A stretch of 64,000 nt of DNA from Nocardiopsis sp. YSL2. Lineage in GTDB: Bacteria > Actinomycetota > Actinomycetes > Streptosporangiales > Streptosporangiaceae. Below the pieces are notes generated by a model, which was not told the DNA's origin, ran no database searches, and was given only the letters and a program-made list of their open reading frames with translations. The translations under genes and the position numbers were made by a program. This document shows positions 1 to 64,000 of this stretch, in pieces. Numbering within the stretch: the stretch's first letter is position 1; each line of letters opens with the position of its first letter. The stretch is taken from assembly GCF_030555055.1 (NCBI RefSeq), contig NZ_JAMOAO010000001.1:2542001-2606000 (forward strand), given 5' to 3'.

Positions 1-232
1 CGATCCTCGACCGGTAGGACTCCAGGGCACTCCCCTCCTCCGGTTCGGGATCCTCCACCTTGAGGACCAGGTCGGCGTCCGAGACGACACCGATCACGCG
101 GTGGTCCGCGTCCACGACGGGCAGCGCGCTGAACCCGTTCGTGCGCATGACGACCGCGATCTCCTTGAACTTCGCGTTCTCCGACGCGGAGACGACCCGT
201 GGGGACATCAGGTCACCGACCCTGCTCGTCAT
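1..232 (-). CDS. CBS-domain protein (partial, C-terminus off window)
   Basis: The frame opens at an ATG (complement of 230-232) and runs off the left edge, so only about 77 N-terminal residues are visible. It begins MTSRVGDLMSPRVVSASENA and continues with a segment of the type ALPVVDADHRVIGVVSDADL, a typical CBS motif (beta-strand, D-x-x-x-x-x-G-V-V-S-D-x-D-L). CBS pairs bind adenosine nucleotides and regulate an attached or partner protein. Small stand-alone CBS proteins of this kind are common in actinomycetes, often in stress or dormancy contexts. The partner cannot be inferred from this fragment. The family call is solid and the function is unknown. Confidence 0.8.
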   Translation of the reverse strand, partial: MTSRVGDLMSPRVVSASENAKFKEIAVVMRTNGFSALPVVDADHRVIGVVSDADLVLKVEDPEPEEGSALESYRSRI

Positions 233-411
233 CGCCGCACCTCCGTGGCCGCCGCTCTCACCACGAGCCTGACCCCACGGCCCCGTCGGCGGGAAGGAGC
301 GGACGTCCCTCGGTCCTGGACCGTTCGGCCCCGAAGCGGGTCGAGGTGTCGACACGACGACCTGGTGACACGGCGATACGGCGACCTGGCGACAGGTCGA
401 CCGGCGGGCGG

Positions 412-1359
412 TCAGGCCGCGCCGCGGAAGGTGCGCCGGTAGGCGACCGGGGAGACGCCGATCGCCGCGTGGAGGTGCTGGCGCAGGGACGTTCCCGTGG
501 CGAAGCCCACCTGGGTCGCGATCTCGTCCACCGGGAGGTCGCAGGACTCCAGCAGGTGCCGCGCACGTTCGACGCGCTGGCGGATCAGCCAGCGACCGGG
601 GCTCGTCCCGACCTCGTCGTGGAAGCGGCGGGAGAAGGTGCGCGCGCTCATGCGGGCGTGGGCGGCCAGGTCGGCCAGGGACAGCGGTTCGTGCAGGCGC
701 TCCAGCGCCCACTGGCGGGTGGCGGAGGTCCCGTCGTCGGGCGCTTCCGGGACCGGCCGCTCGATGTACTGGGCCTGACCTCCGTCACGCCAGGGCGGCA
801 CCACGCACACGCGCGCCACGTGGTTGGCGACCTCGCTGCCGTGATCGGCGCGGATCAGGTGCAGGCACACGTCCACACCGGACGCGGCACCCGCCGAGGT
901 CAGCACGTCGCCGTCGTCGACGAACAGCACGTCCGGGTCCACGTCCACGTTCGGATACCACCGGCGGAAGACGTCCGCCAGGCACCAGTGGGTGGTGGCG
1001 GGCCGGCCGTCCAGGCGGCCCGCGGCGGCGAGCACGAAGGCGCCCGTGCAGATGGACACCACGCGGGTTCCGGGGCGGATCCGCGCCAGCGCGGAGGCGA
1101 GGTCCGGGGACAGCTCGCGCTCGATCCTGGCGGAGTCATAGGGCGGGATCACCACGGTGTCCGCGGTGCCCAGTAGCTCGGACCCGTGCTCCACGGTGAG
1201 CGAGAAGTCGGCGTTGGTGACCACCGGCCCGCCGTCGACGGAACAGGTGAGGACCTCGTAGCGCCCCTCGGCGCATCCGAAGACGCGGTTCGGGATGCCC
1301 AGTTCGAACGGGTACACCCCGGCCAGGGCGAGGACGACGACTCTATGGGGACGCGACAT
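412..1359 (-). CDS. GlxA/FtrA-type transcriptional regulator (DJ-1/PfpI domain + AraC HTH)
   Basis: 315 residues, a usual length for the GlxA subfamily. Residues about 5-180 form a DJ-1/PfpI-like class I glutamine-amidotransferase fold, with the VVSICTGAFVLAAAG elbow carrying the Cys. Residues about 215-315 form a double AraC helix-turn-helix (LADLAAHARMSARTFSRRF, then VDEIATQVGFATGTSLRQH). Such proteins sense a small ligand with the first domain and bind DNA with the second. The gene is divergent from the quinone reductase at 1429. An imperfectly spaced inverted repeat, GGCAA-TC-TTGCC, lies between them at 1381-1392, so control of that neighbour and of itself is a reasonable inference. The ligand is unknown. 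Confidence 0.88.
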   Translation of the reverse strand: MSRPHRVVVLALAGVYPFELGIPNRVFGCAEGRYEVLTCSVDGGPVVTNADFSLTVEHGSELLGTADTVVIPPYDSARIERELSPDLASALARIRPGTRVVSICTGAFVLAAAGRLDGRPATTHWCLADVFRRWYPNVDVDPDVLFVDDGDVLTSAGAASGVDVCLHLIRADHGSEVANHVARVCVVPPWRDGGQAQYIERPVPEAPDDGTSATRQWALERLHEPLSLADLAAHARMSARTFSRRFHDEVGTSPGRWLIRQRVERARHLLESCDLPVDEIATQVGFATGTSLRQHLHAAIGVSPVAYRRTFRGAA

Positions 1360-1380
1360 GGCACGATCCTATCGAAAAAC

Positions 1381-1392
1381 GGCAATCTTGCC
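1381..1392. promoter_or_regulatory. Candidate operator between glxA-type regulator and quinone reductase
   Basis: GGCAATCTTGCC is a 5-2-5 inverted repeat lying in the 69-base space between two divergent genes. It sits 22 bases from the regulator start and 37 bases from the reductase start. That position suits shared repression or activation. The assignment to the regulator is inference only. Confidence 0.3.
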
Positions 1393-1428
1393 ATGGCCGT
1401 GGCGCGGAGTCTCGGCCAGGCTTGAGCC

Positions 1429-2394
1429 ATGAACGAGAACACGAACGACGCCCCCACCATGCGCGCCATCAGCCAGGACGTCCACGGCGGCCCCGAGGTC
1501 CTCACCGAGACCACCGTGCCCCGGCCGGCCCCCGGCCCCAGCCAGATCCTGGTCGCCGTCCACGCCGGCGGCCTGAACCCCACGGACTGGAAGCACCGCG
1601 CCGCCGGCCTGTTCCTCGATCGGCTTCCGCTGGTCCTGGGCTGGGACGTCTCCGGCGTCGTCGAGGCCGTCGGCTACGGCGTCACCATCTTCAAGCCGGG
1701 CGACCGGGTCTTCGGCATGCTCCCCTACCCCCACGGAGTGGGAGCGCACGCCGAGTACGCCGTCGGGCCCGCCCGCGCGTTCACCCACAAGCCGGACGGC
1801 ATCGACCACGTTCAGGCCGGTGCGCTTCCGCTCGCCGCGCTCACCGCCTACCAGGCGCTGGTCGACACGGCCGGTGTCGGGAACGGGACACGGGTCCTCG
1901 TGCACGCCGCGGCCGGCGGTGTGGGCCACCTCGCCGTGCAGATCGCCAAGGCCCGCGGGGCCCACGTCATCGGCACGGCCAGTGCCGGCAAGCACGACTT
2001 CCTGCGCGAGCTCGGGGCCGACCAGGTCGTGGACTACCGCAACGAGGACTTCACCGAGGCCGTCGAGGACGTCGACGTCGTCCTGGACCCGCTCTCGGGC
2101 GAGACCCGCACACGCTCGCTGGACGTCCTCAAGCCCGGCGGAGTCCTGGTGTCACTGCTGCCCGGCCAGGACCCGGACGAGGCGGAGCGGGCGGCCCGCC
2201 TCGGCGTGCGGGTGGAGACGCTCCTGGTCGAGGCCGACCACGCGGGCATGGCGGCGATCGCCGCCCTCGCGGACGAAGGGCGGCTGCGGGCCCACGTCCA
2301 GGCGACGTTCCCGCTCGCCGAGGCCGCCAAGGCCCACGCCCTGGGCGAGACCGAGCGGACCACGGGCAAGATCGTCCTGGTCGTGCGGGACTGA
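1429..2394 (+). CDS. NADP-dependent quinone oxidoreductase, zinc-free MDR family
   Basis: 321 residues, the normal size for the medium-chain dehydrogenase/reductase quinone-reductase branch. The N-terminal GroES-like fold (GGLNPTDWKHRAAG, LGWDVSGVVEAVG) is followed by a Rossmann NADP-binding fold with the glycine-rich AAAGGVGHLAVQIAKARG. The catalytic-zinc ligands and the structural-zinc Cys cluster of true alcohol dehydrogenases are not visible, so a zinc-independent quinone or enone reductase is likely. The ATG at 1429 has no strong ribosome site. An in-frame ATG at 1459 (MRAISQDVHG) matches the usual start of the family and may be the real one. It is probably controlled by the divergent GlxA-type regulator. 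Confidence 0.88.
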   Translation: MNENTNDAPTMRAISQDVHGGPEVLTETTVPRPAPGPSQILVAVHAGGLNPTDWKHRAAGLFLDRLPLVLGWDVSGVVEAVGYGVTIFKPGDRVFGMLPYPHGVGAHAEYAVGPARAFTHKPDGIDHVQAGALPLAALTAYQALVDTAGVGNGTRVLVHAAAGGVGHLAVQIAKARGAHVIGTASAGKHDFLRELGADQVVDYRNEDFTEAVEDVDVVLDPLSGETRTRSLDVLKPGGVLVSLLPGQDPDEAERAARLGVRVETLLVEADHAGMAAIAALADEGRLRAHVQATFPLAEAAKAHALGETERTTGKIVLVVRD

Positions 2395-2428
2395 GCACTG
2401 CCGCCGGGGGCGGGCTGCGCCTCCTCCC

Positions 2429-2462
2429 ATCGCCGGGCCCGGCGCGGACCGGGCCCGGCGAT
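2429..2462 (+). terminator. Hairpin terminator after the quinone reductase
   Basis: A perfect 14-bp stem (ATCGCCGGGCCCGG with its complement) and 6-base loop lies 35 bases after the stop codon. It has no T-run, as is common for strong GC hairpin terminators in actinomycetes. Confidence 0.6.
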
Positions 2463-2636
2463 CCGGCGCCGTGGATACACGACGGTGAGCCGAAACTATC
2501 GAAGCCGACATTCCTTTTCCGTCCTACTCCGACACGCGCCCACCACGCCACCACCACCGCCTCCACCTGCGATTCCGCAGACAGAAGAGCCACGGTTTCC
2601 ACCCTCGCAGAGAAGAGCTCTCCCGACCTGCGGGTA

Positions 2637-2666
2637 TTGACGCACACTTCGCGCAAGATCTAATGT
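2637..2666 (+). promoter_or_regulatory. Candidate promoter of the xylanase gene
   Basis: TTGACG (2637-2642) and TAATGT (2661-2666) are separated by 18 bases. This is a good match to the vegetative actinomycete pattern TTGAC-N17/18-TAnnnT, about 63 bases before the chosen xylanase start. The region is much more AT-rich than its surroundings. Confidence 0.5.
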
Positions 2667-2679
2667 CGGGAGTAGTTAA

Positions 2680-2699
2680 TTTCCGAAACATTTCGGAAA
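2680..2699. promoter_or_regulatory. Palindromic operator upstream of the xylanase gene
   Basis: TTTCCGAAA-CA-TTTCGGAAA is a perfect 9-2-9 inverted repeat placed just downstream of the predicted -10, where a bound repressor would block transcription. It resembles the CGAAA/TTTCG palindromes described upstream of Streptomyces xylanase genes and attributed to LacI-family control. The match to a specific regulator is inference. Confidence 0.5.
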
Positions 2700-2728
2700 C
2701 TTATCCCCGCGAGGATTGGAGACCCCCC

Positions 2729-3859
2729 GTGCGACCGATCCGCACCCTTCCCGCACTCCTCACAGCGACCGTTCTGGCGCTCCCCCTGGTGACCGCGGCC
2801 GCCGTCCCCCCGGCGGAGGCCGACGGGCGCACGGCCGCACCCGCCGCCGCGTGGCACCACCGGCTGCGCGACGCGGCGCCCGAAGGAACGGTGATCGGAA
2901 CGGCCGTCGCCGGCGGCGGCCACCACGACAGCCAGGACTACCCCGACCCCTTCACCCACGACCGGCGCTACGTGCGGCTCATGGCCGAGCAGTTCAGCTC
3001 CCTGTCACCCGAGAACCAGATGAAGTGGGAGTACCTGCGCCCCGACCAGGACACCTACGACTTCGCCGCGGCGGACGCCATCGTCGAGTACGCCGAGGCC
3101 AACGACCAGGTCGTCCGCGGGCACACCCTCCTCTGGCACAGCCAGAACCCCGACTGGCTGGAGGAGGGCGACTTCTCGCCGCGGGAGCTGCGCGCACTCC
3201 TGCGCGAGCACATCACCACCGTCGTCGGCCGCTACTCCGGCCGGATCCACCAGTGGGACGTGGCCAACGAGATCTTCCGGGACGACGGGGAGCTGCGGAC
3301 GGAGGAGAACATCTGGATCCGCGAACTCGGCCCGGGGATCGTCGCCGACGCCTTCCGGTGGGCCCACGAGGCCGACCCGTCCGCGGAGCTGTTCCTGAAC
3401 GACTACAACGTCGACGGAATCAATCCCAAGAGCGACGCCTACTACGCCCTCGCCCAGGACCTGCTGGACCAGGGCGTGCCGCTGCACGGCTTCTCCACGC
3501 AGGCGCACCTGAGCCTGCAGTACGGGTTCCCCTCCGACCTGGAGGACAACCTGCGGCGCTTCGACGAGCTCGGCCTGAACACGGCCATCACCGAGCTCGA
3601 CGTGCGCATGGCGCCGGACGGGCGCAACCGGCCGAGCAGGGCCCAGCTCGTCCAGCAGGCCGACTACTACCGGCAGGCGCTGGAGGCGTGCCTGAACGTG
3701 GAGGGGTGCCGTTCCCTCACCATCTGGGGGTTCACCGACAAGTACTCCTGGGTGCCGCACTTCTTCGAGGACGAAGGGCACGCGACGGTCATGACGGACC
3801 GCTTCCAGCGCAAGCCCGCCTTCTACGCGCTGCTCCACACCCTGGCCGACGCCCGCTAG
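2729..3859 (+). CDS. Secreted endo-1,4-beta-xylanase, GH10
   Basis: 376 residues from a GTG at 2729, which gives a textbook signal peptide (basic VRPIRT, hydrophobic core ALLTATVLALPLV, AEA-type cleavage region near residue 30). An upstream in-frame ATG at 2663 would place 22 non-signal-like residues in front and overlap the promoter, so it was rejected. The mature part is a single GH10 TIM barrel. The acid/base Glu is in WDVANEIF (about E181) and the nucleophile Glu is in ITELDVRM (about E289). Substrate-binding signatures NQMKWEYLRP and GHTLLWHSQNPDW are also present. It hydrolyses internal xylan bonds outside the cell. No carbohydrate-binding module is attached. It faces a secreted CE4 deacetylase, suggesting joint action on acetylated xylan. 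Confidence 0.93.
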   Translation: MRPIRTLPALLTATVLALPLVTAAAVPPAEADGRTAAPAAAWHHRLRDAAPEGTVIGTAVAGGGHHDSQDYPDPFTHDRRYVRLMAEQFSSLSPENQMKWEYLRPDQDTYDFAAADAIVEYAEANDQVVRGHTLLWHSQNPDWLEEGDFSPRELRALLREHITTVVGRYSGRIHQWDVANEIFRDDGELRTEENIWIRELGPGIVADAFRWAHEADPSAELFLNDYNVDGINPKSDAYYALAQDLLDQGVPLHGFSTQAHLSLQYGFPSDLEDNLRRFDELGLNTAITELDVRMAPDGRNRPSRAQLVQQADYYRQALEACLNVEGCRSLTIWGFTDKYSWVPHFFEDEGHATVMTDRFQRKPAFYALLHTLADAR

Positions 3860-3885
3860 GGCACGCGCCCCGGCCCGGATCGGCG

Positions 3886-3926
3886 GCGGGGTCCGGCGCC
3901 TCCTGTCCGGAGGAGCCGGACCCCGC
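3886..3926. terminator. Bidirectional hairpin between xylanase and deacetylase genes
   Basis: GCGGGGTCCGGC pairs with GCCGGACCCCGC, extended by a one-base mismatch and CCTCC/GGAGG, around a 5-base loop. It lies between two convergent genes (stops at 3859 and 3951) and can serve both. Confidence 0.6.
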
Positions 3927-3950
3927 ACGTCCCGGCGCCGCGGCTCCGCG

Positions 3951-4664
3951 CTACGCGCGCACCGCGGGCACCGCGGGCAGGGTGAAGCGCCAGCCGTCGG
4001 CCTGGAACTCGGGGACGACCAGCTCCACGGCCTCGACGGTCTGGCTCCGGTCGCCCATACCGTCGTGCATCAGGACCACCGACCCCGGCTCGATCCCCGT
4101 CCGCAGCCGTTCGACCAGCACGTCGGTACCGGGCGGGTCCCAGTCGACCACGTCCAGGCTCCAGCCCAGCGGCTGCAGGTCCAGGTCGGCGGCCACCTGC
4201 GGCGTGCCGCCCCAGGAACCGTAGGGCGCGCGGAAGTAGGGGATGTCGGCGCCGGGCACGGCCTCGTGGATGGCGTCGTTGGTCGCCGCCAGGTCCCGGC
4301 GGACCTCGTCCGGCCCCCAGCCGGCCATGTCGTCGTGGTCCATCGTGTGGTTGCACAGGACGTGGCCCTCGGCCACGATCCGCCGGACGATGTGCGGATG
4401 CCGCCGCACCTGTTCGCCCACCACGCAGAACACGGCCTCGATCCGGCGGTCGCGGAGCACGTCCAGCAGCCGGGGCGTGTGGACCGGGTGGGGACCGTCG
4501 TCGAAGGTCAGGGCCACCGCCCTGCCGCCCTCCCGGGTGGAGTCGACGATCTCCGGTGTGGCGGCGGGCCGCGCGTGGGCCGGGGCCGCCGCGCTCAGGA
4601 CGAGTCCGACGGACAGCACGGCCGTCAGCCAACGGCTCCTCGGGGGTCTGGTCCGCTGGGGCAC
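3951..4664 (-). CDS. Secreted polysaccharide deacetylase (NodB homology, CE4)
   Basis: 237 residues with an N-terminal signal peptide (RTRPPRSRWLTAVLSVGLVL, then AAPAHA). The NodB domain starts at about residue 48 with ALTFDDGPHP (catalytic base Asp and metal Asp). It continues with LCNHTMDHDD, the metal-binding H-x3-H motif, then FRAPYGSWG and a late HD motif (LMHDG). CE4 enzymes remove N- or O-acetyl groups from chitin, peptidoglycan or xylan. The neighbouring GH10 xylanase and a similar palindrome upstream favour acetylxylan as substrate, but peptidoglycan cannot be excluded. The gene is convergent with the xylanase gene. Confidence 0.88.
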   Translation of the reverse strand: MPQRTRPPRSRWLTAVLSVGLVLSAAAPAHARPAATPEIVDSTREGGRAVALTFDDGPHPVHTPRLLDVLRDRRIEAVFCVVGEQVRRHPHIVRRIVAEGHVLCNHTMDHDDMAGWGPDEVRRDLAATNDAIHEAVPGADIPYFRAPYGSWGGTPQVAADLDLQPLGWSLDVVDWDPPGTDVLVERLRTGIEPGSVVLMHDGMGDRSQTVEAVELVVPEFQADGWRFTLPAVPAVRA

Positions 4665-4678
4665 AGGAGTCTCCTCGA

Positions 4679-4691
4679 CCGAAAGTTTCCG
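4679..4691. promoter_or_regulatory. Xylanase-operator-like site upstream of the deacetylase
   Basis: CCGAAAGTTTCCG, 15 bases upstream of the deacetylase start, reads CGGAAACTTTCGG on the coding strand. It is close to the CGAAA-TTTCG palindromes of actinomycete xylan genes and to the 2680-2699 palindrome. A shared regulator is inferred. Confidence 0.3.
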
Positions 4692-4820
4692 CAGATTTTC
4701 GACACAGTTGGGCTTGAACCGTAGAAGGCACCGGGAGGGGAGTCAACGACCCGGCGAGGGCTCGGAGTGTCACCGTCCTGCCGCCGTCCACATGTCGACA
4801 TGGCGACCCGCCGCCGGGGG

Positions 4821-6549
<1,729 letters not shown>

Positions 6550-6596
6550 CGGAACGCGCGGCGCACGGGGTCGCCGCGCCTGCCCTGACCCGCGTG

Positions 6597-6612
6597 ATAC
6601 CCCCCCGGGTGT
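6597..6612. promoter_or_regulatory. Candidate CsoR/CstR operator before the persulfide dioxygenase
   Basis: ATACCCCCCCGGGTGT, followed by GTGATACGGG, lies about 70 bases upstream of the dioxygenase start. It matches the ATACC-C/G tract-GGGT pattern of CsoR-family operators and resembles the site at 6239-6253. Confidence 0.45.
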
Positions 6613-6680
6613 GATACGGGAGGTAGGGAGCGCTCACTCGACGCATGGACCCGCGGGGCGAAGCAAGGAGAGTGATCACG

Positions 6681-8078
6681 ATGGCTTCCGGCATCGACGT
6701 CCAGGTGATCGAGACGTCCTCACTGGGCGACCGCAGTTACCTGGCCACGGACGGCGAAGTGGCGCTGGCGGTCGATCCCCAGCGCGACGTCGACCGCGTC
6801 ATCGCGCTGGCCGGGCGTCTGGGAGTGCGCATCACCCACGTGCTGGAGACCCACCTGCACAACGACTACGTCTCCGGTGGGCTGGAACTGTCGCGGCTGA
6901 CCGGCGCGACCTACGCGATGGCGGCCGACGACAGGGTCTCCTTCCAACGGATGCCGATCGCCGACGGCGACGTGGTGGAGGTCTCCCCGAATCTGCGGGT
7001 GCGTGTCATCGCCACCCCCGGACACACCTTCCACCACCTCTCCTACGCGTTGGAGGGGCCCCAGGGAGTCGAAGGCGTGTTCACCGGAGGTTCGCTGCTG
7101 TTCGGCACCACCGGGCGCACCGACCTGCTGGGCCACGAGCACGCCGAAACGCTGGCCCGCCACCAGCACGCCTCCGCGCACAAGCTCGCCGACCTGCTCC
7201 CCGAAGGCGCGCACGTGTGGCCCACCCACGGCTTCGGCAGCTTCTGCTCGGCCGCCCAGACCGAAGGGGACGCCTCGACCGTGGGGCGGGAGAAGGAGCT
7301 CAACCCGGCGCTGCGCCTGGCCTCCGAGGAGTTCGTCACCGAGACCCTGTCGGGCCTGGACGCCTACCCCGCCTACTACGCCCACATGGGGGTGATCAAC
7401 CTCGACGGCCCCGACCCGGTGGACCTGCGCGCGCCCACCACCGCGGATCCGCTCCAGCTGCGTCGGCGCCTGGACGCGGGTGAGTGGGTCGTGGACCTGC
7501 GCCACCGCAGGGCCTATGTCCGGGCGCACCTGGCCGGCACCGTCAGCCTGGCCCTGGACGGCTCGATGGCCACCTGGCTGGGCTGGATGATCGACTGGGG
7601 AGCCCCGGTCACCCTCCTCGGCGAGAGCACCGAACAGGTCGCGACGGCCCAGCGCGAGCTGGTGCGGATCGGCATCGACCGTGTCGCCGCCGCGGCCACC
7701 GGCGCCCCCGAGGACCTCGCCGCCGCACCCGACCAGGTCCGCAGCATGGACACCGCCGACTTCGCCGCCCTGTCCGCTGCCCTGGAGGGGTCGGCCCCCG
7801 ACGGCCTGCCGGCGCCCGAGGTGGTGCTGGACGTGCGCATGGGCAACGAGTGGAACGCCTCTCACGTCGTCGGCGCCGTGCACATCCCGTTGCCCGAGTT
7901 GCCCCACCGCCTCGGTGAGGTCCCCGACGGAGCGGTGTGGGTCCATTGCGCCAGCGGCTACCGTGCCACCGCCGCGGCCTCGGTGCTGGCCCGCGCCGGC
8001 CGAAGCGTCGTGGTCGTGGACGACGCCTTCGACACCGCGGCCGACCAGGGCGTCCCCATGACCGCCGAACCCGCCTGA
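6681..8078 (+). CDS. cstB: Persulfide dioxygenase-rhodanese fusion (CstB-like)
   Basis: 465 residues from the ATG at 6681, chosen because AAGGAG sits 10 bases upstream. The N-terminal domain (about 1-250) is an ETHE1-type metallo-beta-lactamase with ETHLHNDYVSGG (H58, H60, D62) and ATPGHTFHHL. The middle (about 255-345) is a rhodanese-like domain without an active-site Cys. The C-terminal rhodanese has WVHCASGYRA (C423). This three-part order is that of staphylococcal CstB, which oxidises persulfides to thiosulfate or sulfite. With the CstR-type sensor upstream it forms a sulfide detoxification unit in the cytoplasm. The gene has its own operator and ends at a bidirectional terminator. Confidence 0.88.
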   Translation: MASGIDVQVIETSSLGDRSYLATDGEVALAVDPQRDVDRVIALAGRLGVRITHVLETHLHNDYVSGGLELSRLTGATYAMAADDRVSFQRMPIADGDVVEVSPNLRVRVIATPGHTFHHLSYALEGPQGVEGVFTGGSLLFGTTGRTDLLGHEHAETLARHQHASAHKLADLLPEGAHVWPTHGFGSFCSAAQTEGDASTVGREKELNPALRLASEEFVTETLSGLDAYPAYYAHMGVINLDGPDPVDLRAPTTADPLQLRRRLDAGEWVVDLRHRRAYVRAHLAGTVSLALDGSMATWLGWMIDWGAPVTLLGESTEQVATAQRELVRIGIDRVAAAATGAPEDLAAAPDQVRSMDTADFAALSAALEGSAPDGLPAPEVVLDVRMGNEWNASHVVGAVHIPLPELPHRLGEVPDGAVWVHCASGYRATAAASVLARAGRSVVVVDDAFDTAADQGVPMTAEPA

Positions 8079-8137
8079 ACGACGACGGCTACCCGCCCGC
8101 CGACTGGGCGAGGGTTTCCCGGCCCGTGGACGCGAAG

Positions 8138-8174
8138 GAGCCCTGGTGGACGGTTCACCCGTCCACCAGGGCTC
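8138..8174. terminator. Perfect bidirectional hairpin terminator
   Basis: GAGCCCTGGTGGACGG and its exact complement form a 16-bp stem with a 5-base loop between the convergent cstB-like and HTH genes. There are no long T-runs. Its length and perfection make it the strongest hairpin of the left flank. Confidence 0.7.
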
Positions 8175-8189
8175 GGACACCGGCACGAC

Positions 8190-8642
8190 TCAGTACGGCG
8201 CGTTCTCTCCGCTCACCGGTATGACGGCTCGGATCACCCGGGAGGCCGTCGACTGGGACACTCCGGCCCTGGCGGCCACGGCCCTGGTCGACGGACGTCC
8301 ACCATCGGAGTCGATGCTCTCGGTGATGACCGTGATGACCTGATCCCTGGTGACGGCACGCGGTCGTCCCGGCCGTGGGGCGTCGGTCAGCCCCCTCAAC
8401 CGCCGCTCTGTGAAGCGTCTGCGCCACTTGCGGACCGTGGCCAGGTTCACGCCCAGATCACGGGCGACCTGGCACTGGGACACGGGGACGCCGCCCAGCC
8501 CCGTCCGATCACACAACAGGATGATGCGGGCTCGGAGGACGAGGTCCTGTGACTGCTTGCGCTTTCTGATCCACCCCCTGAGAACCTCACGTTCTTCATC
8601 GCTCAGGTCCAGCGGCTCGAGCTTGGGGCCGGGATGACTCAT
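8190..8642 (-). CDS. IS630-type transposase N-terminal HTH fragment (orphan)
   Basis: 150 residues from the ATG at 8640-8642 (MSHPGPKLEPLDLSDEEREV). Two HTH units are visible: VSQCQVARDLGVNLATVRKWRRRF and PSTRAVAARAGVSQSTASRVI. This is the DNA-binding half of IS630/Tc1-type transposases, which normally run about 350 residues and end in a DDE nuclease. Here the frame stops at SGENAPY and no DDE remnant follows before the terminator at 8138. It is most likely a transposase remnant, less likely a domesticated small regulator. It lies between the sulfur-stress genes and the biosynthetic cluster and may mark an old insertion border. Confidence 0.6.
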   Translation of the reverse strand: MSHPGPKLEPLDLSDEEREVLRGWIRKRKQSQDLVLRARIILLCDRTGLGGVPVSQCQVARDLGVNLATVRKWRRRFTERRLRGLTDAPRPGRPRAVTRDQVITVITESIDSDGGRPSTRAVAARAGVSQSTASRVIRAVIPVSGENAPY

Positions 8643-8724
8643 CAACCATCTCCCTCTGGTTCGTGTGGGGGACGGGCCTGTGGGGGACCCGGTGAAGGAA
8701 GGCATGTCGATGACGGTGCGCCGG

Positions 8725-10323
8725 TCACTCAGTCCCGGGCGGGCTCGTGTGACTCGGAACGCTCTCCGGTGCCGGGGCCGGCTCCTCACCGGCGCCCTGG
8801 TCGTCGCCCATCGGGGCCAGGTGGCGGAGGAAGGCCACGATCAGCAGGGCGAGGACCACCGACAGCGCGGCGTTGAGGCCGCCGACCACCGTGACGGCGC
8901 TGGTGAAGGCGGCCTGGGCGGCCTCCATGGCGGCGGCGGCACCGGATTCGGGCAGTTGCTCGGCGGCCACGGACGCCGCGGCCAGCGAGTCCTCGGTGGC
9001 CGCGGTCGCCGAGGCGTCCAGGCCCTCCGGCACGGCCACGGAGTTCCGGTAGACGAAGGCGCCGAGGCTGCCCAGCACCGCGACGCCGAGGGCGGTGCCC
9101 AGTTCCGTGCTCGTCTCGGACAGGGCCGACGCGGATCCGGCCCGCTCCGCCGGAGCGGAGGCGAGGATCAGGTCGGTGCCCAGCGCGATGAGCGGGCCGC
9201 CGCCGCCGAGGATGAGGGTGAAGGCGACCACGGTGAGGGTCACGCTGGTCGACCCGTCGACGAAGGCGAGCAGGGCGTGGCCGACGGCCGACAGCACCAG
9301 CCCGCCGGCGACGACGTAGGCGGGCCGCACGGACGCGGCGAGGCCGGGCGCGGACATGGAGGTCACGATGAGCAGGAGCGCTCCGGGCAGCAGCCACAGA
9401 CCGGCGGCCAGCGGAGTCTGCCCGGTGACCAGTTGCAGGTACTGGGTGACGAACAGGTAGGTGCCGCCCGCCACGACCATGGTCATGAGCATGGCGACCA
9501 GGAGGACGCTGAACGACCTGTTGCGGAACAGGCCCAGGTCCAGCAGCGGATCGTCGAGCACGCGCTGGCGGAGCACGAAGGCGACTCCGACGATCAGGCC
9601 GGCCACGAGCGCGGCCAGGGCACCGCTGGAGGCGCCGCCGCGCGCCAGCTCCTTGAGACCGTAGACGATCGGCAGCAGGGTGCCGAGGGACAGCACGACG
9701 CTGAACAGGTCGAGCCTGCCCGCGCCGGGGTCCTTGAACTCCGGCAGCAGGAACGGAGCCAGGACCAGCAGGACGAGCATCACCGGTACGGCCATGAGGA
9801 AGACCGAGGCCCACCCGAAGGACTGGAGCAGGGCACCGCCGACGATCGGCCCCAGGGCGATGCCGACCGAGAAGACCGTGGCCCAGACCGCGATCGCGAC
9901 CCCCCGCTCCCGTGGGTCCTCGAACATCCCGCTGATCAGGGCGAGGGTTGAGGGCATGAGTGTGGCGCCGGCCAGTCCCAGGAAGGCGCGCGCCGCGATC
10001 AGCGCCTCCGGGGAGGTGGCGAGGGCGGCCAGCACGGAGGCGATACCGAAGAGCGCGCTGCCGATCAGGAGCAGCCTGCGGCGACCGATCCGGTCGCCGA
10101 GCGTCCCCATGGTCACGAGGAAGCCCGCGATCATGAAGGCGTAGATGTCGATGATCCACAGCAGCTCGTTGCCGCTGGCGTCGAGGTCCGAACTGATGTG
10201 GGGAGCGGCGAGGTTCAGCACGCTGATGTCGATCGAGGCCAGCAGCGTGGGAAGGGCTAGAACGCCCAAGCCGATCCACTGCCTCGATCCGGCTCGCGCT
10301 GGAGCCGCTGTCGTGTCGCTCAT
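8725..10323 (-). CDS. MFS drug exporter, EmrB/QacA (DHA2, 14-helix) family
   Basis: 532 residues, typical of the 14-TM DHA2 family. The N-terminal half shows ALPTLLASIDISVLNLA (motif D1: LD/SxTxxNxA type), the motif A loop GTLGDRIGRRRLLLIG and motif C-like SVGIALGPIVGGALLQ. Repeated hydrophobic helices continue to about residue 500. It pumps small hydrophobic or cationic compounds out using the proton gradient. It follows the biosynthetic operon on the same strand, separated by 399 bases that hold a 17-codon leader frame and a palindrome, so it is probably separately regulated. Export of the cluster product is the natural inference. AAGGAAACCG precedes the ATG. Confidence 0.9.
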   Translation of the reverse strand: MSDTTAAPARAGSRQWIGLGVLALPTLLASIDISVLNLAAPHISSDLDASGNELLWIIDIYAFMIAGFLVTMGTLGDRIGRRRLLLIGSALFGIASVLAALATSPEALIAARAFLGLAGATLMPSTLALISGMFEDPRERGVAIAVWATVFSVGIALGPIVGGALLQSFGWASVFLMAVPVMLVLLVLAPFLLPEFKDPGAGRLDLFSVVLSLGTLLPIVYGLKELARGGASSGALAALVAGLIVGVAFVLRQRVLDDPLLDLGLFRNRSFSVLLVAMLMTMVVAGGTYLFVTQYLQLVTGQTPLAAGLWLLPGALLLIVTSMSAPGLAASVRPAYVVAGGLVLSAVGHALLAFVDGSTSVTLTVVAFTLILGGGGPLIALGTDLILASAPAERAGSASALSETSTELGTALGVAVLGSLGAFVYRNSVAVPEGLDASATAATEDSLAAASVAAEQLPESGAAAAMEAAQAAFTSAVTVVGGLNAALSVVLALLIVAFLRHLAPMGDDQGAGEEPAPAPESVPSHTSPPGTE

Positions 10324-10344
10324 CGGTTTCCTTGTCTATCGCTT

Positions 10345-10398
10345 CTACCCGGGTTGGCGCATCCGATTCCGCGCCATGCTCGCCGTTGCGTTCGACAT
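10345..10398 (-). CDS. 17-codon leader ORF before the exporter
   Basis: An ATG at 10396-10398 is preceded by AAAAGGAGGTG with GGAGG 8 bases away, the best Shine-Dalgarno sequence seen in this half of the window. The frame encodes MSNATASMARNRMRQPG and stops 21 bases before the exporter ATG. It is too short to be a normal gene. The near-perfect ribosome site and tight spacing suggest a translated leader that couples or attenuates exporter expression, as leader peptides do for some antibiotic-resistance genes. No ribosome-stalling motif is recognised. Function is inferred from position alone. Confidence 0.45.
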   Translation of the reverse strand: MSNATASMARNRMRQPG

Positions 10399-10560
10399 TT
10401 TCTACACCTCCTTTTGATGGGATTTCAACACCAGATCGAAGACCCACCCACCTGAGCTGGGAAGATCTCCTTTTTTTCGCCATGGATTCATCTCCGATTC
10501 CCGAAGCCAGGGGACAATCAGGCCGCTTGGAGCATCCTGGATCGGGAACCGGAGAGATAA

Positions 10561-10579
10561 CTTGCATTAAATATGCAAG
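10561..10579. promoter_or_regulatory. AT-rich palindrome upstream of the exporter
   Basis: CTTGCAT-TAAAT-ATGCAAG is a perfect 7-5-7 inverted repeat in an unusually AT-rich stretch of the 10324-10722 intergenic space. It looks like a TetR/MarR-type operator for the exporter transcript. No such regulator gene is present in the window. Confidence 0.4.
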
Positions 10580-10722
10580 ATTCCGGTGTGGTACGTTCGC
10601 TTTGTTATCGGCGGCGGTTTTCATCGAATACCGCCGCCCGTGCTGCGCCGTCGGCCCGTGCCCGCACCGGCCCGGCCGAACGGTGCCCGCCCACACACGG
10701 CGGCGACCGTTCCCGGGTCGCG

Positions 10723-11532
10723 TCAGGACACGGACGCGTGGCGCCTTCCCGGAAGCGTCCGCTCCGGTCCGCCGGTCGGCGGACCCGCACCCACCGGACG
10801 CGGGATGACCTCCAGAACACGGTCGAGCACCCTGGCCGTGACCTCCGGTTCGTAGAAGGAGAAATGGCCCCCCTCGTACATCTCCCAGCGGAAGCCACCG
10901 GTCGTCTCCAGGCTCCACAGGGGAATGCGCCGGGTCACCACGACCGGATCGTCGGCCGCCCCGACGGCGAGGACGGGCACCGCGGTCTCGGTCTCGGGGC
11001 GCGTGTACGTCTCCATCGCCTCCAGGTCGGCCCGCACCGCCGCCAGGATCGGACCGACCAGTTCCTCGCGCTCGGCCAGGCGCGTGGACACGCCCCCGAT
11101 CATCACCAGGTGCTCCAGGAGTTCGGCGTCCGTGCGGCGGTGCGCGAACGGTGCCGTGTCGGGGAAGCAGGGTGGCTGCCTGGCCGAGACCACGAGCAGC
11201 CGCGGCGGACGTCCGAGCGCCTCCAGCGCCCGCGCCAGCGCGTATCCCAGGACGCTGCCGAAGCTGTGGCCGACGATCACGGTGGGGAGGTCGCCGTGCC
11301 CGGACAGCTCCTCCACGAGCCCCGCGACCATCGGTTCCACCCGGCGGAGCGGCTCCTCGGACAGCCGGGCGCCGTGGCCGGGCAGCTGCGCGACGAGCAG
11401 CTCCACGTCGTCGGGTATCAGGGGGCGCCAGGTGGCGAAGGCGGCCGGCCATCCCCCCGCGTGGGGCAACGCCACCACACGCCCCCGGCTCGGTCGGTCG
11501 TCTCGGCCTATGGGTATCAACCAGTTCGACAT
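10723..11532 (-). CDS. Type II (editing) thioesterase
   Basis: 269 residues, alpha/beta-hydrolase of the GrsT/RifR family. It starts MSNWLIPIGRDDRPSRGRVV, then VALPHAGG. The catalytic Ser90 is in VIVGHSFGSVLGY, the acid is about D194-D195 in GAADDPV, and His223 is in EGGHFSFYEP. Stand-alone enzymes of this family clear misprimed or stalled acyl groups from carrier proteins of NRPS and PKS lines. It starts 5 bases after the HDAC-family gene ends and is the last gene of the biosynthetic operon. Because the assembly line ends in an AOS domain and has no TE of its own, this is its only thioesterase. Confidence 0.92.
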   Translation of the reverse strand: MSNWLIPIGRDDRPSRGRVVALPHAGGWPAAFATWRPLIPDDVELLVAQLPGHGARLSEEPLRRVEPMVAGLVEELSGHGDLPTVIVGHSFGSVLGYALARALEALGRPPRLLVVSARQPPCFPDTAPFAHRRTDAELLEHLVMIGGVSTRLAEREELVGPILAAVRADLEAMETYTRPETETAVPVLAVGAADDPVVVTRRIPLWSLETTGGFRWEMYEGGHFSFYEPEVTARVLDRVLEVIPRPVGAGPPTGGPERTLPGRRHASVS

Positions 11533-11537
11533 GGTCC

Positions 11538-12635
11538 TCACACCATCAGCGGGTGGTGCCCGCACAGGAAGTCGATCACACGTTTCTGGTGGGGTTGGAG
11601 GCGCTGCCCGGGCAGGTGGTCGAGGGAGTGGCGGAAGGGGTCCTCGGGCGGCGGCATCCCCGCGATGGCGCTCGCCGTGCCCAGCACCAGCATGGGCTGG
11701 TACCAGGGGGAGTAGCCGCCCTCGTGCACGAACACACAGCGCCCGCCGCACAGCTCCGCCGCGAGTTCGCACACCCCCGTGGTCAGGGCGTGGAAGGTCA
11801 GGCTGGTGCACAGCATGCGGCCCATCGGGTCGTGTCCGCTCGCGTCCACCCCCGCGGCCACCAGGATGATCTCCGGACGGAACGCGCGCGCCGCGGGTAC
11901 CACCACGCGCGTGAACGCGGCCAGGTAGGCGTCGTGGCCCGACCCCGGGGGCAGCGGGACGTTGAGGGTGCTGCCCTCTCCGGCCCCGGCACCTGTCTCG
12001 GTGATCGTCCCGGACCCCGGCGGGAAGAGCCCGTCCTGGTGGATCGAGACGTACAGGACGTCCGGGTCCTCGTGGAAGGCCTTCTGGACACCGTTGCCGT
12101 GGTGGACGTCCCAGTCGAGCACCATCACCCTGCGCAGGCCCTGCTCCTGAGCGGTCCGGGCCCCGACGGCGACGTTGTTGAACAGGCACAGGGCCATGGC
12201 GCGGTCCGGCTCGGCGTGATGACCCGGCGGCCTGACCAGGCAATAGGCCCTTTCGTGTCCGCCCGAGACCACGTCGCGCACCGCCTCCGCGCACGCTCCG
12301 GCGGCGAGTCGCGCCGCTCGCGCGCTGTGGTAGTTCACGTGGGCGTACACCCCGGCGTCGCCCCCTCCGGCCGCGGACGCCTCCTCGACACGGGAGACGT
12401 GCCGCGCCGTGTGCACCAGCTCCAGCTCGCGGTCAGAGGCGGGCCCGGGGGTCAGGCAGTCGAAGGCGTCCAGGACCCCCGCGGCTCTGACCAGTCCCTC
12501 CGCGCGGCGCAGATCGGGGTCCACGGCGTGCTGCCGCAGCGGCTCGACCCACGGACCGACCGGGACGTAGCCCGAACCCGGCCCGGGGTCGTGCCAGTGG
12601 CAGAGCTCATGGCTGTACCACGCGAAAGCGGACAT
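11538..12635 (-). CDS. HDAC-family zinc amidohydrolase (class II deacetylase / acetylpolyamine hydrolase type)
   Basis: 365 residues from the ATG at 12633-12635. All catalytic groups are present: RPPGHHAEPD (H139/H140 dyad), LDWDVHHGNG (zinc ligands D176 and H178), AAGVDASGHDP (zinc ligand D264) and FVHEGGY (transition-state Tyr308). This is a full-length, apparently active member. Bacterial relatives hydrolyse acetylated polyamines or other N-acyl amines. Stop-to-start spacing of 1 base to the upstream unknown gene and 5 bases to the downstream thioesterase places it in the biosynthetic operon. Since the line starts with an N-formyltransferase domain, removal of an N-formyl or N-acyl mask from the product or an intermediate is an attractive role, by inference. 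Self-resistance is the alternative. Confidence 0.9.
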   Translation of the reverse strand: MSAFAWYSHELCHWHDPGPGSGYVPVGPWVEPLRQHAVDPDLRRAEGLVRAAGVLDAFDCLTPGPASDRELELVHTARHVSRVEEASAAGGGDAGVYAHVNYHSARAARLAAGACAEAVRDVVSGGHERAYCLVRPPGHHAEPDRAMALCLFNNVAVGARTAQEQGLRRVMVLDWDVHHGNGVQKAFHEDPDVLYVSIHQDGLFPPGSGTITETGAGAGEGSTLNVPLPPGSGHDAYLAAFTRVVVPAARAFRPEIILVAAGVDASGHDPMGRMLCTSLTFHALTTGVCELAAELCGGRCVFVHEGGYSPWYQPMLVLGTASAIAGMPPPEDPFRHSLDHLPGQRLQPHQKRVIDFLCGHHPLMV

Positions 12636-12636
12636 C

Positions 12637-12942
12637 TCAGTTGCTTCCCCTCGTGACGACGGTGAGTCCGCCCGCCTCGGCGACCCGCGCGCGGTGGTGT
12701 TCGCGCTCGCCCTCGGGGACACGCTTGGTGTCCAGGATCGTCTCCAGCCAGCCGAGGACGCGTTCGACCTCCTCCTGTGTCAGGACGCGCCCCTCCGCCT
12801 CCTTCTCCAGGTCCCGGACGCGGCGGGCGGGTTCGATGACGCCCCTGTCATAGGCCTCTCCGTCGGGGCCGTCGTTGCGGGTGCACGCGATCGCCTTCAG
12901 TACCGCGCCGAAGAACGCCGCGGTGGTGGTGGCCTCACTCAT
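12637..12942 (-). CDS. Small protein of unknown function in the biosynthetic operon
   Basis: 101 residues from the ATG at 12940-12942, preceded by GGAAAGGGACGG. It is predicted largely helical: MSEATTTAAFFGAVLKAIAC, then charged helices with DLEKEAEGRVLTQEEVERVL and VPEGEREHHRARVAEAGG. There is no signal peptide, no membrane helix, one Cys and no motif I recognise. Its stop lies 1 base from the start of the HDAC-family gene, so the two are translationally coupled and may work together. It could be a carrier, adaptor or immunity protein. None of these can be shown from sequence. Confidence 0.7.
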   Translation of the reverse strand: MSEATTTAAFFGAVLKAIACTRNDGPDGEAYDRGVIEPARRVRDLEKEAEGRVLTQEEVERVLGWLETILDTKRVPEGEREHHRARVAEAGGLTVVTRGSN

Positions 12943-13033
12943 ATCCGTCCCTTTCCAATGGGGGATCACACGGTCGTACGTGTCGGGTCTGGGGTGGGTC
13001 CGCCGGGCCGTCGGGCTCCGGCGGCGCCGTGGG

Positions 13034-16000
13034 TCAGCCGATGAGGCCGAGGCGACGTCCGGCCTTCTCCAGGATCGCGGCCGCCTCCTCCAGGTCGTCG
13101 GCCGCGTGGCTGAGGTTGACGATCGTGCGCAGCCGCGGCAGCGCGCGCGGAACCGCCGGGTAGACGATCGGCTGCACGAACAGGCCGTCGGTCTGGCACA
13201 TCCGGGCCATCTCCTGGGCCTGCTCCGCGGACGAGCACAGGATCGGCACGACGGGCGAGGCGCTCTTGAGAGTGTCGAAGCCGACGGAGTGCAGGCGGTC
13301 GCGGTACCCGTCGGTGAGACGCCGCAGGCGTTCGGCCATGTCGGGGGCCGCGCCGATCACCTCGAAGGCGGCCTTGGCGGCCGCGACCTGCGCGGGAGTG
13401 ACGGCGGCGGAGAACATCCAGCCGCGCGCGTTGTTCTTGAGCGCGAAGACCAGGTCGCGGGAGCCGGCCACGTAGCCGCCGGTGCTGGGGATGGTCTTGG
13501 AGAGGGTGCCCATCTTGATGTCGACGCGCGCGGGGTCGAGTCCGAAGTGCTCGACGATGCCCCGGCCGGTGGCCCCGAGGACCCCGATGCTGTGCGCCTC
13601 GTCCACCATCACCGGCACGCCGTGCCGCTCGCACAGGTCGAGGATGCCGGGCAGGTCGGCGATGTCACCGTCCATGCTGAAGACGGCGTCGGTGACCACG
13701 AGACGGCCCGCGCCCTCGGTCCGGCGCAGGGCCCGTTCGAGGTCGCCCAGGTCGTTGTGGGCGTAGGTCACCACGTCCGCGCCGGACATGCGGTAGCCGT
13801 CCAGGATGCTCGCGTGGTTGTACACGTCGCCGATGACCACGTCGCCCGGGCCGAGCAGCGCGCCCAGGGTCGCCTGGTTGGCCATGTAACCGCTGGAGTA
13901 GACGATGGCGTCCTCGGCGCCGAGGAAGCTCGCGATCGTCAGCTCCAGCTCTCGGTGGAGGTCGAGGGTGCCCGCCAGCAGCCGGACGCCGTGGGCGCCG
14001 GTACCGAAGCGGTCCACGGCGAGGTGGGCCTGCGCGCCGATGTAGTCGTGGCCGAGCAGTCCCAGGTAACTGTACGAGGCCAGGTTGATGAACCACCGCC
14101 CGTCGAAGCGGATGCGCGGTCCCTCGGCCGCCTCGATGACGGGCTCGTAGAAGTAGTCGTCACGGGCGACGATCGTGCGGTCCTCGCCGGACAGGGCGTC
14201 GATCCGCCGGTCGAGGAAGGTCCCCTCCGGGCGGTCGGCCAGGCGTCCGGGCAGGGTGCGCCCCGGGGTCCGCGCCGGCGCCGTGAGCGTCCGCGGCGGG
14301 ACCGTCGATGCGGTCGGGGCCGTCCGCACTGGTGGGGCCGCATGGGGCCGGGGCGGCGCCGTCGGGGAGACCGGGGCGCTCCGCGCCTCGGCGGGCGCCG
14401 CGGGAACCCGGTCGGCGGCCAGGGGGCGGGGTGCGGGGGCCGCGCCGGTGGCGGGCCGGCCCGGTTCCGGTTCACGGCGGTACTGGTCCCAGGGCGGGGT
14501 GAAGCCCGCCTGCGCGGGCGGCGCCGCGGCCGGTGCGGCGGGGGCCCCGGTGTTCACCGCCGCGGGGGCGGCGGCCGGGCGCGGCGGAGCGGTCGTGAGC
14601 TCGCTCCCGGCCTCCGCCAGGTAGGCGAGCAGGTCGCGGATATCGGGCCGCTCGAAGAGGACGGCCGTGTCGATGTCGATCCCGCGGGCGCCGAGAGCCG
14701 CGCCGACCTCCACCGCCGTGATGGAGTCCAGGCCCAGTTCCAGCAGGTTGTCGTCCGGGGTGACCCCCGGCTGGTGCAGGGCGCTGGACAGGATGTCGCG
14801 CAGCGGCGCCCACAGGTCGTCGGTGGTCGGCGTGGGGGGCATTTCTTCCTCCTGGGTCGCGACCGGCGGGGTCAGGACGTAGTTGTCGGGTGGCAGGGAC
14901 AGAACGGTGTCGAGTAGGGCCAGTCCGGCGTCCACGGAGAGGACGGGCACCCCGCGCAGCGAGGCTCCGTCGGCCACGCCCTCGCCCATGCCCACCTCCC
15001 ACAGGCCCCAGGACAGGCCGTACCAGGGCAGGTGCTCGCTCCTGCGGGCGGCGGCGAAACCCTCCATGTAGGCGTTGGCGGCCGCGTAGGCGCTCTGCCC
15101 GAGGTTCCCGTGGACGGCCGCCACGGAGGAGAACAGGGCGACGAACTCCGGTGGCCCCGCGCTGAGCCCCTCGATGAGCGCGTGCACGCCGCCGACCTTG
15201 GGGTGGAGGACCTCGGCGGCCTCCCCCGGATCCAGCGAGCGGACCAGGCCGTCGCGCAGCACGCCCGCGCAGTGCAGGACGCCGTGGAAGCGCTCGGCGC
15301 CGTCCAGCAGCGCCGGATCGGACACGTCACCGGCGAGGGTGACCACCTCACAGCGTTCGGACAGCCGTCGCAGCCGCTCCGCCCGCTCGCCCTCCGCCGG
15401 AACGGTCCGCCCGACGAGGGTGAGGTGGGCGCATCCCCGCTCCGCCAGGTGTTCGGCCACATGCAGGCCGATACCGCCCATGCCCCCCGTCACCAGGAAC
15501 CGGCGCCCCCGGACCGCGCGCGGTCCGCCGACCGGGCCCGAGAGAGGTTCCACCTCGGGGCGGTGCCACACGCCGTCGCGCAGCCACAGCTCCGGTTCGG
15601 CGAAGCGCGCCTCCCGCGCGGACATCCCGGAACCGCCCGTGTCCACCAGCCGCAGCCGCGCACGGGGCTGCTCGCGGCGCAGACTCCGCACGAACCCCCA
15701 CAGCGCGGCCTGCGCGGGATCGGGGTCCGCCCCGGGGCTCCCGTGGGCTCCGTCGGTGACCACCGTCAGGGGCGGGGCGGGGCGGCGCCGCGCCAGCACC
15801 GACGCGGTCCTGAGGAGGTCCAGTACGAGGTCGCGGGCACCGTCGGGACCCGCTACGCCGGAGGGTGCGACGTACACCAGCTCGTCCGCGGTCTCCAGCG
15901 CCTCGGCGGGCACGTCCCCGTCCTGGGTCCCGGGGCCCAGGACCACCGGGGCCGTCCCCTCCGGCGGAGGCTCCGGTGTGGGCCGGACCGGAGTCCAGGC

Positions 16001-16900
16001 GATACGGGAGATCCCGTCCGTCGCCGTGACGGCCCCTCCGCCGGCGGAGCGCCCGGCGGTCGCGGGCGCGGTTCCCGCAGCCGGGGAGGGCTCGGCCGCG
16101 CGGACCGGTGCGGCGGGCCCGGGGGCGGACGCGGACGGGTCCGCCGAGGTCGTACGCAGGGTGACGCCCTCCGCCTCCAACAGCACCTCGCCCTGCTGTG
16201 AGTGGAACCGGACGCGGCCGCGCACCATCTGGGGGCTCTCGCCGATGCTCTCGACCAGCGCCCACACGCTTCCGGAGACGCGTCGGCGCACGGAGAGCGC
16301 GTGGACCGACCAGGGCAGGCAGAGTCCGCTCCGCCCGTCGTCCATCCAGCCCAGGCACTGGAACGCGGCGTCGAGCAGGGGAGGCGGGAGGAAGTGGGAG
16401 CCCACGGCCTGGTCGTCGGTGCGCAGCAGGGCGAGCACTCGCCCGGTTCCCGACCGCAGGGAGCGCACGACCTGGAAGGTGGGCCCGTAGGTGATGCCGC
16501 TGGCCCGCTGCCAGTCGCGGAAGCGGTCGAGGTCCACCGCGTCGGGGCAGCTCGCGGTGAGGGAGGCCAGATCCTCGTACTCTGGCGGCCCCAGGGGGCG
16601 GCGCACGGCGGTCGCCCGGGCGTGGTCCGTCCACTGTCCGGTGCCCGGGGGGCGGGAGCGGACCGTGCAGTCACGGCCCTCTCCCAGGGCGGTCTCCACC
16701 TCGACCCCGCCCTCGGGGACGTGGAGGGGAGCGAGCAGCCCGACGCGCTCCAACCGCCAGGAGCCGCCGGGCTCCAGAGCGTCCAGCGCGGTGAGCAGGG
16801 AGTCCATCTGCGCGGCGGCGGGCAGGACCGGCCGGCCGCCGACCACGTGGTCGGCGGCCAGCGGCTCGTCCGGCCGCACGAGGTTGCGGAAGGCGTTCAT
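13034..16900 (-). CDS. PKS protein D: DH-KR-ACP-AOS (chain-releasing alpha-oxoamine synthase)
   Basis: 1288 residues from an ATG overlapping the alkC-type stop (ATGA). There is no KS or AT: the protein supplies the second half of the last module. DH (about 1-270) has HVVGGRPVLP (H18) and LLDAAFQ. KR (about 300-650) has VTGGMGGIG, SSVAA and YAAAN. The ACP (about 690-755) has LGLDSITAVEV. An Ala/Pro-rich linker follows. From about 885 to the end lies a PLP-dependent alpha-oxoamine synthase (AONS/ALAS/SPT family) with YSSGYMANQATLGALL, VDEAHSIGVLG and the Schiff-base Lys in GTLSKTIPSTGG (about K1135). It should condense the ACP-bound acyl chain with an amino acid, losing CO2, and release an alpha-amino ketone. 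The amino-acid partner is not predictable here. Prodiginine-type OAS proteins are the closest known logic. Confidence 0.92.
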   Translation of the reverse strand: MNAFRNLVRPDEPLAADHVVGGRPVLPAAAQMDSLLTALDALEPGGSWRLERVGLLAPLHVPEGGVEVETALGEGRDCTVRSRPPGTGQWTDHARATAVRRPLGPPEYEDLASLTASCPDAVDLDRFRDWQRASGITYGPTFQVVRSLRSGTGRVLALLRTDDQAVGSHFLPPPLLDAAFQCLGWMDDGRSGLCLPWSVHALSVRRRVSGSVWALVESIGESPQMVRGRVRFHSQQGEVLLEAEGVTLRTTSADPSASAPGPAAPVRAAEPSPAAGTAPATAGRSAGGGAVTATDGISRIAWTPVRPTPEPPPEGTAPVVLGPGTQDGDVPAEALETADELVYVAPSGVAGPDGARDLVLDLLRTASVLARRRPAPPLTVVTDGAHGSPGADPDPAQAALWGFVRSLRREQPRARLRLVDTGGSGMSAREARFAEPELWLRDGVWHRPEVEPLSGPVGGPRAVRGRRFLVTGGMGGIGLHVAEHLAERGCAHLTLVGRTVPAEGERAERLRRLSERCEVVTLAGDVSDPALLDGAERFHGVLHCAGVLRDGLVRSLDPGEAAEVLHPKVGGVHALIEGLSAGPPEFVALFSSVAAVHGNLGQSAYAAANAYMEGFAAARRSEHLPWYGLSWGLWEVGMGEGVADGASLRGVPVLSVDAGLALLDTVLSLPPDNYVLTPPVATQEEEMPPTPTTDDLWAPLRDILSSALHQPGVTPDDNLLELGLDSITAVEVGAALGARGIDIDTAVLFERPDIRDLLAYLAEAGSELTTAPPRPAAAPAAVNTGAPAAPAAAPPAQAGFTPPWDQYRREPEPGRPATGAAPAPRPLAADRVPAAPAEARSAPVSPTAPPRPHAAPPVRTAPTASTVPPRTLTAPARTPGRTLPGRLADRPEGTFLDRRIDALSGEDRTIVARDDYFYEPVIEAAEGPRIRFDGRWFINLASYSYLGLLGHDYIGAQAHLAVDRFGTGAHGVRLLAGTLDLHRELELTIASFLGAEDAIVYSSGYMANQATLGALLGPGDVVIGDVYNHASILDGYRMSGADVVTYAHNDLGDLERALRRTEGAGRLVVTDAVFSMDGDIADLPGILDLCERHGVPVMVDEAHSIGVLGATGRGIVEHFGLDPARVDIKMGTLSKTIPSTGGYVAGSRDLVFALKNNARGWMFSAAVTPAQVAAAKAAFEVIGAAPDMAERLRRLTDGYRDRLHSVGFDTLKSASPVVPILCSSAEQAQEMARMCQTDGLFVQPIVYPAVPRALPRLRTIVNLSHAADDLEEAAAILEKAGRRLGLIG

Positions 16901-18018
16901 CGAAGGAGCTCGAATCTGTCGGTGGCCAACGTGAGACCGTTCACCTGGATGTCGACGGGGTGTTCGCCGGGGTAGTACTTGCGGGTCTGGACCTCCCGGA
17001 CCGGATGCGCCTTCTCCAGGTGGCGGACCTCTCCGGGGGCCAGTTCGATGTCGGAGAGCTTGAAGACCTTCGGAATGTGCCGCCCGTTCCTGCGGACGTG
17101 GTGGACGGTGTAGTCGACGGTGACCCGGTGCCTCCGGGTGTCGGTGTTCTCCACGGAGAACCTGAGGGTGACGGTGTCGCCGAGGCCGATCGCGCCCGGG
17201 CGTACCGTCAGGTCGTGCACCCTGATGTGCTCGCCCCCGGTGGTACCGAGCAGGGCCAGCGCCTCCTGGTCGCCCTTCTTGACGAGGGTGCGCAGCGCGT
17301 GTTTGACGATCCACCGCGTCTCGGGGGTCGGGCTCTCGGCGGTCCAGCGCCGTGCGGTCGCCAGGGCGGTCCCGGGGTGGTCCTTGGAGATGTCGTTGAG
17401 GTTGTTGGCGACCGACTTGCGCACGTAGTCGGAGGGGTCGCTGCGCAGGGGCTCCAGGATCTCCAGGACCGGGGCCGGGTCCTCGATGAAGAAGGGCAGC
17501 TTGCCCGACCAGGGAAGCCGGGGGCGGGTGCCCTCGCTCGCCAGCCTCCGGACGTTGTGGCTGGGGCTGAGCGCCCACTGGGCGATGCGGGCCATCGTCG
17601 TCTCCCGGTGGGCGGTGATCAGGGGGCGGATGGCGTACTCACCGGTGTGGCAGCGGGTCACCTCCTCCAGGAAGTCCAGGGACTCCTCCGGGTGGTCGAG
17701 GCCGTACTCCTCCACGTACCGGGCCACGGGCATGAGGAACCAGCTCACCGTGAACATCCCCTGCCCCTCGGGGAGCTCGTCGACCAGCGTGCTGCGGAGG
17801 ACCTCCAGTGCCTTCGGGTACTCGTCGGGCAGGCGCGAGCGCAGCCCCTCGCACAGGACCAGGACGCGGTCCTTGAGCTCCAGGTCCGGGATCCGGCGGT
17901 CGACCTCGGCCGCGTAGTCCGCCGTCTCGAAACCGGACATGACGGTCCGGATGCTGTCACCCAGGATGGTGGCGGTCTCTCCGGTGAAGTGTTTCTTCAG
18001 ACCGTATTCACTGGACAT
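16897..18018 (-). CDS. AlkC-type HEAT-repeat DNA glycosylase (likely self-resistance)
   Basis: 373 residues. The HEAT-like repeat region shows the AlkC signatures GEYAIRPLITAH, VRRLASEGTRPRLPW, DYVRKSVANNLNDISKDHP and TRWIVKHALRTLVKKG. The C-terminal about 100 residues form a beta-rich Ig-like domain (VTLRFSVENTDTRRHRVTVD), the extra domain that separates AlkC from AlkD. AlkC enzymes excise cationic alkylated bases such as 3-methyladenine from DNA. The start overlaps the PKS C stop by 11 bases and the stop overlaps the PKS D start by 4 bases, so it is translated with the assembly line. Relatives in the same superfamily (YtkR2, C10R6) protect producers of DNA-alkylating antibiotics. Self-resistance is a strong inference. 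Confidence 0.9.
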   Translation of the reverse strand: MSSEYGLKKHFTGETATILGDSIRTVMSGFETADYAAEVDRRIPDLELKDRVLVLCEGLRSRLPDEYPKALEVLRSTLVDELPEGQGMFTVSWFLMPVARYVEEYGLDHPEESLDFLEEVTRCHTGEYAIRPLITAHRETTMARIAQWALSPSHNVRRLASEGTRPRLPWSGKLPFFIEDPAPVLEILEPLRSDPSDYVRKSVANNLNDISKDHPGTALATARRWTAESPTPETRWIVKHALRTLVKKGDQEALALLGTTGGEHIRVHDLTVRPGAIGLGDTVTLRFSVENTDTRRHRVTVDYTVHHVRRNGRHIPKVFKLSDIELAPGEVRHLEKAHPVREVQTRKYYPGEHPVDIQVNGLTLATDRFELLR

Positions 18019-21000
18019 ACTGTGCTCCCTCTCGGATATCGAGGTCCCCGAGCAGCGGGTGACTCCGGAGATTTCCGTTGGAGGGTCTCCGGGAGCCGTT
18101 GGAACCGTCGGTGTTCTGGGTGAACACGGGCGCGTCCGTTTTCTCCGGAGAAGGAATCCAAAAGCTTCTCCGACGCATCGGGCGACCCGGGACGCCGGTC
18201 AGGCTATCGCCCTTTCCCTCGTGAAATGCGGACCATCGCAATTCCGCTCCGGACTCCCGGTGGTATTTCGCGGCCTGCTCCATGAGTCCGCGCTGTTCGG
18301 GGTGGTTCCTGCGCAACGTCGTATACCAACCCGCACCAGCCTGACCCACCGTCGCCCGCACATGCGGAGTCAGATGCGGCTGCGGCCCCACCTCCCAGAA
18401 ATGCCCGACCCCGAACGCACGCACCGCCTCCACACCCTCACGGAACCGCACCGGCCGCCGCACCTGCGCCGCCCACGTCCCCGGATCCGTCACCGACTCC
18501 TCCGTATGCCACCGCCCCGTCAGACCATTGACCAACGGCACCCCCGGAACCCGCATCGGCGTCTGCGCCAACACCTCGGCGAAAGGCCCCACCGCACCCT
18601 CCATATGCGCCGAATGGAACGCATGCGAGACATTCAACAACCGCGCCCGACGCGCACCCAGACCCTCCACCAACCGCGCGACCTGCCCGGACGGACCCGT
18701 CACCGTCACATGATCAGCGGAGTTGAACGAAGCGACCTCGACCTCCGGAAACTCCCCCAGAAGACGCACGGTCTCCTCCACCGGACCCGTCACCGCCGCC
18801 ATCGACCCCTGCGACGGCCGCGCCTGCATCAACCGGGCACGCACCGCCGTCAACCGCAACAGATCACCCAGACCGAACACCCCGCACGCCCACGCCGCGG
18901 ACAACTCCCCCAAGCTGTGCCCGATCGCCACCTGCGGGACCACACCCCACCCCCGCAACAACCTCGTCAACGCCACCTGCGTCGACACGATCGCCACCTG
19001 CGCGAACCCGGTCCGATCCAACAAAGCCCGATCGTCCCCGAACAACACCTCCCGCAAGGGAACCGACACATGGCCCCCCAACAACTCCTCACACTCATCG
19101 ATCGCCTCCCGATACACCGGCTCGGCCGCATACAACGCCCGACCCATCCCCCAGTGCTGCGACCCCTGCCCCGTGAACACGAACGCCGTAGGAACCGACC
19201 GATTACGCACAGCAGTCACAGCCACCTCACCAGAAGCCACAGCACGCAGTTCACGCTCCACGTCGCCCGGCTCCGCGACCACGACCGCCCCGTGCCGGTA
19301 CGAGGGCCTGGCGGTGTCCACCGTGAACGCGAAGTCGCCGGGGCGTTCGGCCCCGCCGACGGCGTCCGCGTAGTCGGCGGCGAGCCGGCGAACGGTGGGT
19401 TCGTCGGTGGCGGAGACCCTGAGCAGGTGGGCCTGCTGGGGTAGGTCCGAGGTCCGGTCGGGCAGGACCGGCGGCTCCTCCACCACGACATGGGCGTTGA
19501 CACCACCCATCCCGAACGCACTCAACCCCGCACGACGCGGCACACCCGCCGGAGGCTCCCACGCCACCGACTCACCCACCGCGAAGAACGGAGAAGACGC
19601 GAAGTCGATATGCGGATTCGGCCGCTCCACATGCAACGTCGCCGGAATCACGCGGTGCCGCATCGCCAGCACCACCTTGGCCAGACCCGCCAACCCCGCC
19701 GCCGGCTCCAGATGACCGATATTGGACTTGACCGACCCGATCGCACAGAACTGACGCCGGTCCGTATCAGCACGGAACGCCTCCGTCAGCGCCTCCACCT
19801 CGATCGGATCACCCAACGGCGTCCCCGTCCCATGCGCCTCCACCATCGTCACCGTGCCCGCGTCCACACCCGCGTCCCGCAACGCCGCCGAGACGACGTC
19901 CCGTTGACCCCGCGGGCTGGGGGCCGAGTAGCGGGTGGTCCTGCCCCCGTGGTTGACGGCCGTGCCCCTGATCACCGCGTGCACACGGTCGCGGTCGTCG
20001 ACGGCGGCGTCCAGGCGCCGCAGAACGACCGCCAGCGCCCCCTCGCCCGGGACCATCCCGTCCGCTTCGGTGTCGAAGGTCCGGCACAGCCCCGTGGGCG
20101 ACAGCGCGCCGAGGTCCCGCATGGAGCGGAAGTACTCCGGGCTGAGACCGGCGTGGACCCCGGCGACCACGGCGGTGTCGACCTCCCCCGTGCGCAGGTG
20201 CCGGACCGCCTGGTGCAGGGCCACCAGCGACGACGAGCACAGCGTGTTGACCAGGACGCTCGGCCCGGTCCAGTCCATGAGATGGGACAACCGGTTGGGG
20301 ATCATCGCCTCCAGGCCCAGCCCCCTGCCGTCCGGGATCCCGGCGCGCTGCCTCTCCTCGTGGTAGTGGTCGTGGCTGTAGGCGACCCACAGGCCGGTGC
20401 GGTCCTTCCGGGCCCGTTCGCCCATGCGGCCGGAGTCCTCCAACGCCCGCCACACGGTCTCGTACAGCAGTCGTGCCTGCGGGTCGATCAGCGGTGCCTC
20501 ACGGGGAGACAGGCGGAACGGCCCCGGATCGAACAGGTCGACCCGTTCCAGGTAGGAGGCGTGCGGCCGGTCCGGGCCGAAGGCGGAGCCGTCACGGGAC
20601 CCGGGGAGCGGACCGACGCTGGCGCGCCCGTCGCGCAGCAGGTCCCAGAACTCCTCCGCGCTGTCCCCGCACGGCAGCGTGAACGCGGTGCCGATCACCG
20701 CGGCCGGAGCGCCTCCCGCTCCGGCCGCCTCGGCGGCCCCCGCGGGCGGCGGCGCGGCGACGGGCGGCGGTTCGACGGCCTCGTCCGCGCCCGAGGCCGG
20801 ACGGGCAGCGCCGGCCACCGCTTCGGGGACGGGCGGAACCTGTTCCGGGGGCGCCGCCGAGGCGGTCTCCTCGGGGGCCGCGTCCCCCCGGGCCGGGTCC
20901 GTGGGCACGGTGAGTCCGGCGACGACGTCCGGACCCCGTTCCGCGAGGTCCCGCGCGAAGTCCCGCGGTGTGGGGAACTCGAAGAACTCGGTGGGGTAGA

Positions 21001-24000
21001 GGTCCAGTCCGTACTCGCGGGACAGACGGTCGCTGAGCTCGACCAGTCCCGCCGAGTCGTACCCCGCGGACAGGAGTTCCGTGTCCGCGTCCTCCTCCCG
21101 GATCCCGGTCACGGCCAGGAACCAGGCCAGTGCCCGGGCGGCCGGGTCGGGGGTTCCCACCGCCCCCGCGGTCGGCGCGAGCCGCGGAGGCGGTGGGGGC
21201 TTGGGGGCGCCGACGGTGTCCTCCGCCGGTGCCCGGTCCTCGGTGAAGGCGGTCGGGGCGACCCGTTTGGCGGTGATGTCCGCCAGCACCAGGAGGACCC
21301 GGCCCCGGGCATCGGTCACCACCTGGGTGCACCGGCACGCCTCGTCGTTCCAGAAGGCGACGTCGGTGCGGACGAAGGCCGCCTCGGCGAGGGATCCGAG
21401 GACGGTGAGCCGCCCGATCGACAGGGGGATGAACGCGGGGGCGTCCTTCTGCCCGAAGACCGGGTTGTCGGGCGAGATGGCCGCGATGGTCACGCTGTCC
21501 AGGAGGCCGGGGTACAGGCGCGTCCGGTCAGGGTTGAGGACCCGCTGGCGGCCACCCTCGATCCGGGCCAGGGTGCCGCCCGGGCGCGCGGCGACCCACG
21601 AGATGTTCCGGTAGTAGCGGCCGTGGCGGTAGCCGATCCTGCGCAGCCACCGGTAGATCCCGGACCCCGAGCGCGGGGCGGAGCACTCCGCCAGCAGGTC
21701 GGTCAGCGGTTCCGTGCGCCCGCCGTTCTCCTCGTCGGGGTCGACGAACCTCCCCGTCACGAACAGCGTGCCGTCGTCGCCCCGTACCTCGAAGCGGCCG
21801 TCGGCCCCCACCGAGCACAGCACCCGGCGCGCCCCGTCCGCCGGGACCAGGGGGCGGTGGAAGACGAGGTCCTCCAGACCCCCGAAGTGCTCTCCCCGCG
21901 CCCGGACGCCCTGCTCCAGGAAGTCGAGCCATCCGACTCCCGGAAGCATGAAGTCCCCGTGCACGCTGTGCTGCGCGATCGGTTCCTCGCCGGGGCCGAA
22001 GACACGCGAGAAGGCGTAGGCGGCACCGTCCACGGACTCCGAGCGCACCGGGCCGCCCGGCTCGGCCGACCGGTGCGGCTCCGCCAGGTCCAGGTGCGGG
22101 CCGTGCGCCTGCTCCCGGGGCAGGAGCGCCCGGATACGGGAACCGCCGCGGCGCCGACGCGACCAGTCGATCCGGTGACCGCGCTCGTACAGTTCCGCGA
22201 CCACCGCGTCGAGGACGTCCGCCGGGTCCGCGCCGGGGTCGGCCAGCCGTCCCACCGGCCCCGTGCAGGGTCGGGAGTCGGACGCGTCACGCTCGCGGCC
22301 GAGGAGCCGCGCGACCGTCTCCTCCAGTGGCGCCCCCTCCCACACGTGGGCGGCGACCGGGCGCCACTCCTCGGGCAGGTCCACGGACTCCCCGTCCACG
22401 CCGGACTCACGGAGTGCCGTGGCCAGCGCGATCCCCAGGCTCAGCTCCAGCAGCCGGCCCGTGAAGTCGGCGCGGCCGAGTCCGGCCGCCCCCTCGAAAC
22501 TGGTGACGACCTCCTCCACCGGCGGGTGCGCCGAGCACAGGCGGGCGAACCACTCGGGTGGCGCGTCCGCGCGCGGTACCCGGAAGTCGACCCCCCGGAC
22601 GCCGCCCTCCGGGGTCCCGGGGAAGTCGGGGGACAGCAGCCGGGACCGCAGCGCGGCGGCCAGTTCCGGGGCGTCGTTCCCGCGTACGACGGCCCGCACG
22701 CGCCGGTGCGGTCGGCCCACCTGCGCGGTCGCACACAGGTCGGCGGCGTCCCGCGCCTCCTCCAGTCGTTCCAGCCACTGCGCGGCCAGCTCACGCAGCC
22801 CCTCGGGGGTGTCGGCGGACAGCGGAAGCACCAGCGGCCCGGGGAGCGCCGGCGTCGGTTCGTGTTCCGGGGGCTCCGGCGGTTCCTCCACGACCGCGTG
22901 CGCGTTGGTCCCGCCGAAGCCGAAGGCGCTCACCGCCGCGCGCCTGGGTCCGTCAACCCCCCACCGCTCCTCGCGTTCGGGTAGGTGGAAGGGGCTGTCC
23001 GCCAGGCGGAGACGCGGGTTGGGGCGGGCGACCGCGGTGGGGGGAACCGTCCGCGACCGGACGACGTGGACGGCCTTGGCGACCCCCGCCAGACCGGCGG
23101 CCGAGTGCAGGTGGCCGATGCGGCGCTTGAGGGAGCCCAGCGCCACCGATCCCCGGCGGGCGTCCGCCCGGCCGAACACCTCGCTCAGCGCCCGCACCTC
23201 GATGGGGTCGCCGATCGCCGTCCCCGTGCCGTGGGCCTCCACGTAGCCCACGGTCGCGGCGTCCACCCGCGCGTAGACCTCGGAGAGCAGGTCGACCTGG
23301 GCGTCCAGGCTCGGGGTCGTGACGCCCATGGTGCTGCCGTCGTTGTTGACGGCCGACGCCACGATCGAGGCCAGCACGGTGTCGCCGTCGTCGAGGGCGG
23401 CGCGCAGCGGTTTGAGGACGAGGGCCACGGCGCCCTCACCGGGAACGTAGCCGTCCGCGCGTTCGTCGAAGGTCCGGCACCGCCCCTGCGGGGAGAGGGC
23501 CTCGGCGTTGGTGAGCATCGCCAGGGTCAGCGGGTCGACGAGCAGGTCGACACCGCCCACGAGGGCGGTCCGGCAACCGCCCGCGGCCAGGCTCTGGCAG
23601 GCGAGCCACAGCGCGGTGAGGGACGAGGAGCAGGCGGTGTCGACCACCAGGCTCGGGCCGTGCAGGTCCAGGCGGTCCGACAGCCAGGCCGCGGCGAAGT
23701 TCTGCGAGCGCCCCCACAGCGCGGCGGCCCGTTCCGGACCCCGGCCCGGCCCCTCCGACCGTCCGTGCTCGAATCCGTAGGAGTTCATACGCGAACCGAC
23801 GAACACTCCCGTACGCCGCCCCGCGCCGTCGGCCAGCAGCCCGGAATCCTCCAGGGCGACCGCCCCGACCTCGAGCATGAGCCGGTGCTGGGGATCGAGC
23901 CGGACCGCCTGCTCCGCCGAGAGCCCGAACCGTTCGTGGTCGAAGCAGTACGCGTCCGGGAGGAAGGCCCCCTGCCCGGGGACCCCGGGGTACAGGTCCC

Positions 24001-24175
24001 GCGCCCACCGGCCGGCGGGTACGGGGCGCACCTCGTGGCGGTCTTCGGACAGCAGCCATCCCAGGTCGTCGACGTCCTCGGCCCCGGGGAGCCGGACAGC
24101 CATGCCGATGACCGCGATCCGGTCACCCGTGTCGCGCTCCGGTTCCCGGACGCGCGCCGTTGCTCGCACTGTCAT
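18008..24175 (-). CDS. PKS protein C: KS5-DH-ACP-KS6-AT
   Basis: 2055 residues from the ATG at 24173-24175, which has GGAAGG upstream. A GTG at 24209-24211 overlapping the previous stop has no ribosome site. KS5 (about 17-445) has DTACSSS, EAHGTGT and an odd RRIGHLHSAAG. It lacks an AT and continues through linker to a DH (about 700-1000) with HSVHGDFMLP, but LLDSVTI, where DxxxQ/H has Ile at the last position. The ACP (about 1000-1080) has AGYDSAGLVEL. KS6 (about 1153-1578) has NTLCSSS. AT (about 1640-1960) has FTGQGSQ, GHSLGE and SHAFHS, the malonyl-CoA signature. The C-terminus ends with SHPLLGDLDIREGAQ, the first strand of a DH domain whose remainder is on protein D. KS5-DH-ACP may act on the hydroxyl made by module 4 (dehydrating bimodule). 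Confidence 0.9.
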   Translation of the reverse strand: MTVRATARVREPERDTGDRIAVIGMAVRLPGAEDVDDLGWLLSEDRHEVRPVPAGRWARDLYPGVPGQGAFLPDAYCFDHERFGLSAEQAVRLDPQHRLMLEVGAVALEDSGLLADGAGRRTGVFVGSRMNSYGFEHGRSEGPGRGPERAAALWGRSQNFAAAWLSDRLDLHGPSLVVDTACSSSLTALWLACQSLAAGGCRTALVGGVDLLVDPLTLAMLTNAEALSPQGRCRTFDERADGYVPGEGAVALVLKPLRAALDDGDTVLASIVASAVNNDGSTMGVTTPSLDAQVDLLSEVYARVDAATVGYVEAHGTGTAIGDPIEVRALSEVFGRADARRGSVALGSLKRRIGHLHSAAGLAGVAKAVHVVRSRTVPPTAVARPNPRLRLADSPFHLPEREERWGVDGPRRAAVSAFGFGGTNAHAVVEEPPEPPEHEPTPALPGPLVLPLSADTPEGLRELAAQWLERLEEARDAADLCATAQVGRPHRRVRAVVRGNDAPELAAALRSRLLSPDFPGTPEGGVRGVDFRVPRADAPPEWFARLCSAHPPVEEVVTSFEGAAGLGRADFTGRLLELSLGIALATALRESGVDGESVDLPEEWRPVAAHVWEGAPLEETVARLLGRERDASDSRPCTGPVGRLADPGADPADVLDAVVAELYERGHRIDWSRRRRGGSRIRALLPREQAHGPHLDLAEPHRSAEPGGPVRSESVDGAAYAFSRVFGPGEEPIAQHSVHGDFMLPGVGWLDFLEQGVRARGEHFGGLEDLVFHRPLVPADGARRVLCSVGADGRFEVRGDDGTLFVTGRFVDPDEENGGRTEPLTDLLAECSAPRSGSGIYRWLRRIGYRHGRYYRNISWVAARPGGTLARIEGGRQRVLNPDRTRLYPGLLDSVTIAAISPDNPVFGQKDAPAFIPLSIGRLTVLGSLAEAAFVRTDVAFWNDEACRCTQVVTDARGRVLLVLADITAKRVAPTAFTEDRAPAEDTVGAPKPPPPPRLAPTAGAVGTPDPAARALAWFLAVTGIREEDADTELLSAGYDSAGLVELSDRLSREYGLDLYPTEFFEFPTPRDFARDLAERGPDVVAGLTVPTDPARGDAAPEETASAAPPEQVPPVPEAVAGAARPASGADEAVEPPPVAAPPPAGAAEAAGAGGAPAAVIGTAFTLPCGDSAEEFWDLLRDGRASVGPLPGSRDGSAFGPDRPHASYLERVDLFDPGPFRLSPREAPLIDPQARLLYETVWRALEDSGRMGERARKDRTGLWVAYSHDHYHEERQRAGIPDGRGLGLEAMIPNRLSHLMDWTGPSVLVNTLCSSSLVALHQAVRHLRTGEVDTAVVAGVHAGLSPEYFRSMRDLGALSPTGLCRTFDTEADGMVPGEGALAVVLRRLDAAVDDRDRVHAVIRGTAVNHGGRTTRYSAPSPRGQRDVVSAALRDAGVDAGTVTMVEAHGTGTPLGDPIEVEALTEAFRADTDRRQFCAIGSVKSNIGHLEPAAGLAGLAKVVLAMRHRVIPATLHVERPNPHIDFASSPFFAVGESVAWEPPAGVPRRAGLSAFGMGGVNAHVVVEEPPVLPDRTSDLPQQAHLLRVSATDEPTVRRLAADYADAVGGAERPGDFAFTVDTARPSYRHGAVVVAEPGDVERELRAVASGEVAVTAVRNRSVPTAFVFTGQGSQHWGMGRALYAAEPVYREAIDECEELLGGHVSVPLREVLFGDDRALLDRTGFAQVAIVSTQVALTRLLRGWGVVPQVAIGHSLGELSAAWACGVFGLGDLLRLTAVRARLMQARPSQGSMAAVTGPVEETVRLLGEFPEVEVASFNSADHVTVTGPSGQVARLVEGLGARRARLLNVSHAFHSAHMEGAVGPFAEVLAQTPMRVPGVPLVNGLTGRWHTEESVTDPGTWAAQVRRPVRFREGVEAVRAFGVGHFWEVGPQPHLTPHVRATVGQAGAGWYTTLRRNHPEQRGLMEQAAKYHRESGAELRWSAFHEGKGDSLTGVPGRPMRRRSFWIPSPEKTDAPVFTQNTDGSNGSRRPSNGNLRSHPLLGDLDIREGAQYVQ
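18291..19249 (-). repeat. AT-coding direct repeat, copy 1 (959 bp)
   Basis: Line-by-line comparison with 33301-34259 shows no mismatch over 959 bases (constant offset 15010). It covers essentially the whole AT domain of protein C. Codon choice (many TTG, GGG, TCG, CGG and GTG codons) differs from the flanking CTG/GTC/CGC-rich sequence. Confidence 0.9.
19443..19893 (-). repeat. KS C-terminal repeat, copy 1
   Basis: About 450 bases coding the C-terminal part of KS6 (NIGHLEPAAG through NAHVVVEEPP) are almost identical to 26333-26783 and similar to 34462-34912. Only scattered mismatches are seen against the first of these, for example near 19663 and 19767. Confidence 0.8.
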
Positions 24176-24207
24176 GGTGCCTTCCCTGTCGTCGGTGGGT
24201 GTGCGCG

Positions 24208-27200
24208 TCACTTGCCGGCGAGCGGCCGCAGCAGGGCGCTCAGTCCGACCGGTTCCATGCCGTCCCGTTCGGCGGCGGGTTCCCCTTCGGGTGCGGGATC
24301 GGCCCCGGCCTCCGCCTCCAGGAGAACGGCGATGTCGGCCACCGTTCGCGCGCGCATGACGGCGGACGGGTCGACCGTGCTCCCGTGGTGCCTCTCCAGA
24401 AGGGACACCAGGTCGGCGATGGCCAACGAGTCGAGGCCGAGGTCGGCGACGACGCGCGTGCCCGGGTCCTCTCCGAGGAGTTCGGTGAGGCAGGAACGGA
24501 CCAGCGAGACCGTCTCCTCGGCCGCCCCCGCGTCCGGGCGGACCGGCGGCTCGCTCTGGGAGAGCGGGTGCGGTCCCGTGTCCGCGTGGGACTCCGTCTC
24601 CGGGCCGGCGGGTGCCTCGGGCACGCCCCCGGGGAAGGACACCCTGCCGCCGGAGAGCAGGTGCGCCGAGAACCCGGCCAGAGCCTCCTCCGTCCCCAGG
24701 GACGCGGTGGCGGAGAAGGAGGCGTCGGCCTCCAGGCCGACACCGGACCAGTCGGGCCAGGCGTGCGCGGTCACGGCCGGGGAGGACGACCGGGCGTGGG
24801 CGCGCTCGGCCAGGGCCAGCTGGTAGGCGTTGGCCATGGCGTAGTCGACCAGGCCCCGCCCGGCGGCGGGGTCCTCACCGGCCACGGAGGACACGAACAC
24901 GACGAACCTCGCTCCGTGCTCGTCCGCCACGGCCAGGACGTGGTCCGAACCCGCGGTCTTGGGCGCCAGGACACCGGCCGCGTCCTCCTCCGCACGGTTG
25001 CGGTGCGAGCCGAAGGGCAGGGCGCGCCCCGAGGCGTGCACGACGCCGATCAGCGGCCCCCATCGCCGGGACAGGTCACGCACCGCCGCGCGGACGGCGG
25101 AGCCGTCGGTCACGTCGCACGGCAGGTAGTCCAGTTCGGCGGAGGGGGCGAGGGCGGCCAGTTCGGACACGGCCGCGGCGTCCAGTCGGCTGCGCCCGAG
25201 GACGCCGACGCGCGCCGCGCCCAGTTCCGCCAGGCGGCCGACCAGGAGGCGGCCCACCGCCCCGGAGCCTCCGGTGACCAGGACGAAGCCCGCGCCCGAG
25301 AGGTCGGGGGAGTGCTCGGCACCGTCCGTCTCCTCCCAGCGCCGGACGTACCGGAGGCCGCCGCGCAGGGCGACCGCCGTACGCTGGTCCGGCATCGCGG
25401 ACAGCTCCGCGACGATCGCGCGCGCCTCGGCGCCCGCGTCCGTTCCGGGCGCCAGGTCGAGGGCGGTCGCGGAGAGGTGGTACTCCGCCGCGGCGGCCAG
25501 CGTCGCGGCGGCGCGCGCGGCGGCGTCGGGTGCCAGGCCGAGCCGCTCCTCGGCGGTGACGGCCGCGGTCCGGCGGCCGACCCAGACCAGGCGGCCGCCC
25601 CGGGGGAGGGCGGAGGTCCACTCGCGCAGGGCGGGCCAGAACCCCTCGGGGCCGGGGTCCACCACGATCAGGGCGTCCAGACCGGGTTCCCCGGGTGACG
25701 GGGCGACGGTGAAGCCGACGGCGGAGAGCTCGGTTCCCAGTGCCCCGGCGACGTGTTCACTCCCCTCGCACACGACGGCCGCGGTGCCGCCCGCGCCACG
25801 GGCCGGTTCCGGAAGGGTCGCGGCGCGCCAGCGCGGTCGCGTGGCCCGGGGCGGGGCCGTCGGCGCGATGTCGTCCGCGCCGTCCCGCTCCCACGGCCGT
25901 GTCTCCGCCGGACCGGCGCCGCGGGTGGACCAGAAGCTCCGCTCCGCGAAGGGGTAGGGGGGCAGGCCGTCCGCGACCCGGGCCTCGGGGGCGGACAGGT
26001 CCGCCCAGGGGATGCCGGTGTGTCCGCGCCGGACCAGTTCCACGGCGGCGGCGGGACCGCTCGGAGGGACCCCGTCGAACGGGCCCACGGCCTCCGAGAC
26101 CGGCGCGGCGCCGTCGGCCACCACGCGCAGTGCCCGGACCAGGGAATCGGCGTCGGAACCGAGTACCGCCGCCTGGAAGCCGAGTTCCGCGCGTCCGGTG
26201 TTGACGGTGTGGCACACGTCGGCCAGTTCCCGCGGGTCACGGCACGCGGCGATCCGCTCCGCGTAGCCCGCCGCGAGGCTCCGGACGGCCTCCTCGGTGG
26301 CTCCGCTGACCCGCAGGGGGTACTCCGAGGGCAGGTCCGAGGTCCGGTCGGGCAGGACCGGCGGCTCCTCCACCACGACATGGGCGTTGACACCACCCAT
26401 CCCGAACGCACTCAACCCCGCACGACGCGGCACACCCGCCGGAGGCTCCCACGCCACCGACTCACCCACCGCGAAGAACGGAGAAGACGCGAAGTCGATA
26501 TGCGGATTCGGCCGCTCCACATGCAACGTCGCCGGAATCACGCGGTGCCGCATCGCCAACACCACCTTGGCCAGACCCGCCAACCCCGCCGCCGGCTCCA
26601 GATGACCGATATTGGACTTGACCGACCCGATCGCACAGAACTGACGCCGGTCCGTGTGGGCGCGGAACGCCTCCGTCAGCGCCTCCACCTCGATCGGATC
26701 ACCCAACGGCGTCCCCGTCCCGTGCGCCTCCACCATCGTCACCGTGCCCGCGTCCACACCCGCGTCCCGCAACGCCGCCGAGACCACCTCACGCTGCCCC
26801 TCGGCGTTGGGCACGGTCAGCCCGCTGGAGCGGCCGCCGTGGTTGACGGCCGTGCCCCTGATCACCGCGTGCACGCGGTCACCGTCGCGCAGCGCCCGCC
26901 CGAGCGGCTTGACCAGCAGGGTGACCACACCCTCACCCGGCACGAACCCGTCGGCCGCGGCGTCGAACGCCCTCGACCGACCCGACGGGGACAGCGCCTT
27001 CAGGCTCCGCATGGCGTGGTAGTGCAACGGTGACAGCGCGAGGCGGACCCCCGCGACGACGGCCTGGTCGCACTCGCCCCCGCGGATGCTGCGCACCGCC
27101 TGGTGCAGGGCCACCAGCGACGACGAGCACAGTGTGTCGATCGTCATGCTCGGCCCACGCAGGTCCAGGAAGTGGCTCACCCGGTTGGCGAGGAAGGCGT

Positions 27201-30200
27201 TGTGGTTGCCCAGACCGCTCAGGGCGTCCAGTTCGGGCTCGACGTTGTACTCGCGGTAGTGCTGGTAACTGGCGCCCACGAACACACCGGTCCGGGAGCC
27301 CGCCACGGAGGTGGGCGCCGTGCCCGCCGACTCCAGGCACTCCCACGCGCCCCGCATCAGCCAGCGGGACTGGGGGTCGAGCACCTTGGCCTGCTTGGCG
27401 AACACGCCGAACAGCCGGGCGTCGAAGGAGTCGATGCCGCTGAGGAACCCGCCCTCGGGCCGGGGCGCGGTGCCCTCCCAACGGTCGTCGGGGGCGGGCG
27501 CCACGGCGTTCCCGCCCTCCGCCAGCAGCCGCCAGAACGCGTCGGGGGTGTGCGCTCCCGGGACGGCCACGGACAGACCGACCACCGCGACGTCCTCGGG
27601 CCGCGCCCCGTCCACCCGTGGCGCGACTCGCTCGAACGGTGTCGGCGCCGGTTCCGCGACGTGCTCGGACGGCACCGGCGCCGGTGCCTCCGCCACGGTT
27701 TCGGGCAGTGCGGCCCCGGGGTCGCGCACGGGGTCCCCCGCCACTGCGACGGGGGCCCCGATCGCGGAGGCCAGCGCGCGACAGTCGGCGGCCTCCATGA
27801 CGTCGAGGGAGCCGACCCGTACGCCCAGCTCGGCCTCCAGGCGCTGGGCGATCTCGGTCGCCAGCATCGAGTCGAGGGAGAGCAGGGTGAAGGGCGTGTC
27901 CGGTGTCAGGTCGGGTTCGCGCAGCAGGGCCCCAACGACCCCGGTCACCCCGGCGGCCGGAGAAGCGTCGGGCGCGGGGGCGGGGGCGGGGAGCGGGTCG
28001 AGGCCGGCCGGTCGCGAAGCGTACTCCGCGGGGGACTCCGGCTCCTCCCCGCCCGGTCGGGACACGGGCCGGTACCGGACGCCCGTCAGGACGAGCAGAG
28101 GCCGCCCCTCGTCGTCCAGGAGTGCACTGTCCGCCACACGCGTCCCGTCCGCCTCCCTGGCGACGAGCCGCACGAGGACGCTCGCGGTGCGCGAGGGGTC
28201 GCCGGACAGGTCGAGCCCCGACACGGACGCCGGAAGCAGGGTGCCCCCGTCAGCGGACCGATCCGCCATCGTCAGGACCGCCATGGCCTGCAACGCCGCG
28301 TCCACGGCGGCGACCGCCGCGGCCCCGTCCGAGCGGCCGGAGGGGCGGCGGACCGAGCACTCGGCCGTCGTGACGTCGTAGCGCACCCCCTCGATGACCG
28401 CGAGGTCGGCTCCGTACTCCACCCCGTGCGCCGCGAACCACGCGTACAGCCCCACCGGGTCCAGGGTGCGGTCCAGTTCGTCGGGCACGTCCGGAGCCGG
28501 CTCGGCCGGACGTCCCGCACCCGCACGAGCCCGCGCGATACGGCGGCCACCCCAGCTCAGGGTCAGGGTCCCGGCGGACAGTTCGTCCGTCAGCGGCCCC
28601 GGGCCGGTTCCCGGCGCGGCGAAGACGACGTCGCACGCGTCGCCCACCCGGTCCAGGGCCCGCAGCAGCAGGAGCGCGGCCGGTACCGTCGGTTCGCCGA
28701 ACACCCGGTGCTGCTCGACCAGCAGTTCCGTGTCGCGCCCGTCCGGCAGCGGCACGCGTGCCGGACGCTCGTCGGCGATCCTGGCGGACGGCGCCCCGGC
28801 GGTCTCCCGGTCGGCCCCGGGGGACGACGCCGTGTACCCGCCGAGCGGATACGCGGGCAGGACGACCCGGCGGCCCCTCGGGTAGACCTGGCGCCAGTCC
28901 GCGTCCGCGCCCTCGACGAAACGGGCGGCCAGGTCGGCGACGGGCCCCGAGGCGGGCGAGCCGTCGCCTCGGACGGAGCGGCCAGCCACCCGCCCCTCCC
29001 TCAGGACCCGCCGCATCCCCGCCAGGACCCGCTCCCGGTCACCGCCGTGGAAGGCCGCCCGGAACTCCCGGTGATCCCGGCCCACAGCGGCTGAGAAGCA
29101 CACGTCAGCCAGGTCGGCGTCGGACTCGGGAAGCCAGCGGACCGCGTCGGAGACGCGTTCGGCCAGGGCCTCGGGGGTGTGTCCGGACAGGACGAGGACG
29201 TGCTCGGCGTCCGGTCGGGGCGACCGGTCCGGCCGGGCGACGTGCTCGGCCACGACGACGTGGGCGTTGGTCCCGCCCATCCCGAAGGCGCTCACCCCGG
29301 CGACCCGGGGACGCGCCCCGGGCCACGGCACCGTCCCGGTGTTCACCGACAGCCCCGCCGCGTCCAGGTCGAGCCGTGTGGAGGGCCGCTCGTACCCGGC
29401 CAGCGGGGGAACGACGCCGTAGCGCATGCACAGCAGTACCTTGACCAGGCCCGCCATTCCACTCGCGGGTTCCAGGTGGCCGATGTTGGCCTTCACCGAC
29501 CCCAGCAGGCGCGGTCCGGTTCCGGTTCCGAAGACCTCGGTCAGCGCCGCGACCTCGATCGGATCACCGAGCCGGGTGGCCGTCCCGTGCGCCTCGATCA
29601 ACGTCACCTCCTCGGGAGGGGTGTCGGCGTCCGCGAGGGCCGCGCGGATGACGGCCTCCTGAGCCGAGGCGCGCGGGACGGGCAGGGCTCCCCCGCGCCC
29701 GCCGTGGTTGACCGCGCTACCGCGGACGACGCCCCAGACGTGGTCGCCGTCGCGTTCGGCGTCGGCCAGGGGGCGGAGCACCATCGCGACCGCGCCCTCG
29801 CCGGGGACGAAACCGTCAGCGCGCTCGTCGAAGGGGTGCGGCCGGCCGGGGGAGAGCGCCCCCATGCGGGTGAGACTCCGGTAGTACCAGGGGGTGAGGC
29901 CCACGTGGCAGGTGGCCACGATCGCGGCACCGCACTGGCCCGAGCGCAGGGCGTGGACCGCCTGGTGCAGCGCGACCAGCGAGGACGAGCACAGCGTGTC
30001 GACGGTCTGGGAGGGGCCGGTCAGGTCGAGCGTGTAGGAGATCCGGTTCGCCAGCACGGCGTTCATCGAGCCCAGGGCCGTGTGCGGGCCGACCCGCTCC
30101 AGGCCTGAGGCGTCGCGGTGGTGCTCGTAGGTCGCCCCGACGAACACCCCGATGTCGGACCGGCCGTGCAGCCCAGCCTCGTCCACGGCCCGCCACGCGT

Positions 30201-33072
30201 GCTCCAGCAGGAGTTTCTGCTGGGGGTCCATCTCGTCGGCTTCGCGCCTCGATGTGCCGAAGAAGCGGTGGTCGAAGTCGCCGCCGAGCCGGAGGAAGGC
30301 ACCGCTGCGGCAGTGCTCCGCGGGCGCCTCCTCCCCGTCCGGGGCCCCAGGTTCGGTCAGCAGGCCGAGGTCCCAGCGCTCCGCGGGCACCTCGGTGAAG
30401 GCCGTGTCCCCCGATTCCAGCAGTTCCCAGAATCCCTCCAGGCCGCGTCCTCCGGGCAGGTCGCCGGAGACCGCGACGACCGCGATGTCCCCGGGGCGGG
30501 CGGACGCGCCAGGTTCGCCGTCGGACGCGTCGACCGCGTCCGGTCCGTCGGGATCCGGGAGCCGCTCCTCGGTCGGGGCGTCCGCGGCTCCGGGGCGGTG
30601 CACCGCCTCCTCCGACGGGGATTCCGCCGCCTCGGCGGGCGCCGAGGCGGGCACGCCGTACTGCTCGGTCAGCGCCCTGGTCACTCCTGCGGCGTCCGGG
30701 TACTCCAGGAAGAGGGTCGCCGGCAGGTCCGCGCCCACGATCCGGGAGAGTTCCTCCGACATCTCCACGCTCATGATGGAGTCGACGCCGTAGTCGGCCA
30801 GCGGAGTGTTCGGGGAGAGGGCGTCCAAGCCCAGGCGCGCGGCGAGGAAACGCTGGACCCGCTCCGCGAGGCCGACTGGAGCGGACTCCGGGCCGCCCTC
30901 GGATCCGGCGGGGGGAGTCGGCCGCGCGGCGGGGGGCGGTGTGGCGGGGGACTGCGCGGCGGGGGGCGGTGCGACGGGGTGGGGAACGCCCCGGCCGTCG
31001 GGGTGGGCGACCACCACCCTCCGGTCGCCTCCGCCCAGGACGGCCATGAGCGCGTCCAGGGCCTCCTCCGTGCCCAGGGGGCGCACGCCGCGCCGACGCA
31101 ACTGGTCGGCCACCTCGACACCCATGCCCACCTCGCCCCACAGACCCCAGGACACAGTCGTCCACGGACGGCCCATGGTGTGCGCGAAGCCGTCGAGGTA
31201 GGCGTTGGCCGCGGCGTATCCAGCCTGCCCCAGGTTGCCGAAGGTTCCCGAGACCGAGCCGAACAACACCGCGAAGTCCAGATCCAACCCGGACACGGCC
31301 GCGGCCAGTTCTCGGGTTCCGGCCACCTTGGGCCGCATGACGGCCGTCAGGTCCTCGACATCGGCTCCGCGGATGAGCCCGTCCCTGAGGATCCCGGCGG
31401 CGTGTACCACCCCGGCCAGTCCCCGCCCGTCGGTGAGCAGCTCCGACACCACCGAGGCGAGTTCACCGGGGACGGACGCGTCGGCGCGCAGCGAGCGCAC
31501 ACGGCAGTCGAGTCCGGACAGCCGCTCGGCGACCTCCGGGCTCGGGCCGGAGCGGCCGACCAGGACCAGCTCGCCCGCCCCATCCCTGGCGAGGCGTTCG
31601 GCGACCGCGACTCCGATCCCTCCGTGACCTCCCAGGATCAGGTACCGGCCGTCCGGGCGGATGTCGGCGCCGCGGCCCGGGGAGAGGGCGGCCACCAGGG
31701 AGGGCTCGTAGCGCACGCCGTCGCGGTGGGCCGACTCCAGGGGGCCCGAGCCCAGGGCGTCGGCCATGACCCGTCGCGTCCGGCCCCCGGGCCCGGCGTC
31801 CACCAGTCGCACGGCCAGCCCGGGGTACTCGATCGCGGCCGTGCGGACCAGCCCCCACAGCGCGGAGCGGGCCGGAACCGGACGGTCCGCCTCGACCACG
31901 GGCTGGGCGTTCTCGGTGACCACGACGAACCGTGCGTCCCTGCGGTGGGAGGCCAGGGTCCGGACCGCGTGCAGGCAGGTGTACACCCCGGCACCGAACT
32001 CGTCCTCGTCGTCGCGCGCGGCACCGGTCGACCGGAGGTGGACCACGCCGGACACCTCGCCGACCCTTTCCCAGAGCTTCTCGAAGTCCCGGTCCGCGAG
32101 CCCGCCGGAGGCGCCTGCGGCGGGCGGTACCACCTCGACGACCTGTGCTCCCCGCTCTCTCAGCACGCGCGCGGCCTCCTCCGCGAGGGGGGACGGACGG
32201 TCCGTCGGCGGGCGCAGGACCACCCAGGTGCCGTCGATCGGCTGGGACGCTCCGGGCTCGGCCGGGGCCCAGTGGATCCGGCCGCCGGGCACCGGACGAC
32301 CGGGGGAGGCCGCCCTGTGCATGCGCACCCCCTCCACGACCGCGACGACGCTCCCGTCCGGGGCGAGGATCTGGGCGTCGGCGACGAGGCGGTCGTCGGA
32401 GGCGCGAACCCGGCGGACACGGACACCTACGCGCGGTGGGACGGGCGCGTACACGGCCAGCCGGTCCACCCCCACGGGCACGGTCACCCGCGTGTCGGAG
32501 GCCGTCCCGGGGTCCTGCACGGCCACGCTCGCCAGCTGGAGGACCCCGTCCACCACGTGGGGGTGCAGCAGCCAGGGCCCCGCGGTGTCGGTGCCGTCGA
32601 GTTCGGCGGTCACGTGGCCGCCGGCGGCCGACAGCGATCGCACGACCCGCAGGTCGGGTCCGTACTCCAGGCCCGACGCGGCCCAGGCGGAGTACAGCTC
32701 GTCGGGGTCGAACCGCGTCGTCTCCGGCTCCGCCCAAGGGGCGGGGGGCGGGGCGTCCGACCGCCTTCCCCAGGCCGTGGACAGCACCCGCCGCCCCTCG
32801 GCGCGCAGGGCGAGGTCGACCCGTCCGTCGTCGTGGTACCGGGCCTCCATTCCGACCCGTTCCCGTTCGCCCCTTCCGAGGGCCAGCGGACGCGGGAAGG
32901 CGAGGTCGCGCAGCTCGCTCGGGGCGAAGTCCTCCCCCTGGAGAACGGCGAACATCATCATCTCGACCTGCGCGGCGGCCGGGAGGAGGGCGCGACCGCG
33001 GAACCGGTGCTGGTCCAGGAGCGCGCCGGAGTCGTCGAAGGTCTTCCCGTAGGTGCGCGTGCGGATACTCAC
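24208..33072 (-). CDS. PKS protein B: DH-KR-ACP-KS3-DH-ACP-KS4-KR-ACP
   Basis: 2954 residues from a GTG that overlaps the protein A stop (GTGA). It opens with DH (1 to about 260; QHRFRGRALLP and VVDGVLQ) completing module 2. KR (about 265-690) has GGHGGIG and YAAAN. ACP (about 730-805) has YGVDSIM. KS3 (about 857-1285) has DTLCSSS. A linker without AT leads to DH (about 1440-1690; QHRVFGEPTVP, VDAALQ), then ACP (about 1705-1770; LSLDSM). KS4 (about 1825-2245; DTLCSSS) again has no AT, only the post-AT strand PPYPFAERSFW. KR (about 2400-2760) has VTGGSGAVG and YAMAN. ACP (about 2857-2925) has LGLDSLA. It contains no AT domain at all, so both of its KS modules need malonyl loading from elsewhere. 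Confidence 0.9.
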   Translation of the reverse strand: MSIRTRTYGKTFDDSGALLDQHRFRGRALLPAAAQVEMMMFAVLQGEDFAPSELRDLAFPRPLALGRGERERVGMEARYHDDGRVDLALRAEGRRVLSTAWGRRSDAPPPAPWAEPETTRFDPDELYSAWAASGLEYGPDLRVVRSLSAAGGHVTAELDGTDTAGPWLLHPHVVDGVLQLASVAVQDPGTASDTRVTVPVGVDRLAVYAPVPPRVGVRVRRVRASDDRLVADAQILAPDGSVVAVVEGVRMHRAASPGRPVPGGRIHWAPAEPGASQPIDGTWVVLRPPTDRPSPLAEEAARVLRERGAQVVEVVPPAAGASGGLADRDFEKLWERVGEVSGVVHLRSTGAARDDEDEFGAGVYTCLHAVRTLASHRRDARFVVVTENAQPVVEADRPVPARSALWGLVRTAAIEYPGLAVRLVDAGPGGRTRRVMADALGSGPLESAHRDGVRYEPSLVAALSPGRGADIRPDGRYLILGGHGGIGVAVAERLARDGAGELVLVGRSGPSPEVAERLSGLDCRVRSLRADASVPGELASVVSELLTDGRGLAGVVHAAGILRDGLIRGADVEDLTAVMRPKVAGTRELAAAVSGLDLDFAVLFGSVSGTFGNLGQAGYAAANAYLDGFAHTMGRPWTTVSWGLWGEVGMGVEVADQLRRRGVRPLGTEEALDALMAVLGGGDRRVVVAHPDGRGVPHPVAPPPAAQSPATPPPAARPTPPAGSEGGPESAPVGLAERVQRFLAARLGLDALSPNTPLADYGVDSIMSVEMSEELSRIVGADLPATLFLEYPDAAGVTRALTEQYGVPASAPAEAAESPSEEAVHRPGAADAPTEERLPDPDGPDAVDASDGEPGASARPGDIAVVAVSGDLPGGRGLEGFWELLESGDTAFTEVPAERWDLGLLTEPGAPDGEEAPAEHCRSGAFLRLGGDFDHRFFGTSRREADEMDPQQKLLLEHAWRAVDEAGLHGRSDIGVFVGATYEHHRDASGLERVGPHTALGSMNAVLANRISYTLDLTGPSQTVDTLCSSSLVALHQAVHALRSGQCGAAIVATCHVGLTPWYYRSLTRMGALSPGRPHPFDERADGFVPGEGAVAMVLRPLADAERDGDHVWGVVRGSAVNHGGRGGALPVPRASAQEAVIRAALADADTPPEEVTLIEAHGTATRLGDPIEVAALTEVFGTGTGPRLLGSVKANIGHLEPASGMAGLVKVLLCMRYGVVPPLAGYERPSTRLDLDAAGLSVNTGTVPWPGARPRVAGVSAFGMGGTNAHVVVAEHVARPDRSPRPDAEHVLVLSGHTPEALAERVSDAVRWLPESDADLADVCFSAAVGRDHREFRAAFHGGDRERVLAGMRRVLREGRVAGRSVRGDGSPASGPVADLAARFVEGADADWRQVYPRGRRVVLPAYPLGGYTASSPGADRETAGAPSARIADERPARVPLPDGRDTELLVEQHRVFGEPTVPAALLLLRALDRVGDACDVVFAAPGTGPGPLTDELSAGTLTLSWGGRRIARARAGAGRPAEPAPDVPDELDRTLDPVGLYAWFAAHGVEYGADLAVIEGVRYDVTTAECSVRRPSGRSDGAAAVAAVDAALQAMAVLTMADRSADGGTLLPASVSGLDLSGDPSRTASVLVRLVAREADGTRVADSALLDDEGRPLLVLTGVRYRPVSRPGGEEPESPAEYASRPAGLDPLPAPAPAPDASPAAGVTGVVGALLREPDLTPDTPFTLLSLDSMLATEIAQRLEAELGVRVGSLDVMEAADCRALASAIGAPVAVAGDPVRDPGAALPETVAEAPAPVPSEHVAEPAPTPFERVAPRVDGARPEDVAVVGLSVAVPGAHTPDAFWRLLAEGGNAVAPAPDDRWEGTAPRPEGGFLSGIDSFDARLFGVFAKQAKVLDPQSRWLMRGAWECLESAGTAPTSVAGSRTGVFVGASYQHYREYNVEPELDALSGLGNHNAFLANRVSHFLDLRGPSMTIDTLCSSSLVALHQAVRSIRGGECDQAVVAGVRLALSPLHYHAMRSLKALSPSGRSRAFDAAADGFVPGEGVVTLLVKPLGRALRDGDRVHAVIRGTAVNHGGRSSGLTVPNAEGQREVVSAALRDAGVDAGTVTMVEAHGTGTPLGDPIEVEALTEAFRAHTDRRQFCAIGSVKSNIGHLEPAAGLAGLAKVVLAMRHRVIPATLHVERPNPHIDFASSPFFAVGESVAWEPPAGVPRRAGLSAFGMGGVNAHVVVEEPPVLPDRTSDLPSEYPLRVSGATEEAVRSLAAGYAERIAACRDPRELADVCHTVNTGRAELGFQAAVLGSDADSLVRALRVVADGAAPVSEAVGPFDGVPPSGPAAAVELVRRGHTGIPWADLSAPEARVADGLPPYPFAERSFWSTRGAGPAETRPWERDGADDIAPTAPPRATRPRWRAATLPEPARGAGGTAAVVCEGSEHVAGALGTELSAVGFTVAPSPGEPGLDALIVVDPGPEGFWPALREWTSALPRGGRLVWVGRRTAAVTAEERLGLAPDAAARAAATLAAAAEYHLSATALDLAPGTDAGAEARAIVAELSAMPDQRTAVALRGGLRYVRRWEETDGAEHSPDLSGAGFVLVTGGSGAVGRLLVGRLAELGAARVGVLGRSRLDAAAVSELAALAPSAELDYLPCDVTDGSAVRAAVRDLSRRWGPLIGVVHASGRALPFGSHRNRAEEDAAGVLAPKTAGSDHVLAVADEHGARFVVFVSSVAGEDPAAGRGLVDYAMANAYQLALAERAHARSSSPAVTAHAWPDWSGVGLEADASFSATASLGTEEALAGFSAHLLSGGRVSFPGGVPEAPAGPETESHADTGPHPLSQSEPPVRPDAGAAEETVSLVRSCLTELLGEDPGTRVVADLGLDSLAIADLVSLLERHHGSTVDPSAVMRARTVADIAVLLEAEAGADPAPEGEPAAERDGMEPVGLSALLRPLAGK
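26333..27210 (-). repeat. KS repeat, copy 2 (KS4)
   Basis: This segment of KS4 is nearly identical to 34462-35339 of KS2 over about 880 bases (constant offset 8129). Its first 450 bases are also nearly identical to 19443-19893. Mismatch clusters lie near 26490-26560, 26786-26810 and 26990-27050. Confidence 0.75.
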
Positions 33073-36000
33073 AGGGCCCCTCGCCTCTCTTCGTCCATGC
33101 TGTCGACCAAGGGGTGGGCGGCCGCTTCGGGCCGCTCGGGGACACGCCGTCCGCGGAGCGGTTCGGCGGACAGGTTCTGGCGTACGAAGGGGTAGCCCGG
33201 GATGGTGACGGTCCGACCGCCCTTGTCCGCGTGCAGGGCGTCCCAGTCGAGGCGCCCGACACCGGCGTTGAGGTAGGCCGCGACGGACTGGTACAGGCTC
33301 CGCTGTTCGGGGTGGTTCCTGCGCAACGTCGTATACCAACCCGCACCAGCCTGACCCACCGTCGCCCGCACATGCGGAGTCAGATGCGGCTGCGGCCCCA
33401 CCTCCCAGAAATGCCCGACCCCGAACGCACGCACCGCCTCCACACCCTCACGGAACCGCACCGGCCGCCGCACCTGCGCCGCCCACGTCCCCGGATCCGT
33501 CACCGACTCCTCCGTATGCCACCGCCCCGTCAGACCATTGACCAACGGCACCCCCGGAACCCGCATCGGCGTCTGCGCCAACACCTCGGCGAAAGGCCCC
33601 ACCGCACCCTCCATATGCGCCGAATGGAACGCATGCGAGACATTCAACAACCGCGCCCGACGCGCACCCAGACCCTCCACCAACCGCGCGACCTGCCCGG
33701 ACGGACCCGTCACCGTCACATGATCAGCGGAGTTGAACGAAGCGACCTCGACCTCCGGAAACTCCCCCAGAAGACGCACGGTCTCCTCCACCGGACCCGT
33801 CACCGCCGCCATCGACCCCTGCGACGGCCGCGCCTGCATCAACCGGGCACGCACCGCCGTCAACCGCAACAGATCACCCAGACCGAACACCCCGCACGCC
33901 CACGCCGCGGACAACTCCCCCAAGCTGTGCCCGATCGCCACCTGCGGGACCACACCCCACCCCCGCAACAACCTCGTCAACGCCACCTGCGTCGACACGA
34001 TCGCCACCTGCGCGAACCCGGTCCGATCCAACAAAGCCCGATCGTCCCCGAACAACACCTCCCGCAAGGGAACCGACACATGGCCCCCCAACAACTCCTC
34101 ACACTCATCGATCGCCTCCCGATACACCGGCTCGGCCGCATACAACGCCCGACCCATCCCCCAGTGCTGCGACCCCTGCCCCGTGAACACGAACGCCGTA
34201 GGAACCGACCGATTACGCACAGCAGTCACAGCCACCTCACCAGAAGCCACAGCACGCAGACCCTTGCGCGCCGACTCCCGGTCGGTCACCGCGATCACCG
34301 CCCGGTGGCGGTGGTCCGTCCGTCCGACGTTGGCCGTACGGACGAAGTCGGCGAACCCCCCGTCCGGGAGGTCGGCCAGGTGGTCGTCGTAGTCGCCCGC
34401 GATCCGCCGGAGGGCCTCCTCGGTGGAGGCCGTGACCTTGAGCAGGTGGGCCTGCTGGGGCAGGTCCGAGGTCCGGTCGGGCAGGACCGGCGGCTCCTCC
34501 ACCACGACATGGGCGTTGACCCCGCCCATCCCGAACGCGCTCAACCCCGCACGACGCGGCACACCCGCCGGAGGCTCCCACGCCACCGACTCGCCCACCG
34601 GATAGAACGGACCGGACTCGAAGCTGATGTGCGGGTTGGGGTGGTCCAGGTGGAGGGTGGCGGGGATCGTGCGGTGCCGCATCGCCAGCACCACCTTGGC
34701 CAGACCCGCCAACCCCGCCGCCGGCTCCAGATGACCGATATTGGACTTGACCGACCCGATCGCACAGAACTGGCGCCGGTCCGTGTGGGCGCGGAACGCC
34801 TCCGTCAGGCCCTCCACCTCGATCGGATCACCCAACGGCGTCCCCGTCCCGTGCGCCTCCACCATCGTCACCGTGCCCGCGTCCACACCCGCGTCCCGCA
34901 ACGCCGCCGAGATGACGTCCCGCTGCGCGGTGCCGTTGGGCACGGTCAGCCCGCTGGAGCGGCCGCCGTGGTTGACGGCCGTGCCCCTGATCACCGCGTG
35001 CACGCGGTCACCGTCGCGCAGCGCCCGCCCGAGCGGCTTGACCAGCAGGGTGACCACACCCTCACCCGGCACGAACCCGTCGGCGGCGGCGTCGAACGCC
35101 CTCGACCGACCCGACGGGGAGAACGAGCGCAGCCGCGACCCCAGTTGGAAGTACTGCGGCGACAGGCCCATGTGCACTCCCGCGACGACGGCCTGGTCGC
35201 ACTCGCCCCCGCGGATGCTGCGCACCGCCTGGTGCAGGGCCACCAGCGACGACGAGCACAGGGTGTCGATCGTCATGCTCGGCCCACGCAGGTCCAGGAA
35301 GTGGCTCACCCGGTTGGCGAGGATGGCGTTGTGGTTGCCCAGGGCGGCCGCGGTCGGCACGACGTCGCCCACCACCTGGTCGCGGTAGTGCTGGTAGCTG
35401 GCGCCCACGAACACACCGACCGTCAGGTCCCGGCGCGCCCCGGCGGGACCGGCGTCCTCCAGCGTCCGCCACACCGACTGGATCAGGTGCCGCTGCTGGG
35501 GGTCCATCCACCGGGCGTCGGAGGGCGAGATACGGAAGAACGCCGGATCGAACTCGTCCCACTCGCGTACGAACCCGGCCTCCCGCAGGTAGACGCTGCC
35601 GGGCTCCTGGTCGGTGGAGTAGTACTCCTCCAGATCCCACCGGTCCGCCGGCACCTCGCGTACGTGGTCCTCGCCTCCGGCCAGGACCCGCCACAGCTCG
35701 TCCATGTCCGAGGCGCCGGGGAACACACCGTCGATCCCGATGACCGCGATGTCATGGAGGTCGTCCCCGTCGTCCCCGTCGTCCCCCCGGTCCTCGGCGG
35801 CCGCCCCGGCAGGGGGAGCGCCGACGGCCGGGGACGGGGCCGGGGGCGGCGACGGGGCCGGGGACGGGGTCCGTGCCGACGGGACCGCGTCCCGCGGCGG
35901 CGCGGCCGGGGCGCCGGCCGGTTCGGGTCGCGCCGGCGCGGAGGGCGCCGGGGCCGCCGACCCCGGTGCGGAGGTGACCCCGTACCGGTCGCGCAGCTCC

Positions 36001-39000
36001 GCCACCAGGGCGGTGACCGTCCCCGTCTCCAACAGGAGCGTGGGCGGTAGGGCGACATCGAGCCGTTCGCCGATGTCCTGGGCCATCGACACCGACAGCA
36101 TGGAGTCCATTCCGAGCTGCTGGAGGGGCGCCTCCTGATCGATCTCCTCGACGTCGATCTCCAGCGCCCCGGCCACCCAGCCGATCACGGCCGAGGTCAG
36201 GTCGCCCCCACCGGGCGCGCCGGCCGCCCCGGATGCCCCGGGCGCCCCGTGCTGTCCGTTCGCGGTACCGGGCACCGGTCCGTGGCCGTTGGCCGCTGGG
36301 TCGACCGCGGGTACCGGGCGGGGCGCGGCGCGTCCGGTGGACGGGTCCGCCCCGGCGCCCCCGTCCGGCGGCGCGGCCGCGAGCCGCTTCCAGGTCATCT
36401 CGACCACCTCGGCGACCGGGCCGGACTCGTCCGAGACCACCAGGCTCGCGGTCACCGTCTCCCCGCCCGCGGCGACGCGCTCCCGGCGCGCGTACACCCG
36501 CGCCGCTCCCCGGAGGGGGCCGAGGACGCTGAGTGAACGCACCGAGAAGGGGACGTACAGACCGCGCGCCCCGCACGCGAGGAGGGCGACCTGGAAGGCG
36601 CCGTCCAGCAGGTGCGGATCGACCGGGCCCTGTGAGGATCCGCCCTCCAGGACGCCGAACGCCTCACCCGGCAGGGAGGAGGCCGACCGCACACACCGGT
36701 ACCCGGGGCCGTACTCCAGCCCCGCTCGCGCGAGGCCCTCGTACATCGCCGCCACGTCGACCGGAAGGGCGCCCGCGGAGGGCCCCTCCTCCAACGAGGG
36801 GGCTTCGTCCGTGCCGACGCGCGCCTCGCAGACCAGGGCGCCCGTGTCGTCGCGGAACAGGAGCCTGCCCTCCTCGCGGGCCCCGCGCAGCGCGACAGGG
36901 TCGATGACGGGGGCGCGGAACACCACGTCGGTCAGCCGGAACTCGTTCCTTCCCAGGAGCTCCGCCGCGCGGAACGGGTAGCCGGCGGCCGGGAGCACGG
37001 GCCTGCCCCGAACGATGTGCTCGGCGGCCTCCGGCAGGTGTGACCAGGTCACCCCGGCTGTGGAGGGGGACACCGCGTCCGTGGCGGGTTCCAGCCACAG
37101 CCGCCGTTCCTCGTGCGGTGTCGACGGCAACCGGACCCGGCGGGTGCGCGAGGGGGCATCCGGCAGATCGTGCCCCCGCACGAACGAGCGCGCGGCCCGG
37201 TCCAGTTCCTCGCGGGAACCGGACTCGGCCGACCGTTCCCGCGTACCGACAGGCCCCTGGACCTGGCCGGTGTGGAGTGAGCGCGTGTCCCCGACCCCCG
37301 CCAGGAAGAGGTGGAGCTTGTCCTCCAGCTGCTCAGAGCTGGAGACGACGCAGGCCAGGCGGTGCGTCCGCCCCGGCCTGAGCCGAGCGGTCGCGCACAT
37401 GGCCGCCAGCGGGGGCCGGTGCGGGGAGTTCAGCAGTCGCAGGTAGCGTCCCGCCAGGACGCGGAGGGACCGCTCCGAGTCCGCGCTCATGACCATGAGG
37501 TGCGGGCCGTCGTCCTCCGTCCCGTCCGCTTCCTCGGTGGGCGCGGTGAGAACCGCGTGCGCGTTGACCCCGCCGAAGCCGAAACTGCTGACGCCGGCCG
37601 CCGACGGACCGCGCCACTCGTCCAGACGGGCGGACACGTACAGGGGCGAGTCCTCGAAGGCGAACCCCCGGTTGGGCGCCTCCAGGTGCGACAGCGGGGG
37701 GATCCGCCGGGCCTGGAGGGCCAGCACGGTCTTGATCAGTCCGGCGATGCCCGCGGCCGGTTCCAGGTGACCGATCGCGTTCTTGACCGACCCGATCGCG
37801 ACGGAACCGCGCGGGTGGTCGGCGAGGGCGGAGCGCAGGGACTCCAGTTCGATGATGTCGCCGAGACTCGTACCCGTCCCGTGAGCCTCCACGTAGCCGA
37901 CGCGCGACACGCCCGAGTCGGCCATGGCCCGGCGGATCACGTCCTGCTGCGCGGTGGTGCTCGGCGCGGTGAGGAAACCGGAGTGGTCGCCGGTGTGGTT
38001 GACGGCGGTGCCGTTCACCACCGCCAGGACGGGGTCCCCGTCGCGGCGGGCGTCGGCGAGTCGTTTGAGGACGACCACACCGCAGCCCTCGCCCCGCACG
38101 TAGCCGTCGGCTCCGTCGTCGAAGGTGTGGCAGGCACCCGTGGGGGAGAGCATCCCGTTGCGGCGGAACGCCAGGCTCTTGTCCGGGGTCAGGATCAGGT
38201 TGGCACCGCCGACCACGGCGGCGTCCACGATGCCCGCCCGCAGGTACGTGCGCGCCTGGTCCAGTGCGACCAGGGAGGACGAGCAGGCCGTGTCCACGGC
38301 CAGGCTCGGCCCCGACCAGCCGAACGTGTACGAGAGTCGGTTGGCGATCATGGACATGGCCGTCCCGGTGGCCGCGTGCGGATCCTCGTGCCCGGCGCTC
38401 CCCGCGAGGATCTCGGGGAAGTCGCTCGCGATGGTGCCGACGAACACCCCGGTCCCGGCTCCGAGCGAGGAGCCGTCGTGTCCGCTGGACTCCAGCGCCT
38501 CGTCCGTCACACTGAGCATGAGCCGCTGGAGCGGGTCCAGGCGCCGGGCCTCGCGGTCCCCCAGCCCGAAGCGCTCCGGGGCGAAGTCCTCGACGCCCTC
38601 GACCCAGCCCGCCCGGTGCCGCTCCATCCGCTCCCACAGGTGTCCCCACCCGCGGTTGCCGTGCGGCGCGGGACCCACGCGGTCGACTCCCTCGGCCAGG
38701 TCCGCCCAGAAGTCGTCCGGTGTCGCGGCTCCGGGGAAGCGACAGGCCATGCCGATGACGGCCAGTGCGCCCTCCGGATCGGCTTCGGAGGGGGGAGCCA
38801 CGGCGGGGGACGGGTCGGGGGGAGCGGCGACGGACGGCGCCCCGGAACGGGTGTCCGCGGCGGCCCCGGTCTCCCCGGCCGCCACGGGCGGCGGCGCGGT
38901 GTCCGCCAAGCCCACCGCCGAGGCGAGCCGTTCGGGGGTGCCGGTCGCGAAGATCAGGGGCGACCCCGCGTCGACACCGAGTTCCTCGCTGACGGTGGCC

Positions 39001-42000
39001 GCGGCGCGGACGACGTTGGCCGAATCCCCGCCGAGGTCGAAGAAGTTGTCCTCCGTGCCGAACTCCGTGTGCCCGAGGACCCGGGCGAACACCGCCGCGA
39101 TGCGTTCGGCGGCCGGGACCGCGGGAACGGTGGCGGGCTCCTCGCGGGGCGCCTGCCCGGAGGAGGCGGCCGGAGTGCCGCTGCGGATGACGGTGTCCCG
39201 CGTGGGAACGGGCAGCCGCCCCCGGGCCACCTTGCCGTTCTCGGTCAGGGGCAGGGCGTCCAGGGGGACGTAGGCGTCCGGGACCATGTAGGCGGGCAGC
39301 CGTTCGGCCAGCCACTCGTCCAGGTCCGCCCGGGCGAGCGGCGCGGTCGTGACGAGGTAGGCCGTCAGCCTCGGCGCCCCCGTTCCCTCGAAGGGGACCG
39401 CGGTCACCACGGCCGCCGACACCCCGTCCAACCTCTCCAGGTGGGCCTCGATCTCACCGGGTTCGATCCGGTTGCCGCGGACCTTGATCTGGGCGTCGGC
39501 GCGGCCGATCCACTCGACCGCCCCGTCCGGGTGCAGCCGGACGTCGTCGCCGGTCCGGTAGGCGCGCCGGCCGTCCGGGAGGGTGACGAAGACCGCCGAG
39601 GTCAGGTCCGGGCGCGAACGGTAGCCCTCGGCGAGGCCGACTCCGGTGATGTACAGGGCACCCGTGCCGCCGGAGGCCGCGGGCGCCAGGTCCTCGTCCA
39701 GGACGTGCAGCTCCAGCCCGGGCAGCGGGGCGCCCAGGGGGACGAAGCCGCGCTCCAGCTCACGTACCCGGTGGGCGGAGACCCAGATGGTGGCCTCGGT
39801 CGGGCCGTACATGTTCCACAGCTCGGTGCCCGCCCCGTGCAGCGCCTCGGCGACGGTCCGCGGCAGGGCCTCGCCACCGGAGAGCGCCACCAGGCCGGGC
39901 CGCGGGCGCCACCCGGTGTCGAGCAGCAGCCGCCACAGGCTCGGTGTCGCCTGCACCAGGTCCATGGCGTCCGCCAGGTCCGTCAGTGCCTCCGGGGAGG
40001 CGACGGTGTCCTCGTCGGCCAGTTCGACCGTGGCTCCCCGGACCAGGGGGAGGAGGAGTTCGAGGAGGGAGATGTCGAAGGCGACGGTGGTGTGGGCGAG
40101 CACCCGCGCCCCGGGGTGGAGGTCCAGGACCCCTCCGACCCCCTCCAGGAAGTTGGCCAGCGCGGCGTGACCGACCTCGACCCCCTTCGGGGTGCCGGTG
40201 GAGCCGCTCGTGAACAGGACGTAGGCCAGGGACCCCGCCTCAGCCGCCTCAGCCGCCCCAGCGACCGCCCCCGGTCTCCGACCGGGCTCCGGCACGAGCA
40301 CGGGGGTGCCCACGAAGTGCGCGTTCCCCTCCAGATCGGCCGTGGTCAGGACCAGCGCGGCATCGGAGATCTGCGCGTAGGTCCGCAGCCGCTCCTGGGG
40401 GTATCCCGGGTCCAGCGGAAGGAACGCCGCTCCCGTGCGGGCGACACCCAGCATGGACGGGACGAGTTCCGGTCCTCGACCGGTGAGCAGGGCCACGACG
40501 GACCCGGGACCGACCCCGCGTTCGACCAGCTCGTCGCGGATGGCGGCGGACCAGGACTCCAGTTCCGCGTAGGTGAGCACGGAGTCCGCGGTGCGAACGG
40601 CCACCGAGTCGGGGCTCCGCTCCCACACGCGGGCCACCAGGTCGACGACGGTACCGGGGGAGCCGGCGGGCGCGCCCTCGTCTGCGGAGGACCGCGGCGT
40701 CGGCTCCTGGGCGGCGGTCGGCGTACCGGCGCTCCCGTCCCCTCGGTCCGGTTCCGCGTACAGGCGCTCCTCGACCAGGTCGACGAAGTCCAGCGCCGCG
40801 TCGTCGGACATCGCGGTCTCGCGCGCGAACACCGCCGGGACTCCGTCGGGGGGCAGCACCAGGGCGACCTCGGTGTCGGAGGCGACCGCCGCCGGGTCCT
40901 CCCGGAAGCGCTCCAGGACCATCACCCGGGTGAACGAGGGGCCTTCGGCGCCCGGTGGACGCGTGGCCAGGCCCAGCCGCACCTCCAGGTCGGTCGCGTA
41001 CAGACCCCAGCGCCGGGCCCTGTCCAGCTCCCGTTCGGTACGGCCGGGCTCGTCCGCGTCGAAGCGGATCGGCACACGGGTGGTGACCAGCCCGTGGGTC
41101 CGCTCGGCCAGGTCCTGCGCCTCCCGCGGGGACCAGCCGAAGTCGAACGCGGCGGCTCCGGCGCGCTCGGCGAGAACCCCCAGGAAGGCCTCGCGGACAC
41201 GGGCGCGGTCCTCCGCGCACATCGGGAGGAAGGCCAGTTCGAAGCGGTTGTAGTGCGACGCGTGCGCGGAGAAGTCGTCGGAGTCCAGCGGAAGGGTGCG
41301 CACGTCCGCGAGGCGGTCGCGCCACCTGTGCTCGCGGCCGCGCAATCCGGGCTGTGCGCGCTCGACCTCGTCGAGGAACCCCTCGGCCGGCGCGGGAACC
41401 GGTTCGCCCGCTCGCAGGCCCAGCCGCTGCGCCGCGCCCCGTCCGCTGAGCGTGTCGCCCTCGGTCGAGGTGAAGTCGCTCAGGACCATGTCGGCGTCGG
41501 CCGCCGCGATGCGGATCTGCGAGTCGGTCACGCTGAGCACGGTGGGGCGCGAGTACTCCTCGTCCCGGTCGAGCGTGCGGATCTGTCCGACGAAGACGGC
41601 GTCCTGGCCGGTCGCGAACGCCGGAACGCCGACCGGGTTGGGGAAGGAGCCGAAGTCCATGGCCTTGGACAGGCGTCCCGCCTCGGCGGCCGTCATCCCC
41701 GCGTGCACGACGCCGCCGCCGGCCATGCGGTCGGCGCGGGCGAAGTGGCGCCGCGTCGCGGCGCCGTCGGTGGCCACCGGCTCGGGGACGCGTCCCTCCG
41801 CCAGCACGGGGGCCATCTCCGTGAACAGGTCGATGCCGACCTGTGCGGTCTCGTAGGTCAGGGAGAGCGCGGTGGACAGGTCGCGGACCGGGAACCAGCG
41901 CTCGGCCACCACCGCTCCCGCGTCGACCTGCTCCGTCATCAGGTGCCAGGAGGCCGCGTGCCTGCGTACTCCCTCGTACAGCGCCCAGGAGGCGATGTTG

Positions 42001-42308
42001 CTGCCCGCGAACGCGGGCAGGGGGCCGTCGTGGAAGTTCAGCGCCGCGACCCGCGGCAGGGACAGGACCTCCGCGGACAGGACCCGGAAGTTGACGATGC
42101 TGAGCAGGAGGTCGAAGGGCTGTCCGGACAGGGTCTCGACCAGGTCGCCGTGCGGGTCCATGAGTTCGATGTCCCGCTCGCGGGCCCACCGTTCCACGGC
42201 GGCGTCCTCGGAGAGGATCCCCCGGATCCGGACGCCGTGGGAGAGCAGCGCCTCCGCGCAGGAGACGAGGACGCGCGTGCCGCCGATCAGGTAGCAGTCC
42301 ACGCTCAT
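33069..42308 (-). CDS. NRPS-PKS protein A: FT-A(Gly)-T-KS1-DH-ACP-KS2-AT (loading protein)
   Basis: 3079 residues, ATG overlapping the Rieske stop (ATGA). Residues 1-310 are a Met-tRNA-formyltransferase-like domain with LNFHDGPLPAF (N91, H93) and EQVDAG (D129), so catalytically intact. Residues about 320-520 match nothing I know. The A domain (about 555-1035) has LFTSGSTGTPKG, FDISLLE, NMYGPTEATIW and K1026. Its specificity residues read D-I-L-Q-L-G-M-I-W-K, one change from the glycine code. T has GGDSANV (S1096). KS1 (about 1180-1595; C1342, H1476, H1514) is AT-less. DH is at about 1750-1975 (H1764, D1902), ACP at about 2035-2110 (S2069), KS2 at about 2186-2610 (C2351) and malonyl-type AT at about 2690-3000 (HAFHS). 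The tail AAHPLVDSM is the first strand of a split DH continued on protein B. It primes the line with N-formylglycine. Confidence 0.9.
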   Translation of the reverse strand: MSVDCYLIGGTRVLVSCAEALLSHGVRIRGILSEDAAVERWARERDIELMDPHGDLVETLSGQPFDLLLSIVNFRVLSAEVLSLPRVAALNFHDGPLPAFAGSNIASWALYEGVRRHAASWHLMTEQVDAGAVVAERWFPVRDLSTALSLTYETAQVGIDLFTEMAPVLAEGRVPEPVATDGAATRRHFARADRMAGGGVVHAGMTAAEAGRLSKAMDFGSFPNPVGVPAFATGQDAVFVGQIRTLDRDEEYSRPTVLSVTDSQIRIAAADADMVLSDFTSTEGDTLSGRGAAQRLGLRAGEPVPAPAEGFLDEVERAQPGLRGREHRWRDRLADVRTLPLDSDDFSAHASHYNRFELAFLPMCAEDRARVREAFLGVLAERAGAAAFDFGWSPREAQDLAERTHGLVTTRVPIRFDADEPGRTERELDRARRWGLYATDLEVRLGLATRPPGAEGPSFTRVMVLERFREDPAAVASDTEVALVLPPDGVPAVFARETAMSDDAALDFVDLVEERLYAEPDRGDGSAGTPTAAQEPTPRSSADEGAPAGSPGTVVDLVARVWERSPDSVAVRTADSVLTYAELESWSAAIRDELVERGVGPGSVVALLTGRGPELVPSMLGVARTGAAFLPLDPGYPQERLRTYAQISDAALVLTTADLEGNAHFVGTPVLVPEPGRRPGAVAGAAEAAEAGSLAYVLFTSGSTGTPKGVEVGHAALANFLEGVGGVLDLHPGARVLAHTTVAFDISLLELLLPLVRGATVELADEDTVASPEALTDLADAMDLVQATPSLWRLLLDTGWRPRPGLVALSGGEALPRTVAEALHGAGTELWNMYGPTEATIWVSAHRVRELERGFVPLGAPLPGLELHVLDEDLAPAASGGTGALYITGVGLAEGYRSRPDLTSAVFVTLPDGRRAYRTGDDVRLHPDGAVEWIGRADAQIKVRGNRIEPGEIEAHLERLDGVSAAVVTAVPFEGTGAPRLTAYLVTTAPLARADLDEWLAERLPAYMVPDAYVPLDALPLTENGKVARGRLPVPTRDTVIRSGTPAASSGQAPREEPATVPAVPAAERIAAVFARVLGHTEFGTEDNFFDLGGDSANVVRAAATVSEELGVDAGSPLIFATGTPERLASAVGLADTAPPPVAAGETGAAADTRSGAPSVAAPPDPSPAVAPPSEADPEGALAVIGMACRFPGAATPDDFWADLAEGVDRVGPAPHGNRGWGHLWERMERHRAGWVEGVEDFAPERFGLGDREARRLDPLQRLMLSVTDEALESSGHDGSSLGAGTGVFVGTIASDFPEILAGSAGHEDPHAATGTAMSMIANRLSYTFGWSGPSLAVDTACSSSLVALDQARTYLRAGIVDAAVVGGANLILTPDKSLAFRRNGMLSPTGACHTFDDGADGYVRGEGCGVVVLKRLADARRDGDPVLAVVNGTAVNHTGDHSGFLTAPSTTAQQDVIRRAMADSGVSRVGYVEAHGTGTSLGDIIELESLRSALADHPRGSVAIGSVKNAIGHLEPAAGIAGLIKTVLALQARRIPPLSHLEAPNRGFAFEDSPLYVSARLDEWRGPSAAGVSSFGFGGVNAHAVLTAPTEEADGTEDDGPHLMVMSADSERSLRVLAGRYLRLLNSPHRPPLAAMCATARLRPGRTHRLACVVSSSEQLEDKLHLFLAGVGDTRSLHTGQVQGPVGTRERSAESGSREELDRAARSFVRGHDLPDAPSRTRRVRLPSTPHEERRLWLEPATDAVSPSTAGVTWSHLPEAAEHIVRGRPVLPAAGYPFRAAELLGRNEFRLTDVVFRAPVIDPVALRGAREEGRLLFRDDTGALVCEARVGTDEAPSLEEGPSAGALPVDVAAMYEGLARAGLEYGPGYRCVRSASSLPGEAFGVLEGGSSQGPVDPHLLDGAFQVALLACGARGLYVPFSVRSLSVLGPLRGAARVYARRERVAAGGETVTASLVVSDESGPVAEVVEMTWKRLAAAPPDGGAGADPSTGRAAPRPVPAVDPAANGHGPVPGTANGQHGAPGASGAAGAPGGGDLTSAVIGWVAGALEIDVEEIDQEAPLQQLGMDSMLSVSMAQDIGERLDVALPPTLLLETGTVTALVAELRDRYGVTSAPGSAAPAPSAPARPEPAGAPAAPPRDAVPSARTPSPAPSPPPAPSPAVGAPPAGAAAEDRGDDGDDGDDLHDIAVIGIDGVFPGASDMDELWRVLAGGEDHVREVPADRWDLEEYYSTDQEPGSVYLREAGFVREWDEFDPAFFRISPSDARWMDPQQRHLIQSVWRTLEDAGPAGARRDLTVGVFVGASYQHYRDQVVGDVVPTAAALGNHNAILANRVSHFLDLRGPSMTIDTLCSSSLVALHQAVRSIRGGECDQAVVAGVHMGLSPQYFQLGSRLRSFSPSGRSRAFDAAADGFVPGEGVVTLLVKPLGRALRDGDRVHAVIRGTAVNHGGRSSGLTVPNGTAQRDVISAALRDAGVDAGTVTMVEAHGTGTPLGDPIEVEGLTEAFRAHTDRRQFCAIGSVKSNIGHLEPAAGLAGLAKVVLAMRHRTIPATLHLDHPNPHISFESGPFYPVGESVAWEPPAGVPRRAGLSAFGMGGVNAHVVVEEPPVLPDRTSDLPQQAHLLKVTASTEEALRRIAGDYDDHLADLPDGGFADFVRTANVGRTDHRHRAVIAVTDRESARKGLRAVASGEVAVTAVRNRSVPTAFVFTGQGSQHWGMGRALYAAEPVYREAIDECEELLGGHVSVPLREVLFGDDRALLDRTGFAQVAIVSTQVALTRLLRGWGVVPQVAIGHSLGELSAAWACGVFGLGDLLRLTAVRARLMQARPSQGSMAAVTGPVEETVRLLGEFPEVEVASFNSADHVTVTGPSGQVARLVEGLGARRARLLNVSHAFHSAHMEGAVGPFAEVLAQTPMRVPGVPLVNGLTGRWHTEESVTDPGTWAAQVRRPVRFREGVEAVRAFGVGHFWEVGPQPHLTPHVRATVGQAGAGWYTTLRRNHPEQRSLYQSVAAYLNAGVGRLDWDALHADKGGRTVTIPGYPFVRQNLSAEPLRGRRVPERPEAAAHPLVDSMDEERRGAL
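33301..34259 (-). repeat. AT-coding direct repeat, copy 2 (959 bp)
   Basis: This copy is identical in every line I compared to 18291-19249. It encodes the AT of KS2 in protein A. The identity stops abruptly inside flanking linker sequence at both ends, as expected for gene conversion or a very recent segment copy. Confidence 0.9.
34462..35339 (-). repeat. KS repeat, copy 3 (KS2)
   Basis: Nearly identical to 26333-27210 (KS4), with a divergent patch near 34600-34680. It shares the sequence bordering the AT copy with the KS6 region of protein C. Confidence 0.75.
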
Positions 42309-43465
42309 ACTCCGGCCTCCGTGTCACGCGTGTGGCTGAGGACCCAGGCGTCGATCTGCGCCACGACCTCCTCGTCCAGGGACAGCTGTCCCGGACTCCA
42401 CATGGGGTTGGACAGGCCGCGGTGGGTGCGCTCGCACAGCTCCCAGTCCTCGTAGTTGGCCTTGTCCCAGAGCGCGAAGACGGGCTCGTGGGAGAAGCTC
42501 TCCTTGGCCGTCTCGGCCGGGTGGAACAGCCAGAAGTGGCGCACGACGCAGGAGCCGGGGCTCTCGGGCCAGACCCACTGCATCATCACGTAGTCGCTGG
42601 TCATTCCGAAGAGCAGGTTCGGCAGGATGGTGATCCAGTTGACCTTGCGGCGGTCCTCCGGCGGTACGAGCGGCATGGGCGCGCGATCGCTCCGGCCGGT
42701 CGTGGAGATGGAGTTGTACCCCTCGCGCAGCATCTGCCAGGCCCCGACGATGTCGTCGCCCTTGAGGTCGTAGGTGCCCGCGTCGTCGAAGTCGGTGACC
42801 TTGTGCAGATCCTTGTGGGCGGTGGGAAAGTGGAGGCTCTCGTTGACGTTGTGCGCGACGAGCTTCCAGTTGGAGGCCACCGGGTAGTCCTTGTACTGGA
42901 CGCACCGCAGGTCGGCCAGCTCGTAGGCGTTGGCGAACCGGTCGAACTCGCCCAGGGCCTCGTCCAGGTCCGGTGGATCCTCCGCGAAGCAGACGAAGAC
43001 GACGCCGTGGCGGATCTCGGTGCTCACCCGGAGCAGGCCGTTCTTCTCCTTGTCGAAGAAGTGGTCGAGATAGGTGCCGTTCAGCGACTTGAGCCCGCCA
43101 TTGCGGTTGTACACCCAGCAGTGGTAGATGCACACGAGGCTCTGCCGCTTGCCCACGGCCTCCTCCACCAGCTTGTACCCGCGGTGGCGGCAGTAGTTGT
43201 GGTACGCCTGGATCCCCTCGTCACCGCGCAGCAGGAGGATGGACCCGCTGCCGATGTTCAACGTGGTGAAGCACCCGGGCTCGGGGAGCCGGGAGACGTG
43301 GTCCACCGGTAGCCAGCGGCGGCCGTAGATGTTCCGCATCTCGCGGAGGAACTGCTCCTCGCCGGTGTAGAACTCGTGCGACTGGCCGACACCACCGGTG
43401 TCGAAGTACTCGCGTTCCTCGTTCTGCTCACTGATGAGGTCGAACATGCTGGATGCTTCGGACAT
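42305..43465 (-). CDS. Rieske [2Fe-2S] oxygenase, ring-hydroxylase alpha-subunit type
   Basis: 386 residues. The Rieske cluster ligands are C92-x-H94 (YCRHRGY) and C112-x2-H115 (VCIYHCW). The mononuclear iron site follows as NVNESLHFPTAH (H212, H217) after NWK. The fold and length match ring-hydroxylating oxygenase alpha subunits and biosynthetic Rieske enzymes that catalyse hydroxylation or oxidative cyclisation, as in prodiginine pathways. No ferredoxin or reductase gene is next to it, so it must borrow electrons from elsewhere. It lies 89 bases after the flavoenzyme gene and its stop overlaps the PKS A start (ATGA). It is therefore part of the operon and probably tailors the released or carrier-bound product. 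Confidence 0.92.
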   Translation of the reverse strand: MSEASSMFDLISEQNEEREYFDTGGVGQSHEFYTGEEQFLREMRNIYGRRWLPVDHVSRLPEPGCFTTLNIGSGSILLLRGDEGIQAYHNYCRHRGYKLVEEAVGKRQSLVCIYHCWVYNRNGGLKSLNGTYLDHFFDKEKNGLLRVSTEIRHGVVFVCFAEDPPDLDEALGEFDRFANAYELADLRCVQYKDYPVASNWKLVAHNVNESLHFPTAHKDLHKVTDFDDAGTYDLKGDDIVGAWQMLREGYNSISTTGRSDRAPMPLVPPEDRRKVNWITILPNLLFGMTSDYVMMQWVWPESPGSCVVRHFWLFHPAETAKESFSHEPVFALWDKANYEDWELCERTHRGLSNPMWSPGQLSLDEEVVAQIDAWVLSHTRDTEAGV

Positions 43466-43554
43466 GACGGCTCCCAGGGGTGGGGACGGGGGTCGACGCG
43501 CGAGGGGATCCGACCGGCGCGGCGGGTCCGGACGGTGTGGTGGAGGGGGACCGC

Positions 43555-44793
43555 TCAGGCGGTCGGGTCGTAGATGCGCTCCTCCTCGGGAACGCCGACC
43601 TCGTCGTAGAGCTTCTGAAGGCCCTCGGGGGAGAAGATCTCGTCACCGTGGACGGTGCCCGCGATGATGCCGAGCATGGTGTCGGTCCACTTCTGGCTCT
43701 GGCCGATCGCGCCGAGGGTCGCCCGGAAGAAGGGCGGCAGGTCCAGTTCGGCGAGGGTGCAGGTGAAGTCGTACACCGACTCGCTCTCCTCGTCGCGGGC
43801 GGTCGCGTAGTCGGCGAGCGCCTCCTCCATGGGGCGCTCGCCGGAGAGCCCCTCGTGCAGCCGGTCGGCGAGCATCTCGGCGTGCAGGAAGGCGTCGGCC
43901 ATGCCCCAACCGGTCAGGGGGTCCTTGTGGTAGCCGGCGTCCCCCACCAGCGCCCACCCGGGGCCGTACGCGGTCCGGTAGTAGTTGTCGGGGTTGCGCA
44001 TCGGCCGGAAGGGCTCCACCCGCTCGCCCTTCTCCCGCAGCTCCTTGCCCATCTCGGGGACCACGTCGTCGAAGGTGGCCAGGAACTGCTCCTCGGGATC
44101 CTGGCGGAACTCCTTGAGGTGGGAGCGGTTGCAGATCACGGCCAGCATGGTCAGGTTGTCGTTGGTCGGCCAGGCTCCGATCCACCGGCGGTTGTGGCCG
44201 GTCTTGTGGTGCAGGCCCCAGTCCAGGCCGCTGTAGTAGGAGTAGTAGATGAAGTTGGCGGAGGGGCGCACGTTGTAGTTCTGGGCGCCCACCCGGCGGG
44301 CGACGGTCGAGTGGAAACCGTCCGCTCCGACGACGACCTTCGCGCGCAGGTCGCGCTCGGGGCCCTTGTTCTCGCTCCCCCGGACGCCGACCACCCGGCC
44401 GTCGTCGAAGAGCAGGTCGGAGACGCTGAAGTTCTCCACCACCTCCGCACCGGCCTTGCGCGCGCCGGTGACGAGGGTGTCGTCGAGCAGGGTCCGGCGC
44501 GGGCAGTACACCGCGTCGACGCCGTTGACCGGTTCGGCGAAACCGTTCAGCTCGATGCCCTGGAAGGAGAAGTGCATAGCGCGGATCGCCGGGGTTCCGG
44601 CGTCGACGATGGCGTCGAGCAGGCCCCAGTCCTTGAGCCTGAGCAGGGCGGTCTGGTGCAGGTAGTGGGTGGAGACGGTGTCGCTGGGGAACGAGGCGCG
44701 GTCGAGGACCAGGACGCGGTATCCCTGTCGTGCGAGCAGCATCGCGGTGGGGGAGCCGGCGCAGCGCGCGCCGACGACGATGACGTCGTACAT
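43555..44793 (-). CDS. FAD-dependent oxidoreductase (group A monooxygenase / geranylgeranyl-reductase-like)
   Basis: 412 residues from the ATG at 44791-44793, with AGGTGA just upstream. The longer frame adds no conserved sequence. The FAD-binding N-terminus is MYDVIVVGARCAGSPTAMLL, with the GxRxxGS form of the dinucleotide motif common in this family. The second FAD motif is WALVGDAGYHKDPLTGWGMA (GD at the flavin ribityl). No FxDxxxW-type halogenase motif (WxWxIP) is seen, so hydroxylation, epoxidation or desaturation is more likely than halogenation. It is the first gene of the biosynthetic operon, about 155 bases behind a candidate promoter. The substrate is presumably the polyketide, by inference. 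Confidence 0.88.
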   Translation of the reverse strand: MYDVIVVGARCAGSPTAMLLARQGYRVLVLDRASFPSDTVSTHYLHQTALLRLKDWGLLDAIVDAGTPAIRAMHFSFQGIELNGFAEPVNGVDAVYCPRRTLLDDTLVTGARKAGAEVVENFSVSDLLFDDGRVVGVRGSENKGPERDLRAKVVVGADGFHSTVARRVGAQNYNVRPSANFIYYSYYSGLDWGLHHKTGHNRRWIGAWPTNDNLTMLAVICNRSHLKEFRQDPEEQFLATFDDVVPEMGKELREKGERVEPFRPMRNPDNYYRTAYGPGWALVGDAGYHKDPLTGWGMADAFLHAEMLADRLHEGLSGERPMEEALADYATARDEESESVYDFTCTLAELDLPPFFRATLGAIGQSQKWTDTMLGIIAGTVHGDEIFSPEGLQKLYDEVGVPEEERIYDPTA

Positions 44794-44947
44794 CTTCACC
44801 TGATTCGCTTGTGGGTGGTCAGCGCGGACTGTGGGGGTGTACCGCGCTGAACGCGGCCACAAAGCACCCGGAAAAACCGGCATGTGGCACACGAGTTGCT
44901 AATGACCCCCGGCGACCCCCTTACTCAGGAACCCCAGGAGTGGAACA

Positions 44948-44977
44948 AATCTGACACCGGCCGCAAAAAGAAGTCAA
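44948..44977 (-). promoter_or_regulatory. Candidate promoter of the biosynthetic operon
   Basis: On the minus strand TTGACT (44977-44972) and CAGATT (44953-44948) are 18 bases apart, in a locally AT-rich stretch. They lie about 155 bases upstream of the flavoenzyme ATG. This is the best vegetative-type promoter I can find upstream of the operon. Confidence 0.4.
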
Positions 44978-45783
44978 AGGACGCATCGTGCTTATGTGAA
45001 TGCGCAGAGTTTCTCCGGCCGAGGGCCCACTGGAAAGCACTCGGAGGAGTGTGCAGGTGAAGCATCGAACGCCCGCCGAGATCAGGCACGACAGAAGAAG
45101 AAACATGCAATCCCATGTGATTCTGATCACACTTCGGGAGCGCTCCAAGCCCCCGAACAGGCATCATCCTCAGCGCAGAGTCATAGGGATGATGCTTCGC
45201 GTAGTATCCGCAGGCCGCGTCCACCGCGCACCCCCGCAGCGGGACGAGAGGCCGGGCCGCCCGGGCGTCACCATGCGAAAAAACCATGACCAATTCCCAG
45301 GCCACACCGCGCGAACGCAGGCTCGTACGGCATGCGAACACAGGAAGGCGACCGCACGGCAGCTCGACCTCAGAACCCTTCCGCCGGCCGGAGAACAAAG
45401 AAGGCCCGCGGAGGAGAAATGTGGACGGATTATGGACTCAGCCCCCATCGGGTATCACCGGATTCACTTGCCGAGGAAATAGCACGATTTTCAACTACTT
45501 CCTTTTCTTCGCTGTGACTATCGCTGTTTCCGGATGCCCGAAACCCAACTCCGCAGGCCGTGCCAAGCCCCGGCCCAAGGAGGACGCGGAACGCACGACG
45601 GCCGGAAGGACGCGGTCCACGCATCCCTCCGGCCGGTGTGCCCGCTCCCCCGGGCGGTGTTGGCCGACGCGCCGAACGGTGCCACCGCGGGCGACCGTGT
45701 CGCACGCGACGTTCCCACGAACCCTGATCGACGATCGCCGGGACGATCGGTTGGCGGCCGCGGTCGGCCGCCGTGTCCCGGCG
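44978..45783. other. About 800 bases without a convincing gene
   Basis: Several open frames exist on both strands, but none has family resemblance, a good ribosome site or actinomycete codon bias. GC content dips near 44990-45200 and 45400-45540, unlike coding DNA nearby. A short stem GGCGGCCG-CGGT-CGGCCGCC at 45753-45772 may terminate the DHFR-like gene. The stretch probably holds a long leader or regulatory region for the operon. Confidence 0.5.
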
Positions 45784-46341
45784 TCAGTCGCGGACCACCT
45801 CGTACCGCAGGCAGGCGAAGGCGCCCTTGAGGCCCGCCTCCAGAGCACGCAACCGCACCCGCCCGTCCAGCAGGGGAGCGCCCCCGCCCAGGCTGACCGG
45901 GGCGACGGACACGACGACCTCGTCGAGCAGGCCCAGCCGGGCCAGGTCCGCGGCCAGACGGCCTCCGCCGACCACCCACACGTCGCGCCCGTCCGCGGCC
46001 GCGACCATGTCCGCGTGCAGGTCCCGCAGCTCCTGGTCGGTATCGGCACTGGCGAAGACCAGGTCCCCGTCGATCCGGGGGAGCTCGCGGTGGGTGAGGA
46101 CCCACGTACGGGCCCGGTAGGGCCAGGGCTTGCCGCCCTCGTATTCCACGATCCACTCGTAGGTGGTCGAGCCCATCACGATCGCGCCCGCCTTGGCGAT
46201 GAAGTCCTCGACCTCGTCGATGGCCTCACCGCCCTCGGAGGCCGGCTCCGCTCCCGCCACCGAGAACAGCCACTCCAATGAGTTGTCCTGGTCGGCGATG
46301 AACCCGTCGAGACTGGTGGCGGTGTTGTAGACGGTGCTCAT
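45784..46341 (-). CDS. Dihydrofolate-reductase-like (RibD C-terminal domain) protein
   Basis: 185 residues from the ATG at 46339-46341, with GAAGG 14 bases upstream. Typical strands of the RibD-C/DHFR-like fold are present: YNTATSLDGFIADQDNSLEWL, AGAIVMGSTTYEWI, VWVVGGGRLAADLARLGLLDEVVVSVAPVSLGGGAPLL. These stand-alone proteins use NADPH in unknown reductions and are common and often duplicated in actinomycetes. Involvement in the cluster cannot be shown. It is transcribed toward the operon but about 1 kb away. The IS110 element begins just upstream and may have removed or replaced its promoter. Confidence 0.85.
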   Translation of the reverse strand: MSTVYNTATSLDGFIADQDNSLEWLFSVAGAEPASEGGEAIDEVEDFIAKAGAIVMGSTTYEWIVEYEGGKPWPYRARTWVLTHRELPRIDGDLVFASADTDQELRDLHADMVAAADGRDVWVVGGGRLAADLARLGLLDEVVVSVAPVSLGGGAPLLDGRVRLRALEAGLKGAFACLRYEVVRD

Positions 46342-46400
46342 GGTGTGTCCTACCTTCTTTCTCGGGTCTGAACTGGTCATTCGTAAGATCGGTTAGCCCA

Positions 46401-46579
46401 GGGGCTCTGGGTATGGCTGTCATGGCGTAGCCGCTCGATGGCTCAGGAGACTTGGCCGCCCAGAGCCCCGCGACGACCCGACCGCCCATTGGGAGATGCG
46501 ACCAGATCGCTGTGTAGGACAACGCCGGCGCGGTCGTCTGCAGGGAACCCGACACCGCGACGAACTGGCGGAGGTGACC
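46401..46579 (+). ncRNA. Candidate bridge RNA region of the IS110 element
   Basis: IS110-group elements encode a structured guide (bridge) RNA of roughly 150-200 bases just upstream of the recombinase. Here 46401-46411 (GGGGCTCTGGG) is perfectly complementary to 46459-46469, enclosing 47 bases. The 179 bases up to the transposase start fit the expected size. Loops and guide pairs were not derived, so this is a positional and structural guess. Confidence 0.3.
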
Positions 46580-47770
46580 GTGCCCCACATCTGGGCCGGA
46601 GTGGACATCGGCAAACAACACCACCACTGCGTGGTCATCAACGACCAGGGCGAGCGGCTGCTCTCGCGCCGCGTGGCCAACGACGAAGCCGACCTGATCG
46701 ACCTGATCGGCGACGTCCTGGCCCTGGACTCCGACCCCCTGTGGGCCGTGGACCTCAACCACGGCGGAGCGGCCCTGCTCATCAGCTTGCTCCTGGCCCA
46801 CGGCCAACCCGTGGCCTACTTGACCGGCCTGGCCGTGCACCGCGCCTCGGCCACCTACCGGGGCGAGGGCAAGACCGACGCCAAGGACGCGTTCGTCATC
46901 GCCGACCAGGCCCGCGTCCGCCGCGACACGGGCCTGCTGCGGCCCGGCGACGAGATCGCCGTGGACCTGCGCATCCTGACCGGCCGCCGCACCGACCTGG
47001 TGGCCGACCGAACACGACAGATCAACCGGTTGCGCGCCCAACTGCTGGAGATCTTCCCCGCCCTGGAACGAGCCCTGGACCCGGCCAACAAGGGCCCGGC
47101 TGTGCTGCTGGCCGGCTACCAGACCCCGGCCGCCATCCGCCGCCTGGGTGCCAAACGGTTGGAGACCTGGCTGCGGGCACGCGGGGTCAAGGGCGCGACC
47201 GCTCTGGCCCGGACCGCGGTCGAAGCCGCCCAGGCCCAACGCACCGCGCTTGCCGGGGAGAAGACGGCTGCGGCGATGGTGGCCCGCCTGGCCGAGGGGG
47301 TGATGGCCCTCAACACCGAGATCTCCCAGACCGACGCCCTCATCGAGGCCCGGTTTCGCGAGCATCCGCACGCCGGGGTGATCACCACCCTGCCCGGCAT
47401 GGGCTCCCTCCTGGGAGCGGAGTTCATCGCCGCCACCGGCGGCGACATGGCCGTGTTCGGCACCGGTGACCGCCTGGCTGGCTTCGCGGGTCTGGCCCCG
47501 GCACCCCGCGACTCGGGTCGCGTCAGCGGCAACCTGCGAAGACCCCGCCGCTACCATCGTGGGCTCTTGCGGGCCTTCTACCTGTCCTCCCTGGTGAGCC
47601 TGAGGGCGTGCCCGGCCTCGAAGGCCTACTACGACCGCAAGCGAGCCGAGGGCAAGGGGCACAAGCAAGCTCTGTTGGCGCTCTCGCGCCGCCGGGTCAA
47701 CGTCCTGTGGGCCATGCTCCGTGACGGATCGCCCTACCAAGGTTCACCCCCGGTGACCTTGGCGGCTTGA
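46580..47770 (+). CDS. IS110-family transposase (DEDD recombinase)
   Basis: 396 residues from GTG at 46580, with GGAGG 7 bases upstream. The N-terminal RuvC-like DEDD domain starts WAGVDIGKQHHHCVVI. It has AVDLNHGG, where the usual Glu is Asp as in other actinobacterial members, and ends YRGEGKTDAKDAFVIADQAR with the paired Asp residues. The C-terminal Transposase_20 domain shows TTLPGMGSLLGAEFIAATGG and DSGRVSGNLRRPRRYHR, with the catalytic Ser. Length and motifs are intact, so the element may be active. It is inserted between the DHFR-like gene and the AraC-DinB gene on the edge of the biosynthetic region. Confidence 0.93.
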   Translation: MPHIWAGVDIGKQHHHCVVINDQGERLLSRRVANDEADLIDLIGDVLALDSDPLWAVDLNHGGAALLISLLLAHGQPVAYLTGLAVHRASATYRGEGKTDAKDAFVIADQARVRRDTGLLRPGDEIAVDLRILTGRRTDLVADRTRQINRLRAQLLEIFPALERALDPANKGPAVLLAGYQTPAAIRRLGAKRLETWLRARGVKGATALARTAVEAAQAQRTALAGEKTAAAMVARLAEGVMALNTEISQTDALIEARFREHPHAGVITTLPGMGSLLGAEFIAATGGDMAVFGTGDRLAGFAGLAPAPRDSGRVSGNLRRPRRYHRGLLRAFYLSSLVSLRACPASKAYYDRKRAEGKGHKQALLALSRRRVNVLWAMLRDGSPYQGSPPVTLAA

Positions 47771-48724
47771 CAACTTCATTGGGAAGTCTCCTCGTCGTCC
47801 GTTGCGGTTCTGCAGCCACTCCAGCGGGTCGCCGTGGCCGACCTCGACACCGGCGGACCGCAGCATGTGGCGGACGGCCTGTCTGCGGTGCGCCGCGTAC
47901 GTCAGGACGTGCGCCACGACCCCGCCGAGCATGAAGCTCTCCGGTGGATCGCACAGGGCGTCGATGAGCCGGTCACCCCAGGCGTCCCTGCGGCCGATGT
48001 CGTCCACCGCCGCGATCCAGCGCGCGCCCGCCGCCTCATGGCGCGCGATCAGCGAATCCGGGTCGTCGGCCCCCCGTGCGGGAAAGTCCGCGCCCTCGAT
48101 GGAGGCCAGCCAGACCTCCTTGGACCACACCAGGTGCTCCAGGGTGGCGGCGACGGACTCCTCCGGGCCGTCCCAGGACAGGACGGTCCGGCCGGGGTGC
48201 CGCACCTTCCGGTAGTCCTGCTCCGACAGCCCGGCGGCCAGGCGGAGCAGACACGCGGTGTCGTCCACGTCGTGGTGGATCTGCAGTGCGGTCAGGTCCA
48301 TGGAGGGACGACTCCTCGGGTTCCCCTCCACCCACAGGTGGAGCGGCGGATGGAAGTGGACGCCGTTCGGCGAGGGCAGCCACCGTCCGCTCCCGGCGGT
48401 GGTGGCACCGGGCGGGTGCCCGAAGGCACGCGTGAACGCCCGGATGAAGCCCTCCACCGACTCGTATCCGGCGGCGAAGGCCGCGTCGGTGACGCTGGAG
48501 CCCTGGCCGATCTGCCAGGCGGCCCGCTCCAGCAGGACCCGGCGGCGCAACGCCACCGGTGACTCCCCGGTGTCGCGTGAGAGCCGTCGGCTGAAGTGGA
48601 ACGGTGAGGAGTGGGCGCGATCCGCCATGTCCGACAGCCGCGTGCTGTCCTCGTCCAGGACCGCGTCGAGCAGCTCGCGCAGACGGTCGCGCCCGGAGGG
48701 CGGTTCGCCGGTGGGAACGGTCAT
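47744..48724 (-). CDS. AraC-type regulator with C-terminal DinB-like domain
   Basis: 326 residues from the ATG at 48722-48724. The N-terminal double HTH is LSDMADRAHSSPFHFSRRLS and VTDAAFAAGYESVEGFIRAFT. The C-terminal part (about residues 140-310: MDLTALQIHHDVDDTACLLR, ATLEHLVWSKEVWL, VVAHVLTYAAHRRQAV) resembles a DinB/YfiT four-helix bundle. These fusions are usual in actinomycetes, with unknown ligand. The last about 20 codons (after DPLEWLQNRNG) overlap the IS110 end by 27 bases and look foreign. The natural C-terminus was probably altered by the insertion. The regulatory target is unknown. Confidence 0.8.
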   Translation of the reverse strand: MTVPTGEPPSGRDRLRELLDAVLDEDSTRLSDMADRAHSSPFHFSRRLSRDTGESPVALRRRVLLERAAWQIGQGSSVTDAAFAAGYESVEGFIRAFTRAFGHPPGATTAGSGRWLPSPNGVHFHPPLHLWVEGNPRSRPSMDLTALQIHHDVDDTACLLRLAAGLSEQDYRKVRHPGRTVLSWDGPEESVAATLEHLVWSKEVWLASIEGADFPARGADDPDSLIARHEAAGARWIAAVDDIGRRDAWGDRLIDALCDPPESFMLGGVVAHVLTYAAHRRQAVRHMLRSAGVEVGHGDPLEWLQNRNGRRGDFPMKLSSRQGHRG

Positions 48725-48897
48725 GCGACCAGTATGTTCAGGCCGCGGCCGGTGCCGCTTGACCGATCTTGCCCTGTGTCGGCCCCGAGCGTCGAAGCCG
48801 TCACCGGGCCTCGCGCAACCTGCCGGCGCGAGCCCCGTGGACGAAGCCTCCGGCGGGGAACGCCGCGGGGCCCGGCCGGATGAGGGCCACAACAGAA

Positions 48898-48932
48898 AGA
48901 GCCCTGCTCTCCGAACGGAGAAGCAAGGCTCT
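48898..48932 (-). terminator. Intrinsic terminator of the tRNA-Ile transcript
   Basis: On the minus strand AGAGCC-TTGCT-TCTCCG pairs across a TTCG loop with GAGAGCAGGGCTCT and is followed by TTTCTGTT. It lies 17 bases after the tRNA. Confidence 0.75.
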
Positions 48933-48949
48933 GACCATGTGAAACCGAG

Positions 48950-49023
48950 TGGGCGTACCAGGACTTGAACCTGGGGCCTCATCCTTATCAGGGATGCGCT
49001 CTAACCGACTGAGCTATACGCCC
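48950..49023 (-). tRNA. tRNA-Ile (anticodon GAT)
   Basis: The minus strand folds as a complete cloverleaf: acceptor GGGCGTA/TACGCCC, D arm GCTC/GAGC, anticodon arm CATCC-CTGATAA-GGATG with anticodon GAT, T arm CCAGG-TTCAAGT-CCTGG, discriminator A. The 3' CCA is not encoded. It lies downstream of gyrA and the DUF3566 gene, as in many actinobacteria, where tRNA-Ala usually follows. Here no tRNA-Ala follows, and the AraC-DinB/IS110/cluster region begins instead. Confidence 0.97.
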
Positions 49024-49283
49024 TCGTTCCGGGGGAAACTCTACCGCATCCTGAGAACCGGAGCGAACCGATTCACCTGGGCGGGAAGGGGCAGCGCACA
49101 GGGGCGACCCGCTTCGCCTCCGATGGTATCGGTTCACCGGGAGTACTCCGAACGCGTCGGGAGCCGGCCCGTCCGGAGGGCGTCCGTGGCGGCCTCCGGA
49201 CGGTCCCCACCCCGGGCATTCGGGTACCGGCAGCGGCGCTCCAAGGCCCGGGAGTTCCTCCCGGGCGGGCGCCGACCGGGAAC

Positions 49284-49320
49284 AGTAGGAGCCGGCCCCG
49301 TGGCGGGGCCGGCTCCCACT
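49284..49320 (-). terminator. Hairpin terminator after the DUF3566 gene
   Basis: GGAGCCGGCCCCG-TGG-CGGGGCCGGCTCC is a perfect 13-bp stem, extended by AGT/ACT with one mismatch, 20 bases after the stop. The rest of 49024-49283 shows no gene. Confidence 0.65.
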
Positions 49321-49339
49321 GTGTCCGTGCGGCGTACCG

Positions 49340-50227
49340 CTACTCCGCCTCGGAGAGGGTCACGTCCACGCCGCCGACGAGGTCGGCGACCAGGTTGTAG
49401 AGCATCGCGGACACCGTCGACAGTGCGGTGATGAGCACGATGTTGAGCGCCCCGACCACACCCGTGTAGCCGAGCACGCGTCCGGGGGAGAACCAGGCGG
49501 CCGGGTTGAGCCCCAGCTCGTCCTCGGACCCGTCACCCTCCAGGAGCGCGTTGATCATGTTGGTCAGCTCGTCGAAGACGCCCAGCATCGACAGCGTCAC
49601 GTAGATCACGGTGATCGCCACGAACAGGACGATGAAGGCCACCAGGGAGACGACGAAGCTGAACTTCATCACCGACCACGGCTCCACTCTGGAGACCGTC
49701 AGGTGCGCCTTTCGGCTGGACAGGGTCGCCTTCACGGCGCTGGCCCCCTGGGGGGCCGCGTCCTTCGGATCCGTCACTGGTGCCTCTCCCGCCTCCGTGC
49801 GATCCGCCACCGACTCATCATGCGCCGAGTTCCGCTCGGCCCCACCCCGCTTCGGCTCCGGGGGCGCCACCGCGGTCACGGCCGCGGAATCGTCCTCCGT
49901 GCCCTCGGTCGCCTGGACGTCCTCGGCCTCCGCGGAGTCCTTGGCGTCCTCAGCGTCCTCGGCCTCCGCGGAGTCCCTGCCGGGCCCGGCCGCGTCGGTC
50001 TCCCCGGTGGCCCCGGAGGTCTCGGCCCCGGACTCCTCCGCCGCCTCGTCCTCCGTGGCGGCCTCCGCCGGCTTCCCGGCCTCGGCGGCTTCCGTCTCCT
50101 CGGACGTGTCCGCCGCCGTGTCGGTGTCGGGCTCCGCCGTGTCGACGGCGCCCGTCTCCGGCGCGGCCGTCTCCGGGGCGTCCGAGTCGGATTCGTTCGT
50201 CGTGGTGTTCCGCTGCTTCTCAGACAT
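49340..50227 (-). CDS. DUF3566 membrane protein with long acidic N-terminus
   Basis: 295 residues from the ATG at 50225-50227. Residues 1 to about 165 are low-complexity and acidic, rich in Glu, Ala, Thr and Asp (SEETEAAEAGKPAEAATEDE). Residues about 170-295 are the DUF3566 domain: VSRVEPWSVMKFSFVVSLVA, a membrane helix (FIVLFVAITVIYVTLSMLGV), a loop and a second helix around GALNIVLITALSTVSAMLYN. It is the usual gene after gyrA in actinobacteria (Rv0007-like). The role is unknown, with a cell-envelope or division link suspected in mycobacteria. The acidic N-terminus is probably a cytoplasmic disordered tail. Confidence 0.88.
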   Translation of the reverse strand: MSEKQRNTTTNESDSDAPETAAPETGAVDTAEPDTDTAADTSEETEAAEAGKPAEAATEDEAAEESGAETSGATGETDAAGPGRDSAEAEDAEDAKDSAEAEDVQATEGTEDDSAAVTAVAPPEPKRGGAERNSAHDESVADRTEAGEAPVTDPKDAAPQGASAVKATLSSRKAHLTVSRVEPWSVMKFSFVVSLVAFIVLFVAITVIYVTLSMLGVFDELTNMINALLEGDGSEDELGLNPAAWFSPGRVLGYTGVVGALNIVLITALSTVSAMLYNLVADLVGGVDVTLSEAE

Positions 50228-50278
50228 AGAAACGTTACCGCTGGACTTTCTTTGGGACCGGTGATTGGGGCAAGAGGT

Positions 50279-50310
50279 GTCCCGTGGGGCCGTGATGTGC
50301 CCCACGGGAC
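50279..50310 (-). terminator. Hairpin between gyrA and the DUF3566 gene
   Basis: GTCCCGTGGGGC pairs perfectly with GCCCCACGGGAC around an 8-base loop, 22 bases after the gyrA stop. There is no T-run. It could terminate, attenuate or stabilise the gyrBA message. Confidence 0.45.
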
Positions 50311-50331
50311 GTACCAGGCTTATCGCGCAGT

Positions 50332-52914
50332 CTAGGCCTCGGAGTTCTGCGCCTCGGCTGCCTCGTCACCCGTGTCGGCCGCCTCGGCCTCCACCTCTTC
50401 CGCGGCCTCGGCGTTGCGCGCCACGGCCACGATCTTGTTGCCCTTGTCGAGGTTCATCAGGCGCACGCCCATCGTGGTGCGCCCCGACTGCTTGACCTCT
50501 TCGGCGCCGGTGCGGATGACTCCGCCGGCGGACGTGATCGCGAAGATCTCGTCCACCTCCGGGTCGACCATCAGCGCGCCGACCAGCTTGCCCCTGGCCT
50601 CCACCACCTTGGCCGTCAGAACGCCCTTGCCGCCCCGGTTCTGGACCGGGTACTGCTCGGACGGGGTGCGCTTGGCGTACCCGTTCTCCGTGGTGACCAG
50701 GACGTCCGTGGACCCGTCACCGGGTCGGATGACGTCCATGCTCAGGAGGTAGTCGCCCTCCAGGAACCGCATACCGATCACGCCGCTGGTCGCGCGGCCC
50801 ATCGGCCGCAGCGACTCGTCCGAGGCGGAGAAGCGGATCGCCTGGGCGTCGCTGGAGATCAGCAGCAGGTCGTCGTCGGGGAAGACCAGCCGCGCGGCGA
50901 TGAGCTCGTCGTCCTCGCGGAGGTTGATCGCGATGATGCCGGCCGCGCGCGCGGAGTCGAAGTCCTCCAGCCGCGACTTCTTCACCAGGCCCTCACGGGT
51001 GGCCAGGACCATGTACGGCGCCGCCTCGTAGTCGCGCAGCGCCATGATCTGCGCGATCTCCTCGCCCGGCTGGAACGGCAGCAGGTTGGCCACGTGCTGG
51101 CCCCGCGCGTCCCTGGCCGCCTCCGGCAGCTCGTAGGCCTTCGTCCGGTACACCCGGCCCTGGTTGGTGAAGCACAGGATCCAGTGGTGGGTGGTGGTGA
51201 CGAAGAAGTGCTGGACGATGTCGTCCTGCTTGAGCTGCGCGCCGCGCACGCCCTTGCCGCCGCGCTTCTGCGCCCGGTAGTTGTCGATCCGGGTGCGCTT
51301 GGCGTAACCGCCGCGGGAGATCGTGACGACCACGTCCTCCTCGGCGATGAAGTCCTCCATCCGCATGTCACCCTCGAACGGGATGATGTGCGTGCGGCGC
51401 TCGTCGCCGTACTTGTCGACGATCTCGCCGAGCTCCGCGCGGATGATGGAGCGCTGGCGCACGTCCGAGCCGAGGATGTCGTTGTAGTCGGCGATCTGCG
51501 CCATGAGCTCGTCGTACTCGGCAGTCAGGGCGTTGCGCTCCAGGGCCGCCAGCTTGCGCAGCTGCATGTCGAGGATGGCGCGCGCCTGGATGTCGTCGAT
51601 GTCCAGCAGGCCCATCAGGCCGGTGCGCGCCTCGTCGGCCGAAGCGCTGGCCCGGATCAGGCTGATGACCTCCTCGATCCGGTCCATGGCCCTGAGCAGC
51701 GCGCGCAGGATGTGCGCCCGCTCCTCGGCCTTGCGCAGCAGGTACTGGGTGCGCCGGACGATGACCTCGACCTGGTGCTTGACCCAGTGCCGGATCATCT
51801 GGTCCAGGCGCAGGGTCCGCGGCACGCCGTCCACCAGCGCGAGCATGTTCGCGCCGAAGGTGTCCTGGAGCTGCGTGTGCTTGTAGAGGTTGTTCAGCAC
51901 GACCTTGGCCACGGCGTCGCGCTTGAGCACGATGACCAGGCGCTGGCCGGTGCGGCCGCTGCTCTCGTCCCGGACGTCGGCGATACCGGTGATCTTGCCG
52001 TCCTTGACCAGGTCGGCGATCTTCTCGGCGAGGTTGTCCGGGTTGACCTGGTAGGGCAGCTCGGTGACGACCAGGATCTGGCGTCCCCGGCTGTCCTCCT
52101 CCACCTCGACCACGGCGCGCATGGTGATGGAGCCCCGGCCGGTCCGGTAGGCCTCCTCGATCCCCCGCTTGCCCACGATGAGGCCACGGGTCGGGAAGTC
52201 CGGGCCCTTGATGCGGGCCATGAGCTCGTCGAGGAGCTGCTCGTCCTCGGTCTCGGGGTGGTCCAGGTACCAGTAGACGCCCTCGGCGACCTCGCGCAGG
52301 TTGTGCGGCGGGATGTTCGTGGCCATGCCGACCGCGATCCCCGACGAGCCGTTGACCAGCAGGTTCGGGAAGCGGGCCGGAAGCACGACGGGCTCGGAGG
52401 AGCGGCCGTCGTAGTTGGGCCGGAAGTCGACGGTCTCCTTGTCGATGTCCCGGAGCATCTCCATCGCCAGCGGCGCCAGTTTGCACTCGGTGTAGCGCAT
52501 GGCGGCGGCGGGGTCGTTGCCCGGCGACCCGAAGTTGCCGTTCGGGTCGACCAGCGGCATCCGCATCGACCAGGACTGCGCCAGTCGGACCAGGGTGTCG
52601 TAGATGGCGCTGTCGCCGTGCGGGTGGTAGTTGCCCATCACGTCGCCGACGACGCGGGCGCACTTGAAGTACCCGCGGTCGGGGCGGTAGCCGCCGTCGT
52701 ACATCGCGTACAGGACGCGCTGGTGGACGGGCTTGAGTCCGTCGCGGACGTCGGGGAGGGCACGGCCGACGATGACCGACATCGCGTAGTCGAGGTAGCT
52801 GCGCTGCATCTCGACCTGGATGTCGACGGGCTCGATCCGGTCGGTCACACGGGCCGGCATCGCCGCTGCGGACTCCGTACCCTCAGGGACGTCCGGGTTG
52901 TTCGCATCCGTCAC
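50332..52914 (-). CDS. gyrA: DNA gyrase subunit A
   Basis: 860 residues, full length. The breakage-reunion domain carries the catalytic Tyr in MRYTECKL (Y141). The quinolone-resistance region reads [11 protein letters not shown], with Ser102 and Asp106 at the positions of E. coli S83 and D87, the drug-sensitive state. The C-terminal beta-pinwheel includes the GyrA box QKRGGKG. It introduces negative supercoils together with GyrB. The C-terminal tail is acidic ([18 protein letters not shown]). It lies 63 bases after gyrB and is surely co-transcribed with it. The ATG start is clear. Confidence 0.98.
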
Positions 52915-52977
52915 GGATGTCGATCCCTTCTCAGTAGTTCACTGCCCGGGGCCACCGGGCCTGCCTGCGGTACGGGA

Positions 52978-55384
<2,407 letters not shown>

Positions 55385-56035
55385 TTATCGACGCCGGGAA
55401 CCCGGTCCCTTGACCTTGATCGCGATGACCGTCCCCTCGCCCAACTCCTCGTTGAGGCGGCGCAGAAGATCACGCACCATCGCGCGTGCGTGGGCGGCCA
55501 TCGTCGGCGAATCGGCTACGACGACCAGTTCTCCGTCCGAAAAACTCTCCGGCTGGAGGTGTTCCGCGTTGAATGCGCCCACGATGTCCGGCCACCGGCC
55601 GAACACCCCGCCGATGGCGACCTGTTCCTGCCAGCCGTGGTCGATCAGCCACGTGCGGACCGCGTCACCGAACAACTGGGGCTCGTTGCGTGACCGGAAC
55701 CGGCCACGGCGCCGGGACCGCGGCGCTCCGCGGGGCACCGCCCCGCGCTCGCGGGCCTCGGCCTTGGCGCGCGCCAGGGCCTGCCGGGCGAGGTCGGCGC
55801 CGGAGGCGGCGGGTGGCGCGGGGGCGGCCGCGGCGTCGGCGGACGCAGGAGGAGGGGACGCAGGGGCGGGCGGGGCGGGTGGGACCGATCCGGACCGCAC
55901 CGCGTCGGGGGGCGACCCGGGCACCGGCCCGTCCACAGGCTGTGGACGGACCCGGCCGACGCCGGGGCCGGCGGCGGGGCCGAGGGCTCCCCGCCCCGAG
56001 CGTGGATCCACAGGCTGTGGACGGGCCTCACTCAC
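55385..56035 (-). CDS. dciA: DciA (DUF721), replicative helicase operator protein
   Basis: 216 residues from the GTG at 56033-56035, whose first codons overlap the recF stop, the usual tight link. The N-terminal half (to about residue 95) is a disordered Pro/Ala-rich stretch with two copies of RPQPVD. The conserved C-terminal domain includes [40 protein letters not shown] and [16 protein letters not shown]. DciA loads or activates DnaB helicase in bacteria without DnaC. The N-terminal extension is long for the family. Two palindromes containing TGTGGA halves lie within the gene. Confidence 0.9.
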
Positions 56036-57164
56036 TCTCGACACTCCCCTCGCGTACACCGAACCGCGCACCGTCGAGTTCCTGGGGGATGTCGTCGGCC
56101 ACCGCCGCGGTCACCAGCACCTGCTCGGCGTCGCGGACCCGCTCGGCCAGCCTGCGGCGCCGCTCGCTGTCCAGTTCGGCGAAGACGTCGTCGAGGATGA
56201 GGACGGGATCGTCGCCGTCGGCCCGCAGCAGCTCGAAGGCGGCCAGCTTCAGCGACAGCGCGTAGGACCACGACTCGCCCTGACTCGCGTACCCCTTCGC
56301 GGGCAGGTCGCCCAGGCTCAGCAGCAGCTCGTCGCGGTGCGGGCCGACCAGGCTCACCCCGCGCTGGAGTTCGCGTTCCCGGGCCCCGGCCATGGCCGTG
56401 CGCAGCGCGTCCACAAGCTGTGGACGGTCGGCGGGGAGGTCGACGCCCTCCTCCACCGCCGAGGAGCGGTATGTGGGGACGGCCGGGCCGCCGGAGTCGG
56501 TCAGCCCCGCGTAGGCGTCGGCGACGAGCGGGCGCAGCGCGGCGACGAGGTCCAGGCGCGCCGCGAGCAGTTCGGCCCCCGTCTCCGCCAGGTGGTCGTC
56601 CCACACCTCCAGGGTGCTCAGGTCCGGCCCCGTCCCACTGCGTCTGAAGAACTGCGCGGACGCCGACTTCAGCAGCGCGTTGCGCTGCTTGAGCACTCGG
56701 TCGTAGTCGGAGCGCACCCCCGCCATCCGGGGAGCCCGCGCCACGAGCAGGTCGTCCAGGAACCGGCGCCGCTCGCCGGGGTCGCCCTTGACCAGGGCCA
56801 GGTCCTCCGGGGCGAACAGCACGGTGCGGAGCACGCCCAGCACCTCGCGGGGCCGGCCGACGGGGGACTGGTTCAGGCGGGCGCGGTTGGCCCGGCCGGG
56901 GTTGAGCTCCAGGTCCACGACCATCGAGCGATCGTCGCGCACCACCTTGGCCCGGACGACCGCCCGCGGCGCGCCCTGGCGTACCAGCGGGGTGTCCGAG
57001 GAGACACGATGGCTGCTCAGCGCGGCGACGTAGCCGACGGCCTCGACGAGGTTGGTCTTGCCCTGGCCGTTGGCGCCGACGAAGACGCTCACGCCCGGTC
57101 CCATCTCCACCAGTGCGGAGGTGTAGGACCGGAAGTCGGCCAGTTGCAGGTGGGAGACGTACAT
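56028..57164 (-). CDS. recF: Recombination and repair protein RecF
   Basis: 378 residues from the ATG at 57162-57164 ([14 protein letters not shown], the normal N-terminus). Walker A is [17 protein letters not shown]. The ABC signature region is [17 protein letters not shown] and Walker B is [11 protein letters not shown]. RecF binds ATP and gapped DNA and helps RecA loading in the RecFOR pathway. The gene follows gnd after 225 bases of GC-rich DNA with one small hairpin and overlaps dciA. A TGTGGA-type palindrome (56409-56425) lies within the coding sequence. Confidence 0.97.
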
Positions 57165-57389
57165 CCGGCCTTCCTCCAGGAGCGGTGGCTCGGAAACAAG
57201 TGCGGAAGGGAAGGAGTGGAGGCTCGGGGACGCGTCACGTCCCCGGGCGGTGCCGCCCCGCGGCTCGCCCGGCGGCCGACCGGCCGGCCGCCGGGGCGGG
57301 TCCACGCGGGCACGGCGGACCCTCGGGACCACCGGCGGCGCGGCCCGGCCGGGGCCGGGCACGGTCCAGGGCGGGTATCCGCGGAAGGC

Positions 57390-58295
57390 TCAGTCCCGCG
57401 AAGGGATGCGCGGGTCCGGGTCGGACTTGGTGACCGCGTGGCCGCCGAACTGGTTGCGCAGGGCGGCGACGACCTTCATCGCGGGGCTGTCGTCCTGGCG
57501 CGAGGCGAAGCGGGCGAACAGCGAGGCGGTGATCGCGGGCGCCGGAACGGCGTGGTCCACGGCGGCCTGGACGGTCCAGCGGCCCTCGCCCGAGTCCTGC
57601 GCGTAGCCGCGCAGCTCGGAGAGGTCGGGGTCCTCCTCCAGGGCCCGGCTCAGCAGGTCGAGCAGCCAGGAGCGCACGACCGTGCCCTCGCGCCAGCTCT
57701 CGAAGGTGCCCGGGACGTCGTCCACGATGCCGGAGGCGGTCATGAGCTCGAAGCCCTCGGCGAAGGACTGCATCATGCCGTACTCGATGCCGTTGTGGAC
57801 CATCTTCACGAAGTGCCCGGCACCGACCGCTCCGGCGTGCACGAAGCCGCCGCCCTCGTCGGGGGTCAGGGAGTCGAAGACCGGGCGGGCGCGCTCGACG
57901 TCCGCCTTCTCGCCGCCGACCATGATGCCGTAGCCGTTCTGCCGGCCCCAGACACCGCCGCTGACGCCGACGTCGAGGTAGCCGATGCCCTTGGCGGCGA
58001 GGTCGTCGGCGCGGGTGCGGTCGTCCACGTAGTGGGAGTTGCCGCCCTCGATGACGAGGTCGCCCTCCTGGAGCAGGTCCCGCAGCTCGTTGATGGTGGT
58101 GACCGTGGGGTCGCCCGAGGGGACCATGACCCACACGACCCGGGGCGCCGCCAGCCGCGACACCAGGTCCGGGAGGGTGTCGACGTCGCGTTCCGGCGAC
58201 ATGACGTCGAAGCCGACGACGTCGTGGCCCTTCTCCCGGAGGCGGGCGGCCATGTTGCCGCCCATCTTCCCGAGCCCGATCATTCCGAGTTGCAT
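57390..58295 (-). CDS. gnd: 6-phosphogluconate dehydrogenase, decarboxylating (short GntZ/YqeC type)
   Basis: 301 residues. NAD(P) fold with MIGLGKMGGNMAARLREKGH. The substrate loop is EGGNSHYVDDRTRA. Catalytic SGGVWGRQNGYGIMVGG and GHFVKMVHNGIEYGMMQ contain the Lys and the N-G-I-E-Y signature. The 300-residue length is the short tetrameric type rather than the 470-residue dimeric type. It oxidises 6-phosphogluconate to ribulose 5-phosphate and CO2. Its position between dnaN and recF is a known trait of Streptomyces and relatives. Gaps are 105 bases to dnaN and 225 to recF. Confidence 0.95.
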   Translation of the reverse strand: MQLGMIGLGKMGGNMAARLREKGHDVVGFDVMSPERDVDTLPDLVSRLAAPRVVWVMVPSGDPTVTTINELRDLLQEGDLVIEGGNSHYVDDRTRADDLAAKGIGYLDVGVSGGVWGRQNGYGIMVGGEKADVERARPVFDSLTPDEGGGFVHAGAVGAGHFVKMVHNGIEYGMMQSFAEGFELMTASGIVDDVPGTFESWREGTVVRSWLLDLLSRALEEDPDLSELRGYAQDSGEGRWTVQAAVDHAVPAPAITASLFARFASRQDDSPAMKVVAALRNQFGGHAVTKSDPDPRIPSRD

Positions 58296-58400
58296 GTCTT
58301 CGCTCCCCTTCGCCAGCTGTGGACATGTGGACGCCGATCGGCCCGGGCGGTGTCCTCGGGCCGGCGGCGGCAGACGTCAGTCAATCGAACCCGTTCCGGA

Positions 58401-59540
58401 TCAGCCGGACAGGCGCACCGGCATGATGAGGTAGCGGTACTGGGCGGACGCGCCCTCCTCGGCCGGCTTGCCCGTGAGGATCGCGGGCTTGGTCGAGGTG
58501 GTGAAGTGCAGGCGGGCGAGGTCGGTGCCGATGGCGCCGAGCCCGTCCAGCAGGAACCCGGAATTGAACGCGATCTGGATGTCCTCACCGTCCAGGTCGG
58601 CCTCCAGGACCTCGACGGCCTGGGCGTCCTCGCCGGTGCCGGCCTCCAGGACCAGGCGGCCCTGGGAGAAGGCCAGCCGCAGCGGCGTGTTGCGCTCGGC
58701 GACCAGCGAGACGCGCTTGACGGCCTCGACGAACTCGGAGCGGCTCACCTCGGCGACGGTGTTGAAGCTGTCCGGCAGCAGGGCGCGGTACTTGGGGAAC
58801 TCCCCGTCCAGCAGGCGCGTGGTGGTGCGGCGGCCGCCACCCTCGAAGCCGATCATGCCCTCGCCGCCGTCGCCGCTGGAGAGCGCGACGGAGACCTCTG
58901 CACCCGAGGTGAGGGACTTGGCCGTGTCGTGGAGGGTCTTGGCCGGGACCAGCGCGACCGCGGACAGCTCGGGGTTCTCCGGCTTCCAGGTCAGCTCGCG
59001 CACGGCCAGGCGGTAGCGGTCGGTGGAGGCGAGGGTGATGGTCTCGCCCTCGATCTCGACCCGGACGCCGGTCAGCATCGGCAGGGTGTCGTCGCGGCCG
59101 GCCGCGACCGCCACCTGGCTGACGGCGGCGGCGAAGGCGTCGCTGCCGACCGTCCCGCTCACACCGGGCATCTCCGGGAGCGTCGGGTAGTCCTCGACCG
59201 GCATGGTCGTGAGCGTGAACTTGGCGCTGCCGCAGCTGACGACGACCTTCGGGCCGTCGGTGGCGACCTCCACGACCTGTGGGGGGAGGTTGCGCGTGAT
59301 CTCGGCCAGCAGCTTGCCCGGGACCAGGACCTGGCCCGGCTCGTCCACCTCGACATCGACCGCGGCCTGGGTGGAGACCTCGTAGTCGAAACCGGCCAGG
59401 CGGACCTGCTGCCTGCCGTCGAACTCTCCTGCGTCGAGCAGGACGCCGACGAGCACCGGGACCGAGGGGCGCGTCGGGAGTGTGCGCGCGGTCCAGGCGA
59501 CTGCGTCGGCCAGTACGTCGCGTTCGACCCGGAACTTCAC
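58401..59540 (-). CDS. dnaN: DNA polymerase III sliding clamp (beta subunit)
   Basis: 379 residues from GTG at 59538-59540, giving the conserved KFRVERDVLADAVAWTAR start. A second in-frame GTG 12 bases upstream with similar GGAAAG spacing cannot be excluded. Three clamp domains are present, with TLPTRPSVPVLVGVLLDAG, DRYRLAVRELTWK and the C-terminal YRYLIMPVRLSG that forms part of the partner-binding pocket. It tethers polymerase and repair proteins to DNA. It lies directly downstream of the oriC region. Confidence 0.97.
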   Translation of the reverse strand: MKFRVERDVLADAVAWTARTLPTRPSVPVLVGVLLDAGEFDGRQQVRLAGFDYEVSTQAAVDVEVDEPGQVLVPGKLLAEITRNLPPQVVEVATDGPKVVVSCGSAKFTLTTMPVEDYPTLPEMPGVSGTVGSDAFAAAVSQVAVAAGRDDTLPMLTGVRVEIEGETITLASTDRYRLAVRELTWKPENPELSAVALVPAKTLHDTAKSLTSGAEVSVALSSGDGGEGMIGFEGGGRRTTTRLLDGEFPKYRALLPDSFNTVAEVSRSEFVEAVKRVSLVAERNTPLRLAFSQGRLVLEAGTGEDAQAVEVLEADLDGEDIQIAFNSGFLLDGLGAIGTDLARLHFTTSTKPAILTGKPAEEGASAQYRYLIMPVRLSG

Positions 59541-60604
59541 TTTCCGACTCACTTTCCGCACGACCGGCGGACCGGTCGCAGCCTCAACGTTGCAGCTCGT
59601 GGTGTCTGAAGGGGTGGTCCGAGGTCTCCGGAGCCGGCGGGTGGGCGTTGTCCACAGGGTGTGTGCGGACTCCGTTCGGTGCCACCGGGGAGGGCCCTCG
59701 GGTCCCGTTGGGGTCACCGCTCCGATCGGGCGGCGCAGGACAGGGGCGAGACCACACGTTACCCGGATTCCTCCGCTGCCGCTGACATCTCGGGAGGGCG
59801 CGGCCGTCGCTGCCGACTCATCGCTTTGTCCACAGTTTTTCCGCGGAGCGGTTGAGAAGCCACATCTGGGTTAATGAAGGTGCGTCGTAGTAGTAGGGCC
59901 TGTGGATAGTGTGGATAACCATCGTTTTACCAGGTCAACACCAGAATTTTTGTCCACAGGGCCTGTGGACGACCCTGTGTGTAACTCGGGGTGCCTGTGG
60001 ACGGTCAGAAGGGTCCACAGCTTGTCCACACTCCGTCCACAGTCGCGTCCACAGGTTCTCCCCAGGTTCTCCACAGGGGCACCGGCTCGAGCGCTCGGGG
60101 CGTCCACCGATCCGTCCACAGAACTGACCGGGTTACCCACAACTTCCGCGCCGTTGTCCACAGGTTATCCACACGCTTTTCCACAGAATCCGAGCCCTTC
60201 CTGTGGATAACTCGGCCAAGAAACCTGGAAACTTTTTTCGGCGGCCTCGCGCAGAGCACGCGAACCAGGGCAAAGGGGCTGTGCACAGCTCTGTCCACAG
60301 GCGCGTGTTCGAGATGTGTACGACGCCGCAGGTGAGGGCGGTACCCAGGAGTGACCGACCGGATGTGGGCTGGGCAACAGCGGGGCCGCCACGGGCCGCT
60401 CGACGGCGGGGGAGGAGGTCGCGGCACGGTGGGCGGAGTCGGGAACGGGTCCGGGAAGGGCCGTCCCGGGACGTGCCGGAACCGCCGTGTCCGTGCCGGT
60501 TGTCCCCAGAACCTGTGGATAACTCTCCGGACACGACGCGGGGCGGTCCACAGCGTGTGAACCGCCCCTTCCCACCGCACCGCGCCTCCCAGGGCGAGCA
60601 CCCG
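59541..60604. other. oriC: oriC: dnaA-dnaN intergenic region with many DnaA boxes
   Basis: 1064 bases without a gene. Exact 9-mers TTGTCCACA or TTATCCACA (either strand) occur at 59648 (+), 59826 (+), 59910 (-), 59950 (+), 60022 (+), 60154 (+), 60165 (+), 60202 (-) and 60514 (-). At least eight one-mismatch boxes add to these, for example 59964, 60067, 60133, 60177, 60291 and 60500. Boxes concentrate in 59826-60300 in both orientations, as in Streptomyces origins. AT-richer stretches at 59880-59955 and 60210-60240 are candidate unwinding sites. DnaA binding here starts chromosome replication. Confidence 0.93.
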
Positions 60605-62644
60605 CTAGGGCTGGTCCTTGATGCGACTCGTGAGTTCGTGCACCTGGTTGTAGATGGACCGGCGCTCGGCCATGAGGGCGCGGACCTTGCGGTCGGCGTG
60701 CATCACGGTCGTGTGGTCCCGGCCGCCGAACTGCTGCCCGATCTTGGGCAGGGAGAGGTCGGTGAGCTCGCGGCAGAGGTACATGGCGATCTGCCGGGCG
60801 GTCACGAGCACACGCGACCGCGAGGTCCCGCAGAGGTCCTCCACGCTCAGGCCGAAGTAGGCGGCCGTCTGGGACATGATCGACCCGGCCGTGATCTCCG
60901 GGACCTCGGTGCTGGGGACGAGGTCGCGCAGGACCTGACCGGTCAGGTCCAGGTCCACCGACTGCCGGTTGAGGCTCGCGAACGCGGTGACGCGGATCAG
61001 CGCGCCCTCCAGCTCGCGGATGTTGGTGGAGATCTTGCTGGCGATGAACTCCAGGACCTCCGGCGGCGCCGCCAGGCCCTCCTGCGCGGCCTTCTTGCGC
61101 AGGATCGCGATCCGCGTCTCCAGCTCGGGCGGCTGCACGTCGGTCAGCAGGCCCCACTCGAACCGGCTGCGCATCCGGTCCTCCAGCGTCGTCAGCTGCT
61201 TGGGCGGCCGGTCGCTGGAGATGACGATCTGCTTGTCGGAGTTGTGGAGCGTGTTGAACGTGTGGAAGAACTCCTCCTGCGTCTGCTCCTTGTTCTCCAG
61301 GAACTGGATGTCGTCCACCAGGAGGACGTCGATGTCCCGGTACCGGCGGCGGAAGCCGTCCGCCTTGCCGTCCCGGATCGAGTTGATGAACTCGTTGGTG
61401 AACTCCTCGGAGCTGACGTAGCGCACCCGCGAGCCCTCGTAGAGGCGGTGCGTGTAGTGCCCGATGGCGTGCAGGAGGTGTGTCTTGCCCAGCCCGGAAC
61501 CGCCGTGGATGAACAGCGGGTTGTAGGCCTTGGCCGGCGCCTCGGCGGCCGCGACCGACGCCGCGTGGGCGAAGCGGTTGCTGGAGCCGATGACGAAGGT
61601 GTCGAACGTGTACTTGGGGTTGAGCCGCGCGTGCTCCCCGGGCGGGATCTCGGGCGAGCGGCCCGGGGGAGTGGGGGGCGGCTCTGTGCCCTCGGTCCTG
61701 GGCGGCCCCTCGTTCCGGGGGCCGTCCTCCAGCGGTGCGGGCTCGGGGGCCGGTGCGGGCTCCTCCGCCGGGTGCTCCTCGGCGGCCGGCGCCGGGTCGT
61801 GGTGCGGGGTCTCCCACCGGTTGGGCCGGTCCCAGTCGGCTCCGCCCCAGCTCTCCTGCTGCCAGGCGGCGTGCGGCTGGTCCCAGGAGTGGGGATCGTG
61901 CGCGGGCGGGGCCGTGGGGCCGGCCGCCGCCCACGGGCCGGGGGCCCGCGGTTCCTCGTGCCCGGACGGGTGCGCCTCCGGGGGCCGGGACGCCTCGTCG
62001 CGGGTACGGGCGTCGCCCGGCCCCAGCAGGTCGCTGCCGTCGTGCCCGGCCGGTGCCGCGGCGCGGGAGGCCGGACGGGACGCGGCCGGCGCGTGAGCCT
62101 GGTCCGGATAGCCGTTCGGGTCCTGCGGCCGCGCGGGCGGGAAGTGGTGCGCGTCCTGTTCTGGGGACGGCTGCCCGTGCGCCTGCTCCCGGGGCCTCTG
62201 CTCGTGGCGGACCTGTTCCTGGGGCATGGGCTGCTGCGGAGCCGGGCGGTAGGGCTCGGGCTCCGGGCGGGCGTGCTGTCCCTGGGGCGCGGACGGCTCG
62301 TAGCCCCGCGGCCTGCCGTGGTCCTCGGCGGAGGCGAACGGAGCCGTCGGCGGTACGGGGGTGGGAGGAGGCGTCTGCACGGCGGTGGGGTCCACCGTCA
62401 CCGCCACACGGATGTCCCGGCCCAGGTGGGCGGACAGGGCCCGGCTGATCACCGGGTACAGGCGGGTCTCCAGGACCTTCTTGGTGAACTCGTTGGGCGC
62501 CGCGATCAGCGCGGTGTCCTCGATCAGACCCAGTGGGCGGGTCTGCGGGAGCCAGGCGCGCTGGTGCGCGGGAAGGGCGTCGTTGTCGATCCCGTCCAGC
62601 ACACTGGACCAGACCATTGCGAGGTTGACCTGTGCGTCAGCCAA
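60605..62644 (-). CDS. dnaA: Chromosomal replication initiator DnaA
   Basis: 679 residues from a TTG start (complement of 62642-62644), chosen because it gives [18 protein letters not shown], aligned with the ADxxxDLAAVWxxVL start of Streptomyces DnaA. No ATG or GTG fits, and upstream sequence is DnaA-box DNA. Domain I is about 1-90. Domain II is unusually long (about 90-345, Pro/Ala/Glu/His-rich), as in other mycelial actinomycetes. The AAA+ domain has [17 protein letters not shown] and [12 protein letters not shown]. Domain IV carries the box-reading signature [15 protein letters not shown]. It binds the boxes on both sides of its own gene. Confidence 0.96.
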
Positions 62645-62808
62645 GGTGACCTGCCACGGTTGTCGTCCCTTCGGTGCGGGTCTGTTCGGAGCGGGCGGAG
62701 GGGACCTGTGTCGTCGCGCATGGGAGTGAGCTCTCCATTGTCCTCTCTCCACGGGGGTGCCGGGGCAGTGAAGCTGTGCACAGGCGGGGTTCCAGGGTCC
62801 CACGAGCC

Positions 62809-63044
62809 TGTGGATAACTTGTCCCCACCGGGTCGGTGTCCACAGGTCTCGGCTGTTGTCCACAAGTTGTGCACAGGTTTATCCACAGGATGGCAGACCT
62901 GCTCGGATGGCGCAGAGTTATCCACAAATCCCTGCTCACAGCCTGTGTAGAGCAGTGGCGACGACGCTGGCCCGGCCCTCGGCCGCGCGTTATCCACAGG
63001 TTGTGGTTATCCACAGGCCACAGGGGTCGTCACGCTGTGGAAAA
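62809..63044. other. DnaA-box cluster upstream of dnaA
   Basis: Six exact boxes lie in 207 bases: 62809 (-), 62856 (+), 62879 (+), 62918 (+), 62990 (+) and 63007 (+). Five of them are the TTATCCACA form. One-mismatch boxes occur at 62819, 62867 and 63036. The position between rpmH and dnaA suits autoregulation of dnaA and perhaps a second part of the origin. Confidence 0.85.
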
Positions 63045-63109
63045 CCGGTGTCGAGCGGCGCCGGTCCTGTGCCGCCGACCGGCCCGCGGTGCGGGTGACG
63101 TGGGCTGAT

Positions 63110-63138
63110 TTGACCTCGCCCGTGTCCCGTCGTATCTT
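63110..63138 (+). promoter_or_regulatory. Candidate rpmH promoter
   Basis: TTGACC (63110-63115) and TATCTT (63133-63138) with exactly 17 bases between them form a strong vegetative-type promoter. They lie about 134 bases upstream of the rpmH start. Confidence 0.6.
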
Positions 63139-63271
63139 CTTTATGCTTATGCCGATGATCTGCCCACGCCCATGTCCGCATGACGGCGCGGCCACGGCAC
63201 ATGCACTCTGAGGCCCCGCGTATCCTGGGGGTCTGTCGTAGTACTTTCCTGACACGCCCCTGGAGCCTGTA

Positions 63272-63415
63272 GTGAGCAAGCGTACGTACCAGCCGAACAA
63301 CCGGCGTCGCGCGAAGGTCCACGGCTTCCGGCTGCGCATGCGTACGCGCGCCGGTCGCGCCATCATCGCCTCGCGGCGCCGCAAGGGGCGCGCGGCGCTG
63401 ACCGTGAGCCACTAG
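63272..63415 (+). CDS. rpmH: 50S ribosomal protein L34
   Basis: 47 residues from a GTG at 63272 with GGAG 7 bases upstream: [19 protein letters not shown], then [18 protein letters not shown]. It is the universal L34 sequence, strongly basic. It is divergent from dnaA in the standard arrangement and is followed by a terminator hairpin and rnpA. Confidence 0.98.
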
Positions 63416-63439
63416 GCCACGCCCAGCACCAAGACCTCA

Positions 63440-63477
63440 GGGACCGGTCCGGCCTTCTCGCCGGCCGGTCCCTTTTT
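63440..63477 (+). terminator. Intrinsic terminator after rpmH
   Basis: GGGACCGGTCCGGC pairs with GCCGGCCGGTCCC (one bulged T), followed by TTTTT at 63473-63477. It lies between rpmH and rnpA, so part of the transcripts should stop before rnpA. Confidence 0.75.
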
Positions 63478-63515
63478 CGTGTGACACGTGGGAGCCGACG
63501 CCGGAGGGAGCACGG

Positions 63516-64000
63516 ATGCTGTCGTCGAGGAACCGGATGCGCCGCGGCTCCGAGTTCTCCGCCGTCATGCGCTCGGGCCGCCGTGCCTCCCGCGACGCCA
63601 TCGGCCTCGTCTACCTCGCGCCGCCCGCTGACGCGGTGGACGCGGATCCGCCCCGCGTCGGTTTCGTCGTGGGCAAGTCCGTGGGCGTGGCCGTGGTGCG
63701 CAAGAGAGTGCAGCGCCGTCTTCGGCACGTGATGCGGTCTCAGGTCGACGCTCTGCCTGACGGTAGCCTGCTGGTAGTACGTGCTAAGCCCTCCGCCGCC
63801 ACCACGCGGCAGTCCGAGCTGGCCGCGCAGATCGACAGCGCGCTCGCCGCGGCCACCCGGCCCCGGCGCGGTCGTGACGGTCGGCGCGGCCGCGACGCTC
63901 GTCGGGGCCGCGGTGGCCGCGACGACCACCGCGCTCGGGGCGCCGGTGCGTCGAGAAGCGAGACAGTGGTGGACCGCCGTCCCGACGGGGACGGGGAACG
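63516..64000 (+). CDS. rnpA: Ribonuclease P protein component (partial, 3' end off window)
   Basis: ATG at 63516 preceded by GGAGGGAG. 161 codons are visible. The RNase P protein fold occupies about 1-112: MLSSRNRMRRGSEFSAVMRS, VGFVVGKSVGVAVVRKRVQR and RLRHVMRSQ, the RNR motif region. It assists the catalytic RNA in 5' maturation of tRNAs. After about residue 118 the frame continues without a stop into an Arg/Gly/Asp-rich tail (RPRRGRDGRRGRDARRGRGG). That makes the protein at least 40 residues longer than the usual 110-130. The end is outside the window. Confidence 0.95.
   Translation, partial: MLSSRNRMRRGSEFSAVMRSGRRASRDAIGLVYLAPPADAVDADPPRVGFVVGKSVGVAVVRKRVQRRLRHVMRSQVDALPDGSLLVVRAKPSAATTRQSELAAQIDSALAAATRPRRGRDGRRGRDARRGRGGRDDHRARGAGASRSETVVDRRPDGDGE

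Follow-up and report, generated by a model that had tools for sequence, protein, structure and literature searches.

A conserved actinobacterial assembly line pairing a predicted formyl-glycine start with an alpha-oxoamine-synthase end and carrying an embedded AlkC gene

What might be made by an assembly line that begins with a formylated amino acid and ends on an alpha-oxoamine synthase (AOS), and why should such a line carry a DNA repair gene? Both questions are raised by a biosynthetic operon in the genome of a soil-dwelling Nocardiopsis; it runs from 44892 to 8725 on the minus strand of the window (the whole stretch of 64,000 nucleotides that was analysed; all features given below lie on this strand). 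By Pfam and motif reading its parts follow in the order flavoenzyme, Rieske oxygenase, a formyltransferase (FT)-A(Gly)-T loading module, ketoacyl synthase (KS) modules and a final ACP-AOS. A preliminary description had placed the operon at 10723..44793; the operon is real, but the cluster continues to a QepA/LfrA-like MFS exporter recognised by homology (8725..10323), and position 10723 is not a cluster boundary but the 3' end of the gene for a free thioesterase (10723..11553; Pfam Thioesterase 1.9e-32), for which a type II, editing role is inferred. Our main reading, held at a probability of about one half, is that this cryptic line would make a formyl-protected, AOS-released small polyketide alkaloid that damages DNA, with AlkC providing self-resistance.

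The start of the line lies in PKS1 (33069..42308; FT-(linker)-A-T-KS1-DH1-ACP1-KS2-AT2 by Pfam and motifs), which matches Formyl_trans_N at 6.4e-11 and AMP-binding at 2.1e-61. The catalytic residues N91, H93 and D129 of the ArnA-like FT domain (41349..42308) are invariant in all six aligned sequences. The adenylation domain (39219..40646; Pfam and alignment) has the pocket D-I-L-Q-L-G-M-I-W, read by hand off the alignment, which we take, in both code and numbering, to specify glycine, and the carrier domain (38889..39101; Pfam and motif) has GGDSA. An FT-A(Gly)-T start had been proposed earlier, and the Pfam domains, the intact FT residues and the glycine-type pocket bear it out. A likewise organised start into a PKS is described for conglobatin and oxazolomycin (CongA, OzmO) in the accessible part of PMC4504003. 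The present system differs from those in having an AOS end where they have a thioesterase, and in its want of an OzmP/CongE-type SGGKDS ATPase, none being encoded in the six frames of the window, of G591 (a related cluster; positions 662001-701000) or of L100. The ATPase was found at the oxazolomycin-like control locus G400, whose FT shares only 31% identity with the FT studied here, but it was also not found in 60 kb at the FT loci G587 and G633, so that lacking it does not single this cluster out. Oxazole formation in the manner of conglobatin was ruled out, as the window and G591 encode no such ATPase.

At the other end of the line, a DH6-KR6-ACP6-AOS protein (13034..16900) matches Aminotran_1_2 (8.9e-51) downstream of DH-KR-ACP. 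The AOS domain (13037..14209; Pfam and alignment), a release domain fused behind the ACP, has the PLP lysine and its partners, and H132, D203, H206, T235 and K238 are invariant in all five aligned sequences; the predicted AOS end thus stands on both the domain and its intact catalytic residues. Tyr46 replaces the Asn usual in the family, and does not discriminate the amino-acid substrate. In the prodiginine enzymes (RedL, RedN/PigH), too, the AOS follows a carrier domain or a module in one fused protein; the accessible part of PMC3870968 tabulates PigH together with B6VRQ8 and B6VRS3 of S. griseoviridis. The present system is set apart from them by a line of six KS, an FT-A-T start, a KR and a DH in the last module, and AlkC and HDAC-like genes. 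An AOS-released PKS chain is also made by the sphinganine PKS SgaAB of P. fluorescens MYb115, a two-gene iterative system for long-chain bases, with no FT mentioned in the accessible part of PMC12134224.

Between these ends lie six complete KS, as had been counted before, spread over three proteins by Pfam, each with Cys-His-His (five by motif search, the second His of KS1 from the translation). In PKS1, KS1 (37683..38762; motif search and translation) is followed by DH1 (36354..37076), in a module without KR, ACP1 (35997..36182), KS2 (34647..35753) and AT2 (33303..34193), the last with the motifs GHSLG/HAFHS, presumably of malonyl type. PKS2 (24208..33072; DH2-KR2-ACP2-KS3-DH3-ACP3-KS4-KR4-ACP4) has a GTG start that overlaps the PKS1 stop, and includes KS3 (29392..30489) and KS4 (26515..27597); PKS3 (18008..24211) reads KS5-DH5-ACP5-KS6-AT6. 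From DH1 onwards, these placements, including that of PKS3, come from domain and motif searches. A DH without a KR is found in modules 1, 3 and 5, a KR without a DH in module 4, and both in modules 2 and 6. DH5 reads D-S-V-T-I where DxxxQ is expected, and the first motif of DH6 is degraded in four of the seven clusters discussed below. AT is missing from four of the six modules: the genome has eight AT matches, only AT2 and AT6 lie inside the cluster, and no discrete trans-AT gene of the cluster is among them. The DH, KR and AT counts clash with a collinear assembly line. Of the earlier picture of DH-rich modules, the five DH stand, but by Pfam and motif search there are only three KR to go with them and only two AT for the six KS; and a polyene is not secured, because three DH modules lack a KR and four modules lack an AT, the lone KR of module 4 and the degraded DH6 motif counting against it as well.

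Genome comparison found the gene set in seven genomes, among them Nocardiopsis, Nonomuraea and Streptomyces, with orthologous clusters in N. halotolerans DSM 44410, N. terrae KCTC 19431, Nonomuraea pusilla DSM 43357 and S. albidoflavus NRRL B-1271. The full FT-to-AOS domain order was confirmed in two of the seven, the window and G591; contig ends interrupt the PKS part of the remaining five. That the cluster is an assembly artefact or dead is hardly conceivable. AT2 and AT6 are identical in DNA over all 930 aligned bases, a classic assembly risk, yet G591 has the same domain order on a single contig in diverged sequence (48-54% identity to the PKS parts of the window), which contradicts an artefact, and the PKS frames are open with catalytic motifs mostly intact. 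On this sequence evidence we conclude that FT and AOS are genuinely paired and that this pairing is conserved, given the gene set in seven genomes, the domain order in two and the invariant FT and AOS catalytic residues.

The pairing has no characterised precedent that we could find in the open-access literature, in agreement with the preliminary description, and no product attributable to the cluster was found there. Three other FT-A loci occur among 394 genomes, and no AOS was found near them. The family may nevertheless have been glimpsed earlier, without a product: the S. albus J1074 protein D6B3S9 was tabulated in 2013 as KR-CP-AOS of a T1PKS with the label 'Gly-Mal-Mal' (PMC3870968, accessible part), and T1PKS-NRPS clusters 1 and 3 of that strain were listed as 'Unknown' in 2014 (PMC3992020, accessible part). 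D6B3S9 is probably an orthologue of the AOS protein, since J1074 is named S. albidoflavus in the accessible part of PMC12199506 and S. albidoflavus NRRL B-1271 carries the cluster with DH-KR-ACP-AOS.

Around the assembly line lie genes for oxidation, hydrolysis and export. The Rieske enzyme and flavoenzyme noted previously were both recovered by Pfam: a Rieske non-haem iron oxygenase (42305..43465; Rieske 1.4e-13, Ring_hydroxyl_A 2.7e-40), whose CxH/CxxH is conserved in six aligned sequences, and an FAD-dependent oxidoreductase of the halogenase/geranylgeranyl-reductase superfamily (43555..44892; FAD_binding_3 6.6e-27). The best PDB match of the latter, 3e1t (1.8e-25), is named 'Halogenase', but that role was ruled out, as WxWxI, which we take to be the motif of flavin-dependent halogenases, is absent from the six aligned flavoenzyme sequences. 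All seven clusters also encode a 101-residue, all-helical protein (12637..12942; predicted structure, pLDDT 86) with no Pfam match (in a slightly longer frame) and no PHROG match, its best PDB fold match having an E-value of 1.7. Two further genes, for an HDAC-like protein and AlkC, had gone unmentioned in the preliminary description. The former encodes an HDAC-fold zinc amidohydrolase (11538..12722; Pfam 3.2e-84), proposed as a deformylase or deacylase, with bacterial HDAH, propanil hydrolase and HDAC6 among its PDB matches; GHH, DWDVHH, GVDA and GGY, presumably the zinc ligands, paired His and Tyr of HDAC-fold enzymes, are kept in seven aligned sequences. The gene is present in all seven clusters, and 18 more genomes from the family have relatives of it at 42-52% identity.

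The AlkC-type alkylpurine DNA glycosylase (16897..18018) lies within the PKS operon and overlaps both neighbours. It is full-length, matching the PDB AlkC entries 5vi0 (8e-69) and 5vhv (8.5e-69) over residues 7-371, and on this match an assignment of the HEAT protein to AlkD was dropped. E121, R152, E156, W164 and D203 of PfAlkC, which we take to be catalytic, are conserved in the alignment. Genotoxin clusters with a DNA glycosylase gene are known (YtkR2, AlkZ, TxnU2/U4 and HedH4), where the glycosylase serves in self-resistance (PMC8626424, PMC9040887, PMC8934636 and PMC9570651); in the accessible parts of these four sources AlkC figures only for comparison or in a reference, whereas here it is AlkC itself that is encoded, between two PKS genes. 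The predicted glycosylase in the operon hints that the product alkylates DNA.

It is possible, though we think it the unlikelier case, that the FT-AOS line stands as read, with AlkC a gene of general repair that came along as a passenger and a product that is harmless to DNA. Of 345 genomes of the order, 91 have a match at E <= 1e-30, so that AlkC is common there. In 21 of 25 first neighbourhoods (from the 90 other matching genomes) it occurs without the cluster, and four orphans fall among the cluster copies, for which reasons its role may be in general repair; the survey listed one match per genome, so that the cluster copy could be the sole general one. In the tree, the cluster AlkCs and the four orphans form one group, separate from 17 other AlkCs (92/82), within which the orphans nest, a single clade of the seven cluster copies being rejected (p-AU 0.007). 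Against a mere passenger, all seven clusters have alkC placed between PKS3 and the AOS gene, the alkC stop each time overlapping the AOS start as ATGA, and the alkC start overlaps the PKS3 stop in six, G109 having a gap of 2 bp.

Similarly tentative is the idea that the formyl group is kept, as a formamide or in a ring such as a pyrrole formed by DH1-assisted closure, the HDAC-like enzyme acting on another amide or protecting the target. The DH1 motifs are present in a module without KR, which leaves room for a ring-closing role, and HDAC-fold enzymes hydrolyse several amide types, to go by the names among the PDB matches; the missing OzmP/CongE-type ATPase speaks against it, and the amidohydrolase common to all seven clusters fits deprotection. 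Since that enzyme could remove the formyl group, the retained N-formyl group proposed earlier is not secured. An outcome we consider improbable is prodiginine-like pyrrole or pyrazine chemistry, in which the AOS product merely cyclises and its activity is not unusual. Other PKS-linked AOS genes, which we take to be RedL-like, do occur in actinobacteria (G197 and G479), and DH6 looks degraded in four of seven clusters. However, no FT was found in the 20 kb surrounding those two AOS genes, and the 4-keto-pyrroline of RedL requires a beta-keto group that the KR of module 6 should have removed.

Taken together, AlkC, the HDAC-like enzyme, the free thioesterase and the exporter suggest an N-formyl-protected diamino polyketide that would alkylate DNA and be countered by AlkC. 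To judge from domains, residues and pocket, FT-A-T would load glycine and formylate its amine, and the six KS would elongate the chain with malonate. With only two cis AT and no trans-AT gene in the cluster, the ATs may serve across modules, or FabD may assist. Modules 2 and 6 could form double bonds, although some relatives have an apparently degraded DH6. From the last ACP the acyl chain would pass to the AOS fused behind it; like its family, this enzyme would join Gly, Ala or Ser to the chain in a decarboxylative condensation and release an alpha-amino ketone. Most likely the formyl group protects the amine only for a time and is taken off by the HDAC-fold amidohydrolase; the Rieske and flavin enzymes would oxidise the product, the MFS pump would export it, and the operon-embedded AlkC, by its homology and position, would excise its DNA adducts. 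More speculative is the further step of seeing here genotoxic diamines of polyketide origin that would form a new class, defined by a formyl-protected start, an alpha-amino-ketone end, an HDAC-fold deformylase and in-operon AlkC self-resistance.

The cluster family joins two rare assembly-line steps found together nowhere outside it, and would give a polyketide with nitrogen at either end. It is carried by deposited, named strains and probably also by the widely used Streptomyces albus J1074. AlkC offers a gene-level clue to the biological target of the product, and the natural role of AlkC-type glycosylases would become directly testable; if the reading is true, AlkC would here counter a natural product for the first time, as far as the accessible open-access literature shows.

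At the level of sequence, the order, intactness, operon structure and conservation of the hybrid NRPS-PKS assembly line are established. The operon lies on the minus strand of the window (2,542,001-2,606,000 of contig 1 in a 6.42-Mb genome) and opens with an FAD oxidoreductase (FMO, 43555-44892) and a Rieske oxygenase (42305-43465), continues through PKS1 (33069-42308), PKS2 (24208-33072), PKS3 (18008-24211), a gene for an AlkC-type alkylpurine DNA glycosylase (16897-18018) and the gene ending in the alpha-oxoamine synthase (AOS) domain (13034-16900), and closes with a 101-aa protein (12637-12942), an HDAC-fold protein (11538-12722), a free thioesterase (10723-11553) and an MFS exporter (8725-10323). 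At four junctions, namely PKS1/PKS2, PKS2/PKS3, PKS3/AlkC and AlkC/AOS, successive frames share a few bases. The origin region (gyrA, gyrB, dnaN and dnaA) adjoins the cluster, with an IS110-type transposase gene (46496-47770) between the two (transposase and origin genes together at window 46496-62863); an origin-proximal position is uncommon for a secondary-metabolite cluster.

Searches of genome neighbourhoods by tblastn, with the genes of the window as queries, recovered the gene set in Nocardiopsis halotolerans (G100), N. quinghaiensis (G109), N. terrae (G123), Nonomuraea pusilla (G167), Streptomyces albidoflavus NRRL B-1271 (G345) and G591, a genome of a different family, giving seven clusters with the window. 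FT/PKS1, Rieske, FMO, AlkC, AOS, 101-aa, HDAC, thioesterase and MFS genes are each present in all seven, PKS1 of N. halotolerans being covered for residues 1-438 only (the contig end leaves the A domain outside) and its FMO for 78 residues, up to the locus end. The path from formyltransferase (FT) to AOS is unbroken in the window and G591, and is interrupted in the other five by contig ends inside PKS genes. PKS1 and PKS2 of G591 are about 54% and 48% identical to those of the window, and the domain order of the G591 cluster by Pfam is the same. The 101-aa protein that accompanies every cluster is predicted to be helical (pLDDT 86) and is without recognised relatives.

Pfam scans made slice by slice, together with motif searches, gave the line FT-A-T-KS1-DH1-ACP1-KS2-AT2 (PKS1), DH2-KR2-ACP2-KS3-DH3-ACP3-KS4-KR4-ACP4 (PKS2), KS5-DH5-ACP5-KS6-AT6 (PKS3) and DH6-KR6-ACP6-AOS. 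The preliminary description of six KS modules rich in DH domains is borne out, with the qualification that, by Pfam and motifs, three DH modules lack a KR and four modules lack an AT. The Cys-His-His triad occurs in all six KS domains (five by motif search; the second His of KS1 was read directly as KNAIGHLEP), and the nucleotide and Tyr motifs are present in KR2, KR4 and KR6. All five DH domains of the window match HxxxGxxxxP, a motif from which DH6 departs in four of the seven clusters (G123, G167, G345 and G591) with the His retained. The Asp motif was found by search in DH1, DH2 and DH6 and read directly in DH3 as VDAALQ; D-S-V-T-I replaces DxxxQ in the window's DH5, and the first motif of DH5 is altered in G591. 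Both ATs carry GHSLG and HAFHS, which we take to be of malonyl type. They account for two of the eight AT matches in the genome; five more fall at 4.14-4.15 and 4.39 Mb, within large frames or fragments, and the last belongs to a frame of 371 aa, about the size of FabD. The G591 cluster also has two ATs. AT2 (33300-34230) and AT6 (18240-19230) are identical at 930 of 930 aligned bases, and KS2, KS4 and KS6 are mutually 63-75% identical versus 43-51% for the remaining KS pairs, a likeness that may reflect either recent gene conversion inside the assembly line or a risk in the genome assembly.

The FT is a relative of ArnA (3.1e-12) with N91, H93 and D129 invariant in an alignment of six sequences, and the A-domain pocket, read off an LgrA alignment with 1AMU numbering, is D-I-L-Q-L-G-M-I-W, presumably a glycine code. 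The linker between them (40674-41350, about 220 residues) matches no Pfam family, yet is well conserved among six orthologues. Among solved structures, the AOS comes closest to a KBL/AONS enzyme (3.4e-88) and to serine palmitoyltransferase (6e-85), and H132, D203, H206, T235 and K238 are invariant in five aligned sequences; because its NCBIfam scores fall under the cut-offs of single-substrate families, glycine, alanine and serine all stay candidate co-substrates. Glycine would be loaded and then N-formylated, malonate units would extend the chain, with the four AT-less modules served by AT sharing or by FabD, and AOS condensation would release an alpha-amino ketone, which the Rieske and flavin enzymes may then oxidise. 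The flavin enzyme sequences contain no WxWxI halogenase motif. The SGGKDS motif of OzmP/CongE-type oxazole-forming ATPases is missing from the window and G591, and therefore the formyl group must have another fate here; the control, an oxazolomycin-like locus (G400, contig C1, about 1,065,800) whose domains include FT, A and numerous KS and KR, was positive, and the motif is also missing at the FT loci of G587 and G633. The simplest guess, from fold and co-occurrence in all seven clusters, is deprotection by the HDAC-fold hydrolase, which has relatives (42-52% identical) in another 18 genomes of the family.

Among 394 genomes drawn evenly from the class, two held an AOS of the cluster kind (E < 1e-200), the window's and G591, seven more gave weaker matches (E 1e-112 to 1e-90), and five held an FT of the cluster kind (E up to 1e-25). 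In the three of these five other than the window's genome and G591, namely G400, G587 and G633, no AOS match lies in the 60-80 kb around the FT locus. In G197 and G479, two of the weaker matches, the AOS sits inside PKS frames and is presumably RedL-like, and no FT match occurs in the 20 kb around either gene. A genome-contig scan with the AOS alignment gave five loci, out of 110 stretches fitting its two patterns, with the window's own genome possibly excluded and G591 not recognisable among the five. The literature searched, with MIBiG outside its scope, yielded no pathway joining FT-A-T and AOS, and the earlier claim to that effect is upheld within these bounds. In a 2013 survey, protein D6B3S9 of S. 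albus J1074 is listed as a KR-CP-AOS in a 'Gly-Mal-Mal' cluster (PMC3870968); the cluster in NRRL B-1271 encodes DH-KR-ACP-AOS, which makes D6B3S9 a probable orthologue. According to a 2014 paper, the products of J1074 PKS-NRPS clusters 1 and 3 were then unknown (PMC3992020), and no product attributable to the cluster appears in the available parts of the J1074 genome paper (PMC3937824) or a 2025 S. albidoflavus paper (PMC12199506). All parts of the cluster are familiar; their combination is unfamiliar.

The AlkC gene went unmentioned in the preliminary description. Its product matches an AlkC DNA glycosylase of known structure (8e-69, residues 7-371), and AlkD2 and similar proteins at 1e-9 only; the positions that we take to be catalytic in PfAlkC (E121, R152, E156, W164 and D203) are conserved in the alignment. 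In all seven clusters the alkC stop and the AOS start share the bases ATGA; at the other end, the alkC start and the PKS3 stop overlap in six and lie 2 bp apart in G109. AlkC is a common gene, with matches at 1e-30 in 91 of the 345 genomes from the order, and among the best 25 matching other genomes (neighbourhoods of 10-60 kb) it accompanies the cluster in four and stands without it in 21. In a tree of 28 AlkCs (the window, these 25, G345 and G591), the seven cluster proteins group with four orphans from G088 (L004), G112 (L007), G114 (L005) and G118 (L008), apart from the 17 others (support 92/82, not starred), and a constraint placing the seven as a sole group was rejected (p-AU 0.007). The orphans thus nest among the cluster AlkCs in neighbourhoods without the cluster, and none of the four genomes is among those of the family with an HDAC match. 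This nesting would be explained if the assembly line was lost and AlkC kept; it may also stem from capture of a resident alkC gene by the cluster.

In the available portions of the papers on self-resistance glycosylases (PMC8626424, PMC9040887, PMC8934636, PMC9570651), the enzymes are of AlkD, AlkZ or related types, and AlkC figures as a comparison enzyme or reference only. With these glycosylases as precedent, the AlkC in the operon may be read as a sign that the cluster makes a DNA-alkylating product.
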